This document shows positions 1 through 64,000 of a stretch of DNA of 64,000 nt, in pieces. Within the stretch, counting starts at the first letter, position 1. Each line of letters starts with the position of its first letter. Source of the stretch: Rhododendron vialii (taxonomy: Eukaryota > Streptophyta > Magnoliopsida > Ericales > Ericaceae). Both the position numbers and the translations under genes were made by a program. The notes below the pieces were generated by a model, which worked only from the letters and a program-made list of their open reading frames with translations, did no database searches and was not told where the DNA came from. Location: the NCBI RefSeq assembly GCF_030253575.1, contig NC_080557.1:5637001-5701000 (forward strand), in the 5' to 3' direction.

Positions 1-1250
1 AGCAATGCTCAGCATTAGTAACACCAATATATACAGAGCAATAACCAGAAAGAACTAATGTGGGAAGCACATCAGCAGTTAGAACACTACAAACTAACAT
101 AGGTATACCAAGGAAGTCCATATGGAAGAATTTGCACCTATGCCCAAATGAAAGCTTCTTACTTTATCAGAACATAGATAAATACTGCCGCTTGAAGTTC
201 AACCACATTCATGTCTCCAAAGGGACATAGAGAGGAACAAGGCTAGGCACGAGACAGCAACTTAAAGAATGGCTAGGCACGAGACAACCATAACAAGCTT
301 CTTTCTTTGTTATGTTTTTGCTCATAAAGTACGATAGGAAGCAAGTTTGGCAAAGAATACGTTTAATTTCTCTCGAGCTACTACACTAGACATGTTTTCT
401 TTGTTATGTTTTTGCTCATAAAGTACGATAGGAAGCAAGTTTGGCAAAGAATACTATCTTCAATCTTAAAGAATCTCCCTAAGTATGTTTAAAGAGTGGA
501 GTGACTATCTTACAGGGGACTGTTTTATTACCATTGTTAAGAAGTGGAGAAGCCCTGGAACAATCAAACATTATAGCTCAAAGGGCTACCCATATTGTGC
601 ACATTGAGGGTACCAAGTCAAACCCAACAGAATTTAGCAATCTATGCAAATTGAGGGTACCAAGTCATGGTATATTTAACTACAGACATGAAAATTGTGG
701 AATAAAACATGACACAACAATATCACAAACCTCTGGAAGATGATAAAAATTGAAATAAGAAATCTGAGCCGAATGACATATAAACTACTTATCTCGAGCT
801 AATGAAGGAAGATTGAATTGTACCTTTGTATTTGGATTCCCTAAAGAATGTGAGAGAGAACATCTATTCTCTTCCATGTTTGAGACATGTCAATAATCGA
901 CCTCGAGCATATGGGGCAACAATATCTGTGTGACATATCAGCAAAACTATTTTTCATAGGTAAACAAACTACATCAACCTATGAAAAGACCTAAACCATT
1001 TCAACAGATTAAGACACTAACTGACATAGATTAACACACAAACATAGTTCAACATCAACTAGGCCAAGGAAAATGAGTAATAAACATCTGCAATACGAAT
1101 ATTCCAACTGAACTTAGTAATTGAACTTACTAACTACTACAACAGTGAATAAGTTAAAGAGATCCATTTCTCATGATAATGCTCATACATTGAGGCCTTG
1201 AGTTTTAAAGTTCCACAGTACATCAACTTTAGGCAAATATAAAAATATGG
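1..1250. other. 3' flank of the FRS gene, no gene seen
   Basis: No frame here resembles a protein I recognise. The stretch is AT-rich and holds only short direct repeats. It probably contains the 3' untranslated and downstream sequence of the minus-strand FRS gene that ends at 1251. Confidence 0.5.
302..454. repeat. 59-bp perfect direct repeat pair
   Basis: Positions 302-360 and 396-454 are identical over 59 bases, with a 35-base spacer. Just upstream a 16-base word (ggctaggcacgagaca) also occurs twice, at 241 and 271. These look like small local tandem duplications. Confidence 0.9.
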
Positions 1251-3590
1251 CTAAATAGGAAGGTCGTCAATTGGATGCTTTGATGACAACTTTGGACATG
1301 TCCGCTTATCGTGACCTCGGCACTTGCAGTGGCTACATTTCCTGGGATTCCGAGAATGTTGGGCACTAGACTTCTTCCCAGGGTTGCCTTTGGTCTTGAC
1401 CACAGGTGGATCGCCCACACCAAACAAAATTTGGCCATCACTTGATTTACCAATCTCTGTGTTGCACTCCTTATTCTTTCCCATCTCCCAACGCTTCCTT
1501 ATCCAAGATGTCATTTCGTGTTCCACTTGCCTAGCATCTTCAAATGAGTCCTGGGCATGCGACGCATAGAATGACATCAATTTGTAACCCGAACTCAATA
1601 TCCCATACCTAGCCATGTGGGACATATTGCGAGAAATTTGGCAAACATTTGGTTGTTGGGTCAGAGGTTGACCACGCCTTGTCCATCTTTGCATGACTAA
1701 ACTAGGGGGAATGGTCGGTAGGTGTTCATATTTCATGACCACAATCATATGGCAACAAGGTAGACCAAAAGACTCAAACATCAAACAACTACAATTGATT
1801 CTGCTATCAATTGGATAATACTCGACCGTCCAATTGGATTCTGGATGCGAGTACATCTCAATGAAGTACAACCGACGCTCCATCTCATCAACACGACGTG
1901 CCACAATCAATGCAGATGCACGCTGTATTTCATCCTGAAAGAATTTGAATATGTATTGTGTGTACACCTCAGTTCCATTCTTCTCCAAGCTTTTCAATTG
2001 CGTGATCAAGACAGGGGTACTATGCTCCGTTGCCGTCTCAGCCTTTGCATCGGCAACTCGCATCCTAGCTAGACCACGGTGGTACTATTGGACAAATTCA
2101 AAAAGCCGTAGCCTTACTGTTAAGAACCGATTTAAATAACGGTTCATACCTTCACAGCGCTGAGTACTCCTCATCCCTGCAAAGAAATGGCCGAGAAGAT
2201 ATGCCTCAGCCCATCTTTCGCGGTCGCTATACATCTCTACCACCCAAGCGTTTGTCTCTAGGCCGTAGTGTGATACCATATCAGCCCAAAGAGTTTCAAA
2301 TTCTTCAACATCACATTCCATTTGCATCAAAATGGTAAAGTCAGATACGAATTCCGGTATGTGAACATTTTTAGCGGCATTTCGCTCCAGATGCCACGAA
2401 CATAGGCGATGCCTTACATCAGGAAAAATGTTTCTAATTGCATTGCGCATCGCCAAATCACCATCTGTGACCACCGAGATGGGCCGTTTACCATCCATAG
2501 CCTCTAAAAACGTTGAAAGAACCCAATTGTACGTATCCTCCGTCTCCTTTGACAACAGCGCACAACCAAATATGGTCGTTGTAAAGTTATTACTCACACC
2601 TGCCAGTATGACAAATGGCTTCTTGTAAGCATTGGTTCGATAGGTCGTGTCGAAAACTAACACATCTCCGAATGCAGCATAATCCATCTTAGACCTCCCA
2701 TCTGTCCAGAAAAGTGTCTCCAACCGGTCATCCTCGTCAACAGTGTACTTGAAGAAAAATAACGGATCATTAATTACTTGAGCAGACAAGTATCCCAATG
2801 CACCCTCAGCATCCCCATTTCTTATTTCTTCTTTACGAATGCTATGCAATTTGTTACGCAAATCTTTTACAGTGAACCCCACATTATGGAAACCCCCAGA
2901 CTGACATGTCATATAGTCCATAATTTGCGCTGGCTTCATGCCTACATTCTGCATGGCCATTACCTGAGCTATGTCTGCATCACCCACACGTCTATGCGAT
3001 CGCAGAAAGGGAACACAATGTGGTGCTGCTAAGGGATGATTGTGGGTACTCACAAACTCTGTGACAACGTAATTTTTCATGGTTTTGCTCATACGACAAA
3101 CCCGGAATTTAGCACCACAACCAGTTCTTGTTTCAGCTTTATGACGTCGTTTTCGATCAGTGCGTTCTAAATGCTTCTTATTTCTTTTACCTTCCCCAGA
3201 ACAAACCCAAGTCCTCCACCTTACGTACATTTCATTGCCTTTTTGTGGTTTACTTTTATATTTGCGTACGCTAAAACCAATTGCCTTGGCATATGCATTG
3301 TAGAATTGACCAGCTTCATCTTCAGAAACAAATTTCATTTCCATAATCTCCATATCAGTGAGCAAGCGAAAACTATCATCTACAATGGAAACTGACCCTT
3401 CCTCTTCCTTTTCCCCATCCACATCATTATCTTCATCTTCAGAAACAAATGTATTACTCTGCGAATCTTCCGAACTAGAACAAGAGTCGGAATTGGATTC
3501 CCAATCGTATGAATCTACCTTCACACCCTTGCTGTTGGTACTACTATTGGGAGTTTCCATTGTACCCCTAAATAATAAACCACATGCCAC
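1251..3590 (-). pseudogene. FAR1-RELATED SEQUENCE (FRS) transcription factor, one in-frame stop
   Basis: Two open frames (3590-2085 and 2063-1251) lie in the same phase. They are separated only by one TAG at 2085-2087 and seven sense codons (YHRGLAR). The total of 780 codons including the end stop is usual for FRS proteins. Domains in order: an acidic Ser/Asp/Glu-rich N-terminus (residues ~25-85), a FAR1 DNA-binding domain (~88-188, with C130, C158 and the H-x-H of THNHPL), and a MULE transposase domain (~285-410, with VFDTTYRTN and VVTDGD holding the first two acidic residues). Beyond the stop come a SWIM zinc finger (C-x-C-x9-C-x-H) and a C-terminal zinc knuckle (C-x2-C-x4-H-x4-C). FRS proteins are nuclear regulators derived from Mutator-like transposases, as in FHY3/FAR1 light signalling. 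The motif FVQQYHRGLARM is typical, so TAG most simply replaces CAG. M11 (METPNS) is the likelier start. No terminal inverted repeats were found, so this is more likely a domesticated gene than a live element. It could be a recent pseudogene, a truncated allele or a sequencing error. Confidence 0.85.
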
Positions 3591-4306
3591 AACTTTTAAT
3601 CCACAAGACTAGTTACATACAGAGGTGAAATAGGTTGCATACACATGACCTATAATTAAAGTGCATTACTTACACAATTGTCAGCTTCATAGTGATAAAC
3701 AAAATAAATCTATTTCGTGACACCTCATATGCCTTCTAAATGGGTTTTCAAGAGATTTATGTCACCAAATCTACACAAACATTATAGACTTCGATGTCAA
3801 ACTTTTGCATTACTATTTCTCAAAAAAAAACAATCGGAGAGTTGTTTGATTATTATTTGGACAAAACTGAGACTAAATTATCAATGGACGATAAACACCA
3901 TTACTATATCTCACACTAACATCAAGATTCTGAAATTTGGAATACCTACAAAAAATAATTGACCACTACAGAATCAACAATACATTTTGACAAACAACTT
4001 ATATGCAAACACCTTAACCAACAACATATAAGGGCATTTGTGTGATCAAATAGTGTAACAAACAAAGAAAAATACTCTTCTCCCACTTCCTCACCGCCAA
4101 CCATATGACTTTTGTAGAAACACAATACACCAGATTGTTTATGCTGTCTTTCTTTACAGTCCAAAGAAATTGGACTGTTATTTATGGCACAACAAAGTCC
4201 AGAGTGAACCAACATTCAACTAAACCATCATCTTAAATATAATGTATGGTAAAACAAGTTTACCACATCGGTATCTATTGGTCTTGTGTACGCTGGTTGC
4301 ACCCCA
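3591..4306. other. upstream region of the FRS gene, no gene seen
   Basis: AT-rich sequence 5' of the FRS reading frame. It should contain the FRS promoter or 5' leader, but I see no convincing TATA box or second gene. Confidence 0.4.
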
Positions 4307-4815
4307 TTGGTGTTTTTTTCACACATTGTTTCTTAACAGATAAAACAAGAACAAAATATAAGCGCACTATGTTGTTCAATACTCAAGTACAAATGTAGGT
4401 GTCTACATGGCCTACTCGTATAAGTTTCTAAGCACTAACTCACTAGACATGACTTCCAAAAAAAAATTCAAGGACAAACAGGGGCGGCAATGTATACAAA
4501 TTAAGAGTTTGCTCTTCTTGGGCCTCAAGTTCGAAATCTCTTAGATAACATCTTATTCTTGGTGTTTTTTTCACACATTGTTTCTTAACAGATAAAACAA
4601 GAACAAAATGTAAGCACACTATGTTGTTCAATACGCAAGTACAATTGTTGGTGTCTACGTGATCTACTCATAAAAGTTTCTAAGCACTAACTCACTAGAC
4701 ATGACTTCCAAAAAAAAAAAAGTCATGGACAAACAGGGGCGGCAATGTATACGAATTAAGAGTTTGCTCTTCTTGGGTCTCAAGTTCGAAATCTCTTAGA
4801 TAACATCTTATTTTT
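4307..4815. repeat. tandem duplication, two ~252-bp copies
   Basis: Copy 1 spans about 4307-4558 and copy 2 about 4559-4815. They differ by scattered substitutions and a longer A-run in copy 2. Both carry the same words (ttcacacattgtttcttaac, ggggcggcaatgtatac). No coding potential is seen. Confidence 0.9.
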
Positions 4816-4904
4816 GTAAGGCAAGTTCGTATAGGACTTTAACCATCGTTTCTATTAATCACCTCTGTTAGAGGACGTCAAAATTTTGACTCATAGAAAT
4901 TAGT

Positions 4905-5150
4905 CAAAATGCAGAATTCACATCTCTCAAAATGCAGAATTTGCATATCACAACTCACTCGCCAAAATACACAATTCATAAACTAAAATGAAAGAAATTC
5001 ACACTTCACAAATGCAGAATTCACCCCCTCTAAAATGAAAGAATCTACACCCCTTCTGAACAATTCACACCCTTCAAAATGAAAGAATTCACACCTTTCA
5101 AATACAGAATTCACACAGGCTCTACACAATTCACACTCTCGAAAATAAAA
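4905..5150. repeat. degenerate minisatellite
   Basis: About ten imperfect repeats of a 20-30 base unit built from 'aaaatgaaagaattcacac' or 'aaaatgcagaattcaca' variants. The open frames crossing it are by-products of the repeat. Confidence 0.7.
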
Positions 5151-5240
5151 AAAAATTGCACATAATTTTCTACTCAATATAGGTCTTGTTTGGTAGATCT
5201 ATTTGAGTAGATTCTAAAAATATAAATTTTACAAAAAAAT

Positions 5241-5242
<2 letters not shown>

Positions 5243-5333
<91 letters not shown>

Positions 5334-5336
5334 CGC
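5243..5336. repeat. compound (AT)n(GT)n(GC)n microsatellite
   Basis: About 26 AT, then 15 GT, then 6 GC dinucleotides run without interruption. Alternating purine-pyrimidine DNA of this kind is prone to Z-DNA formation and slippage. Confidence 0.95.
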
Positions 5337-5613
5337 AATAATAAAAGATATTGAGTTTTAAACTTTGTAATGCAAAAAATAACAAATATGTCCACATCAG
5401 CATGTGTCAACATTAACCACATGTTTATATGTTATCCACGCAAAAGGGTGAGGACAAACTAGTAAAAACATCTTTGAAAAGGATCTGGGTGGAATCTATA
5501 GCGCTACAAAAGAAGATTGACACGGAACCCCTCCAAAAAAATGGAACCGACCTGTCATTTCCCGATCTGAAAATTAAGAACACAGCCCAAGAAGGCCCAA
5601 AACTTAACCTTAC

Positions 5614-6036
5614 CTATATGATATTGTGATAGGATCTTCCTTGATACTTTCCAATATTTTCATCTTGTACGGTTCATTGACAGCCATTATACGTTTCTGA
5701 GCCTCGTCTCTGGAAACTTCTTCTCTAATCAGTGGAAAATTTCGACCAATAATGCGAGATCCTACAGACGATTTAAGAAATAAATTATGTACCCTGAAAC
5801 CACAGACTAATGAATTTTCTCCCAAGTTCATGACCTTCCACTTAATCGAAAATGATAATGCTAGTTGTATTATGAACTGAGTTGCCCACCATCTCCTTCT
5901 TAATCCTTTTCAAGTCTTTATCTGTCAAAGGCTCCATATCAAAGTCGTAATAAAACCCATTTTCTATCTATGAACCGATGGTCACTTTTGCATCCAGAAA
6001 TATCTTTTGAACAGCCATGGCCATCACGTGAGCACA
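5614..6036 (-). pseudogene. threonyl-tRNA synthetase relic (organellar type), two exons
   Basis: Exon a (6036-5890) follows an AG acceptor and reads CAHVMAMAVQKIF, then ENGFYYDFDMEPLTDKDLKR, ending in KKEM before a GT. Exon b (5761-5614) reads RIIGRNFPLIREEVSRDEA, then INEPYKM-like sequence (AVNEPYKM) and EDPITI, and ends before GTAAGG. These match the editing/second additional domain region of plant chloroplast/mitochondrial threonine-tRNA ligase. Exon a has a stop where the family has Trp (GPW to GS-stop). Exon b has two extra bases just after its acceptor (GATCTCGC for GATCGC) and about three extra bases near its end. No catalytic-core exons were found on either side. The kept intron shows a genomic copy rather than a retrocopy. 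I read this as a dead fragment of a duplicated gene, not a functional synthetase. Confidence 0.85.
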
Positions 6037-6785
<749 letters not shown>

Positions 6786-7134
6786 TTGCTCAGATCAATA
6801 CATTCCTCGACACCAGACGAGGAGTCAATGATGGGTGGGAGATGAACATGGTTCAAGGGCGAGGGTTTTCTTTCTGGGTGGGAGTCTGGGAGATGAACGA
6901 AGTGCAGATGGATTTTCCCTGGTTAAAGGGAATGATTTAGGGAAAAGATGTAGAGGATGATAGATGCAGGGGATAAAACTCTCTTAACCGTGGTTAAACC
7001 TGGGTTAAAGGGGGCTAATTTATTTTTCTTTTTTTTTTCACCGGCTCTTTAAGTATCCGGGAAATTTGTTATACCTTGGTTATGCACTATATGGTTTTGG
7101 TTATGTTCATAATGATTTTGTCATGCCAATTATT

Positions 7135-7165
7135 ACGGTGTCCCCAAAATGACCGGGGACACCGT
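7135..7165. repeat. short perfect hairpin
   Basis: acggtgtcccc and ggggacaccgt form 11-bp perfect arms around a 9-base loop. The hairpin lies just before the AT run where the sequence shared with the other tandem units begins (about 7193). It may mark the end of an element that replaced exon 3 of peptide copy A. Confidence 0.7.
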
Positions 7166-7608
7166 AGCATCATCCATATATATATATATATATAGAAAAT
7201 CCAATAATTAGTTCGATTTAGTTGACTAGATTTTAGCAAATAATTGGTCTAAAAACGAAACGGGCAGTTGTGGTTGTGCGAGCACTGTTTGTGTTGTGTA
7301 CTAACTGTGCGCAACATGTGCGTTGTGCTATCACTTTGTACTCGAAACTTAACAATCATTTTCAAATTAATATGCACTCCCATGCTCATGCAAATTTGTT
7401 ACTCTACGTGTGTGTACTTTTTTTATACAGTGAATTCACAAAATTAATGTACCTGAAACCCCTCCGTAGACACTTTTGCTGGTCAGAACGCCCTACTTTA
7501 CCTGAATACGAAAACAATTTTGTTTTTTCGTTAATTAGAAGACTTATTTTTGAAAAAAATCTGATGCATGCACAAGTTCAAATGGGTTTGAAAAAGTTGG
7601 AGACCCAC

Positions 7609-8077
7609 GTGGATGTTTTGATCATGCTGAACCGGAAGAAACCCTTGTCCCAATCGAACTCCTACATAGAAACAAACAACACAAACATAAATTTAGGATC
7701 GAGTTCACCCATTGGTAAAAAATGCCTTTCTCAAAGCCATTTTTTTGCTTACTACAATGTGAAAAAGCTAAAAAAAAAAATAGCAATATAGCTGCACCGG
7801 TTTGGCCTCATTGGTACTGTATGAAATCACGACCTTTGAACTAAACTTATCTCATGTTTTCAATGCAAATCAAACGACGTAAATGATGTAGGAGAATTGA
7901 CACCAAAGATGGCATTGTCATTTTTCGGGATCATTGGATGGCAAGGTTGGACTTAGATTGTGATTAAAAAAAAATTGCCATATATATGACAAGGGATAGG
8001 AAAGTTGGCAAACCTTGAGCAATGCAAAAGAGTAAATGCAAAAGAAGCAGGGAGGCCACAAATAAAGAAGACCTCAT
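7609..8077 (-). pseudogene. RGF/GLV peptide gene copy A, peptide exon missing
   Basis: Exon 1 (8077-8014) encodes the signal peptide MRSSLFVASLLLLHLL-FCIAQ and ends in phase 1 before GT. Exon 2 (7661-7609) follows ATGTAG and encodes the propeptide piece VRLGQGFLPVQHDQNIH, ending before GTGGGT as in copies B and C. Exon 3, which should lie near 7190, is absent. The sequence shared with the other units stops at an AT microsatellite beside a hairpin (7135-7165). No DY...PPIHN coding sequence was found down to 6040. The locus can therefore make at most a secreted stub. The loss looks like a deletion or replacement at the edge of the array. Confidence 0.85.
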
Positions 8078-8143
8078 TGTCAATACAATTAGAAAGCAAA
8101 TTTTTGAGAGAAGATTTGTTTGGTTTGCTTCAAGTGATGAGCC

Positions 8144-8151
8144 CTTTTATG
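8144..8151 (-). promoter_or_regulatory. candidate TATA box, copy A
   Basis: CATAAAAG on the minus strand, about 70 bases upstream of the exon 1 ATG. The same motif and flanks (cttttatgcttga on the plus strand) sit at the same place in copies B, C and D. Confidence 0.6.
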
Positions 8152-8403
8152 CTTGACGCATGTGCATACGTATATGGTTTGATTTCCTTGGGCATAGCCT
8201 GAATTGTTAAGAAATCTGTATGGGTGTTTCTCATTAAATTGATTTAATCTTTATGGGTGATTTCTCTTCCCTTCCATAATTTTTCTTCCAAATTAAAAAG
8301 AAAAAAGAGAAATAGATTTTTTTCCTGGCATTTACTCCTGGAATTGCCACAATGATGCTTTGCCTTTCCGACGAATTCATGTATGATCGCATTGTTCTCA
8401 TAC

Positions 8404-9070
8404 GAGTACCTTCTCTTTTTTTTCTTTTTTCTTTTTAATCTTTAGGTCAAACAGAAGAGGATCCATTAAGCCAGACGATCAACGTCAACAAGCCAATAAA
8501 CGACATACATAGATATAGTTCAAAAAAGGCTATGAGGGAGCCCTGATCCTAGGTTCTAAGATGTCCAACACCCATGGCATCTGCCAGAGCAAACTCCATA
8601 GCTGCAAAAGAAATGGAGCTAGAGACAATCAAATCTTCTTGTTGTTGCGAGCAGGGCCGGTTCATAAGTTTTGGAGGCCAGAAGCGAACTTTTTGAATGA
8701 GATCTCCCTATATTTTCCATATAAAAGTTGGTCTGCACAAAGTTTCATTAAAAAAAAATAACCATTACAAAAGAGGGGTCTCAAGGTATGCTGTATTCAA
8801 GTATTTTTCGTCTACGGTCGTCGGTTCCCTTCCCTTCTGAGTCGTGAGGCTTATTTTGTGGTTCCTCAATTTTAATTAGGCTTATTTTGTGTAAAGGAGG
8901 TTTAGTGCAAAAAAAATTTTGGGCCATATATACATACATATATATAGGAGTCCTAGAATTTTGGGGCCTTCATTTTTAGCATTTTTGGAGGCCCGAAGCC
9001 CATGCTTCTTCCACCTATGCTATCAGTCGACCCTGGTTGCGAGCCAAGTCTGGCCAAACAGTTTGCAGTT
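8404..9070 (-). mobile_element. 5'-truncated LINE relic (RNase H end), interrupted
   Basis: Same insertion as the LINE in unit B at 14163-14584, shown by the matching 3' junction (ctcatacgagtacct) and poly-T start. The minus-strand RNase H tail (…SQQEED…) is degraded here and split by the hAT element at 8652-9035. The distal part seen in unit B after about 9070 is deleted. Confidence 0.75.
8652..9035. mobile_element. non-autonomous hAT element (384 bp)
   Basis: Ends are CAGGGCCGGTTCAT and the inverse of ...CAGTCGACCCTG. It is flanked by a perfect 8-bp target duplication gttgcgag (8644-8651 and 9036-9043). The matching uninterrupted sequence at about 14382 in unit B is the empty site. No transposase is encoded. 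Confidence 0.93.
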
Positions 9071-9110
9071 TTCTTCTTGTTGTTTACTTCTTTATTATAC
9101 GTACGTATTA

Positions 9111-9343
9111 CTTTATCTGTCCCAATTTGTTTATCCAGTACTAAGAATCCAACTTACTTACGGAGCATAATGATTAAACCTAAAAGTAATTTTCTTTTCA
9201 ATATTTATCCTTTAACTTTACTTTATTTCAAAAAAAAAGTAAAGGTAAAAAAGGAATTTTATCCCATTTAAAAGTCAATGGACAAACAAATTGGGACAAC
9301 GCAATTGGTCAAAAAGTGGACAAACAAATTGGGACGCAGGGAG
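9111..9343. mobile_element. mariner/Stowaway-type MITE (233 bp)
   Basis: Termini read CTTTATCTGTCCCAATTTGT and, inverted, CTCCCTGCGTCCCAATTTGT, with TA duplicated at 9109-9110 and 9344-9345. Unit B carries the empty site (gtacgtattatattctgg near 14730), which proves insertion after the A/B duplication. Confidence 0.92.
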
Positions 9344-9869
9344 TATATTTTTGTAAAATCGGCCTACAGGAAAGAGAAAATATTACCAAAAGTGATGGAG
9401 ATCCAAAACGTAAGGAAACTACTACTAATTAGTTCCAACTTTTCAAATGGAGCATATTTTTAATTTCACTTACAATTTCCATAAGTACGTAGCTTAATCT
9501 ATTCTTGACATAAATGAACTTCTACATTATATGGGATACATGGCCAAATTTCATTAACTAGATACTACTGAGTTGGTTGCGTGCGTCGCACGAAACCTAA
9601 CCCAATACAGAACATTTGCACAAAAAACATTTTCGTCCATCATCTTAAGTAGTAAATATACAACCTACAATCGAAAGTAAGAGATTTTGTTAGAGAGTAA
9701 TTAAGCGGCTTAGGTTGTATTTTCACCCAACTAAATGTACTAAAATGACTATAGCGCGCCCATGTTCTCACGGATTTTAGGCAGGTCAGTCTTCTCATAT
9801 ATATTAACTAAACTATCATTTAGCGGAAACAACTTGACTATTGTCATTAGTTTGTAGCCCGTTTTAGTT

Positions 9870-10115
9870 TGGCAGAAATGCATGAACCCTTTGTTAGTAC
9901 TGCACTGAGACAAGTTCATTACACTGAAATAATCCACGAAATCTTATTTGCTTTATCCCAGCACAAAATAGGTGGGTTTGACGGGTATATTCCCTTGAAT
10001 GAAGCAAACCCTAGGTCCTATATGACCACTTGGCCAACTCCTGGGCTGAAGTCACTACGGTCTTTCTTTTTTGTTTTAGCACAATGCAACTACTGGGGTC
10101 GAGATGAGGTGTAAT
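9870..10115. other. conserved block upstream of peptide gene A
   Basis: Closely matches 16436-16660 in unit B and, more weakly, 27975-28092 in unit D, about 1.8-2.6 kb upstream of exon 1. Open frames exist in A and B (MHEPFVSTALRQVHY...) but are not preserved in D, so I do not call a gene. It could be an old transposon piece or a conserved regulatory region. Confidence 0.55.
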
Positions 10116-10742
10116 ATATATTGAGAAGTGTTAACCGTCCGAATTTATGGATTTGATTCAGATTATGTAAACTAACCATTAAGGAAAAAAGAAGATATAT
10201 TTATTCCCTCTCCTTTCAACATTGTTCAATACTTCAATTAGAAGAAGCAGTAATAGCTCATAATAATATAAGTGTGTAATTCTGCATGAAACTCAAACCT
10301 AAAAAGTGCGGACAAGACTTTCCATCGATCATCAATGCTATTCAATCTATGCCTCTTATTGAGCCCATGAACATTCTTAACACTCTGCCTTGAAGTGGAC
10401 TTAGCCTCCCCGCTCTTTAGCACGAGATTTTGAGTATCGCGTGTGTACAAATATTTTTCCATCAACACATCTTCCAAGAAATTTATATTCAACCAAAATG
10501 ATAACTTCTCGGATTGGTTTGTAGGCTTGGAAGGCTTGCTTTCGTTTGATACGCTAATAAGGCTGGGGATCCTGTTGGCAAAGGAGAAAGCAGTTGACGA
10601 TCGCAAGAGGTTGGCGGAAGGAGCTCCAGTACTAGAAGGCACCAGCGAGTTCCAAGACTAGAAGGCACCAGCGAGTTCCAAGTAAAACCAGGCCCTCCCA
10701 AAGAGGCTTTGAGAGCCCCCGCGGGAAGCCAGCTTCATAAAC

Positions 10743-11312
10743 TGTTGAGACATTTTGTCTCATGTTTGATTATACACTTCGTACACACCGCGTGGTTCCA
10801 GTTCGTTAAATAAATCAACGGTTTGAAACTGTTGGAGTTGGAGCGCCTGATCAACGGTCCGATTTTAATTGAACGAATGGATGTCTTTTAAATGAATGGA
10901 TGTGTAGGAAACTAATTGTTCAATGGGTGTGATGCTTAATGAAAGGTTGTGACAACTCTCCCAGGGGATGTAATTCTTTCAAGAGATGTAATCTTTCTAA
11001 AAGGGCACATCTTTACCAAAGGGCACTGATGACTCCTATATAAATTATTTTCACCCTAACGTCAATCACTCCACTCCACATGAAAATCCATCTCTCTCAT
11101 AATAGTTGCAGTAGACAAAAGATTTCTTGGAAGTCTTTCAATTTTGTTGGTTGCAATTCTTCACCCTTAGGCTTTGTTGAATTATGGGGACGACTTTGCC
11201 TGAACCCAACAACAAACTCTATCGAGTGGGGGCAAATTACGTTCTAAAAATAATGTCTTTAGATACGGTTCAAAGCCTTCCAATCTCATCATCTTAACAT
11301 TCTGTCCCAACA
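10743..11312. mobile_element. solo LTR, LTR retrotransposon
   Basis: Begins TGTTGAGACA and ends CCCAACA, 570 bp, with a perfect 5-bp target duplication taaac on both sides (10738-10742 and 11313-11317). No internal region is present, so it is a solo LTR left by recombination. The family is probably Copia but not certain. It is absent from unit B, so it is younger than that duplication. Confidence 0.85.
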
Positions 11313-11317
11313 TAAAC

Positions 11318-12545
11318 TAAAGACAGTAGGAGGTGGCCAGCTTTAGCCGCATATTTTTTTTTTATCAATGTGGAGATCATCCTTGAAAAAGCTCAGCTTG
11401 ATCCGATAATCGTCGTCACATATTATCGTAGTCGTGTATGATCTCGCCTTCTAAACAAACACTTTGTAAATCATTAAATTTGGACAAGTGCTTGAACCCA
11501 TGGGAACCACCAACACACCCCTCTCCAGACCAAAGAGTTCTGAAATAGTCAAAAGTCACCTCGATCATATTGCTATCATCGTGGATATTTTACATCTTGG
11601 GCCTGGCTTAATAAGATTTTCATTAAAATCTCAAATTTTTGTAACCCCACCAAGGTCCAACCACCTAGAAAATGACACCTGTCAAAATATTTCTCTTCAT
11701 TTAATATTATAAACTAATAGTAATGAAATGAAGCTAATGAGGAAGAGGGATCTTTATAAAGTCGTGTATGATCGATCTTGAAAAAAACCGGAAAAGACAT
11801 TCTTTCTCATATAGACGGTTTTTTTTGTCGTCAAACATTTTCAATTTTGGTTTGCACTTTTATATTTTTTCGATTCCTCTCATCAAGAAGAAAATTATGA
11901 TATAAAAATTTGACTTAAATCTAGTAAAATTCAAAAGAAAATAACCGGAAAGATCGTGTTGAAAAGTCAAAAAATAGTTAGGTCGAAGGCCCCAAAAAAT
12001 GCTCACAAGGCCATCAGAATTCTATAATGGGGCCTGGGTTTGGGATCACTGGACCAGGGTGTGTTAGAAAGTTGGTCCAACTTTTTTATTTTTTTAGCGA
12101 AAATGACGGCAAGAACGTGTTTTGATAATTAATATCCATCAAGATAATTAATATCCGTCAAGGACATTTTCAGCATTAACAAATGTTCTCAATATGTCAT
12201 TTGCAGGTATTAATTATCAAAATAAGTTCTAGACCGTCATTTAGCCATTTTTTTTATGTTTGAATCCAACCTATGATGGATCCAAGAGCGACATGGGACT
12301 AATACATTCCTAAAAACTACACCGGACAAATTTTGAGCATTTTTCTCAGTTCAAAAACATTTTCAGAAGGTAAAATTTGTTGGCGTACAAATCTGAAGTA
12401 CAAAATGTGTTTTCCATACAAATCAAGAACAATACATTTGTGCTGCCTTTACTGCTCTTTTATTTCCATTTCCTAAATTTTTCTCCAAAAATCAATATTT
12501 TCTTCAAAAACATTTCCACCAACGGCAGTTGTTTCCAAGAGTCAA
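11318..12545. other. 3' flank of peptide gene B, shared with the other units
   Basis: No gene. The block 11488-12300 matches 17220-17870 and 22660-23450 (words such as ataggattttcatt, tttttgtaacccc, ggccccaaaaaatgctcacaa). It is part of the tandem unit and contains the 3' untranslated region of copy B near its right end. Confidence 0.7.
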
Positions 12546-13833
12546 TTAGTTGTGGATTGGAGGTGTTGCATGCGCAGGAGCGTAATCTATCACATCTACA
12601 TACGGATCCCTTTTCCCAGCCAAACTTCTTCTGCTTTTCACGTTCTCTTCAATTCCATTGTTCTCTGCTACAATATAAATATAGAAAATCCAATAATTAG
12701 TTCGATTTAGTCGACTAGATTTTAGCACATAATCTGTCTAAAAAAAACATGAGCAGTGGTTGTGCTGTGTACTACTAACTGTGCGCAACACGTGCGTTGA
12801 CACCCATTATCGGATCTATCACTTTGGACTTGAAATTCAACTTAACAATCGTTTTCAAATTAATATGCACTCCCATGCTCGTGCAAGTTTGTTACTCTAC
12901 GTGTGTGACCTTTTTTAGTTTTTATTTATTTTTATATAGTGAATATGTGTTTACAATAGGGAGGAGAGCTAACACACAAAAAAACATGAAAGAAGAAGCG
13001 ATAGTACACACACGCACAAAAATCACATTTTTTATCTTTAAAAAATATACACACACATTATTTATTTACCTACGTATATATTCTAGGCAAATTCCAATGC
13101 GGTAATTAATATGTCTATCTATGAAAAATAAAAACATTAAAAACATGAGAGGGCCAGGACTTTTGAATGATATATGGAGTATGTGACAAAATTAATATAA
13201 TGTACCTGAAACCCCTTTGCAGGCACTTTTGCCGGTCAGAACACCCACCTTTACCTGAATTCAATAACAATTTTTTTTTTGTTGTAAATTAGAAGATTTA
13301 TTATTTTAGAAAACAATCTTATGCACAAGTTCAAATGGGTTTGAAAAAGTTGGAGACCCACGTGGATGTTTTGATCATGCTGAACTGGAAGAAACCCTCG
13401 TCCCAATTGAACCCCTACATAGAAAAAACATAGCAGAAATTTAAGATCAGGTTCTCCCATTGGTAAAAAATGACTTTGTCAAAAGCCATTTTTTTCTTAC
13501 TACAATGTAAAAAAGCCCAAAAAAAAAAAAATAGCAATATAGCTGCACCGATTTGGCCACATTGGTACCATATGAAATCACGACCTTTGAACTAAACTTA
13601 TCTCATTTTTCAATGCAAATCAAACAACCCGAGTGATGTGGGAGAATTCGGCTCCAAAAATGGCATTGTCGTTTCTCGGAATCATTGAATGGCAAGGTTG
13701 GACTTAGATTGTGATTAAAATAAAATAAAAATTTGCTATATTACAAAAGGGTTATAAAAGTTGGCAAACCTTGAGCAATGCAAAAGAGTAAATGCAAAAG
13801 AAGCAGGGAGGCCACAAGTGAAGAAGACCTCAT
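12546..13833 (-). CDS. RGF/GOLVEN (CLEL) secreted peptide precursor, copy B
   Basis: Three exons: 13833-13770, 13414-13362 and 12662-12546, all with GT-AG introns of 355 and 699 bases, giving a 77-residue precursor. Residues 1-21 are a signal peptide (MRSSSLVASLLLLHLL-FCIAQ). Residues 22-39 are propeptide with FLPVQHDQNIH. The last 13 residues are DYAPAHATPPIHN, the RGF/GLV/CLEL signature: Asp-Tyr for tyrosine sulfation, Pro pair, and the HN end. R50-R-S-L53 resembles the R-x-x-L type site used by the subtilase SBT6.1 on GLV precursors. Family members are secreted, sulfated, and act through RGI receptor kinases on root meristem size and gravitropism. Intron phases are 1 and 0. A TATA-like CATAAAAG lies about 70 bases upstream. 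Splice sites are supported by conservation in units A, C and D. Expression is unknown. Confidence 0.88.
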
Positions 13834-13902
13834 TTTCAATACAATTAGAAAACAAATTTTTGAGAGGAGATTTGTTTGGTCTTCTTCAAGTAATCATGAG
13901 CC

Positions 13903-13910
13903 CTTTTATG
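13903..13910 (-). promoter_or_regulatory. candidate TATA box, copy B
   Basis: CATAAAAG on the minus strand at the position conserved in all four tandem copies, about 70 bases upstream of the start codon. Confidence 0.6.
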
Positions 13911-14162
13911 CTTGACTCATGTGCATACGTATATGGTTTGATTTCTTTGGGCATAGCCTGAATTGTTAAGAAATCTGTATGGGTAATTTCTCATTAAATT
14001 AATTTTATCTTTATGGGTAATTTCTCTTCCCTTCCATAATTTTTCTTCCAAATTAAAAAGAAAAAAGAGAGATAGATTTTTTCCTGGCATTTACCCCTGG
14101 AATTGCCACAATGATGGTTTGCCTTTCCGACGAATTCATGCATGATCGCATTGTTCTCATAC

Positions 14163-14584
14163 GAGTACCTTTTTTTTTTTCTTTGGGTTAAACGGAAGAG
14201 GATTCGTTAAGCTAGACGATCAACGTTAACAAGCCAATAAACGGCATACATAGATAGTTCAAAAAAAGGCTACGAGGGAGCGTTGATCTTAGTTCTAAGA
14301 TGTCCAACACCCATGACATCTGCCAGGGCAAATTCCCTTGTTGCAAAAGGAATGGAGCTAAAGACAATCAAATCTTCTTCTTGTTGCGAGCCAAGTCTTG
14401 CCAAACGGTTTGTAGTTTGGTTTGCCAAACGATAGATGTAAGCTATGGTTGAGTTAGTCCGGGCGTCAATTCTACAAACTTCTTCAACAATGTGGCGCTG
14501 GGGGTGGTTAGGAGGTGGTCGTTCATTACAAAAGTTCACCGCCGCACTCGAATCTAATTCAATGGTGACATTAGACATGCCCTA
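14163..14584 (-). mobile_element. 5'-truncated LINE with RNase H-like end
   Basis: Minus-strand frame 14578-14270 reads IELDSSAAVNF, then HIVEEVCRIDARTN, YRLANQTTNRLARLG and ADVMG. These are hallmarks of the RVT_3 RNase H domain at the 3' end of plant LINEs and LINE-derived genes. A poly-T run at 14169-14180 is the poly(A) tail on this strand. The insert is flanked by ttctcatac at 14154-14162 and 14585-14593. Unit C has no RNase H block here (near 20098), giving an empty site. The N-terminal half of the RNase H domain is missing, so it is not functional. Confidence 0.85.
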
Positions 14585-15032
14585 TTCTCATACCACTACT
14601 AAGCGCGCTTTCAAGACATGTCTAAAAAGACAAAAATGTACGTAAATTGACACTTCTCGTGAATGTCGAGAACAAATATCAGGGAAAATGAAAATTTTAT
14701 TTTGTTCTTGTTCTTTACTTCTTTATTATACGTACGTATTATATTCTGGTAACATCGGCCTACAGGAAAGAGAAAGTATTACCAAAAGGTAAGTAAACTA
14801 CTACTAACTAGTTCCAACTTTTCAAATGGAGCATTTTTTTAATTTCACTTAAAATTTCCATAAGTAGCTTAACCTATTCTTGACATAAATGAACTTCCAT
14901 ATTATACGGGGTACAAATATTTAGTCTAGCATCTCTTTACAGGAAAAAATACATGGCCAAATTTCATTAACTAGATACTACTGAGTTGGTTGCGTGCGTA
15001 TGCGTTGCATGAAACCTAACCCAATACAGAAC

Positions 15033-16071
15033 TGTTGGTCCAAATAGCAACTTGAGAGGGAAGAGAGAATCGAACGCAAGAATTTATAGTGGTTCGGTTC
15101 GCAACTTTACAGCCTAGTCCACTCTCCAAGTGTTCAACTCGGGATTTGCTGCACTATCTCCAATAGTTATAATCTTCTAGCTTCGCGGGTGCTAGACAAC
15201 CTTTACCACGAGCAATCTATCCCCAATCGCTCCAACTATTTTTGACTCTGGTGTTAGTCACACCTAATCCAACTAGTTTTGACTCCGGTTCTAGTAACAC
15301 CTAACTCTCAAGTGATTTTCTCTCCAAAATCACTCACAAAAAGATTTAACTCTCACAAGAGTATGAATAATGATGTACAATTCCTTTTACCATAAAGATC
15401 AAAATAAGAACTCTCTCATACAAGTGTATAGATATCAAGATGACGTGTAGTTGTATGTCTGATAGATTTTCAAGTGATGCTCACAACAATTTTCTTCAAA
15501 AGTTCTCTGTGTGTTGCTTCCTCTTGCTTCTCTTTTTATTCTTCAAAGAATATGACTGTTGGAGAATTTTTACCGTTAGACACAAAAGGCTCCTCCCTTG
15601 CCATTCTTGATTTCTTCAATCTTCCTCCATAATTGGCTTCAAATCAGAGATATATATTCCATATTCCATTTAGCCCTTTGAACCATAAAGAAAAGATTTG
15701 TCCTTAAATCTTTCCTTTTCTTATTTTAACTCTTGACAATTGGAGATGGGTTCCCTTGTTGCCTTATCTTCAAGAGCTTGAATCCATGGCTATGATGCCA
15801 GAGAAATAGCCGAACATGTCTAGGTTAGGAAGAGAAGAAAATAATCCTGTACAACAAGTACATATATAGCTTAGCCATAAGATATTTCACCAAAGCAACT
15901 TTGAATTTTAGAGGACATATTAAGTAAACCCTCCAGGATAAATATAGTGATAAGAACCAAGCCAATAATTAAAGAGCTTTGTCAGTTAATCAAAATAAAG
16001 TTAATTAAGCATGTGTTTGTTATCGTCAAAATCAACAAGGTATATATTCTATAGAAACCTTTGGGCTAACA
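15033..16071. mobile_element. solo LTR, LTR retrotransposon (1039 bp)
   Basis: Begins TGTTGGTCCA and ends GGGCTAACA, flanked by the 5-bp duplication agaac (15028-15032 and 16072-16076). Unit A has the uninterrupted site (cagaacatttgc near 9608). No internal region remains. Possibly Copia. It inserted after units A and B separated. Confidence 0.9.
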
Positions 16072-17879
16072 AGAACATTTGCTCAAAAACATTTTCGTCC
16101 ATCATCATACGTAGTAAATATTTTTGACTCCGTAGATCGTAGCATGCACCTTCGATAATACGGTCTTGCTATTGTCAGCCCACTGGGCTGACGATAAACA
16201 AGCTAGAAGACAAGAAAAACACTTATTTTTGTGCACTTTTTACACCATTTAATATACATTCACACACTCACTATTGTCAGCCCATTGGGCTGATTTTAGA
16301 ATTTTCCAATGACAAAAGCCCATGTTTTCACGGATTTTAGGCAGGTCATTCTCCTCATATATATACCAACTAAACTATCATTTAGCGGAAACAACTTGAC
16401 TATTACCATTAGTTTGTAGCCTGTTTTAGTTTAGCAAAAATGCATGAACCCTTTGTTAGTACTGCACTGAGACAAGTTCATTACATTGACATAATCCACA
16501 AAATCTTATTTGTTTTATCCCATAACGAAATAGGTGGGTTTGATGGGTATATTCCCTTGAATGAAGCAAACCCTAAGTCCCATATGACCACTTGGCCAAC
16601 CCCTAGGTTGAATTCACTACGGTCTTTCCTTTTTGTTTTAGCACAATGCAACAGCTGAGGTCGAGATGGGGTGTAATATTAAGAAGTGTTAACCGTCCGA
16701 ATTTATGGATTTGATTCAGATTATGTTAATTAACCATTTTAAGGAAAAAAGAAGATATATTTATTTCCTCTCCTTCAAACATTGTTCAATTAGAAGAAGC
16801 AGTAATACAACAACAACAACAACAACAGAACCCATTTAGCCCCCCTTCATTGGAGGTATGGGCGAGAAGAAGTGCGGACAAGACTTTCCATCATCAATGC
16901 TATTCGATCCGAGCTCTCTTATTGAGTTCATGAACATTCATGACACTGCGCCTTGAAGTGCACTCAAACCTCCACGCTTTTTTATTAGCACGAGATTTTG
17001 AGTATCGTGTGTCTACAAATATTTTTCCATCAACACATATCTTCCAAGTAATTTATATTCCACCAATATGATAACTTATCAATGTGCAGATCATCCATGA
17101 AAAAAGCTCAGCTTGATCTGATAACCATCGTCACATGTGTGTGTATATATATATATTATCGTAGTCGTGTATGATCTTGCTTTTTAAACATGCAATTAAA
17201 TCATTTAAATTGGACAAGTGCTTGAACCCATGTGTTTCACCACACCCTCCAGTCCAAAGTTTACTGAAATAGGCAAAAGTCAACCTCATATATATTGATA
17301 TATCATCATGGGTATTTTACATCCTGGGCTTGGCTTAATAGAATTTTCATTGCGATCTCAAAATTTTTGTAACCCCACCTAGGTCAAACCATCCAGAAAA
17401 TGACACCTGTCAAAATATTTCTCTTGGTTTAACATCAGAAACTAATAGTAATGAAATTAAGCTAATGAGGAAGATGGGTCGTTATGAAATCGTGTATGAT
17501 CTTGCAAAAAGACCGGAAAATGACATTTTTTTCTCATATAGACGGTCTTTTTTCTCGTCGAACATTTTCAACTTTGGTTTGGTTTTTCATATTTTTTCAA
17601 TTCCTCCCATCGAGAAGGAAATTATGATTTTAAATTTTGACTTAAATCTGGTAAAATTCAAGAGAATATAATCGAAAAGATCATGTTGAAAAGTCAAAAA
17701 ATAGTTAGGTCAAAGGCCCCAAAAAATGCTCACAAGGCCATTAGAATTCTATAATGGGCCTGGGTTTTGGGATCATTGGACCAGGGTGTGTTAGAAAGTT
17801 GGTCCAACGTACTTTTTTTTATGTTTGAATTAATCCAACCTATGATGGATCCAATAGCGACGTGGCAGTACTGAATTCC
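16072..17879. other. unit B upstream DNA and 3' flank of gene C, no gene
   Basis: Holds the second copy of the conserved block (16436-16660), a CAA microsatellite at about 16807-16829, and the shared 3' flank block from 17220. No coding sequence is recognised. Confidence 0.6.
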
Positions 17880-18293
17880 AAATTTTTTTTATTTTTTTTC
17901 AACGGTGTAAACTCCTACTTAAAAAAAAGACCAAGTAACTAAGACGGCGGGAATTCTTCCCACAGACTATACCCTAAATCAACTAAACATTTTCCTGCAT
18001 AAACAAAAAACAACCCAACCAGAAAAAATCCAGCTGGGAGAAAAACTCACGGAAAGAAACCGGAGAGAAAACCTCCACAAAAGAGAGAAGAAAAAGTAAA
18101 AGATTGCAAACCAACGAGAAAACATTTTCTTGCATAAACAAAAAACAACCCAAACGGAAAAAATCTAGTCGGGAGAAAAACTCACAGAAAGAAACCGGAG
18201 AGAAAACCTCCACAAAAGAGAGAAGAAAAAGTAAAGGATCGCAAACCAACGAGAAAATGAAAAAAGAAGAAGCATCGCCATCATCATCCAATT
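17880..18293 (-). mobile_element. retroposon-like insert with 135-bp in-phase tandem repeat
   Basis: Unit A reads straight through this point (near 12312), while here about 410 bases are added. T-rich runs on the left (minus-strand poly-A) and aattcc words at both edges suggest target-primed insertion. Inside are two 135-base copies (17985-18119 and 18120-18254). Because 135 is divisible by three, a minus-strand frame from 18291 stays open through both copies (102 residues, Phe/Leu/Ser-rich, starting MDDDGDASSFF). I recognise no family. Confidence 0.55.
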
Positions 18294-18532
18294 CCTAAAA
18301 ATTAAACCGGACAAATTTTGAGCATTTTTCTCAGTTCAATAACATTTTCAGAAGGCAAAATTTGTTGCCGTACAAATCTGAAGTACAAAATATGTTTCCC
18401 ATACAAAATCAAGAACAATACATTTGTGGTGCATTTACTGCTCTTATTTCCATTTCCTACCTTTTTTCTCCAAAACTCAATATATTTTCTTCAAAAACAT
18501 TTTCATCACTGGCAGTTGTTTCCAAGAGTCAA

Positions 18533-19782
18533 TTAGTTGTGGATTGGAGGTGTTGCATGCGCAGGAGCGTAATCTATCACATCTACGTATGGATCCCTTC
18601 CACCCACCAAACTTCTTCGGCTTTTCGCGTTCTCTGCAATTCCATTGTTCTCTGCTATAATATAAATATAGAAAATCCAATAATTAGTTTGATTTAGGCA
18701 ACTAGATTTTAGCACATAATCTGTCTAGAAATAACATGAGCAGTGGTTGTGCTGTGCACGACTAACTGTGCGCAACTACTAATTGTGCGCAACACGTGCG
18801 TTGTACACCCATTATCGGAACTATCACTTTGGACTTGAAATTCAACATAACAATCATTTTCAAATTAATATGCACTCCCATGCTCGTGCAAGTTTGTTAC
18901 TCTATGTGTGTGACCTTTTATTTTTATTTTTATATAGTGAATATGTGTTTACAATAGGGAGGAGAGGTAACACACAAAAAAGCAAGAAAGAAGAAGCATA
19001 GTACACACACAGCAGAAATTTAAGATAATTAATATGTCTATCTAGGAAAAATTAAAAAATTAAAAACATGAGAGCGGGGACTTTTGAATGATATATGGAG
19101 TATGTGACAAAATTAATGTAATGTACCTGAAACCCCTTCGTAGGCGCTTTTGCTGGTCAGAACACCCTCCTTTACCTGAATTCAATAACAATATTTTTTT
19201 TAATTTAGAAGATTTATTATTTTAGAAAACAATCTTGTGCACAAGTTCAAATGGGTTTGAAAAAGTTGGAGAGACCCACGTGGATGATTTGATCATTCTG
19301 AACTGGAAGAATCCCTTGTCCCAATTGAACCCCTACATAGAAACAACACAGCATAAATTTAAGATCAACTTCACCCATTGGTAACAAATGACTTTGTAAA
19401 AGCCATTTTTTTTTTTGGCTTACTAGAATGGGAAAAAGCCCAAAAAAAAAAAAAAATTAGCAATATAGTTGCACCGGTTTGGCCGGCCATATTGATACCA
19501 TATGAAATCACGACCTTTGAACTAAACTTATCTCATTGTTCAATGCAAATCAAATACCGTGATAATGATGTGGGAGAATTTGGTACCAAAGATGGCATGC
19601 ATTGTCATTTTTGGGGATCATTGAATGGCAAGGTTGGACTTAGATTGTGATAAAAAGTTAAATTTGCTACTCCATATGACTTGGGTGGACTCTAAAAGGG
19701 ATAGAAATGTTGGCAAACCTTGAGCAATGCAAAAGTGTAAATGCAAAAGAAGCAGGGAGGCCACAAGTGAAGAAGGCCTCAT
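18533..19782 (-). CDS. RGF/GOLVEN (CLEL) secreted peptide precursor, copy C
   Basis: Exons 19782-19719, 19332-19280 and 18649-18533 with introns of 386 and 630 bases. The product is 77 residues, the same architecture as copy B. The signal peptide is MRPSSLVASLLLLHLH-FCIAQ, exon 2 gives VQLGQGILPVQNDQIIH, and the C-terminus is DYAPAHATPPIHN, identical to copy B although the propeptide differs at many positions. RRSL (residues 50-53) and DPYVDVI before the peptide are kept. All splice junctions are GT-AG and aligned with B. The purely silent or propeptide-biased divergence suggests that the mature peptide is under constraint. The expected role is a sulfated peptide hormone acting through RGI-type LRR receptor kinases. 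Confidence 0.88.
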
Positions 19783-19847
19783 TGTCAATACAATTAGAAG
19801 CAAATTTTTGAGAGAAGATTTGTTTGGTTTACTTCAAGTCATGAGCC

Positions 19848-19855
19848 CTTTTATG
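19848..19855 (-). promoter_or_regulatory. candidate TATA box, copy C
   Basis: CATAAAAG on the minus strand, in the same position relative to exon 1 as in copies A, B and D. Confidence 0.6.
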
Positions 19856-19989
19856 CTTGATGCATGTGCATACGTATATGGTTGATTTCCTTGGGCATAA
19901 CCTTATTAAAAAAATTCCTTTATAAAGATTAGGCAAAGAAAAAAAACTTGTTAAAATTTTTTTATGGGTTATTTCTCTTAATTTTTCTT

Positions 19990-21764
19990 CCAAAAAAGAG
20001 AAAAGAGAAATAGATTTTCCTGGCATTAATTACCTTGGAATTACCACAACGATGCTATGCTTTACTGACGAATTTATGCATGGTCGCATTGTTCTCATAC
20101 GACTACTAAGGGCGCTGCATGATCGCATTGTTCTTATATGAGTGCTAATTAAGGGCGCTTTAAAGACATGTCTAGAAAGATGAAAAAGTACGTAAATTGA
20201 CGCTTCTCTTGAATGTCGAGAACAAAATGGGAAAAAGAAAATTTTCTTGCCGTGAATATATCGACAACTGTTGTTCTTGTTCTTTACTTCTTTATACGTG
20301 CTATATTTTCGTGCGATTGCCCTACATGTAGGTTTCTTACCATCCTCTACTTCTACGGCAGGTGGTTTGTGGCTGGGATTAGTAGGTGGTTTGTGGTGGT
20401 CGGCTGGTGAGAAGTGGTGAGAGCCACCACAGCAAGGAGCACCACTAGGAGAAACTTGATGGACATTTTGTTTGGGGCTAGAAGAGCGGGTGCAAAACTA
20501 GGAGAAATATGTGCGCTTTGTTTTGTTTGGTTCTCTCCGAAATATTCTCTCCAAAAATTTTGACGGTGTGGTCTTTTTATAGTGGATATGGGCTAATATA
20601 TCCTCGCCACATGGTAGTATATTTCTGAGTGAATTCTGTTTTTCCTCTTATAATGGAAGGCTGTGGAAAACCTCCAAAGTATGGTCGATGTTGTTTGCAT
20701 CATGGCTGGGTGTTCCGTTCAATGAGGAGAATGTCCTATTGGTACCCCACGTTTTTAAGCACACAAAAATACACGGACATAAGTCTCCTAGGGCGCTAAA
20801 CTATGAAGATGTAGGGTGTCCCGATAGACTTCACCAAGATTTAATTACCTTAATTTGAACTGTTCTGCTTGTAAAGTCTGGATAGTAATGATTATATAAT
20901 CTTGATAGATTTGTGCTACATTCTAGCTACCCTTGAAATTGTACAGACCATTTGTTTTTTAAAGCAAAAATTTCAAGACCATTTGTTTTTTAAAGCAAAT
21001 GTCAGTTGAGCAATAAACCAATCATATCCGAATCAATTTAGTTTTTCTCTTGGACGATTTTCTTCGTGGACTATACAAACTAAAAAGTTCAATCACTAAC
21101 CAACTCGGGCTAGCTCAAGGCTCTTGCATTTCACTAGGAGGGCAGGAGTTCGAGTCTCTCCACCTGTATGTTTGCGTTTTTCCCTTAAAGGACTTTTCAT
21201 TTCTCTCTTTGTTTCTACCCTATATATAAGGGCTTATTTTTTGTATTGGTTGAGTTGTTGGGCTTGATTGTCTCGTGAACTCTCACGCACAATCGATATA
21301 GCGTCCCGTATTTGTATTCTGTACTTCATATCTGATGTAAAAATGATTTCTTCTAGATCTATGGATTGAAAAAAATAATAATTTCAATCATGCATGTAGT
21401 GATGGAATCTAGATAACAAAAGCTAACACCCTCTGATCTACTCTTTGCAATGGATCTACATCTTCCCAATGGCATATCAATCTGATTTGTACTTTTACAA
21501 GTTTTAAGAAAAAATTTTACACTCTGCATGACTTTGAATAAATTTTTCTATTTATCTTTTTTCACTTATTACATCAATTTTTTTTTCTCAAAACCAAACA
21601 AAATGGACTTTGTGTTTGGAAAATGTGGACGGGAAGAGCAAGGAAGAGAAAATACGGGAGAGGAAGTAGTAGAGTAAATAGAAGGAAAACGTTGAGAAGA
21701 GGGATCACGTAAAAGAGAAGGGAAAATTTTCCTTTCCTCCACCCAAACAAGGAATCAAAGAAAC
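19990..21764. other. unit C upstream DNA, largely unlike the other units
   Basis: Similarity to unit B stops near 20330 and resumes near 22560. Between these points I see no gene. A tRNA-like A/B-box pair lies at about 21110-21170 (tagctcaaggc ... gagttcgagtctc), which may be the head of a SINE. Confidence 0.5.
21108..21235 (+). mobile_element. possible tRNA-derived SINE
   Basis: gctagctcaaggc resembles an internal promoter A box and gagttcgagtctc a B box, 40 bases apart, as in tRNA-derived SINEs. I could not find a target duplication, so this is tentative. Confidence 0.4.
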
Positions 21765-22023
21765 CCACACTTACCGTAATGCCAATCAATGTGCCAACCA
21801 TCTTGCTTACTTGGGAGTCGAACAAAACGACGAGCTGATTATTGCAGTGACTATCCCCATCTTCCTACGGGAGTTCTTGATTAAAGATAGCCTTCTTCTT
21901 TGGCAGGTTTTAGATTAGTGCTCTTTGGACTTATCTCGGGCTATTCTATCCTTTATCTTTATTATGACGCTACTGTGGACCTTGCTTTTTTAGTTAATTG
22001 AATTTCTGACGTACCAAAAAAAA
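21765..22023 (+). mobile_element. 5'-truncated retroposon (LINE-type 3' end)
   Basis: Ends in an A-run at 22016-22023 and is flanked by ggaatcaaagaaac at 21751-21764 and 22024-22037, a perfect 14-bp target duplication (extendable by AA on the left). The body has no full domain. Confidence 0.85.
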
Positions 22024-22659
22024 GGAATCAAAGAAACAGGACAAAATTTTGTTAAAATTTCCTCTTTCCTTCCCGTTTCTTTCTATTTTCTCTTCAATGT
22101 ACTGAATGTAGTAGCCTGAACCAGCCAAAGGACTATTTTCTTAGGGGACAATTCGCTATTCGATCACTGCAGCAGTATTCTAACCCTAGTCACATAATTC
22201 TTCAAAATGGCTTTCACTCCCACTCTAAATTCTCGATCTTCTCTCTCAATCCACTCATCGATGAACTTTAATTGTTTGAAAGGGTTTTGAAAGATGCTTT
22301 TGGGTTATCCAAGTGGCTTGGATTTGAATACACTCAGTACTACAAAATAAAGCAACCCACTGGTGTGCAACAAAACCCGTAATTAGACAATTCACTAATG
22401 TTTATCTTTTTTCTTGGAAATGCGAGTGTCCCGGACCAGTTTGCGCGCACCTCAAAATAATTCATACAGTCCCTCCCTCAGCCGTTTCGAACGCACACAT
22501 ACGCGTGGGGTAAGGTGACCCAAGCTAGTGTTGCAGGCAAAAAAAAAACAGAGGAATTTGAGACCTTAGAGCGAAGCAAACCCCTAAAATCCCATACAAC
22601 CACTTGACTAATCTCTTGAAGTAGACTTGAACCTCCACACTCTTTAGCACGAGATTTTG

Positions 22660-24038
22660 AGTATCGGATGCCAAAGAGCCAACAACACGCCCTCAGTCCA
22701 AAGAGCACTGAAATAGACAAAAGTCACCTCATATTGATATCACATCTTCAGCCTGGCTTAATAGGATTTTCATTACGATCTAAAATTTTTGTAACCCCAC
22801 CTATAGTAGCTAGGTCCAACCATCCGGAAAATGACACCTGTCAAAATATTTCTCTTGGTTTAACATAATGAACTAACAGCAAACACAACACATAACCAAT
22901 TTCTAGCCGTCTATTGCTGTAATAAATGGCCAGGATTCGCTCAAACTCTTCCCCCATAAAAGTTAACTTTTCCTTGGAAAAGTTTTTATAAAATCTAGAC
23001 CGTCCAAATACATCTGGACGGTCAGAATCACGCACACAACCAATACAACGGTTGTATAAGTAGCATTTTTGATGAAATTAAGCTAATGAGGTAGAGGGTT
23101 CTTTATAAAATCGTGTATGATCTTGCAAAAAGATCGGAACACACATTCTTCCTCTTATAGATGATCTTTTTTGGTCTTTTTTGTTGTCCGAACATTTTCA
23201 ACTTTGGTATGTACTTTTATACTTTTTCGATTCCTCTAATTCCGAAGAAAATTATGATGTAAAAATTCAACTTAAATCTGGTAAATTTAAGAGAAAATAA
23301 CCGAAAAAATCGTGTTGAAAAGTCGCAAAAGTAGTTAGGTTGAAGGCCCCAAAAAAAGCTCACAAGCCCATAAGAATTCTATAATGGGCCTGGGTTTGGG
23401 ATCATTGGACCAGGGTTGGATCCATGAGCAACGTGGGACTACTGCATTCCTAAAAATTAAACAAAAAACCTTATGCAATTTTTCAAAAAAAAAAATCATA
23501 TGCATTTTTCTTCCCAAACTACTTGGGAGATAATTTCAAAATTATATTTTTGCACCATAAATTACGAGGTTTTAATTTGCATCAATTAGGGTTCGTTATG
23601 ATTTACATCCCATAAATTATAATCACTAATATGTCTTTGAGTTTGATGCAGGAAGGTGTGTTGAAAAAGGAAAAACGTGCAACAATGACAATCACAATCA
23701 CGAACAAGCATAAATTAGAAATACTTCCTCTACAAACGCATGATAATGAGAAACATCTCAATTTTTATTAATCAAAACAAAAACAACCCCCTTCGCTAAT
23801 GGCTTCAATCTTACTCTAGAGTTAAAAAGGTTATAAAAATATTAGAAAGCAATCCTAATTCTTGTAAAAAAATGAAAACATAAAATATAGGATTCCTCAC
23901 AAAATACTAAAAAAATACTAAAACTAAAGCAGTAAATAAAATACTAATAAACTACTAATTTTTTTTTCGAAAACTCAAAAAAAATAGTAGTTTATTAGTG
24001 TTTTATGTACTGCTTTGGTTTTTGCATTTTATATTCAT
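22660..24038. other. 3' flank of peptide gene D
   Basis: Up to about 23450 it matches the 3' flank of copies B and C. From 23460 to 23920 the DNA is unique and AT-rich with no gene. It ends in the inverted repeat 23918-24020. Confidence 0.6.
23918..24020. repeat. inverted repeat beside the copy D stop codon
   Basis: aaaactaaagcagtaaataaa...actactaattttt is followed, after a short loop, by its near-complement ...aatagtagtttattagtgttttatgtactgctttggtttt. The arms are about 45 bases long. It lies within about 20 bases of the copy D stop codon, so it would fold in that mRNA's 3' untranslated region. Confidence 0.8.
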
Positions 24039-24717
24039 TTACGGATGGTGAACTGGAATTGATGAATGTTCATGAGCGTAATCTATCGTAACTTCTACAT
24101 ACGAATCCCTTTCTCCCACCAAACTTCTTCTGTTTTCCACATTTTCTTCGATTCCATTGTTCTCTGCTACAATATAAGTAAAGAAAATTCAATAATTAGT
24201 TCAATTTAGTCGACTAAATTTTAGCACATAATCGGTCTGAAAATGAAGAGAGCAGTGATTGTGCACTTGTTATTGGATCTATTGCCCTTTCAAATGAATA
24301 TATTTTCACTCTCATGCTAATGCAAATTTGTTACTCTACATGTGTGACCTTTTTTTTTTTAGTGAATTATATAGTGAATATATGTTTACACTAGGTGGGA
24401 GAGGTAACACACGAAAACGAAAAAAAGAAAGAAAAAAAGAAGCGACTGTACACGAACACAAAAAAGCTACAGTAAAAGTCGAATAGGGGATGGTGCTGTG
24501 GTGTCCGCAGCATTGTGTTGTGCATCTCTGAGCCGTCAGATCGTCCATCCAACGGCTTAGATCTTATCTCGATAATGAACAACTCTCGATCGTTAGTTGT
24601 CGAGATAAGATCCGAGCCGTCGAACGCACAATCCAACGGCTCGGAGGTGTGCACCTCACTGGATAGCACCAACCCATAGTCCGTAAAAGTCAAACTTGAA
24701 CATTAAAAAATCACTTT

Positions 24718-24755
<38 letters not shown>

Positions 24756-25129
24756 GTGCCCTTCTAATGCGGGCGCCGGCATTCAAGCAAGTTGCGGACC
24801 ACACCATTTCTTCCCTTTCCCGATTGAATTTTGATGATCCGAGCCGTTCAATGTGTTCAGAACGTGATTTTAAGAGTACCCACCAGAAATTGGAAAAAAA
24901 AAAAGACCGGGAAGGGCTTGATTTGAGCAGTTTTTATTTAAACCGTTCAATAAAAAATAAACAAAAACTGCTCAGATGAAGCCCTTTCCGGTCTTTTTTT
25001 TTGCTGATTTCACGCGAGTATCCTTAAAATCATGTTCTGAACACATTGAGCGATTCGGATCATCAAAATTCAATTGGGAAAGGCAAAGTCCGCAACTTGC
25101 TTGAATGCGGGTGCCCGCATTAGAAGGCA

Positions 25130-25166
<37 letters not shown>

Positions 25167-26766
25167 CACTCCAAAAATTGATACAGGCACTCCAAAATCA
25201 GTGTAATTCCAAAGTCATTTTCTTTTATTTTTTGGAGTGCCTGCATCAGTTTTTAGAGTGCCAATATCATTTTCCATATATATTCTAAGTGAATTTCTAT
25301 AAGGTAATTAATATCTATTTATACTATATACGTAGTACTATATTAACATAGTTACGTAAAATAAAAGGAAACTCTCTGCTTTGCTCTCTGTCCTACAAGG
25401 AATTTCCTTCAATTTTCATCTTCTTATTCATTATTCTATATTTTTACCTAAAATATATAGTTTATTTTGTTTGAAAAGAAAACTGAGTTCGATCAATAAC
25501 ATGACATATATATATATACTTTATTTTGCAAGAAAACTAAGTTTTTTTTTTTTGATTGGCAAATTTTTTTTTATTAATCAGTGAACTGAAGTTACAAAGA
25601 TTAAAAGGAAATGGGGAAAAATAGGCATTACAACTAACGACCTACATTCCCAACCAGAAAGTCTATTCACACAGACTATTAGTGTACAGATTTTGTTATG
25701 AGGCCTTTCATGGGTTCCACACAAATGATCTGAGCCGTACATTAAATGTAAAAAAAATTTTAAAAAGTTTTCGCGAAAAATCATCTTAATCCAATATGTA
25801 TAGATGTTCGATCCAATCGTCTAACTTTTAATTCAGATTTCAGAATAATGAAAAGTTAGATGATTGGATCGAGCATTGAGCTAAATTTTTCTCGGTGACG
25901 CTCGATTTTTTTTTTCATTTTATGAACGGCTCGGATTATTTGTGTGGGACCCGTGGTAGGCCCCACAACGAAATCTGTGCACAAATTATATGTGTGTGTA
26001 GCAAGGTTCCATCCCAACTATGTTGGCTTCTTTTTTTTTTTTTTTTTCTTTTTTTTAAATTGTTGTGAAAATTTTCTTATTTTTAAGCCAGAAAAGAAAA
26101 TTTCAAGAGTCACCTACTAATTCACCTGACCACACGAAAAGGTTCTCACTAATATTTTTTCAGTCATCGTTTATCGAATGGGCAAGACACTAGTGTGTAT
26201 CTATGAAAAGGAGAAAAAACTATTAAAAACCTGAGAGGGACTTTTGAATGATATATGAAGCATGTGACAAAATTAATGTACCTGAAACCTCTCCGTTGGT
26301 ACTACAGCCCTGCTGAACTGGAAGAAACCCTTGTTCCAATCGAACCCCTACATAGAAACATCACAAAAGAAATTTAAGATCCATGATATATGCATTAATC
26401 AATAGAATAAGACCTCGTTTGAAAGTTCATCCGTTGGTACAAAAATAACTTTGTCAAAGCTATTTTTGTTTGCTTACTACAATGTAAAAAAGCCAAAAAT
26501 AGCAATACAATTGTACCGGTTTGGCCATATCGGTACCATATGAAATTACGACCTCTAAACTAAACTTATCTCGTTTTTCAACACAAATCAAACGACGTGA
26601 ATGACGTGGGAGAATTTGGCACCGAAGATGACATCATTATTTTTTCGGGATCATTGAATGGCAAGGTTGAAAATTTAAAAAGGGATAGAAAATTTGGCAA
26701 ACCTTGAGCAATGCAAAAGAGTAGATGCAAAAGAAGCAGGGAGGCCACGAACGAAGAAGACCTCAT
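24039..26766 (-). CDS. RGF/GLV-like peptide precursor copy D, diverged peptide
   Basis: Exon 1 (26766-26703) gives the signal peptide MRSSSFVASLLLLHLL-FCIAQ. Exon 2 probably spans 26347-26289: it starts VRLEQGFLPVQ like the others, then runs into QGCSTNGE because about 100 bases holding the old donor site are deleted, and a GAG|GTTTCA donor restores phase 0. Exon 3 (24161-24039) reads NNGIEENVENRRSLVGERD, then YVEVTIDYAHEHSSIPVHHP. The predicted precursor is 81 residues. RRSL is kept and Asp-Tyr is kept, but the end is IPVHHP, one residue longer than PPIHN, lacking the Pro pair and final Asn. Intron 2 is 2.1 kb because of MITE insertions. This is either a new peptide variant or a decaying gene; transcripts would decide. 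Confidence 0.65.
24490..24668. mobile_element. foldback MITE-like element in intron 2 of copy D
   Basis: Ends ggtgct... and ...agcacc. Inner arms (cggcttagatcttatctcgata and its complement tatcgag-type sequence near 24597) form a long hairpin. Words such as gagccgtc and ccaacggctcgg are typical of plant foldback MITEs. No clear target duplication. Confidence 0.6.
24756..25132. mobile_element. foldback MITE with ~180-bp terminal inverted repeats
   Basis: Almost the whole element is one hairpin. cagtgcccttctaatgcggg at the left matches, inverted, ...gcattagaaggcactg at the right, and the arms continue through gaattttgatgatccga and aaagaccgg to a centre near 24950. It sits inside an AT/AC microsatellite, so the target duplication cannot be read. 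The long arms suggest a Mutator-type non-autonomous element. Confidence 0.85.
25163..25267. mobile_element. short foldback MITE (ggcactccaaaa family)
   Basis: ttggcactccaaaaattgat and its complement (atcagtttttagagtgccaa) form the arms. A related element is at 53200-53329. Confidence 0.75.
25543..25670 (-). mobile_element. probable LINE 3' tail
   Basis: A poly-T run followed by gattggcaaat...attaatcagtgaactgaagttacaaag resembles, on the minus strand, the 3' end of plant L1-type LINEs (ttgcc...poly-A). Similar ends occur at 29830 and 39760. No clear target duplication. Confidence 0.5.
25676..25990. mobile_element. foldback MITE (~315 bp)
   Basis: Left arm agtgtacagattttgttatg...ggttccacacaaatgatctg pairs with right arm cggattatttgtgtgggacc...cgaaatctgtgcac. 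The centre near 25840 is also self-complementary (cgatccaatcgtctaacttt / aaagttagatgattggatcg). No coding capacity. Confidence 0.8.
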
Positions 26767-26833
26767 TGTCTCAATACAATAGGAACACAAATTATTGAGA
26801 AAAGACTTATTTGGTTTACTTCAATTGATGATC

Positions 26834-26842
26834 CTTTTTATG
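26834..26842 (-). promoter_or_regulatory. candidate TATA box, copy D
   Basis: CATAAAAAG on the minus strand, at the position conserved in copies A-C, with one extra A. Confidence 0.5.
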
Positions 26843-27092
26843 CTTGACGCATGTTTCTTTGGGCATAACGTACGTTATTAAAGAAAGTAATAAAAAAAAT
26901 TTGACCGGTTTTGGTATCTCAATAAATTGACGAAATCTTTATGGGTGATTTCCCTTAAAAAAATAGAAATAGATTTTCCTGGCATTTTACAACCCTGTAA
27001 TTGCCACAACGAATTTTTTTTCGATAGGCTAGAAATTTTTTATTAGTAGCCTTACCGACAAATCTATACTATATACTACTAGTATTTACGAT

Positions 27093-27263
27093 GAGAATAA
27101 ATTTTTTATACTGCCAGTGTAAACATTTGTTTTCTACAAATCAATTGTATTGCGTCACATCGTCATATTTTATTAATTAGGACCACTGTTTTGACACATG
27201 TTGCAATGCAATTGATTTGGAGGAAACAAATGTTTACACCGACGTTATAAAGAATTTATTCTC
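27093..27263. mobile_element. foldback MITE (171 bp)
   Basis: gagaataaattttttata...gtaaacatttgttt at the left matches the inverse of aaacaaatgtttacac...aagaatttattctc at the right; the arms are about 65 bases. Confidence 0.8.
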
Positions 27264-27320
27264 ATTTACTATTACCTAAAATAAATGAAGCTCTCTCCTT
27301 AACTCACTTCTCATATGGGA

Positions 27321-27445
27321 TGTGGGTAGGGGGTACTATGCTTCATGGCACAGTAGAGCTCTTGCATCGGGGGAATCCAACCCTTGTGGGTAGGGGGTAC
27401 TGTGCTTCATGGCACAATAGAGCTCTTGCGTCGGGAAAATCCAAT
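27321..27445. repeat. ~63-bp tandem duplication
   Basis: gtgggtagggggtactatgc...gaatccaaccctt occurs twice in tandem, at 27321 and 27384, with a few changes. Confidence 0.85.
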
Positions 27446-27857
27446 CAAGGGTTGGATGAAAAAAGAAAATAAAAAATGATGGCCTGGTCAAAGCCCACCA
27501 ACACCCCAAGGGCCAGGCCCCAAAAAATAAACCTAGAAACCACATGGGCATGACCCAGAAAAGAACCAATACAAACTCTAAGCCCAAATCTCTTCCAATC
27601 ACCAGTAAAAGCACGCACCGCCGCCGCCACCACAACACACCTCCTCCACCATCCCAATCCACCACCAAAAACCACCTATACCCCAGCCCCTCCATCAACA
27701 CCAGCCGCCTCCACCTGCCCAAACCACCACCAGCCACTTCCACCCCAACATCACCATCGCAACCAACAGCCACCACCACCACCCACCAAACAGACGGCAA
27801 GCGAGTAATCTGATGCGGACGCGAACCCTGCAAGCTACTAGAACCCGAGAATAAATG
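27446..27857. other. C-rich insert in unit D, no recognised gene
   Basis: Interrupts the similarity of unit D to units A and B, which resumes near 27858. It is rich in CCA/CAC on the plus strand. Long frames on both strands are compositional. It may be a piece of a retroelement. Confidence 0.4.
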
Positions 27858-28351
27858 ACTAAAATGACTAAAGCCCATATTTTCATGGATTTTAGGCAAG
27901 TCATTCTCCTCATATACATCAACTAAAATAATATTTAGCGGAAAGAACTTAACTATTGCCATTAGCTTGTAGTCCATTTTAGTTTAGCAGAAATCCACCC
28001 TCCGTTAGCACTGCAATGAAATAAGTTCATTACACAGAAATAATCCACAAAATCTTGGCATTTGTTTTATTCCAGAACGAAATAGGTGGGTCTGATGCTT
28101 CCAAAACCCTTGTGTGTTCTGAATGATCTTTTCTCTGTTTAAAGAACGAAAGACGAGAAATAGGACAGGACAGGACATCTCAAACCAAAGTCACATCCAT
28201 CTAAACTAAAAGTGTTCTTGAACAAATTTTATGTTTGGCCAAATGATGAGGTACCCCTTTGCCGGTGAGTTCAGCACGTACAATTATTAACTTAAAATTG
28301 TCTTTGCTAATTTTCCAATGATTTTTAGCCAAAAATGTTTCAAGGCAAAAT

Positions 28352-28712
28352 TAGGGGTGGGCATCGTGTTATGTCATCTCATCTTCGTGTCAGAATTCTC
28401 TCAGCCCTAACCCGACCTGTTTAACTTTTCGTGTTATCGTATCGTGTCATATTCGTATTCCATATCAGAAATATGCCGACCCCAACTCCGCTAATTTCGG
28501 GTCGTGTTATCGTGTCCTTTCATAAATTCTCTTATCGCGTCATCTCGTGTTTGTATCAAAATTCTCTCAACCCTAACCCAACCTGTTTACGTTTTCGTGT
28601 TATCATCTCGTGTCATATTCGTATTCTATGTCAAAAATAGCTGACACTAATCCGCTAACTTCATGTCTGAATCATGTCGTATTGTCGTGTAGCGTCAAAA
28701 ATTCCCACCCTT
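28352..28712. mobile_element. hAT-like non-autonomous element (cgtgttatcgtgtc-rich)
   Basis: Begins TAGGGGTGGGCA and ends with the near-inverse CCCACCCTT. The interior is filled with cgtgtt/atcgtgtcat words. Flanks ggcaaaat and gctacaat agree at 5 of 8 positions, so the target duplication is only suggestive. Confidence 0.6.
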
Positions 28713-28959
28713 GCTACAATACCATCGATGCACATTGAATACCCTTAATTCACGGTCCACCACATTCCTAGCTTATTGGGCCACTGCACATTTGACCCAA
28801 CAGAAGACATGTGAGCCCACATCCGATAGTTACTACAGACTCATAAATCATGTAAACGATAATTGAGACATGGTGGGCCAATTCGATATGCTCTGGTGGG
28901 CCACTTCATGAAAGTTGCAGAAAATAACAAACAAAAAAAAGGCCTTGCCAATGTAATGC

Positions 28960-29106
28960 GGAGCCCGCAGAAACGTAAATCGGGCGACAGCCAAGTAGTA
29001 GGCGCTCTATACTCTTTGCTCCAGACGAGGGTTCAAACCCCGTCGGGTCCCTCCCTTGCCCCAAAAGTAGTAGTATACACACTTGCTTTAACAGGGAAAA
29101 AATAAA
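28960..29106 (+). mobile_element. tRNA-derived SINE
   Basis: A-box-like acagccaagtagtagg and B-box ggttcaaacccc lie about 40 bases apart, followed by an A-rich tail. Perfect 10-bp target duplication aatgtaatgc at 28950-28959 and 29107-29116. No tRNA cloverleaf is complete, so it is not a tRNA gene. Confidence 0.88.
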
Positions 29107-29829
29107 AATGTAATGCAGCCCACCTAATTCATTGATTATAAAGGTCTTTGTAGTTTCAGATCATGTGCAATTTTCATAAATATTTTATGGTTCCCAACTT
29201 AGATAATGATGTGGAATTTTTTTGGGACAGTGGGCATTTGTCGCCTCTCATTTTTGCTAACAATTAATTTGTACTTGTATGTTCAATCAAACTCTTACGG
29301 TCATGGACTGTCATTTCATGTGATACTTGCTACAACTATTGGCCTATTTGCTAGGTAGGATTTTAATTAGTTTAACAGTAACAAAGATATGATAGTATTT
29401 TATTTTAGTTTTTTTTTTTGGGCTACACTAGCTGCACTAGATATGAGTGGAATAGTATCGAAAATGAAGAAGAAAAATCAAATTATGCAATCGTATAATC
29501 GTGTATTTTTCGAACCCAAATGGTTAATTTGCTTGAATTCTCTGAAATGATAGTGCAACCGCCTCTACTTGATCGATGGAGTTTGAAAGTTTTTTAACGT
29601 GGAAGCAAAAAGCTAAATGTCAACACATATATATCCAGCGTAATTATTTTCATAATTCTCTCCCTAATGAACCTATTTTCATTCTCGATGTACCTTTTAT
29701 CTAGTTTTTATAAAAAAAAAATTCTGATAAAAAAAAGAAAAAAAAGAAGAGGCCCAAGCTAACGAAGAGATATTGAGAGTGCACTAAACACACTTAGTAC
29801 TTGCCAAAAAGGAAGCATTAACATATGTT

Positions 29830-30005
29830 TTTTTCGAAAGGCAAATTTTTTTTATTAATTTCTGAAATTGATACAAAGATTAATAGAAGCAAGGAATGAA
29901 GACATCAAATCCTTAGCCCGAGATCTAAGTGATCTACAACACTAAGAGTAATCCTATGCCTGTCCGAGACCCAGTTCCCAAGTTTGGCAAGAAACCAAAC
30001 ACGGG
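29830..30005 (-). mobile_element. 5'-truncated L1-type LINE end
   Basis: On the minus strand it ends ...attaataaaaaaaatttgcc and an A-tail, as plant L1 elements do. Flanked by aacatatgtt at 29820-29829 and 30006-30015. Confidence 0.85.
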
Positions 30006-30314
30006 AACATATGTTATTATGATACTTTGCATGTAACAACAACATCATATAGGTTACAAGGTATATATAGTGATTAATAAAGCCCAGTAAGCACTCCTTA
30101 GTGCTTAATTATGACTTAATCATGAAATAATATATATATAATCTAACAATAATTGTACAATAGACTACTAATGTACAAAATATATCTAACCCTAAAAAAA
30201 CTGCAGCTTTTCTGTAATGCTGTCCATCTTATATCCCCATCAATATTCATCTTTCCTAAGCCTCGATCTCTATACTTTATTTTCTTCATGTTTCCTTCCC
30301 TTCCCAAAAATACT

Positions 30315-30889
30315 TCAGTTGTGTATTGGAGGCTTTCTCCTTGCTGGAGAATAATCCATCTCATCTATGTTTAAAGTGTCCGGATACCGTTCATGGGTCG
30401 CCTCCCGGTGATTGGAATCCGGCGATGAGTCAACGGAAAAACTTTCGTGTTTTCCTCCAATTTCGTCGGTACTCGATTTGCCTCCATTCGTTTCATTCTG
30501 TATACATAAAGAATAGAGTCATATAAAGGAAGTGGGGATCGTAGTACTGGGACACACGGATTTTTTGTATCCAAATATCTGTGTCTTTCTGTTCCGATGC
30601 ATTGGTAGTCACACATTTCAGATCGAACTCGCGAACTTGAAATGTAGCTATATGATTCTCAATGCATTTAGACAGAAGGACAATAGTATTTGAGAACATA
30701 AGATCTCGTCCCTAGAAATGCATGCAAGTTGGCTTAAGACATCCTGTATTACCCACAAATGATCTCATCTCTATAGTGGTGATCATGTGGGGTCCTAGTA
30801 GTGTAGCTTTATCTTTTATGGAAAACCAACCTTGGAAATGGTGGTGGGATTAGTAGACGTTGCCTTGGCAATAAGTTTTCTATTTTTTC
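30315..30889 (-). CDS. RGF/GOLVEN peptide cassette E (GLV1/2 type), own first exon not found
   Basis: Exon 3-like block 30497-30315 follows TATACAG. It reads NETNGGKSSTDEIGGKHES..., then ...YPDTLNIDEM and DYSPARRKPPIHN-stop, a textbook RGF/GLV/CLEL motif with Asp-Tyr and PPIHN. An upstream exon 30889-30831 (TTGCAG acceptor, AAG|GTTGG donor) starts with two bases and ends in phase 0. It encodes KNRKLIAKATSTNPTTISK, fitting the exon 2 position of the other genes. The frame is open with no damage. I searched 30890-31300 on the minus strand and found no signal-peptide exon. The next upstream first exon is that of gene F (32251-32191), which also ends in phase 1 and would join as Gly. So E may be an alternative 3' cassette of gene F, or may have lost its start. 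Joined to that exon, the precursor would be 100 residues. Confidence 0.75.
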
Positions 30890-31060
30890 CTGCAATAGTA
30901 GAAAAAAAAGCCCATTTAACACATGATATGAAATTCCTATCACATGTTTCTTGAATTAACTTCTATTTGGAAGACGGAAAAGGAAATTCAAACTTCGGCA
31001 TCCTACTAATATTCATGTTAGTTAAGACGATACAAAATTGCCTTGTCAAAACACATGGTC

Positions 31061-31200
31061 GTGGGCTTAGCCCTGCTGGTCGTGCAACCTCCTTTTAAAG
31101 GAAGATTTTAGGTTCGATTCCAATGGACAAGATATCACCCTTAGTTGTAACTCTAAACATCCATTAATATGTTAATGCTATCTCTGGGGGAAAAAAAATT
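31061..31200 (+). mobile_element. tRNA-derived SINE between cassettes E and F
   Basis: A-box-like gtgggcttagccctgctgg and B-box ggttcgattcc, then an A-run. Flanked by acatggtc at 31053-31060 and 31201-31208. It lies between the E exon 2 and the F stop codon. Confidence 0.85.
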
Positions 31201-31266
31201 ACATGGTCATGGCTTTAAGTGTTTTGAAGCTCAATTGGGGCTCTTCTAAGGAAAACTAAATGGTCA

Positions 31267-31270
<4 letters not shown>

Positions 31271-31300
<30 letters not shown>
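31271..31300. repeat. (AG)15 microsatellite, 3' of gene F
   Basis: A pure AG run ending four bases 3' of the gene F stop codon, so it would be the start of that mRNA's 3' untranslated region (CT on the sense strand). Confidence 0.95.
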
Positions 31301-31303
<3 letters not shown>

Positions 31304-31304
<1 letters not shown>

Positions 31305-32251
31305 TAATGGTGCTTGGGGTTGTGAGTCCTAGGTCCATAGTAGTCTTCATGAATTGTTGGTAACAAGTGGTGGGTTTCCTTGGTTATCCTTGAATTTCTT
31401 CTCCTCATTGTACCTGATGAACATTGCCCTTTTTTGCATTGAATATCCTCCCCATCAATAGCTCCATTACTTGCTTTATTCACAGTTCTACCCTCCTGCA
31501 CATTAACAAACACATATCACCATCAATAGAATCGTGAACTTTACAGCCATATGTCTGCCGATACGTACTAAGTTGGATACAAAGATGGGATCAGGGGGGT
31601 CTAGTAGCGGCGACCGCCACGACAAGAATTTTAAAAAATGCAATTATTATATGTAAAAAAAAAATTTATGCCCAACTTATATAGTTTCGCCACCACTAAA
31701 TTTTTTTAGTATATATTTTGCCACTGCTAGGGTAAAATCCTGGTTCCGTCCTTGGTTGGATAATCATTGATCTGTCTTTAAATATTACTGTAGAAGATCA
31801 AAAGAAAACCCACTATGTGTTCGGCAATATTTGTAACACTAATTAAAAATAAGTGGTAGATACCCATTATATTCAAAACAAAGCTTATAATATCAGAGAC
31901 CAAAAAAAAACAACCTGGAGTTTCTTTATTTTGATCAACAAAGAAATATTTCCCATACTATTAAAAATGATACAAAAGAGAAATCTTGGAGAGAAAACCA
32001 ACCTGGATTTTATGATCCTTAACTGGTAGAAACTCTTTCTTGAGGCGTATAGCTGAAAAATAGCAAGGGAAAATCAGTACCCAACAACAACAACAACAAC
32101 AACAACAACAAAAAGAGAGGAAAAAGTAATGCCCAAAGTGAACAAGTACATAGGTTCATGAGAGAGATATTCATATGGTACTGGGCATACCTTGGACCTC
32201 AGAAATGATAGTGGACAGAAGTAAAACTGACAGTAGAAAATAAGGCTTCAT
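31304..32251 (-). CDS. ROOT MERISTEM GROWTH FACTOR (RGF1-3 type) peptide precursor F
   Basis: Exons 32251-32191, 32052-32003 and 31495-31304 with GT-AG introns of 138 and 507 bases, giving 100 residues. Residues 1-20 form a signal peptide (MKPYFLLSVLLLSTIISEVQ). Exon 2 gives IRLKKEFLPVKDHKIQ, similar to FLPVQHDQNIH of copies A-C. Exon 3 is basic and polar (TMRRRNSRITKETHH), and the last 13 residues are DYYGPRTHNPKHH. Position by position this fits RGF1-3 peptides (D-Y-x-x-P-x-x-H-x-P-K/R): Asp-Tyr for sulfation, Pro at 5 and 10, His at 8, but the usual terminal Asn is His. Intron phases 1 and 0 are the same as in the tandem copies, so the cluster shares one ancestor. The start is the first ATG after a TATA-rich stretch near 32420. 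The role is inferred: secreted root growth peptide perceived by RGI receptors. Confidence 0.85.
31589..31757. mobile_element. possible short non-autonomous element in intron 2 of gene F
   Basis: Starts caggggggtctagtagcgg and ends ...cctggttccgtccttg, whose inverse (caaggacggaaccagg) resembles the start. AT-rich interior. No target duplication seen. Confidence 0.4.
32083..32112. repeat. (CAA)n microsatellite in intron 1 of gene F
   Basis: About ten CAA trinucleotides; on the sense strand this is a (TTG)n tract inside the 138-base intron. Confidence 0.9.
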
Positions 32252-32417
32252 TATGGAGAAACTGAGGATGTTTCAAGAGTCTAGAAATTAAGGTAAGGAA
32301 CAAAATGTGGGTTTTTTCTCCTATTTTGTTTCTCTCTATCTCTTTCTTGATCTATTGAAGAACTTGGGTGGATATGGGTTACAGCTTCTGAATGGGTTGA
32401 TAACATGGGGATGTCTT

Positions 32418-32434
32418 GTTATATATACTATATA
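32418..32434 (-). promoter_or_regulatory. candidate TATA box of gene F
   Basis: CTATATAGTATATATAA on the minus strand, about 170 bases upstream of the gene F start codon. It is the strongest TATA-like element there. Confidence 0.5.
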
Positions 32435-33017
32435 GTTGGATACATCGAATTAAAGTCATGTGGGTCCCACAAGAAGTTCTTGAACATGGTACTATTAAAT
32501 GGGTTATGGGTATTACCTTCTTTGTTTCCCATATAACTCCGTATATTTTATTTCTTCACTTCTGACGTTAATAAAAAAAGAGTGCAAATTCAATAATAAG
32601 ATTCTTGTTTTGTTTTTGTTTTCTTATAGCTAATTATCATGTATTGGATTGTTAACCACCAATTCATCTAAAAACTTAAACTGTTTAAGAGGGAGACAAC
32701 TTTATTACTTATACCCTCAACACGTCCCTCACGTGTAGCCAGTCTTTCCTCCATAAGCGGGCTAATGCAAGATCTATTCCTTGCTCTAATACAATATTAG
32801 GTTGTTAACCATCAACTCATCTTAAAGTTTAAGCTGTTAGAAAGAGGAGCAACTTTATTACTTATACGTTTAACACCATGCAACCTCCACGAGCGGATCA
32901 GTACTAGTCTCCATCGACGCGGTTGTTAATTTTGGCGTGATCTTTTGTACTTGTTCTTGGTTATGAATATATGTTTGTGTTCCTAAAAAAAAAAAACCGT
33001 CATGCAAACCTAAGTCT
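32435..33017. other. upstream of gene F, no gene seen
   Basis: Promoter-proximal DNA of gene F followed by two diverged copies of a ~150-base segment (gttaaccaccaattcatc at 32649 and gttaaccatcaactcatc at 32804). The tail ends in an A-run at 32983-32995, as in a retroposon end. Confidence 0.45.
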
Positions 33018-33290
33018 TCAATTTTTTTTTTTATTAACTAAGAGGGTGGAAGGGGGCGACCAGTGTAACAACCCCTTTGGGTGTGACCATAGAAGCTCCC
33101 TAGCTACCAGCCAGTGGAATGTCCAGTTAGAGCTATAGCTACTATCTACGAAAATAGGCCGTCACCACGGCACCACCGTAGTGCAAGATGGCTTAGATTC
33201 AATCCCCATTATCGGTGAGACTCGAACCCGAATTTCGGGGAGGGGGTTGTGTGTGTGTGGTGAGCTAAGTCGAGCCATCCAGCCTGCCAC
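33018..33290 (-). mobile_element. probable SINE, minus strand
   Basis: On the minus strand an A-box-like gacttagctcacca is followed by a B-box ggttcgagtctcacc, and the body ends ttagttaataaaaaaaaaa. The poly-T run at 33020-33031 is its tail. The target duplication is not resolved. Confidence 0.65.
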
Positions 33291-34008
33291 CTTTAGATTA
33301 GAAATATCAAAAGAGAGAGCTCCTTGAAATTCGAATGAAATGAAAATAGTGCCAGGGGTAAAACAATAAGAAGGGGACAAAACAGCCCTCCTCACAAAAA
33401 GGGGGGTTTGGGGGACTCCATTTTCTTGAAATTGGTAGTCTTCCAAACACGACAGATCATCTGGGAAATGACATGAGAGTGTGAAAAAAAGTGCACCTTT
33501 CTTTTGGGCATTTCTAACTGCCCCCACCCCCCATTTGGGGCATGGTGTCTCCCTTCGAGGGTACCCTAAAAGATCCAACTTGAGGTTGTCCTATTGACCA
33601 CACCTTCTTTCCCATCAAGAAAATGAATATATGGTTCTTTGTCTCATCTTCATCCAATCATCAATCTTTCAATTGTCCAATTTTGATGTGCCAATTCTCT
33701 GTTTAGATAAATTAATTACTATCAAAATTGATGTGCCAATTGCAAAAACACTAGCTAAGAGTTATATATTAAATCTTCATATGTGCAGGTATAGTAGCTG
33801 CACCATATTTGAATATCCCATCCATTTTGGACATTCTTATCCTACCCTTTGGGGTGTTTTAACCAGACTCAGAAGGCTATGCATGCGTTGTCCCATGATT
33901 TTAACCTATCAGTTGGACCACACACAAAGTTTACTACTGTTTGACAAGTGACTGAATAATTAACTATCTTCCTCAATTTGTAAATCAAAATGGCTCTGTT
34001 TGATTTGG
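33291..34008. other. intergenic, no gene seen
   Basis: Low-complexity G/C runs around 33400-33560 give open frames but no recognisable protein. The rest is AT-rich unique DNA. Confidence 0.4.
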
Positions 34009-34179
34009 GTGCTGAGCATCTCCCTGCAAAGCAGCGTTCGATCCGACCGTTCATTTCGGAACAGATAGTTCGGATTGAATTTGAGCTCATACTAATCTAA
34101 AACATCCATTGCTCGGTATTGTCGAGATGAACGGCTGGATTGACCATTTTGTACCCGCTTTGCAAGAAGGTGCTTGACA
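34009..34179. mobile_element. small foldback MITE
   Basis: gctgagcatctccctgcaaagc at the left and gctttgcaagaaggtgcttgac at the right are inverted, with inner words ccgttcat and atgaacgg also paired. Confidence 0.65.
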
Positions 34180-34929
34180 ACATTCCCTATTCGGGTTTTG
34201 AGAGAGGTTTTTAAGATAATGAGTGGAGATAAATAGATAGATAGATAGATAAAGAAATATGAGTAATAATTGAAAAGAAAATTTATTAAGAACCCTGCGT
34301 AGAGGAGGGGTTGGTTTTAGGAGCCCAAAATGAAGTCAAAAGCTATGTGAACAGATTGCTTGTGCACATACGGATCAATGGGGCCCACTTCGAGGTCTCT
34401 ACAAACAATTTAAGGGTGACATTCTGAATTGAAACGTTATTGTGGTAAATGCTGTCAAAGGCAATAATGAAATTACATTTTTTTCCCTTTATAAGCTATT
34501 TTTTTCTTGATTTATTGATTCCACATGCAGAACACAATACAATTAGGCTCCATTCTGTCAAGGTTTATATTTAATTTTTTAGTACTTATTTTTTGTTTTA
34601 CGAGATAAGTCATTCTCTCACAATACATCACATTTAATTCAAAAAATAAGGTTCTTATTTGACCTTAGTGGAACGGAGTTAACATTTTCCTTGACCTAGG
34701 GCAAAATTTAATTTGGAATTTGCATATGGAGCTCAAATAAAAAAAAAACTTCTAATACTGTTAAAACAATTGCTACATTTGTTACAACGGTATTGCTGAC
34801 CTCTCTACCCACTAGGCGAAAGATAATACACATATATCAATACACTTTTTATCTATTATCTTACCCCCTTTGGATGAAGGTTAGAATAATCCTTGTTACA
34901 ATGAGTTGAGAATGAGTTAGGTTCTTCCA

Positions 34930-35290
34930 TGTCATCAGACACGGCAAAGAAGACGGGGTCCACCCGTTGTCTTCTGGTCTTGAATCATTTATTCGATCTT
35001 TCGACTAAGGGAGATATATCTTACTTACGATTCCTGCAATATAGTATCTTGATCGAACCTTGTGCATCTAGCCTTAAAAAACTAGAAACGAACCAAAAGG
35101 TTCATTGCTCATTTACAATATTCTGACTTTCGAGTTAGCCGGCTTTCTTTCTAGAGCGACCTCCGATCTGTTCATTTTCTTTGTCCGGCCGGGCAGGACT
35201 GCAGCTAAGGCTTCGGCATCTGATGTTGTCTCTTCTATCTCTTCTAAATAAGAAAAAGTAGAGAAGGAAAGAACCCCCTTCCTTTCCTAT
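34930..35290. other. candidate organelle-derived (mitochondrial) DNA insert
   Basis: This stretch differs in texture from its AT-rich neighbours: higher GC, no A/T runs, and words such as gagttagccggctttctttctagagcgacc and gaaagaacccccttcctttcc that look like plant mitochondrial intergenic DNA. The call is a texture judgement only. Confidence 0.35.
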
Positions 35291-35298
35291 TGGGTCAC

Positions 35299-35474
35299 TC
35301 CACGTGTCAAGGGAACAAGAGCAGTTAATGCGACGGTGATGTAGTCACCGTCCTACCTGTACATTTTTCCACCGCTGACGTGGACTTTTTTGTCGTTTAG
35401 TTGCTTCGGGAGACAGTCATTCCACGTGGTCTGGCCCTCAGGACTGTGACGTGGGAGGAATTTAGCCACGTGGC
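35299..35474. promoter_or_regulatory. cluster of ACGTG (G-box/ABRE-like) motifs
   Basis: Five ACGT-core motifs in 175 bases: cacgtgtc at 35301, gacgtgg at 35377, ccacgtgg at 35422, gacgtggg at 35447 and ccacgtggc at 35466. G-box/ABRE sites bind bZIP and bHLH factors. No gene was found next to it, so it may be part of a lost promoter or of an element. Confidence 0.45.
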
Positions 35475-36405
35475 GATTGGTGACTGGCTGGTATGTTTCC
35501 GTTGTTGGTAACATAAACATATCTAAAGGTCACCGCCGTGTCGGGGTACTGTGATAAACGTTTTGGTTTAGTGAGATAGAGAATAGACCCTTTGGAGTTC
35601 CTAATCCTCGGGACTATGACAAATTAACAAACGCACAACGCACGTACGATATGTTTTAGCTAAATAAGTTAAGTTGACTTTTTTTTAGCCAAGTAGTAGT
35701 CTTTGGGACTAAGGTTTTTGCAGTATCAAATTTGATTTTTCTTGCCAATAACTCTTGGAGCAATTTTGTCCTAATGTGTAAGTGTGTGAAACGGCTGTAG
35801 AAGGAGCTGTAGAGATTAATCTGAAGTGCGCGCAAACTGGCATGAGATACCCTGCATTATACAAAAAACAAAGAAAGTTGCTTGGCTTATTGTTTTATAT
35901 TTAAGATTATTCTAACCTCCGTCCAAATGATGTAAGATAAAACGGAGAATGTGCATTGATATCCGAAAAATACATGTGTATTGATATTTGTGAAAGTGTA
36001 TTAATAACTGTGAGATATACATTGATATATGAATTTGTTTGAAATTATGTGCATATTATCCTCTGCCTAATTGGCAGAGATTAGCAAATCCGTTATATTT
36101 ATTCAAGTTTTTATTTGTTACAACTAGAAGAATTGGAAAAGCAAAAACATTTGACCCATACTCAATTTCTTTTGAATAAAGTCAATAAATCTGGCTTTTT
36201 GACGAATGAATATTGTCATATTGTCAATTTTGCCATATGCTTTCTCCAATTTGACAAATAAAATGGCATTTGTCGTATTCGAAATTTTTTGAGTTTATAG
36301 GTGTGCATGGGATAGTACGAAGTTGCCATTTCTTTTGTTATTTTTGAGAATTTACAACAATTTTTTTTTATTTTGCAAAAATAGCAACCGATGTAGTTGC
36401 TCTTA
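35475..36405. other. intergenic, no gene seen
   Basis: AT-rich DNA without recognisable coding sequence or element ends. Confidence 0.4.
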
Positions 36406-37662
36406 GCGCTCATTTGGATGCGGAACTAGGCTTTGGGGTATTATGCAAGAAAAGATGATTGGATAGTATGGGGTATTGGTTAATAAGGGATGACCCACAT
36501 TTATGGAAAAAATATTAAATAGTACTTGGCCAGTTTGGATGAGGTATTAGAAAGGGGAATAAAATAATACTTGATTTGGTGGAAGATTAATTGAGGGTAT
36601 AAGGAAGGGGGATTGATGTAAAAAGCTATTAAATGACTTTTTGCCCTTATGCATTGTTTTATGACAAAATTTGTTAGTTTAATTATAATCAGAATAAATA
36701 CGTGTTGCATGGGACAGAAAAAAAGATAAAAGCTGCAAGGTTTGGTTTGGGAGAAAGCTGAGCAAAAAAAATTAGTGTTTCAAATTTCAATTTGTTTGAA
36801 TGGGTGAGAAGATTTTATTTTTCTGATCATTTAATTCTAAAGGGTCATAATTAAATTTTGAATCTAGGACTCTCATTGATTAGCCCTAAAAAAGTCGTAC
36901 AACCAAATATCTCTTAGAACTAACCAACGAAAGCTCTAAAGCCAAAAATTAATTATGACCGTCTAGGATAAAATGATCAGAATACAAAAATCTTTCCACC
37001 GGTTCAAACAGATTGAAATTTGGAACACTTAATTTTTTAACCATATTTTTTAATATATAAAATGTAGGTTGAAAAATTAAGTGTTCCAATTTCAATCCGT
37101 TTGAACCGGTGGAAAGATTTTAGTTTTCTAATCATTTTATCCTAAAGGGTCATAATTAATTTTTGGCTTTAGAGCTCTCATTGGTTAGCCTTAAGAGATA
37201 TTTGGTTGTACGATTTTCTTAGGGCTAATCAACGAGAGTTTTAGAGTCAAAAATTTAATTATGATCATTTCGGATAAAATGATCAAAAAATTAAAATCTT
37301 TCTACCGGTTCAAACGAATTGAAATTTGGAACACTTAATTTTTTTGCTTTTTGAACAATAGACCGAGAAGAGGGCGACAGAAATGTTGTCTGTAGGTGGG
37401 GAAGGGTGATTACGAAGGGTACGATCGTTCAAAAGATAGGGGGATTAGGGGAGATTCCACAATGACTTCTCAAACCCTAGTCATCTATAAGCCCTTCAGC
37501 CGTTATTAGGCGGGGTTACGGAGAAGGGGGTTTTGAGAAATCCCTCTGTTATTGACTTTCCAAACAACGCCATACAGCCGGGCACAACGCCATACAGCCG
37601 GCTCCATAGACTAGAAGGGGGAATTTCACAATCCCTTCACAGTGCAGCATCCAAACGAGCCC
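36406..37662. mobile_element. non-autonomous PIF/Harbinger-type element (1257 bp)
   Basis: Termini GCGCTCATTTGGATGC and, inverted, GGGCTCGTTTGGATGC, flanked by TTA at 36403-36405 and 37663-37665, the target choice of PIF/Harbinger. No transposase. The interior holds four alternately inverted copies of a ~140-base module (see the repeat entry). Confidence 0.85.
36765..37343. repeat. four alternating inverted modules inside the Harbinger-type element
   Basis: Modules at about 36768-36900 (forward), 36887-37035 (reverse), 37078-37229 (forward) and 37216-37342 (reverse) share words such as aaagggtcataattaa, gctctcattggttag and ccggttcaaac. Forward-reverse neighbours can form two large hairpins or one double cruciform. 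Confidence 0.85.
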
Positions 37663-37916
37663 TTAGGTATTATACATAGAGGACTTTGAGTTACGAAATA
37701 GGAGTAGAATGGAAGTAAAAAAGAAGAAGAAAGGAATGGTCTGCGGTCCCATTATTTACGACTATTCAATTCATGTGCGTATGTCACTCACATAAATGGG
37801 AAGGGGACCTTCAACCACCTCATTTTGTATGTCTCGAGGTATAGATGACTCGTACGTGCACAAATAATATCATCACATTTTGCTGTAATTCTTGCGACGT
37901 AGTCTCTAGATGTGTC

Positions 37917-38063
37917 AAATGGGTCAGGCAGCACATGTACAACATAAGCACGGCACATTTAAGAGCGACACGACATGACACGATTGCTATAGGTGAGTCA
38001 TGCTAGGTTATTTTTTCGAGGTACGGGCATGAGCACAAGCATAGCACGGCATGACACGAGTAA
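37917..38063. mobile_element. fragment of a TAGRGGTGTCAAA-type hAT element
   Basis: Left end TAGATGTGTCAAATGGGTC followed by cacggca/cgacacga words as in the complete element at 53419-54389. The right end is missing. Confidence 0.6.
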
Positions 38064-38200
38064 AAATTCGATATAAATATCATCAAGAACTTCAGGATTT
38101 ATAAATCGTCGGTATAATTCAACTTGCCAACCATTTCCTTCTTAGAAGATGATGAATCAAAACAAGAGTCTTCTTTCTCTTCGACAATGATGATCCAATA

Positions 38201-38848
38201 TGTAGTAGGCTGAAATAACGGCTTGTGCTCACGCCGTGCAGACATCGAGCCTCCCGTGAACGGTCTAAACCTTGTTGACGGTTCGGCTCGGGTTGTCTCG
38301 ATGTTCGGTGGAGCCTCTCCAAAAGTTAGAAGGAATCATTTGTTGAACGTGCCGACCCTTTGACGATCGGACCTCACGTTCGGCCTTGAATGGACGTAGG
38401 TACCCTCACCCACGTGGGAACAATAACCATAGCCGTGATGATGACCGTGATGTCACCCGAGCGGTTACAAGCTTGGATAAGGATGAGAGCACGTGAAGGT
38501 GCCAGCTCACCCTATAAATGAATACAAAATCCTAACGTGACGATAGTGTGACGTCAACTGGCGCGTGACAAGCATATGTGCAGTCTTGGAGGCCAAGCTA
38601 AGAAGTACCTTATAAATACCCATTATGCCAACCCTAGAGAGGTACAAGGTCTTCAATACTCAAACCCTAATTCTTGGCTTTCATTTTTGAGCAACTGTAC
38701 TCATTCTTGCACTGGAGGGCCATTCCAAAATTCCTCCGGTGTGGTCTTTTAGTCGTGCTTCCTTGTGCAGGTTAGGTGGAAGCCAGGAGTCACTCTCAAT
38801 CGAACCATGGTCCAAAAATGAGTGAACCAGATTCATCGGAACCCCACA
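38201..38848. mobile_element. solo LTR, probably Ty3/Gypsy
   Basis: Starts TGTAGTAGGC and ends ACCCCACA, 648 bp, with a 5-bp duplication caata at 38196-38200 and 38849-38853. It contains ccttataaatacc and a downstream region typical of Gypsy LTRs (ggagggccattcc...). No internal domain remains. Confidence 0.8.
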
Positions 38849-38853
38849 CAATA

Positions 38854-39759
38854 ACACAAAAGCCCAATCCTCTGTGAGAGCTATATATCATCCATTGCAA
38901 AACTTGGAAAGTAGTCATAAGTTATAAATTCCGCATTCTCGGATTCCATAGCTCGTTTTATTTTTTAGAAGTTGAACATCTCTCCCAAGGTGCTATCTAG
39001 CTCTTCTTACAATACTAACTTTATCTCACTCGTCAAAAAACAAAAAAAAAAAAAAAAACCAAAACGAGGGAAAATGACGTGCACATGACGTGCATATATT
39101 TGTACCCATGCAGGGCTAGTACGTGCTTACAGTGCCCGTGCCGCACGCCCAAAATGACAGCCCGTTCTCATCCACTTAGCGTTTGTGCATGTCCACAACA
39201 AGTTGTATGTACTTCTAACGTGACATGCATGTTCTGGCCCGACCTAGCTAGTTCGTTTTTCTCGATACAAGCATGAGTTTAGAATTTCTAATCTGTAATT
39301 TTTCTTAAACCACAGATGACATGTGCATACACAAACAACTACACCTATACGTACATGTGTGATAGGTGGCTCCCAAATCTTGCTGGATTTAGTTGTAGTG
39401 ATAGACATTAACTTGTTCGGTTTGGGTTTTGAGAGAGGTTTTAAAATGTAATGAGTGGAGATAGATAAATAAAAAAACATAATTGGGAACTGTGCACGGG
39501 GTTATTTCGATTAAAAAGGTGAATAGTCTAATATTTCATAAACCATCATATTTGCTCTATGTTACAAGCTATTTCAGATCAACATAATCTTGTTGTGTGA
39601 TTTTAAAGTTAAATCATATATTTAACCATTCTCTTCACTTCAGGCTCCGTCGAGAATTTAGTCCCATGATTTATAGTTAAAATTTGGCGACATTTTTCTT
39701 GATAACAAGATAGGATCAGTTTGTCTTATCTAGAAAAATTTTGCACCTCTAAATTTTTT
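38854..39759. other. intergenic, no gene seen
   Basis: AT-rich unique DNA with one long A-run near 39040-39058. No recognisable gene. Confidence 0.4.
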
Positions 39760-39955
39760 TTGAACAGCGAAGCAAATTTTTTTTATTGATATGAAAAAAA
39801 GGATTACAAAGCAAAGTTTAAGTTGGCAAAAAATCAACAGAGCACTCAATAGACCAAACCCAATGAGCGAGAAAACTTCAAGTGGCATCGAGATTCGAGA
39901 GTTTCACATACCCTAATCCATGCCCGCAAAATTAAGGTTGCTTGTCAGTTTCCTT
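39760..39955 (-). mobile_element. probable LINE 3' end
   Basis: Poly-T and 'gaacagcgaagcaaattttttttattgatatg' followed by ggattacaaag resemble the reverse complement of an L1-type LINE tail. No duplication found. Confidence 0.5.
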
Positions 39956-39963
39956 ATCATGCA

Positions 39964-40474
39964 TAGGGCTGCAAAGAGCGACTCGCAGATCGGCTCATTA
40001 GTGGCTCGTTCAAGCTCAGTTTGGAAGTTAAATGAACAAGCTCGAGCCGATTTTTTCAACTCGTTATGTAAACGAGCCGAGAACGAGCTAGGATAAGCTC
40101 GGCTCGTGAGCCGGGGTATACATACTTAAGTTTATGATTTTTATTGTTATTTCATAATTTGTTCTTTCCGTTTTCACTTTCCAATCAACCAAGGGAGGTA
40201 AGAGCGCACGCACACCAGTACACTCCCGCTCCATAGGAAAATGAAAGATATATACCTTCACAATCAAAATATTTTTGGTTGTATTAGGCCTATGCGAGGA
40301 TACATATACATTTTTCGTTGGTCCGTTGAGGTTCGTGAACAAGCTCGAGCTTGAGTCAAGCCAAGGCCCACTCGGCTTGAGCTCACTCAAGCTCGAGCTC
40401 GGGTTCGTTAAAAACTTAATAAACAAGCTTGAACACTGTAAAGCTTGACTCGTCTCGGCTCATTTGCAGCCCTA
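39964..40474. mobile_element. hAT-like non-autonomous element (gagctcg-rich)
   Basis: Inverted ends TAGGGCTGCAAAGAGC and TAGGGCTGCAAATGAGC. Both subterminal regions are filled with aagctcgagc/ggctcgt words. I see no clear 8-bp duplication. Confidence 0.7.
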
Positions 40475-40976
40475 GTGCCATGATGCATCTTCACCTTGCT
40501 AGTTTTTTATTTTTTGGTCAATATTGTATACATGATCAGCTAGTGGGATTTAGTAGAGTGTTAATAGATTAGTTCACAGTGGGGTTCAGAGACTATCGAT
40601 AATTCTGAAACCCAAACACCAATAACAGGGATTCGAATTCTAACCTTCCACACGAAAAGGACATGAGTTACCCAATGGGACAGGAGCCCGTTGGTTTCAC
40701 CTTGCTAGTTGACCTCTCAATTTCTGAAGGGTTAATGATGAAGTCACTTTGATGACATTGTTGAAACTTTTCACCCCTATCTTCTGGAACTAATATATAA
40801 TCAAGGAACGGCACAATTAATTAAAAGTAATTAAAGCGCTAATTCCAAAATGATGGTGTAATCATACAGATTGGAACATTCTCATAATAATCTAATGATC
40901 GATGAAGCAAGTCTTCATATCAATATTTGTATGCGATGAGAGAGAAATGTTTTTTCAAGATACAATGCACCTCGTA

Positions 40977-41402
40977 CTCCCTCTGACCTGCAAATTATAG
41001 TCCATTAAAAAAAGACGTGCAAATTTTAAATAAAAAATATAATACTTTTGTACATAGTTTTTGAAACTCTTTCACACTAATTTAAAGAATTAGTTGAGAT
41101 CCTTAATCTGGTATAAAGGAATTTGAAAAATTATGTACAAAATCACACACTTTGTCTTTTAATTAAAAAATTGTACTCCAAACTGTCGCTAAGTGTTCCC
41201 CACTGAAATCGTATAATTTTATATTTAAAAATAAAGTACCCCTGTGCATAATTAGTTTTTTGAATATTTTTACACCAATTTAAAGAAATAATTAATATAT
41301 TTAATTTGGTGCAAAGAAATTGAATGCAAAAGTACTTACTGTATTTTGTGATCCGAAAATTGCATATCTTTTTGTAGGAACTCTTAAAAGGGACAAAGGG
41401 AG
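40977..41402. mobile_element. mariner/Stowaway-type element (426 bp)
   Basis: Ends CTCCCTCTGACC and, inverted, CTCCCTTTGTCCC, with TA on both sides (40975-40976 and 41403-41404). No transposase. Confidence 0.82.
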
Positions 41403-41404
41403 TA

Positions 41405-42442
41405 CCGTGTCTTTTCTTAGTATACTAACTTTGTGAGATGAAGAGAGTATTTTTTCGTTCAGTTTCAAAATAAAAAAGTTGTATATACATGAATAACTAG
41501 GGTGCAACAAGAAAACACTTGCAGGGATTACATTTTGAAAACGTCTACGTTTGGTTTTTCTTTTAAAAAATACTCATTTTTGGGTTTTTTTTAGCTACTT
41601 CATGATTCAAGTATTTTGTCTATATATAGTACAGAATTTCAAAAAAAATTGTCAATCTATTTTTAGCTCTCGGTGAGTCGGTATATCTAGTGTAGCTGAT
41701 CTGTCTAGAAAGTAAAGAAATTAAAAAAAAAATCTAAACAAGTTCACTAACAACTTAAAATATTTTAAAAAGTCAAAATTTGAGATAGTTATTGTTTTTA
41801 CAAAAAGTATGATTTTTAAAAACCATAATGTTTTTAAAAGTCAATATTTTAAAATGCATGTGCACCGAAAACGTAAGAACCTTGTAATTATTAATTTTTT
41901 TATTATAAAAGATTGACTAAAATTGAAGTGGAATAATTTTTTATTTCCCTTTTTTTTCCCTCTTAATTTACTTTGTGCACCCTCCCCGAAGGATTGCATG
42001 CAAGGCACATCCAAAAAAAAAAAAAAAAAGTACAGTTAAGAAATATTAATTAGCCGACAAAGAGACAATTCATGTCTCTAGGACGAAAAACTTGGAAAAA
42101 GATTGGCCCACATTTCCTTGGAAAAGTAAAATAAAAAGGGGTAATTCCAAGTTTTTACTTCATTTTGGTACATATTTTGCGAGGATGTGTTTGGTCCAGA
42201 CGAAACAAGACAGTTAATTAGAGAGCAAGCTTCCTCTTGATAATTAAATAAAAGTGTTACAAACTTTAAAAGAAAATATCAATTCGAACTTCAAGAAAAA
42301 CCTTGCTTGAATTTTGGTCAATCTTTCTATTCCATGTAAATTTCACACTATACACTGGTCCACAAGCACTATTGCGGACGCGTCTATGTCACAACGATAT
42401 ATATGTGTCTAAAGCATTCCCGATTCAATAATTTGCTAAACT
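41405..42442. other. intergenic, no gene seen
   Basis: Very AT-rich DNA with A- and T-runs. No coding sequence recognised. Confidence 0.4.
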
Positions 42443-42697
42443 CACAGAGCCAGTTGTTGGCTAAAGCTCGTAAAGTCACCGCTTTAGGCCTCTAATTTTT
42501 CACAAATTTTGATGGCCCACAATTTTATATTTCCATACACTCCAATTAGGCCTACATAAAAATTGAAATTAGCTTGTCTAAAAATTTTAAGGTTAAAAAA
42601 TAAGGCTCTAAGTGAAAAGACTACGGTGGTGAAACTTGATTATGCAAGGTTTAATTAATACATTTGCAGCTAAAAATGCGAGTAGAGTAATCTTTAA

Positions 42698-43130
42698 GGG
42701 CGTGTTTGATAACCCTCTTGGAGGGAGGGATTGGGATTGAGAAGGTGATAGGATTGTTAATTCTTTGTTTGGTTGACATTTGTGGATGGGGATTAGTTAT
42801 CCCATGGGATTGTTAATCCCCCAAAATGGGGGTATTAGCAATACCATGGGGGGGGGGTGTTACTACTAATCCCATCCCCATGGGATTGAGCAAGACTAGT
42901 TTAAAAACTCATCTCAATCCCAATCTCAATCCTAATCCTAGCCAAAACAAACATGTTATTTTACAATCTCACCTCATTCTCAATTCCAATCCCAATCCTA
43001 ATCCTGTGCAAAACAAACATGAATGAATGATTCATCCCTTCATTAATAATCCCACCTCATTCTTAATTCTAATCCTAATCCCACCTCATTACGAATCCCT
43101 CCAAAACGAAATCTGCAATCAAACACACCC
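42698..43130. mobile_element. Tourist-like PIF/Harbinger MITE (433 bp)
   Basis: Ends GGGCGTGTTTGAT and, inverted, GGGTGTGTTTGATT, flanked by TAA at 42695-42697 and 43131-43133. The interior repeats aatcccaatcc-type words. Confidence 0.92.
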
Positions 43131-43150
43131 TAAATGTCAAGTTTTTAAAA

Positions 43151-43667
43151 ATTAAAGCGTCGTGGTGGGTTGTCAGAATGCTCTGGCCGCTTGTGAGGGT
43201 TGAAATGGCAGCTTCTCGGTGGTCGCAATGGAGGTCCGTCAATGGGTGAGGTTCGTGACGGGTGCTGTTCTCGTTGTCTGGTGGATTTGGGTTTGGCCAT
43301 GGGATTTTTTGGTGGTGGGTTGGCTGCCGGAAGAAGGCTCGGAGTTTGGGGGTCGGCGGCGTTAATCTGCATAGGGTTAGGTTTTAATGCGTGTTGGGCC
43401 AGGCTTGGCTTTTCAGGCTGGGCTTGGCCCATCTTCGAGTTGAATGTAATACCTGGGTTTTTTAGGCCCATATGGGTGATAGGCTTCGGACTTTTTTGAA
43501 GGGCTTCGCCCCAAGGGGTATTCTTGATTGATTTCTTGTCAATTTTAGGTTTGGATTTCAGATTGGGCAGAAGATTGCTCTATGAGCATAATGTTATTTC
43601 CCTGCTTCTATTCTCTTGTAACAATTTCAAGTTAATGAAATTTTTTTGCCATTCATAAAAAAAAAAT
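43151..43667 (+). mobile_element. 5'-truncated LINE-type retroposon
   Basis: G/T-rich body without a full domain, then a 3' end (tgtaacaatttcaagttaat, gaaatttttttgcc) and an A-run at 43656-43666, typical of plant L1 elements. Confidence 0.65.
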
Positions 43668-44231
43668 TTGATATATTGTGTAATGGTTATCGATTTTGGG
43701 TACTTATGCTCTCAAATGATTGTAATGACTTTTACACGAAGATTTTATCCTAGGTATTTTTAACTATGCAAAGTAGATTGAGGGTCCCGTTTAAAAAAGT
43801 TAGCTTTAGGCCTCATAAATGTCGGAGCCGGCCCCGTGAACTCTTTAGCCAAAAATTCCCGTGAATCGCATGTCATTGAAGAACCATGCTCGGGTGTTAA
43901 CGACATGCAAGTATCAAGTCAACGTGATTGGTTTTCTGCAGGGAACAATCATAATGGAGAAAGCAGAACCCAAATCATGTGAACACAAGGAAAAGGAATT
44001 AAATGTTCTCATCTGGGCTGGTGAATGTGGTCCTTGAGATACAAACATCTAGGCCCCATCGGCAATGGTAGATGGGATGGGCTCTGACAAACTATTACTC
44101 CTACTACAACATGGAAAATAATTGAATGGGTCACTGCAGCACAAGAAGAAGGGAACATTTCAGGCATCACTTAATGCTAGTTAGATACATAAATCAGATA
44201 GATATCTAAAATTAATGCCAGAGGCCAAGTC

Positions 44232-44727
44232 TAGAGGTGTCAAATGGATAGTGTCGTGCTGGTCCGGTTTGTTTAGTTTCGTGTCAAACGTGCTTTGTGT
44301 CGTGCCTAGCTCGGCCTATTTATTAGTCGTGCCATGCCAGCACATTTTAAAATATGCTTGGCTCGGCCCGGCCCGGCCCACAGGTGCTCCACACTTTGCG
44401 TCGTGTCGCGTCGTGTCCCCAATTGGACTTTTTTTTTTATCGAGCATTGTAAAGACGAAAAAAATATTTGAAAAAGTTTGCTGCATTTTCTTTATTATTG
44501 ACAAAAAATTGATAACTAAAACAAACAAATAAAATCAAAAAATATACACATTTTATTGAATAGATAAGACTTGCATCACTACAGTTTGAGTTCATTCCAA
44601 CTAGATTCATACCTACTCAACTATCAATCAGTCATTTGCAATTCTTATATCTTACATTCCAATTTATGCAGCTGTTAAACGTGTCGTGCTCGTGCCATGC
44701 CGCTAGTCTAGCCCATTTGACATCTCA
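44232..44727. mobile_element. hAT-like element (TAGAGGTGTCAAATGG type)
   Basis: Left end TAGAGGTGTCAAATGG and inverted right end (ccatttgacatctca). The subterminal DNA is rich in gtcgtgc/ggcccggcc words. Same family as 53419-54389, but no clear target duplication. Confidence 0.7.
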
Positions 44728-46087
44728 TAGGCTAACGGGGAGATAGAATAAAGGTGTAATTGGTTCATAATTCATAACTATATCCCTAACTTTTGCCCCA
44801 ATGTGGCTTTGTTGTCTAGGTTCGAGTCATGAAATAGCCTCTACATTTACAGGGTAAAATTGGATACATCCAACTCTTTCTCAGCATAGCAGCAGGCGCC
44901 TCGTGCTCTGCGTAACCCTTTTTATCATCCTTTTGTTCGCGTATGTTAAGAGGGAAAATGGTATACCCATGCAATACAAGGAGGAAAAAATTCATTCAGA
45001 ATTGTGTGTCAGTAGTATATAATCAATGAAAAATGTGCTTTTTCAGTGATAAGCTATCATGTTCGGCTCCACTGAGATAACAATCTTGGTTCCACTACTA
45101 ATCGTGAGGGTTTCGACAAACCATACAACGACGACAACAACAACAACAAAGTTTGTCAAGACAAAGTAGCAACCCATCTTTTTCATTACAAAAGCAAACA
45201 AAAACAGGTTTTGAAAGGGCTCTTGTCACCACATATGTAGAGAGGCGTTGAATGTTATGGTTTGGGCAAATGGATTTTGTTTCAACTCAAATGCAAGCAA
45301 CTCATCACAAATTCAACTAATGTCCCTTAATCTTCCAATATGCCTTCTTGTTTCCTCTCAAATGTCTCTTCTCTTGCCTACTTGAAGAAACCCCCTCACA
45401 TGTTGTGGGATGCATTGTCACATGGCTTGAGACCCCACCCAGTCCTCCATGGATTGTGTTTTAGTCTCTGGGCTTTGAAATGTTAAGCGAGATTTGTGGA
45501 TCTGGGAGACTTTTCAGGGAGTGTTTTCGGTAGTGAAAAATTTGTAAATTTATTGGGGTTGAAAAGTTGTTACATATTTTCGGTAGTGAATAAGTTTTTG
45601 AGAAATATCAAGTTATTTTTGGAAGTGAAAAGTTTTTGTTGGGTATGTGAGTGAAAAAGTTGTTGAGTTGGTAAAAACTTTTTGTTAGTGAAACCCAGTT
45701 GGTAAAATGCGTTAAGTTTATAGTATTTTTTGTTAGTGGAAACGAGATGGTAAAAAGAGCTAACTTTTTATTGTTTTTTTGTTAATGGAAACGGGGCCTC
45801 AAGTGTAGGAGTCTACTGCGCAATCCAAGCTTTTCATTTCTACAATTAACGATTCATATTTCAAAAGTATACTACAGGTAAGATGATACTTTTTGAAGTT
45901 TGAACTATTAAAAACACTTTTGAAAGGATCAAATTGTGCATTATAGTACAACCCGGTTCCGAGATTACCATGTCTAGCTAGGCCTATGAAACAACACGTA
46001 AATATGCAATGATAACAAAACGGGTTTCATTTTCTATCCAGGATAGATATTTCGAAAGGACGCTACCTTGCCAAGTGACATGTAGTG
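44728..46087. other. intergenic, no gene seen
   Basis: Unique AT-rich DNA. At 45520-45800 the words 'tagtgaaaa', 'ttgttagtg' and 'gttggtaaaa' recur irregularly. No gene recognised. Confidence 0.4.
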
Positions 46088-46469
46088 GTCGATTGGATGC
46101 AGGATGAAGGAGGGTGATGAGTTAATCCGGGGCCGATGAGGGAGTGATGGGACGTTTTTGGCTTGGTTTGGAAAACAAAAACTTCTTGTCCAAAAATCAT
46201 CCCAAGTCACTGTTGGGGGTTTCGACCGGTTGTTAATTAGTAAGGACGGATGAAGCCCTCCTCATCTCTCTCCCCTAACATTTCAACGACCAAACAATCT
46301 TATTCCTCCCATTTTAACCTTAATCCAACGAAGGACTATTTTATCCCTTTTTTTAATACGTCATCCAAACCAACTACTTTTTTTTTATTATATATTCTCC
46401 ATAAATTATACTATCTTATACCCTACATAAATAATACCCCCAAAACTCATCCCGCATCCAATCGGCCCT
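46088..46469. mobile_element. Tourist-like MITE (gattggatgc ends)
   Basis: gtggtcgattggatgcagg at the left and, inverted, gggccgattggatgcggg at the right. The ends resemble the element at 36406-37662. The 3-bp duplication is unclear. Confidence 0.65.
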
Positions 46470-47462
46470 GAATTACAGACCTCATCTAGCAGTCGCAGAG
46501 TTGAGATTCAAAAGAGTGCGTGTAACATGAACTTTGTGGATCAAAATCATCACATCTAGGGCGACTCAGATCCCATACCTTGACGAAGTTTTATCATCCC
46601 ACTCAATTTTATGGATGTAAGAAAGATATTAGTAATTTGCCCCTCCAAATCCAAAAAGATTGTAGTTTGGCCTATTTAAAGTTAAAGTATCTAACGACCC
46701 TTCAAAAATCTAAACAATTGTGTCTTGAATTTTTTACAAAGGTTACGGTGAGGAATAATATATGAGTCATTCCATTGATAGCTCAGTGAACTCTCAATAA
46801 ACTAAACAATATGATAGAAATTCACAAAATCTAATGCATTTTTACACTTTTCAATGTGTTTTCACCCACTTCTATACGGTGTTTTTTTTGTTTTTTTATT
46901 GCACTTTTTCAACCTTAATGAGAGACAATTGAGTTGGTTGTTTTTTGGCATTTTCCATGTTATATTATGGACGTCTATTCTCATGGGCCTTCATGATCTA
47001 GTTTGGGGTGGGTTGGGCTGATTATGCAAAGTCCAGACTAATTTGGTTAGCTGAAATATTTTGTTAGAATGCTGCCCTGCAGGCCGTATTGGGATGGGCT
47101 ACAGGTCTCATGTATACCGTGTTCTAATTTTCATAGGCCCACTTGTTATTTGTTGCCCCTCCTGAGAGTAATAAATCATATACTATTCCAATTCAAATTT
47201 TTGGAGAAAGTTAATCAATTGAAAAATAATCTGAATTGTGGTTGAAATCGCCTATTTAACGATAAAGAACCTCTCTTTCTTCCATAATCTTGACGTCAAA
47301 GAACTCCAAACCTTCTTTCAGAAAAAAAGAAAGAGAAAAAATGATTGTGAAGCTCATACATTCATCGCAAATCTAACGCTTGTTTCGACCATAACCACTA
47401 TCCCCGATATCTACTCACGGTTAGATCTTCATTACTCGATTAAAGGTCGTTCGGATTCTTCT
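46470..47462. other. downstream of CRR6, no gene seen
   Basis: AT-rich DNA holding the 3' untranslated region of CRR6 near its right edge. No other gene recognised. Confidence 0.4.
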
Positions 47463-49749
47463 CTATGATGGAGGAAATGGGTGTTCATCAATCAAGTCGA
47501 ATAGCTCATCTCCAATTCCAAATCCAAGCATCCTTGCCATGTCCCTTGCCTTGATTCTAGGCTTTGGAATATTATGTTGCTTCAACCAAGTGTAGACAAT
47601 GAACACTTTGTTCATCACAAACAATTCCAGTGCTTCAGGATTGAATACTACGCCCATTTTCAAACTCATCTGCCCACCAAATCAACAACAAAAGGGAAAA
47701 AAGAATCCAAGTTAGGACCTCAATGCACAATATATCTGGCATGGCACGGCACGAAGTGTGGTGTGCCCGTGGGCCGGGCAAGGCAGATCATATTCTAAAA
47801 TAGGCCGGCACAACACCATTGAGAAATGGTCCGGGTTTGGCGCAACACGAAGCACATTTGACGCGGAACTAAACGGACTAGGCCGGCACAACACGGCCTA
47901 TTTGACTCCTCTATTAAGAACTTCAGATCTTCAAAGAATTGTACAGCGATCATTTACATTACCTGGTGAGGGACCAACATTGCGGCATAACGCGCAAGTT
48001 CTCCAGCCCTCCAGTCCAGCAACACCGGCAGCCAAGGGCAAGCAGCATCAAGTCTAACAAACCAAAGCCTAACCTCCCCCAATTCCGAAAGTTCCCTGGG
48101 ATCATTCGGATCTTCTTTCGTGTAGTTAATTGTAAACCCGATCGTTCGTTCAAGGAACTCCTTCGGATCAGCTGCATATAGGAAAAAGAAGGAACGACAT
48201 TCGATCAGTTTTTTCTTAGTCATACATATGCAAAATGAAATAAGTTGATCAGATTTTTTCCGTAAGCGCTTTACCGGAAAGAGGGGATACGATTCCGGTT
48301 GCAGAGTGGAAAGGGGTCAAGTCAAGGCGAAGGATAATGTCATTGTCAAGGACTATCTCAAATCGCCCATCGGTTGGGGGCAAAGGCGCTGGAGCTTTTT
48401 GAGCATCTGCCAAGCAAAAACACCATTTCAAAGTAAAACTTTTGAATGAAATTCATCTTGTAGACCGGGGAAATGACTTACATTTTGTTTACTGGTCATA
48501 TCAGATGTTAAAAAGGACAAAAGTTTTGGCTAGAATCAATCATTTTTAGCGTTATTTTAGTTCCTTTGTCTCAAAATTGCTCCACATTTGTGCATCGTTA
48601 TTTATTTTATCGAGGCGCGCGTAAGCTGGCCCGAACATCCGGTCATTAAAACAAAAACTGCTCCACATTTGCGGACTAGTATTCATTTAGCTTTTATCTT
48701 GCTCATTTCCGATTATCTTTTATCTTCAAGGTTGTCATCAGATAAGGGGGAGATATCGCGCCTATGGGACGATGGTTGGCATTGTGTGTATTGTTCCTAT
48801 AGGACACCTTGGGTGGCACATCACAGCCATTCAAATATGCTTTCGACGGTCTGAATTTGAAAAAACTCTTTCATGGGAGATTTCTTTTTCCTAGAATAGT
48901 TTATTTCAAATCCGGACCGTTGAAAACACTCTTGGACGGCTTGAATGTACTGTGCAGCTACACTATAGGAGTTCCAAATCCAGGGGAGGTCCATACAAAT
49001 ATATCTGTCTAGGATATGATTCATTTTGCCAACCATCGTCCCATAGGCGCGAACAATACGCACAATGCCAAAGAAGTTAAATTTCCAACAAAAACTTTGT
49101 ACGAAAAGTTACAGATTCACATATTTTTATGCACTTTCCACAAAGGAAAATTTCAAAATTAGTCCAATAGGCTGACAATAATAAGTGTGTGAATGTGTGT
49201 TAAATGGTGCAAAAAGTACACAGAATTACGTGTTTTTCTTGTTTTTTAGTATACTTATCGTTAGCTCAGTAAGCTCAATAGCAAGACCGTCTGGCTCCAC
49301 TTTAGGGGAACATAGATTCAACAATTGATGCAAATTCAGAACAGTTAATGATTTGCTGGAAATTTCCACTTATTAAGTTCACAGATAAACCTCTGAACAG
49401 ACTTAAATTCCCGGAAATCAGACTCTCTCTCCTATTCACAAGTGAAGGAGCAGAACAGCTTTAAAAATGAAAACTAATGACAAAACAAAGTTAAACCAAC
49501 AAATGAGTGGAAGGATAAGGATTGCTTACTCTCTTCATCATCAAACAGAGAAAGCTCGTAATTCCCGGAAGGATCGAACGCAACCGAGACCGCCACTTCC
49601 CCTCGCTCCCGACTCGAATTCCACGAAACCAAGGAAGGAGAAACGGAATCCGTAATGCGCAATTTGCTGGAAATCCATGAGGGAGCTAAAAAGGGATTGC
49701 TCTGTTTCAGTGGTGAAGAAATTGGGCATGGTGTTTTGACGGTATCCAT
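47463..49749 (-). CDS. CRR6: CHLORORESPIRATORY REDUCTION 6-like protein (NDH assembly)
   Basis: Four exons with GT-AG introns and compatible phases: 49749-49530, 48406-48275, 48171-47963 and 47669-47463, giving 255 residues. Residues 1 to ~65 are Ser-rich and fit a chloroplast transit peptide. The conserved core includes FEIVLDNDIILRLDLTPF, EFLERTIGFTINYTKEDPND, then VRLWFVRLDAA, WLPVLLDWRAGELARYAAM, and NPEALELFVMNKVF, ending ARMLGFGIGDELFDLID. I recognise this as the DUF1817/CRR6 family. CRR6 is a stromal factor needed to build subcomplex A of the chloroplast NAD(P)H dehydrogenase-like complex, helping NdhI incorporation. It is not a subunit of the finished complex. Intron 3 carries a hAT-type insert (47713-47913). 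The gene looks intact; the identification is from memory of the family. Confidence 0.83.
47713..47913. mobile_element. small hAT-like element in CRR6 intron 3
   Basis: ggcacggcacgaag and ggccggcacaacac words and a right end tttgactcctcta match the TAGRGGTGTCAAA family. The left end (TAGGACCTCAATG) is diverged. It fills most of the 293-base intron without touching splice sites. Confidence 0.6.
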
Positions 49750-49799
49750 GGTGTAGATAATGTGGGGGTTACTGGGTCAGGTGCTAAGGTAGTTTAAGA

Positions 49800-49976
49800 T
49801 AGTTTTTTTTTCTTTCTTTCTTTCTTTGTGTCTGTTTCTTGGCTAGTTTTTCTTTCTTTCTTTCTTTCTTTGTGTCTGTTTCTTGACCATTATCTCCTTT
49901 TCTTTGTGGCCCTGTGTTCAAAATGACTCATAAGTCATATCCCAGAGTCAGACCTCCCCTCCCCTCCCCTCCCCTC
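49800..49976. repeat. CTTT and CCCCT microsatellites upstream of CRR6
   Basis: (TTTC)n tracts near 49809-49828 and 49851-49872 are part of a ~45-base duplication (tttgtgtctgtttcttg twice); a CCCCT pentamer array is at 49953-49976. All lie in the CRR6 promoter side. Confidence 0.85.
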
Positions 49977-50070
49977 CATTCCATCATGAGTTTGGACTTC
50001 GGAGGCCCAAAACCATAACGAATGCTTGAAAAAGGCACTTGATCATGGCAAGACGATGGGTTTTGTTAGT

Positions 50071-50358
50071 TGGGCCATTTTCTATCAACCCTGGGCCTCG
50101 TGGATCGATCTACCCACGTTGTGCCACACTGTGGCAGAGCCATAATTCATAACCCGGGGTGACACCTAAAAATACTAACATGCTTACCACTTAAAATAGT
50201 ACAGTATTCTAAATTGGGCCATTTTCTATCAACCCTAGGCCTCGTGGATTGATCTACCCAAGTTCTGCCACACTATGGCGGTGCCAGAATTCATAACCGG
50301 ATGTGACACCTAAAAATATTAACATGCTTACCACTTAAAGCAGTGCAATATTCTAAAT
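50071..50358. repeat. 144-bp tandem duplication
   Basis: tgggccattttctatcaacc...gtattctaaat occurs at 50071-50214 and 50215-50358 with about ten substitutions. The unit contains a transposon-end-like word (tgccacactgtggcagagcc). Confidence 0.9.
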
Positions 50359-50671
50359 TAGTCATGATAACACAAAAAATTTACATATTTACATTTTCAT
50401 AGTTTAGTCATCCGTCATATAGACAGAAGTAGTTTAACAATCTATCAAAATGAAACTCGATGTTTTTTCAATCCCAAAAATCATCCGGAGTCATTCTAAA
50501 CTAAACTTCAAAGAATTTTTTTGAAAAGAATGATCTTTCTATTGGATTGGACTGAGAGGGAAAACAAATTTTTTCTACAGAGGGAGCGTTTTTGCGTAGA
50601 CCTACATTTTTTCCTCTATTATTTTTAGACCTGGGGTGGCATGTGCCACTCTCACCACCAATTGCCTCTAC

Positions 50672-51342
50672 TAGGGTTGCCCGCGGATCGGTTTGATGCG
50701 GATTGGCCAGATTCTCAATCTGATCCGCTCGCAGCGGATTGTCGTTTTCTCCATCTACCAACCGTCCGTGAGTTTGTTTGGTTGGTTCGGTTCGGATGCG
50801 GTTTGTGCGGATCGGTTTGGACGATTTCGGCGGATTTGAGTATGCAATTTATTTTTTTTATGTACCAAAAAATTAAAAAATAAAGCCCCAAAACTTCAAG
50901 TTCACTAAAGTCCGTCACAAAATTCAAACAAATCTAAACCAACATTACTAAGATTTAAGTTACATTCATCCACTCTAAAGTCTAAAGATAAACTATTACA
51001 TCATCCAATTAAGTTACAATTGTCCATAAAAATTTTAAAAGCCGAAAATGACATCATAATAGAGAAGATTATTAACATTTTCAACATAAAACATAAAAAC
51101 ATCATAGAATACATGTTTATTACTTTATTATGTGTGAAATTTTGTTCAAATTGGTCAACATCATTCATAACCTTCCGTAGAGAAATAGGATCATTGCGGA
51201 TTAGCGGATTGGGCGGATTGAGGGGAACCAAACCGTAACCATTAGAATTAGTATTTTTAGATCTGTATCCGTCCGTAGCATATCTCGATTTGGTGCGCAT
51301 TGAATGAATTGGATAGTTCGATTCATCTGCTGAACAGCCCTA
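50672..51342. mobile_element. hAT-type element (ggattgcgg/ggttcgg-rich, 671 bp)
   Basis: Ends TAGGGTTGCCCGC and, inverted, TAGGGCTGTTCAGC. Flanks gcctctac and gcctccgc match at 6 of 8 bases, a decayed 8-bp duplication. The interior ends are full of gcggatcgg/ggttcgg words. It may lie inside an older element (gtggcggtgcc ends at about 50270 and 51360). Confidence 0.75.
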
Positions 51343-53199
51343 GCCTCCGCCACCGGTGCCACACCTCTTTTAGTACTTCTTTAAGTCGTTCCGCTTACAC
51401 GGGGCATATAATCAAGTGTGATCACATCTGCATCAAGGGCTGTTATATTTTTATGGGATTTTCCCGGTACTTTGTTGAGAAGATGTGATTCGTCTCGATT
51501 TCAATTCTTATGAGCTTTATGAAACGTACCTGGAATTGTCTTGAGAAATATGTGTGTTAACCCCCTTTTTCAATTCCGGCATTATAGCCGACACTATTCG
51601 ATAAAGATGAAGATATTTTTCAATTCTTCTCTAGGTGCGTAAGGAAATTTAGAAGTGTGGAAATCCTTTTATTGTCTTGAAAAATGCAAAATCTCATCCA
51701 CTTTGCTACAGCCACGTATTTGCTTATGGCACAAGCGCTCACATCCCAGTGGGGAGCCATGCCCACTAATGGTGGGACCCCTCATGGATAAGTGGCAGAT
51801 CGAGGTGTGCAAGCGCGGGGTCCGGCACACCTTTCAATTATCCCACTAATTATACTATATTTTCATTTTAATTTGTAAAAGTTCTATAGGATTGGTCTCT
51901 GATTAATGCAAATCTCTTGAAAAAAAATATTTTTTTTGATAAAGTTTCGATACATGTCTGATAAAAATCATGAATCTCTCATTCATTTCTCTCAATGAAT
52001 TATGGAGGAAGCTCATCCACTACTTGTACAAGACTACACCGACTTAAGAGCATGTACAAGAGATTCTTCAAACGCCTCTTTTAGGTATTGTACCTAGCAA
52101 ATTGACATAAAACTGGCCCACAACAGGTAGCTAAAAGGATAGGTAAAATACCTTTCGCAACTACACCTCGTTATTTATTCCGAGGAACTGTTCACTAGGA
52201 ATCCCTTTTTACAATATTTTTTCTCTCCTGTTTTTTTTGTGTTCCCCTTTTGCATGTTCACACCAACATTAGTTTACAGGTGGTAGGCATTATATACAAT
52301 AGTTTATAGAATAGAGACATTTTTTTTTATCTGCCAAAAAGACATGGATACAGAGCATTGCTGCAGAATGGGTGAAAATTTGGGCAGGTAAAATACGAAT
52401 AAGTATATTTTAACTAGTTATTTCACCTATTGTTGATGTACTTGCTCTAACAAACCATCAACTAACTTCACTCTTTAGTCTGAAATTACAAGAATGACCT
52501 TCTAACCAATTCTTTTGATGAAGAGCTCTAATCACCTACACACTCAGTTGCACCACATGAGCTGCTCTCTGCTAACAGTCGTTGTTGAGAAGGCTTATAC
52601 ACAGATTGAGGTGTAAGCTTGAACTGTAAATCTGTCAGTGGTCTAACCTCACTAACAATGTGAAACCCCCCTGAAATTTTAATTTATCGACCACTTTTCG
52701 GTATTGGTTATAAAATTAAATGTGATTATGCATATGTACATATACTCGTCTTCTTTTTAAAATTAGTGAGCAGTAATATTTATATTATAGACTATAAATT
52801 TGTTATAAGTGTAAAAATACATGTGAGTCATGCCCCCTTCAGTGTACAAATCTGCATCTGTTACTGTCATGGATACAAGTGTACAAATATAAGAATATCT
52901 TGAATATGTGTCAATTTTTATTAAACTGTATAGATATCGCTCTAACCTTGTTAACAAGCCTCACAACACGAGAATAAGGCACGAGTCCCTACGAGGCGGA
53001 GAACCGTAAAACATAGTAATCAAGAAAGAGTTAGCATCAGATCAAATATCTCTAAATTTTGTGAGATTATTCTAGATATACCTAGATTTTGGAAGATTAT
53101 TCTAGATATTCTTAGATATACTTGGATTTTCTCTAGATTTTATTGGATTATGTTTGATAATGTTAGATAATATAAGATTATCCTAGATATTAAAATATA
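51343..53199. other. intergenic, no gene seen
   Basis: Unique AT-rich DNA. From 53040 to 53190 short degenerate repeats of 'gattattctagatat' occur. No coding sequence recognised. Confidence 0.4.
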
Positions 53200-53329
53200 G
53201 AGAATTGATTTTAGCACTCCAAAAATTGATGGAGGGGCTCAAAAACGACGTCAACGTCATTTTGTGTATCAACACAATTTAGTTTTGGAGTCTCTCCATC
53301 AATTTTTGAAGTACCAAAATCACAATTCT
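53200..53329. mobile_element. short foldback MITE (gcactccaaaa family)
   Basis: gaattgattttagcactcca...attgatggag pairs with ctccatcaatttttgaagta...aatcacaattc. Same family as 25163-25267. It interrupts the ctagat-rich repeat, which continues at 53335. Confidence 0.8.
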
Positions 53330-53418
53330 AAAAGATATGGATAGATCTCATTAGATAATTCTAGATCTTGTAGCTTACTAGTATAATAGGCCTCCCCTCT
53401 CCTCCATATACTTTTGGC

Positions 53419-54389
53419 TAGGGGTGTCAAACGGGTCGGGCTGACACGGCACGACACGGTTAAATGTGGCACGGCACGACACGGCACGGTTTTAGTGGGC
53501 ACGCGGACTGGCACGGGGCACGGAAGTGGGCAGGCACGGCACGGAAGTTGGCCTGGCACGGCACGGCACGACACGGTAGTTGAATGGGCACGGCACGGCA
53601 CGACACGGTTCTAGCCGGGCACGGGCCCGACACGGTAGTTGAATGGGCACGGCACGACATGGTTTTGGCTGGGCACGACACGACACAGTTCTAGCCGGGC
53701 ACGACACGACACAAGGCACGGGAAAAAAATTATTAATTTGACTTGTGACTCATGAATATAATGTGATTAAATGACAATAATTTTAATTACAAAACAAGGC
53801 ATTTTAGTTTCATAATTTATAAAAAAATAAGCTTTTAAATTGGAACAACTAAAAATAAAAAAGGAAAAAACTAATTTTAAAGAAAAAAAACCTCCATGTG
53901 ATTCAAACCCATGTCCTATGGAACTTGGGTTTGAAGCGCGGCCCATTTGACACCTTTAAATGGGCACGACACAATTAAAAAACGGCAATCAAGTAAAACG
54001 GGCACGACACGATTAAAAAATGGGCCAACATGGCATGACACGATTTAAGTAAATGGGCCCAGCCGGCACGATTGAAAATGGCACTACAAGATTAAAAAAC
54101 GGGCCAGCACGACACGACACGATTTAAGTAAATGGGCCCAGCCCGGCACGACATGATTGAAAAATGGCACGACAAGCACGATTAAAAAACGGGTCGGCAC
54201 AGCACGACACGATTTAAGTAAATGGGCCCAGCCCGGCACGACATGATTGAAAAACAGCACGGCACGACACGACACGATTTAAGTAAATGGGCACGGCACG
54301 GCACGACACGATTGAAAATAACACGGCACGGCACGACACGATTTAAGTAAATGGGCACGGCACGGCATGGCACGCACGTTTGACACCTC
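53419..54389. mobile_element. hAT element filled with cacggcacgacacg repeats (971 bp)
   Basis: Ends TAGGGGTGTCAAACG and, inverted, TAGAGGTGTCAAACG. Perfect 8-bp target duplication cttttggc at 53411-53418 and 54390-54397. About 300 bases inside each end consist of direct and inverted cacggcacgacacg/aaatgggc repeats around an AT-rich core. No transposase. This copy defines the family also seen at 37917, 44232 and 47713. Confidence 0.95.
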
Positions 54390-54397
54390 TACTTTTG

Positions 54398-55516
54398 GCG
54401 ATGCGGCTTGTCTCCAAAGGCAGACCCGTGGTTCCTCGCCGTATTTCAGGACCTCACCGGATGTGAAATGGCAGTCGAGTCAAATGTGAAATTGATAGTA
54501 AGAAAGAAGCATGTTGACACAGAAAATAAAATCGTTGATGCTAAGCATACCGCTCTTCAAGAATGAAATCGACACAAGAGGTGAAAGAGAATCTAGTTTG
54601 CAAATTGAAGAAGAATGCAATAGATTCTTCCATCAATCTTTAATGATCAATCTATCGCCATGAATGATACATCGAAGATCCTAATTATAACCCAGAATTG
54701 GGTTAGCAAGACAAAAATTAAGAACAAATAAAGATAGACTTTAATTTGTTGGAGATGGTTTACAATGAAGTCTTAAAAGACTATTTATAGAAAACAACAA
54801 ATGTGTAAGAAATAACTTTCTAACTTCTTCACTAGTCTTCATTCAATCATTTACTTCCACTTGTCCAAAAAACTTTCCACAACTTCCAAATGTGTAGAAG
54901 CATGTGTAAGAACATGTCAAATGTCCTGCATTTCATTAAAATACAAGGAAATAAAGGAAATACGAACTAGTTATATTATTAATACGAATTAATAGAAATA
55001 AAACAGGAAGCATTCTTATAATCGTCACTTTTCGGTCGATCATCGACAGACGGTGAATATATAATGTAAACAGGTAGATAATTGTGTAGTGTGACGCGAC
55101 GATACTTCTTGACGGAACAATAATCACGTGGATTACAGAAAAATTAAAATTAGATTGCTTTCACATCCGCCAGTTTAATTTCCCAAACGAAAATTCTCTT
55201 CTAGGCAGTGCTACAAGTTTTCCAAGGATGGGCAAGTTTAGCATGTGATAATCAAGAGACTGAAATTATTGTTCGACCGACGATTTCCATTTGCAGCTTA
55301 GAAGAATTTTTTCTGTCATTGGGCTACGGAGTATAGTTCGTCGAAAATTTTAGACAAGTGCCTAAAACCACCATAAAAAAATTAGAAGAACAGGGGCTCG
55401 ATTGATTAGTTGGGTCTGGCTTCGATTAGGCCCACTAGTGGATGGTGGAACCGGTACTCCTAATTAGACGGACAGACTCAGAGTTATGAAAAGAAAGATG
55501 TGACTCAATTGAGTAC
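54398..55516. other. intergenic, no gene seen
   Basis: Unique AT-rich DNA without recognisable coding sequence. Confidence 0.4.
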
Positions 55517-55525
55517 AGGAACATA

Positions 55526-55814
55526 CCATCCGGGGTGGTAGCCAAGATGGCAATGGGTTACTCTTACTCCTATTCGGCTTGGCTCTCATGTGGTCACGGG
55601 TTCGAGGCGTTCCAACACCTCCTTGCTCCTGTTTGAACCCCATGATCCGCCAATTGTCTTCATCGGCCTCAGGTGGGGCAGTGCACACACCGGTGGGTTT
55701 CGGGTCTCCGCCGCGGGTCTGGTGTCCTTGTGACCACGCACAAGGAGGGTTGCCAGTTCCTGCACCTGGCTGCCCCCACCTCCACTCTTTTCGTAAGCAA
55801 AAACAAAAAAGAAG
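55526..55814 (+). mobile_element. tRNA-derived SINE (289 bp)
   Basis: A-box-like ggtggtagccaagatgg and B-box cacgggttcgaggcg lead a GC-rich body and an A-rich tail. Perfect 9-bp duplication aggaacata at 55517-55525 and 55815-55823. Confidence 0.88.
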
Positions 55815-56016
55815 AGGAACATAACAAAAAACAGCAATCCATTACACTAGATCAAGAATCATATTGGTTTATACAAGAACAACAAAACAAGAACTCTAAT
55901 GCACACAACAACGAAAACACAAAGAACCAAAGAAAGATTACAAATATTAACCAAACAATGCAGAAATTCCAAACAATGGAGATTCTCCTTATTGTTCTAA
56001 ATTCGGAACACATGCA

Positions 56017-57585
56017 CTAATTATGAACAGCTGGGTTGATCATATCAGGGCAGGTGTAAACTGAACAGAATGACTGCACACCCGTGAGCAACAAGAGCAA
56101 AATGCCTGCAAAAACTGTCAAAATCTTCCAAGAACCAAACACATACTTCCTCACGCCGGAATAAATCCGAACCCTCCGCGAATTATAGAAGAACTTGTTC
56201 ACATCCTCAATCGTTTTATCGAAATATGGAGCATTCGTTAACCGTACAGATTTCCCAATCCCATCAAACAGTTGTAAGACCGCATCATCGCTTTTCAGTT
56301 GGTTTACAATGATTTTCTTTTCCCTGAGCAATTTTGCATCCCCAGCAGTGTCAATAATGCCGTCTAGTAACTCGGTGTGCCGTGCAAAAACAAGGGAATC
56401 GGACGCTGTTGATGCTTCGTACGCAATCAGGTTTCGTATTATGACTTCCGAGTGGACGTTCAAGGTGATGATCGGAAGGTAAAAAAAATTTTCCTTGTCA
56501 TCGAACTTGATTGTCAAAATGTCACCAGTGGTTGGGCAGAATTCCACCCCTGCAATTTCGGAAAGGTTTGAAGCTGAAGGTATCATGATTTTCTCTACTT
56601 GAACTGGTTTGGGTTGCGAATTTTCAGGTTTTATGCTTTCTTTGGCTTTCGCAGCTAGGAAGGACAGCGCGGGAACCCTAGTAATAGTCTTCTTAACACT
56701 GTCTGCTATTTTCTTGATAATTTTAAGACTGGATAAGACTTCCCAAAGGGTAGTAAAAATTTGACAGGAATTAGCTGAATCGGCTTGTTGGCTTGATTTG
56801 GACTCTGTAACACTCTTTTGGGTCCCGGGGGCTTCCTGAGTTAACTGGTCTGCCAATGCGGGCACGATCATATGGTACAAAAGGTCTAACAAATGGGAAC
56901 AATCGAGAACTCTGGTCAAAGGAAAGTCCTCCTTTAGTTTGACAGGAGAAATCGAGTGACAAAAAGTCGTCAAGATCAACGGCAAACAGTTATCATGAAG
57001 ATCGTCTTGCGAGATTTGGATGGATATGATTTTGCTGAACAGAAAGAAGGGGATTTGGTTCTCAAGCAGCATGACATCACTTAGGATCGAGTCGTGGAAC
57101 AATTTTCTTCCCGCGGAGTCAACTAAATGAGCTGCTTCAGAATCATCTTTGTTCGTAAATATCTGAAGAAATTCGAGCAAAAACAAGCCATCAATGGCCA
57201 TTATCCACATTAGGGTATTGCCTTCAATGTCCAAATACTTGTGGTAACAACCGTAACATGCCCGAACCGTGTACTCGAATTCCATAAGCTTATCCACGAG
57301 TAGCTCGAATTCCTGGGTTTTGAACTGCTTCTGGAGCCGAGTTGCGGCAGCGAGCTTGTACAGTTCCATACCGTAGAGATCGGGATCGCAATGGTGGTAC
57401 GGCCCCAAACCCATAAGCTGAGGCATGTAAGCTTCTGGCTTGAAAGAAGCTAGAGCTGCAGGAATGTTAAAGATGCACGCAGGAACTTCCATGTCAACTT
57501 TGACTTCTTCTTCCACAATTTTTTTGATCTGGTTGATCCATTGTTTCTCATGAGATCTTGAATCAAATATTGATGATTTTGCCAT
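56017..57585 (-). CDS. DUF247 (UPF0481) protein with C-terminal membrane anchor
   Basis: Single-exon frame of 522 residues, full length for the plant DUF247 family, like Arabidopsis At3g02645. Family blocks in order: CIFNIPAALASFKPEAYMPQ and LMGLGPYHH near the N-terminus, DGLFLLEFLQ, SDVMLLENQIPFFLF, then a variable Ser/Lys-rich middle. The C-terminal half has GVEFCPTTGDILTIKFDD, LPIITLNVHSEVIIRNLIAYE and NKFFYNSRRVRIYSG, and a hydrophobic segment (ILTVFAGILLLLL) about 30 residues from the end, probably a membrane anchor. Function is mostly unknown; DUF247 genes take part in grass self-incompatibility, but that should not be carried over to this gene. ATG at 57585 precedes the conserved start. 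No damage is seen. A hAT element begins 43 bases upstream. Confidence 0.93.
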   Translation of the reverse strand: MAKSSIFDSRSHEKQWINQIKKIVEEEVKVDMEVPACIFNIPAALASFKPEAYMPQLMGLGPYHHCDPDLYGMELYKLAAATRLQKQFKTQEFELLVDKLMEFEYTVRACYGCYHKYLDIEGNTLMWIMAIDGLFLLEFLQIFTNKDDSEAAHLVDSAGRKLFHDSILSDVMLLENQIPFFLFSKIISIQISQDDLHDNCLPLILTTFCHSISPVKLKEDFPLTRVLDCSHLLDLLYHMIVPALADQLTQEAPGTQKSVTESKSSQQADSANSCQIFTTLWEVLSSLKIIKKIADSVKKTITRVPALSFLAAKAKESIKPENSQPKPVQVEKIMIPSASNLSEIAGVEFCPTTGDILTIKFDDKENFFYLPIITLNVHSEVIIRNLIAYEASTASDSLVFARHTELLDGIIDTAGDAKLLREKKIIVNQLKSDDAVLQLFDGIGKSVRLTNAPYFDKTIEDVNKFFYNSRRVRIYSGVRKYVFGSWKILTVFAGILLLLLTGVQSFCSVYTCPDMINPAVHN

Positions 57586-57627
57586 GTTAATGTTGAATGG
57601 ATGATATTTTTGAATACTTGTTTATAT

Positions 57628-58190
57628 TAGGGCTATCCAAGAAAAATCAAAAATCATGAAACCGGTCCGGATCGAACCGATCCATGCCTTTTGGATTTTA
57701 TCCCTGGATCAATGGTTCGAACACAAATTCAAAAATTAAAAAACCGTGAGATACGGATTAAAATTGGATTTTCATTTCGAAACCTTGGATTAACCGAACC
57801 GAACTGTGAAATATTTAAAGTATACATCTATATGTGTAATATTTATAAATAATTGTAACTTTACTAATTGTTATGAATTTTTTTCTAACAATTTTACATT
57901 ATTATGACGATATATAAAACTTAAGGGATAATAAGTGTGATGTTATGAAATGTCATAACTAATAAGTATTTGCACTTTGCATTTTTAGTTGGCAGTAGCA
58001 TCATTTTATTTTTATAGAAGGAAATTCGTGGATAAAATCAGGATCGGACCGTGACTCACAGTTCGGATTGGAACCGAACCGTGAAACTTTTGGATTACGA
58101 TTGGATTGCAATATTTTCCAAAAATCGTGAGATATGGATTAGAATTGATTTCATTGGAATCCGATCCAATCCGAACCGTGAACAGCCTTA
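57628..58190. mobile_element. hAT element upstream of the DUF247 gene (563 bp)
   Basis: Ends TAGGGCTATCCA and, inverted, TAAGGCTGTTCA. Perfect 8-bp duplication gtttatat at 57620-57627 and 58191-58198. Subterminal regions carry ggatcgaaccg/aaccgaaccgtgaa words. It sits only 43 bases from the DUF247 start codon. Confidence 0.93.
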
Positions 58191-58248
58191 GTTTATATAT
58201 ACAAGAGGTAAGGGGTGTAGTACATGTTGAAAATGACATAAAATGATA

Positions 58249-58520
58249 CTCCCTCCGTCCCTTTTTAAATGTCCTACTTCGTAATTCCAACTTATTAAAA
58301 AAACATCATCATTATACTTTTCACATCAACTTTTTCCTCCACTTTCCCTACTTACCCATCATCATTACACTTTTTACTCACTAACTTTTTAAAATGGAAT
58401 CTATTTTTAGGGACAAAATAGACAATGTACCAACTTTTACCCACTAACTTTACCAAATGGACACTTATTAAGGGACAGCCCAAAATGGAATACTGGACCA
58501 TAATAAAGGGACGGAGGGAG
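58249..58520. mobile_element. mariner/Stowaway-type MITE (272 bp)
   Basis: Perfect 13-bp inverted ends CTCCCTCCGTCCC, flanked by TA at 58247-58248 and 58521-58522. Confidence 0.95.
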
Positions 58521-58809
58521 TAGATTTTAAAGGTTTGGTGTGTAGTACTAATCCTCATAAGTGTGTTTATTTTTTTAAATTATAACTTGTGTTAGTAATT
58601 TCTTACTAATATATAGTGCAAGAAATTTGACACGTGAAAACATACAACTTTTGTAAATTTCTTAATAAATGGTAAAAATTGATCTTTATACTCTCCTAAT
58701 TAATGCAAACACTCAACATTTCCTAGAATATGTTAAAAGTGTTTGCATGTGGGGACTGTTTCGTAAATTTATCTACTAAAAGACGAAAAAAGAAGTGTTC
58801 GCATCAATT

Positions 58810-59491
58810 TTTTTTTTGTCAAAAGTAAAAAGATTGTATTGATAAACGCCCAATAACACTTACAAAATGAAATCATTACAAAGAACTTGGATAAAGCTAA
58901 ACTAATCGTCTAACAAATAAAAAACAAGTAAATTGATTACAAGACAATCGATATCTTTCATCCTAACTTAGACGTGGCCTAACACAATAGAGAGACTTTT
59001 AAAGACAAAAGACACCAAATACCGAGATAATCAGATGCACTCCACTCAAGTATGAATGCACCAATGAACTCCCAAGAACTACAGATCTGCCAAGCTATCA
59101 GGGGTTGCCTCGCCAAAGATATCGTATAGGGATAGAACGCTGAGCACAGATATTATTGTGAAACAACCTCGATTAAGAGAATCCGATCTGTAGACAAAAT
59201 TCGTCCAAAGACGAAACTAATAACTCTCGTTGAACGAGAGACAAAACTCTCACAGATCAAATGACAAGTTGTAGATCTGGAGAGACAGAAGGGAAAAAAA
59301 TAAAAACAAATAAAGGGAGTCGGTAGTACCATGGCCTTCCCCTCCCGCCGCTGCACACGGGTATGGAACCCACGGAGGGAGGGGAAGGGAGAAGATTGAG
59401 GAGTTGTGGTGGCTAGGGTTGAGAGAAAGGAAGAGAGAGATAGGATTGAGAGAGAGATAATTATGGAACTACAAGGTTGCGGGTTTCATTC
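58810..59491 (-). mobile_element. 5'-truncated LINE insertion (682 bp)
   Basis: A poly-T run at its left edge is the A-tail of a minus-strand element. Perfect 14-bp duplication tgttcgcatcaatt at 58796-58809 and 59492-59505. No complete reverse transcriptase is present. Confidence 0.9.
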
Positions 59492-59705
59492 TGTTCGCAT
59501 CAATTAGGAGGGTGTAAAAATCAAATTTTTAAATGGTGCAAGAAATACAAAGTTTGACAGTTTCTTAATAAATGCTGCAAGAAATTTGGCAGTGTCTATT
59601 TTTATGCCTACCACTTTTTACGTGCAATGATAAGTTAGAGATTAGGATTATTTTGTTTTTATTATCTTCTCTTGTGATAAGTTTAACGAATATTGCCAAG
59701 CTACC

Positions 59706-60540
59706 GTGGAAATGAGGACTGCGAGCGAAACCAATCAACCAGAGGCAGCTCCGGCTTGGCAACCGCCGCCTCACGGGGTTATCAAAATCAGGGCCGATTC
59801 AAGATATTTGAATGTCCTAGGTGGAATGGTGAAACGGGCCCTACATAAATATCTTAATTTAAAAATAATAAACAAAAATACTTATCTATATATCATTTTC
59901 GTTCATACTATTTAACATGGTAAATATTTTGGCCTTAATAGCTTGTCCGGTTGCTATAATAGTCAATGGACTCGGGTTTGAATCATAATAGCTCCAATTT
60001 GTGTGATAAATTTTTTTTTTTTTTGGCAAACATACACTCCAAAAAAGTATCCTACCAGGATTTGAACTCAAGTATCTTACGTGAACAAAAATGATACTCA
60101 CACAATAATTCAAATACAACCTCTCATATACGTATGGGCTCCACACATACTACTATCTATAGGTCCCACATGTATGTGAGAGGTTTTGTGAGTAGCATTG
60201 TCCTTATGTGAAAGAGCAAACAGTTTACCGCTAAACAATCAAAGGAGTTAGTATTATAGTGGAGCACAGAAAATATATATACTTATCTAAGAAGGAGTGT
60301 TCCATTTTTTGCCCAAAATGTAGAGGCCCAAGGTAGTGACCTCTTGGGCTGGCCCTGATCAAAATCAATGTTGATGGAGCTTTTGTTAAGGAAACTGCTA
60401 AGGGAGGCATGGGTTTTGTTATTAGAGGTGAAATGTGGAATAAATATCATGGACATGAAAGCTATTCCTATTCCATAATAGCTTCCACCACTTTTTCGGT
60501 GACCATTTTTTCGCGCCAAGAGTCTTGGAAAAGTGAACAT
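59706..60540 (+). pseudogene. RNase H-like (RVT_3) relic split by a hAT element
   Basis: The plus-strand left part (59706-59788) ends APAWQPPPHGVIKI, and the right part (from 60358) continues IKINVDGAFVKETAKGGMGF, then VIRGEMWNKYHGHESYS. 'W-x-P-P-x-G-x-x-K-x-N-x-D-G-A' followed by 'GG-x-G-x-V-I-R' is the start of the RNase H domain of plant LINEs and LINE-derived genes. The hAT element at 59789-60357 sits between the two. The C-terminal part of the domain is not present, and no reverse transcriptase was found upstream. Confidence 0.8.
59789..60357. mobile_element. hAT element (569 bp) inside the RNase H relic
   Basis: Ends CAGGGCCGATTCAAGA and, inverted, CAGGGCCAGCCCAAGAG. Perfect 8-bp duplication atcaaaat at 59781-59788 and 60358-60365. 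The termini match those of 8652-9035, so the two belong to one family. Confidence 0.95.
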
Positions 60541-60786
60541 GAAAATTCTAAAAAAACATATATAACGACTGACGCTTTGTGGTGATTACAACTGTTGCGT
60601 AGAGCGGTTAGATAGAACGGATAATTTATATAAGTTGAGACTACGTTACATTCCAATGCATCTTCTAGGCTATGTATAAAGCCGAGAAAAAGAAAACCAA
60701 AAATTTATGCGAATTTCGTGTATTTATCTCCTAGGCCTAAACTTCATTTTTTCCGGCCTTCTGCTTCCTGTAATTTCTTCTTTATA

Positions 60787-61845
60787 TCACTCCTCCTTGT
60801 TACAGCAGCAAGCTAAGAAGTTTGGGGTCAACTTCCTGCATACACCTCCATTTGTGTAGGTTTTGTCATAGCAGGACTGGTTACAGTCGGTTTTCAATTT
60901 GATGCAGCGTCCCGGTATAAACTTGCACATGTCTCGGTCAATTGCTTGCCCTGTGATTCAACCAGTAAAAATCTTTACAATAAACTGAGCAAAAAACATA
61001 AAGAAATTAACTTTTCAATGAGAAAATTGCTAGTACTATCTGCAAATAACAGGGGTCAAGGTCGGCCAGTGAAATGATGGGGAGATAAGCTTCATCGTTT
61101 GAGAGGGAAACAGTTTGAATCATCAGTTAAGGCTCTTGAACGACCGCTCGGTGATGAAGGAGGTATGGGCGCAGAGACAGTATAGTGGAGGTTTGCCTAG
61201 AAGTATACCTACGTTTCTTTTATTCTTATTGATTAAAATTAGAAGATTCCTCTTTCGCACGGCAAAATAAAAGCAAAAACATTGGTAAAAGAAGGGTAAT
61301 CTTGTACCTCCAACTTTTTATTTTCCTTCTAACTCTTCTTTTTACACGTGATAAGGTACGTAGTTTTGAAATTTCGCATGAGTAAACAAAAAATGAGTGA
61401 AGAAAATTTAGCCTAGATCATTTATCGACACAAAAAAAACTTGTAGATATTTCCTTTCATGAATTCACTACCCTTTTTTAATCATAAAAGAAAAAAAAAG
61501 ATTTATAGACATATATAGAGCTCTCTGCATGACACGACACGGTCAAAAACATGTGTAAGTCTCTTTAACATGGTGATTGGTCTCTCGAATTTTTTGAGAG
61601 GGGAAGTCCATATGTTTTCCTTCACGTCCCCAATTCTTAGCGTCCATTTTTATTTTTTTTGGATATCGACGAGTCCTGAAACTATTTAAATTCCAAACGA
61701 ACTTTGTAGAAAATAACGAGTAAATGTGGAAATTTAACAATATGAGTTGAGATAAGAAGTTTTTACCCAAACCCAAACCCAAAACGACGCATGAAATCAG
61801 TAGAAACAAACGCCCGTTGCTTGGGGAACTATGTCTGATGGCCAT
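60787..61845 (-). CDS. defensin-like cysteine-rich secreted peptide
   Basis: Exon 1 (61845-61767) encodes a signal peptide (NGRLFLLISCVVLGLGL) and ends in phase 1 before GTAAAA. Exon 2 (60950-60787) follows ATCACAG and encodes QAIDRDMCKFIPGRCIKLK, then TDCNQSCYDKTYTNGGVC, then RKLTPNFLACCCNKEE-stop. The product is 80 residues with eight cysteines in the mature part, spaced C-x6-C-x6-C-x3-C-x10-C-x9-C-C-C. One intron just after the signal peptide and eight cysteines are features of plant defensin-like (DEFL/LCR) genes, which act in defence or in reproductive signalling. The triple Cys end is uncommon. The 816-base intron holds no other gene. The role is inferred from structure only. Confidence 0.82.
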
Positions 61846-63073
61846 GGCTTCCTCCTCCCTCTTGATTGAATATGAAAAAAAGATATCTCTGCACTAAAAA
61901 AATTTCTTTGAATTCTGGAATTAATCTTATCAGAACAAACGCCCCTTACCTATAGGACATGATTAATTAGGTAAATTTGATTAAGTGGTTACACTTTGTG
62001 TTCTAACATTTGTAATTAATGGAGTAAATTAATTAAGTTGAAATGATTAAACGTGAACATAGGTTCATTAAACCTGAGCGGTATTCGTTTAATTGGTATC
62101 TAATTATAACGTAGGAATCTTTAGTATGGGAGTCGAATTCAAACATTTTTATCAAAACGTAAATAGACTTCGTGTTACGGATGACATAAACGCAAGGGGT
62201 TCATCATGGATTCGAGGACCCTGTAGCGCTCCAGGCGAGCTACATGGTGTATTATTTTATCTGGACCGTCATTCTCTACAATTAATGATCCGGATTTTAT
62301 ACCATTTGATAACGTTGTTTCGTTGCCTGCCCCATAATGGCAAAGCCATGTAGGGGTTGGGTGGGGCCAAGACCACCCTCCCCCACTTTGGAATTTACTA
62401 GTATTTTTAGTTTCGGATGTGAAATTTTTTTTTTTTCCAACAAGACAAATCCTATTCCTATTCTGTTAACGCCCAGTTGTGGCTTCCCCCACCCTCACAC
62501 ACATACACACAAAGAACCGAGGAGCTAAACGGATATTTGCTATTGAACCATGCCCCCAAATCAAAGTCGAAGGGCATCAGAGAGGGCAAGTATAGAGACC
62601 CAAATCTGTGCACATTACCATGCTTCCTTCATTCAAGAGAGCGGTATACAAGAAATATATTTACATCATGTCTGGTCGTATCATGGTCCTGTGTCCATAC
62701 CCGTACTTCTAAACCACACACCAAACCAAAGGTGACTTTGTGAACATACAAATATTGCAACTCATTTACCATAATAAAAATTGAACACTAATGCATTATT
62801 TCCAGCCTCTGCCAAACACCATAGATATATTATATCCATATCCAATCAAATCGAACACAGACAAAAGAGAATCCACAAAACCAGTTAAAAACCTTGGCAA
62901 AGTTTACATTTACAAAGGAACTTCAATCGTTAAAAAGACGTCACCTTGAGTGCACTTTCGTTACAGAGGAACAAGCTTTAACGTACAGAAGCTAAACAGA
63001 GAGTAAAGATTTATTGGATGAACCTTGAGAAAAAGGGACACAAACAAAGTCACAACTAGTACATTGGCTTCAG
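61846..63073. other. intergenic, no gene seen
   Basis: Holds the promoter side of the defensin-like gene at the left and the 3' untranslated region of the LRR gene at the right. No other gene or clear element ends recognised. Confidence 0.45.
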
Positions 63074-64000
63074 CTATGTCTTTCGGAACATGGACAGCCT
63101 GGGAAAGTTATCCACAACAAAGTAGTAGCTTTCTGTCAAGCACAGTCCAATGAGGTTGAACCATGCCCTCCGCCAGTAAGGATTGATATAAAGAACCAGA
63201 ATGATTCCGAGCAAGACTGTTATGTACGAACCAACAAAACTCCCGTAGAAAGCATTCGCGTCTAACCAACTATCTGCTTCCTGATTCTCTGGGGCGTTTG
63301 GCACCTGCGGCTGTGCCACAATCTTATTGCAACTGTTATGCAGTGGAGGTCCACAGAGAAGAGGATTCTCATCATAGCTACTTTCCTCAAAAGTCGCAAA
63401 TTGACCCTTCCGGTCTGGAGTTTTACCTGATAAGTCGTTGTGTGCCACGCTGAAGACTGCCAAGGAGTTCAAGTCAACTAGTTGAGAGGGGATTTCCCCT
63501 TTCAAGAAGTTGTAAGAAAGATCCAAACTCTCTAATTGCCTCAGGTTTGAGAACGTTGCCGGAATGGGCCCGGATAAATTGTTATGCGACAAGTTCAGTG
63601 CACGGATGTGGCTCAAGTTTCCAATTTCAGGTGGGATTTCACCAGTAAATTGGTTGAAAGAGAAATCAATGCCTGACATGATGGAGAGGATTTTGGCGTT
63701 GTAAGAATAGGAATTCCACTTAGTGTTGAACACCACAACTTGTTTCAAATCATATTTTCCATAGCCGTTTGGAGAATCATAGCGCCAGGAGTCTTTTCTT
63801 GTTTGGGATAACATTGTGCTATTCACGAACAAAAACGATTGCTTCAAAATGAACCCACCCGCTACATAAAAAGGGAGTGTCATGTCATTGGTTCCAAAAC
63901 GATTTATCTTGCCCAAGCAAGGTGGCAACGAACCAGAAAGATTATTTCGAGAAACATCAAGCATTGCCAATCGGTCTAATTGGCACAACTGACTAGGAAT
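63074..64000 (-). CDS. LRR receptor-like protein (RLP), 3' part, runs off the window
   Basis: The frame is open to the window edge (IPSQLCQLDRLAMLD), so the start lies beyond 64000. Visible parts in order: one LRR (LDVSRNNLSGSLPPCLG), an island region (~residues 30-110) without repeats, four LRRs (IDFSFNQFTGEIPPEIGNL, LNLSHNNLSGPIPATFSNL, LDLSYNFLKGEIPSQLVDL and VAHNDLSGKTP), a cap (NPLLCGPPLHNSC), an acidic juxtamembrane stretch (ENQEADSWLD), one membrane helix (SYITVLLGIILVLYI), and a short cytoplasmic tail. There is no kinase domain, so it is an RLP, a class of cell-surface sensors in immunity or development that act with SOBIR1-type kinases. The island before the last four LRRs is typical. 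No damage is visible. Confidence 0.93.
   Translation of the reverse strand: MPSQLCQLDRLAMLDVSRNNLSGSLPPCLGKINRFGTNDMTLPFYVAGGFILKQSFLFVNSTMLSQTRKDSWRYDSPNGYGKYDLKQVVVFNTKWNSYSYNAKILSIMSGIDFSFNQFTGEIPPEIGNLSHIRALNLSHNNLSGPIPATFSNLRQLESLDLSYNFLKGEIPSQLVDLNSLAVFSVAHNDLSGKTPDRKGQFATFEESSYDENPLLCGPPLHNSCNKIVAQPQVPNAPENQEADSWLDANAFYGSFVGSYITVLLGIILVLYINPYWRRAWFNLIGLCLTESYYFVVDNFPRLSMFRKT

Follow-up and report, generated by a model that had tools for sequence, protein, structure and literature searches.

How many peptide hormone genes does one crowded stretch of the Rhododendron vialii genome hold, and how could a peptide whose own exons include no convincing signal-peptide exon be secreted? These questions arise in a window of 64,000 nucleotides (contig NC_080557.1, here C1), for which an earlier note described six RGF/GOLVEN peptide loci on one strand, four of them (A to D) in tandem and two more (E and F) beside them. 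The five peptides named there (B, C, D, E and F) all occur on the minus strand, each in an open frame that ends in a stop (Table 1).

Like RGF/GLV/CLEL precursors, those predicted here have a signal peptide, a variable middle and a C-terminal 13-residue Asp-Tyr peptide at or near the stop. Signal peptides are indicated by hydropathy in B, D and F and through near identity to these in A and C; E taken by itself has none by the hydropathy measure. The C-terminal pattern of about 13 residues with Asp-Tyr and a conserved Pro fits B, C, E, F and an outlying terminal exon of A, and the D peptide has one extra residue. Four precursors were compared with the Pfam GLV1-2 model (PF21529, cut-off 28.1 bits), which judging by its name covers GLV1/2-like members: E scored 37.4 bits with the first exon of F attached and 35.5 bits with its exon 3 alone, B fell under the cut-off with 22.1 bits, and D and F gave no match. 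A published RGF domain, DYYGASVHEPRHH (PMC8708909), shares 8 of 13 positions with the F peptide; Arabidopsis RGF6 DYPQPHRKPPIHN and RGF10 DYMQPTTHPPHHN are tabulated in PMC11534595. The score of E and the resemblance of F to the RGF domain thus support the proposed family assignment, and the peptides have diverged as had been claimed, D and F being the furthest departures. When the B, F and E precursors were searched genome-wide against this single assembly, 19 matches resulted, 17 of which fall inside the cluster, more than chance would give; the two outside it are weak (E values 1.2 and 2.98). The best explanation, and in our judgement a highly probable one, is a local cluster of RGF/GLV/CLEL secreted peptide hormone genes, composed of the tandem units A to D and the adjoining F/E.

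Could F encode a PSY-type peptide (DY..P..NPKH) rather than an RGF? In the table of PMC11534595, PSY9 DYPEPGPDPKHDP has DY, P and PKH in common with DYYGPRTHNPKHH, yet F is nearer to the RGF domain, has His at position 8 like the Group H peptides considered below, ends at the stop, and has a phase-1 signal exon and an FLPV exon as A to D do. A by-eye comparison with the same table did not find the PSY motif DY..P..NPxHDP in F, which reads HNPKHH and then stops. A PSY identity for F is therefore very improbable, and F is treated as an RGF below.

Table 1. Predicted features of the cluster (window positions)
Feature	Position	Strand	Description
Insertion, right-hand part	1..7190	.	splits unit A; inverted end repeat 7066-7193
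A exon 3	7453..7501	-	model, in-frame stop
A exon 2	7609..7661	-	begins GVRLGQGFLPVQ
A exon 1	8014..8077	-	signal peptide MRSSLFVASLLLLHLLFCIAQ
B terminal exon	12546..12664	-	DYAPAHATPPIHN
B peptide	12558..12587	-	
B exon 3	13206..13254	-	model
B exon 2	13362..13414	-	GVQLGRGFLPVQHDQNIH
B exon 1	13770..13833	-	signal peptide MRSSSLVASLLLLHLLFCIAQ
C terminal exon	18533..18651	-	DYAPAHATPPIHN
C peptide	18545..18574	-	
C exon 3	19127..19175	-	model
C exon 2	19280..19332	-	begins GVQLGQGILPVQ
C exon 1	19719..19782	-	signal peptide MRPSSLVASLLLLHLHFCIAQ
D terminal exon	24039..24163	-	DYAHEHSSIPVHHP, diverged peptide
D peptide	24060..24083	-	
D exon 2	26282..26347	-	GVRLEQGFLPVQQGCSTNGEVS
D exon 1	26703..26766	-	signal peptide MRSSSFVASLLLLHLLFCIAQ
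E exon 3	30315..30497	-	ends DYSPARRKPPIHN + stop
E peptide	30327..30356	-	
E exon 2	30831..30889	-	GKNRKLIAKATSTNPTTISK, 59 bp, phase 1 to 0
F exon 3	31304..31495	-	ends DYYGPRTHNPKHH + stop
F peptide	31319..31345	-	
F exon 2	32003..32052	-	(A)IRLKKEFLPVKDHKIQ, 50 bp, phase 1 to 0
F exon 1	32191..32251	-	signal peptide MKPYFLLSVLLLSTIISEVQ, 61 bp, phase-1 donor; candidate first exon common to F/E

Sequence comparison confirmed the four tandem segments: A to D are tandem duplicates, one every 5.5-6 kb or so, and DNA identity between their matched blocks is 77-90%, which supports the proposed local expansion by this route. By motif, A, B and D have signal-peptide exons of the type MRSSxxVASLLLLHLLFCIAQ; that of C, with changes, is recognised by alignment. 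The signal-peptide exon claimed for every segment is thus present; the FLPVQ exon claimed with it holds for A, B and D, and C reads ILPVQ. Similarly, the Asp-Tyr exon assigned to three of the four segments occurs in B, C and D, and A has one too, outside the window. The sequence shows that tandem duplication of a unit of about 6 kb, consisting of a signal-peptide exon, one or more FLPVQ exons and a terminal peptide exon, produced the four copies. B and C retain the identical predicted peptide DYAPAHATPPIHN and D has diverged; a Mutator-like insertion of 21.9 kb has split A, which under the exon model used also carries a stop. Constraint on these duplicates is weak or absent. In the terminal exon, pN is 0.055 and pS 0.195 between B and C, and pN/pS is about 1 between D and the outlying exon of A; between B and C the exons are not better conserved than the introns (0.916 for exon 4, 0.918 for introns).

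The peptide exon of A, DYTPAHAKPPIHH, has not been lost. It lies about 22 kb off, past the insertion; its stop, C1:5622113, is some 14.9 kb to the left of the window, and the cluster thus extends about 15 kb past the window's left edge. The insertion itself (C1:5622243-5644190) has inverted ends and encodes a Mutator-type transposase. As a stop interrupts the modelled exon 3 in addition to this insertion, unit A is probably dead.

Introns are usual in the RGF family (PMC8708909), and the earlier note had given every gene three tiny exons. Only F and D fit that number. A three-exon model of B was rejected with a donor score of -5.2, and a four-exon model is therefore preferred; the four-exon models of B and C require an additional small exon whose splice sites score modestly. 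E has two exons of its own, and the claim of six complete cassettes is not borne out, as no convincing signal-peptide exon for E was found between the stop of F and E exon 3. Consequently, five genes may be present in the window, A being a broken one.

Taken alone, E seems not to be a complete gene. The only signal candidate between the stop of F and E exon 3 has a hydropathy of 1.44 and a donor score of -0.17, against 2.55-3.28 and 2.18-5.77 in five predicted control exons (B, D, F and loci on contigs C3 and C8). In positions 30880-40000, the range covered by donor scoring, F exon 1 alone passes the thresholds for hydropathy and a phase-1 donor, and at hydropathy 2.5 and donor 2 the background is about 0.04 signal exons per kb. 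These results argue against E being a separate gene with an unrecognised signal-peptide exon, for example one far upstream or of unusual sequence. On the other hand, positions 30880-64000 contain 53 hydrophobic ATG frames, several exceeding F exon 1 in hydrophobicity, and two of them, starting at 32174 and 32159 in the first intron of F, have phase-1 GT sites. A locus on contig C3 also bears on this point: it has two RGF-type peptides, DYSRPSTHPPSHN and DYEPAHMNIPTHN, 2 kb apart, and a strong signal exon (hydropathy 3.51, donor 4.13) directly precedes the second, so RGF genes that lie next to each other can be complete on their own. On balance we consider a separate E gene unlikely.

Is E then a dead remnant whose promoter and signal-peptide exon are gone and from which no secreted peptide is translated? 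The gap between F and E lacks a convincing signal exon, and a scan found no TATA-like site in the 415 bp from the stop of F to E exon 2. There is such a site upstream of F, a weak sign because the same scan finds none upstream of B or D. Moreover, 138 bp of the gap matches a stretch of contig C6 at 72% identity, and foreign DNA may therefore have entered. Nevertheless, the two exons of E are open across 242 bp with scoring splice sites, and they exceed the Pfam GLV1-2 cut-off. That E is dead is thus a somewhat doubtful reading.

How, then, could E be secreted? On the predicted exons, F exon 1 could be joined to the E exons in frame, and for this reason F and E are perhaps one gene that makes two peptides. 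Both F1-F2-F3 and F1-E2-E3 give open frames when joined, as do F1-F2-E3 and F1-F2-F3short-E2-E3, the short form ending at an internal donor of F exon 3 (CAG|GTACAA after 31414, score 3.0). Two peptide-coding sets of 3' exons can accordingly be reached in frame from one signal-peptide exon. E exon 2, whose start is similar to loci on contigs C9 and C12, is the sole phase-1-to-0 exon above thresholds within the gap. Simple matrices, built on general knowledge rather than trained on this genome, score the donor of F exon 1 at 4.9, the acceptor and donor of E exon 2 at 6.8 and 3.6, and the acceptor of E exon 3 at 2.5. F is predicted to be a three-exon precursor of DYYGPRTHNPKHH, and the two exons that encode DYSPARRKPPIHN lie downstream of it, likewise on the minus strand; because E has no convincing signal-peptide exon, splicing of F exon 1 to the E exons in place of F exons 2-3 would be the likeliest single route to a secreted E. 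By analogy with the family, the precursors would pass into the secretory pathway and undergo tyrosine sulfation at Asp-Tyr and cleavage by subtilases, with RGI receptor kinases as the sensors.

This arrangement resembles a CLEL system in spruce (Strabala 2014, PMC4016512), in which one or more 5' exons are common to alternative downstream exons for different peptides and an AG|GT donor lies within the first terminal exon, as CAG|GTACAA does in F exon 3. The spruce genes have at least partial EST support, whereas F/E is known from the genome alone. That paper states that its authors knew no such alternatively spliced genes in other plants and that CLEL splicing in Arabidopsis leaves the peptide unchanged; in the portions of the open-licence literature consulted, alternatively spliced two-peptide CLEL genes occur in gymnosperms only and no angiosperm case was found. 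F and E also resemble the gymnosperm pairs of Group H and Group R peptides (PMC8329595), F having the Group H His at position 8 and E the Arg-Lys of Group R at positions 7-8. Those pairs are mostly transcriptome sequences with similar N-terminal sequence, whereas the sharing between F and E is deduced from the genome. We tentatively propose, as a possibility short of a probable one, that F/E is one flowering-plant gene that may yield two RGF hormones, one of Group H and one of Group R, by alternative splicing of one signal exon.

Do other loci in this genome behave likewise? For C3 too, a model of one gene with alternative splicing was built, in which the middle exon has 59 bp like E exon 2. 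This model was rejected: the second peptide has the strong signal exon described above, the acceptor of the middle exon is poor (-0.56), and the internal donor scores only 0.25. Most probably C3 consists of two ordinary genes side by side and therefore gives no support to the idea that F and E are one gene. A comparison of the C1 and C3 regions (124 kb and 108 kb) gave mostly short repeat-like matches, and no gene order common to both was seen. At a locus on contig C7, which has a third H-type precursor, DYAPPRTHPPVHN, no second peptide motif was found in the 3.0 kb downstream.

That so dense a cluster is unusual, as the earlier note held, is plausible. The available sections of the family review (PMC8708909) mention tandem RGF pairs, in Arabidopsis, poplar, Medicago and soybean; unlike these, four tandem copies and F/E stand at one place here. 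Tandem arrays of this kind show the expansion and decay of a peptide hormone family within one lineage. Were F and E a single gene, one promoter would serve two hormone types, with splicing selecting between them, and the gymnosperm arrangement would extend to angiosperms. Furumizu and Sawa 2021 (PMC8329595) leave open how common H/R pairs are within and outside gymnosperms, and with F/E as one gene this question would become testable.

Five of the peptides in this cluster had been predicted in an earlier note: those of B, C and D, which belong to a row of four tandem RGF/GLV/CLEL units lettered A to D from left to right, and those of F and E, two further precursors with E's exons downstream of F's. 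All five were found on the minus strand, each ended by a stop codon, in an assembly of 532.6 Mb and 13 contigs (C1, which holds the window at 5637001-5701000, and C3, C7, C8, C9 and C12 are named here). Genome size, number of contigs and gene contents suggest a flowering plant. When the precursors were searched against Pfam, E scored 37.4 bits for GLV1-2 (PF21529; cut-off, 28.1 bits) and B fell below the cut-off with 22.1 bits; D was without a family match, and the sole match of F was a sub-threshold one to an unrelated family, FXR_C3. The F peptide, DYYGPRTHNPKHH, is similar to DYYGASVHEPRHH, which is the RGF domain in four monocot proteins according to excerpted text of PMC8708909. Under the classification rules in the accessible part of PMC8329595, F is assignable by its peptide to Group H and E to Group R, and the B and C peptides fit neither group exactly.

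The tandem arrangement was borne out by a self-comparison of the window, in which A to D appeared as four duplicated units with 77-90% identity within matched blocks. Exon 1 encodes a signal peptide that is almost identical across the four. The best model of B has four exons of 64, 53, 49 and 119 bp with consistent phases, as a three-exon B requires a donor scoring -5.2 and the one adopted instead scores 1.7; these scores come from simple self-written matrices based on general knowledge. A four-exon model with consistent phases is likewise best for C, and in D the middle exon pair is fused to give a three-exon fit. Three exons with consistent phases were also obtained for F, and E consists of a 59-bp exon followed by one of 183 bp. 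Under these models, the proposal that every gene consists of three tiny exons holds for D and F but not for B, C and E. In B, C and D the terminal exon follows a TAGCAG double acceptor (window 12665-12670, 18652-18657 and 24164-24169). Two long imperfect palindromes also came out of the self-comparison (see table); they are perhaps miniature transposons.

Features in and around the cluster and at related loci
Feature	Location	Strand	Remark
Terminal exon of A	C1:5622116-5622232		Encodes DYTPAHAKPPIHH
Mutator-like insertion, 21.9 kb	C1:5622243-5644190		127-bp inverted ends; right part is window 1-7190
SWIM zinc finger	Window 1254-2084	Minus	Inside the insertion
Transposase-type protein, FAR1 and MULE domains	Window 2088-3608	Minus	Inside the insertion
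Long imperfect palindrome	Window 24723-25163		455 bp in self-comparison; inside D's last intron
Long imperfect palindrome	Window 36761-37348		594 bp in self-comparison
DUF247 protein, coding frame	Window 56020-57621	Minus	
Leucine-rich-repeat protein, coding frame	Window 63077-64000	Minus	Clipped at window edge
Two adjacent RGF-type genes, DYSRPSTHPPSHN and DYEPAHMNIPTHN	C3:26567431-26570605		A separate candidate signal exon for each
H-type precursor, DYAPPRTHPPVHN	C7:3239268-3239460		TCAG/GT at same Ser-Gly site as F and C3

Unit A had been thought truncated, without a terminal exon; it proved instead to be split. When the B precursor was searched against the genome, a further terminal exon came to light to the left of the window; its 3′ flank matches those of B, C and D. 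This outlying exon has TAACAG where the other three units have the double acceptor. Between the end of A's homology and the start of the outlying exon lie 21.9 kb bounded by inverted repeats of 127 bp that are 83% identical. Because the outlying exon, its matching flank, the inverted ends and the FAR1/MULE transposase coincide here, A is, as judged from sequence, also a complete unit, the fourth, which a Mutator-like insertion has split in two. A stop codon is read in exon 3 of A as modelled.

That the cluster comprises six loci was upheld for E as far as its peptide exons are concerned, but not for a signal-peptide exon. E exon 2 starts with GKNRK, comparable to the phase-1 peptide-carrying exons at C9 (GKQHRK) and C12 (GKHHKK), and is the only phase-1-to-0 exon above thresholds in the gap between F and E. 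In a phase-1 donor scan of 30880-40000 for a signal exon of E, F exon 1 alone passed. A search of 30880-64000 for any hydrophobic ATG frame gave 53, several exceeding F's in hydrophobicity, including two that start at 32174 and 32159 in F's first intron; within 30880-40000, the range covered by donor scoring, none besides F's met the donor threshold. Scanning onwards from F's stop as far as E exon 3 turned up a single poor candidate. It is possible that E is dead. Since none of these three scans gave a good signal exon of E's own, E would most simply be secreted by sharing F exon 1, and F/E may, with somewhat less than even confidence, be one gene producing two hormones. Conifer CLEL genes of such a shared-exon form are described in the portion of PMC4016512 available, and the candidate F/E gene would resemble them in form, with its sharing deduced from the genome; an angiosperm case was not found in the open-licence literature, surveyed mostly as listings. 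The adjacent pair on C3 was rejected as a second example because a clear signal exon precedes its second peptide, and the support it might have lent to sharing in F/E was thereby lost. At the C7 locus, where TCAG/GT is present, a second peptide motif was not found within 3.0 kb downstream.

Elsewhere in the genome, two RGF-type peptides are present on C3 and one each on C8, C9, C12 and C7, and one more match, at C1:21825290, was counted with its sequence unread. The total of 13 is a lower bound because the searches score best candidates alone. Six of these at least 13 peptides, those of A's outlying exon, B, C, D, E and F, fall inside about 46 kb, and the cluster is a real RGF cluster including one broken member.
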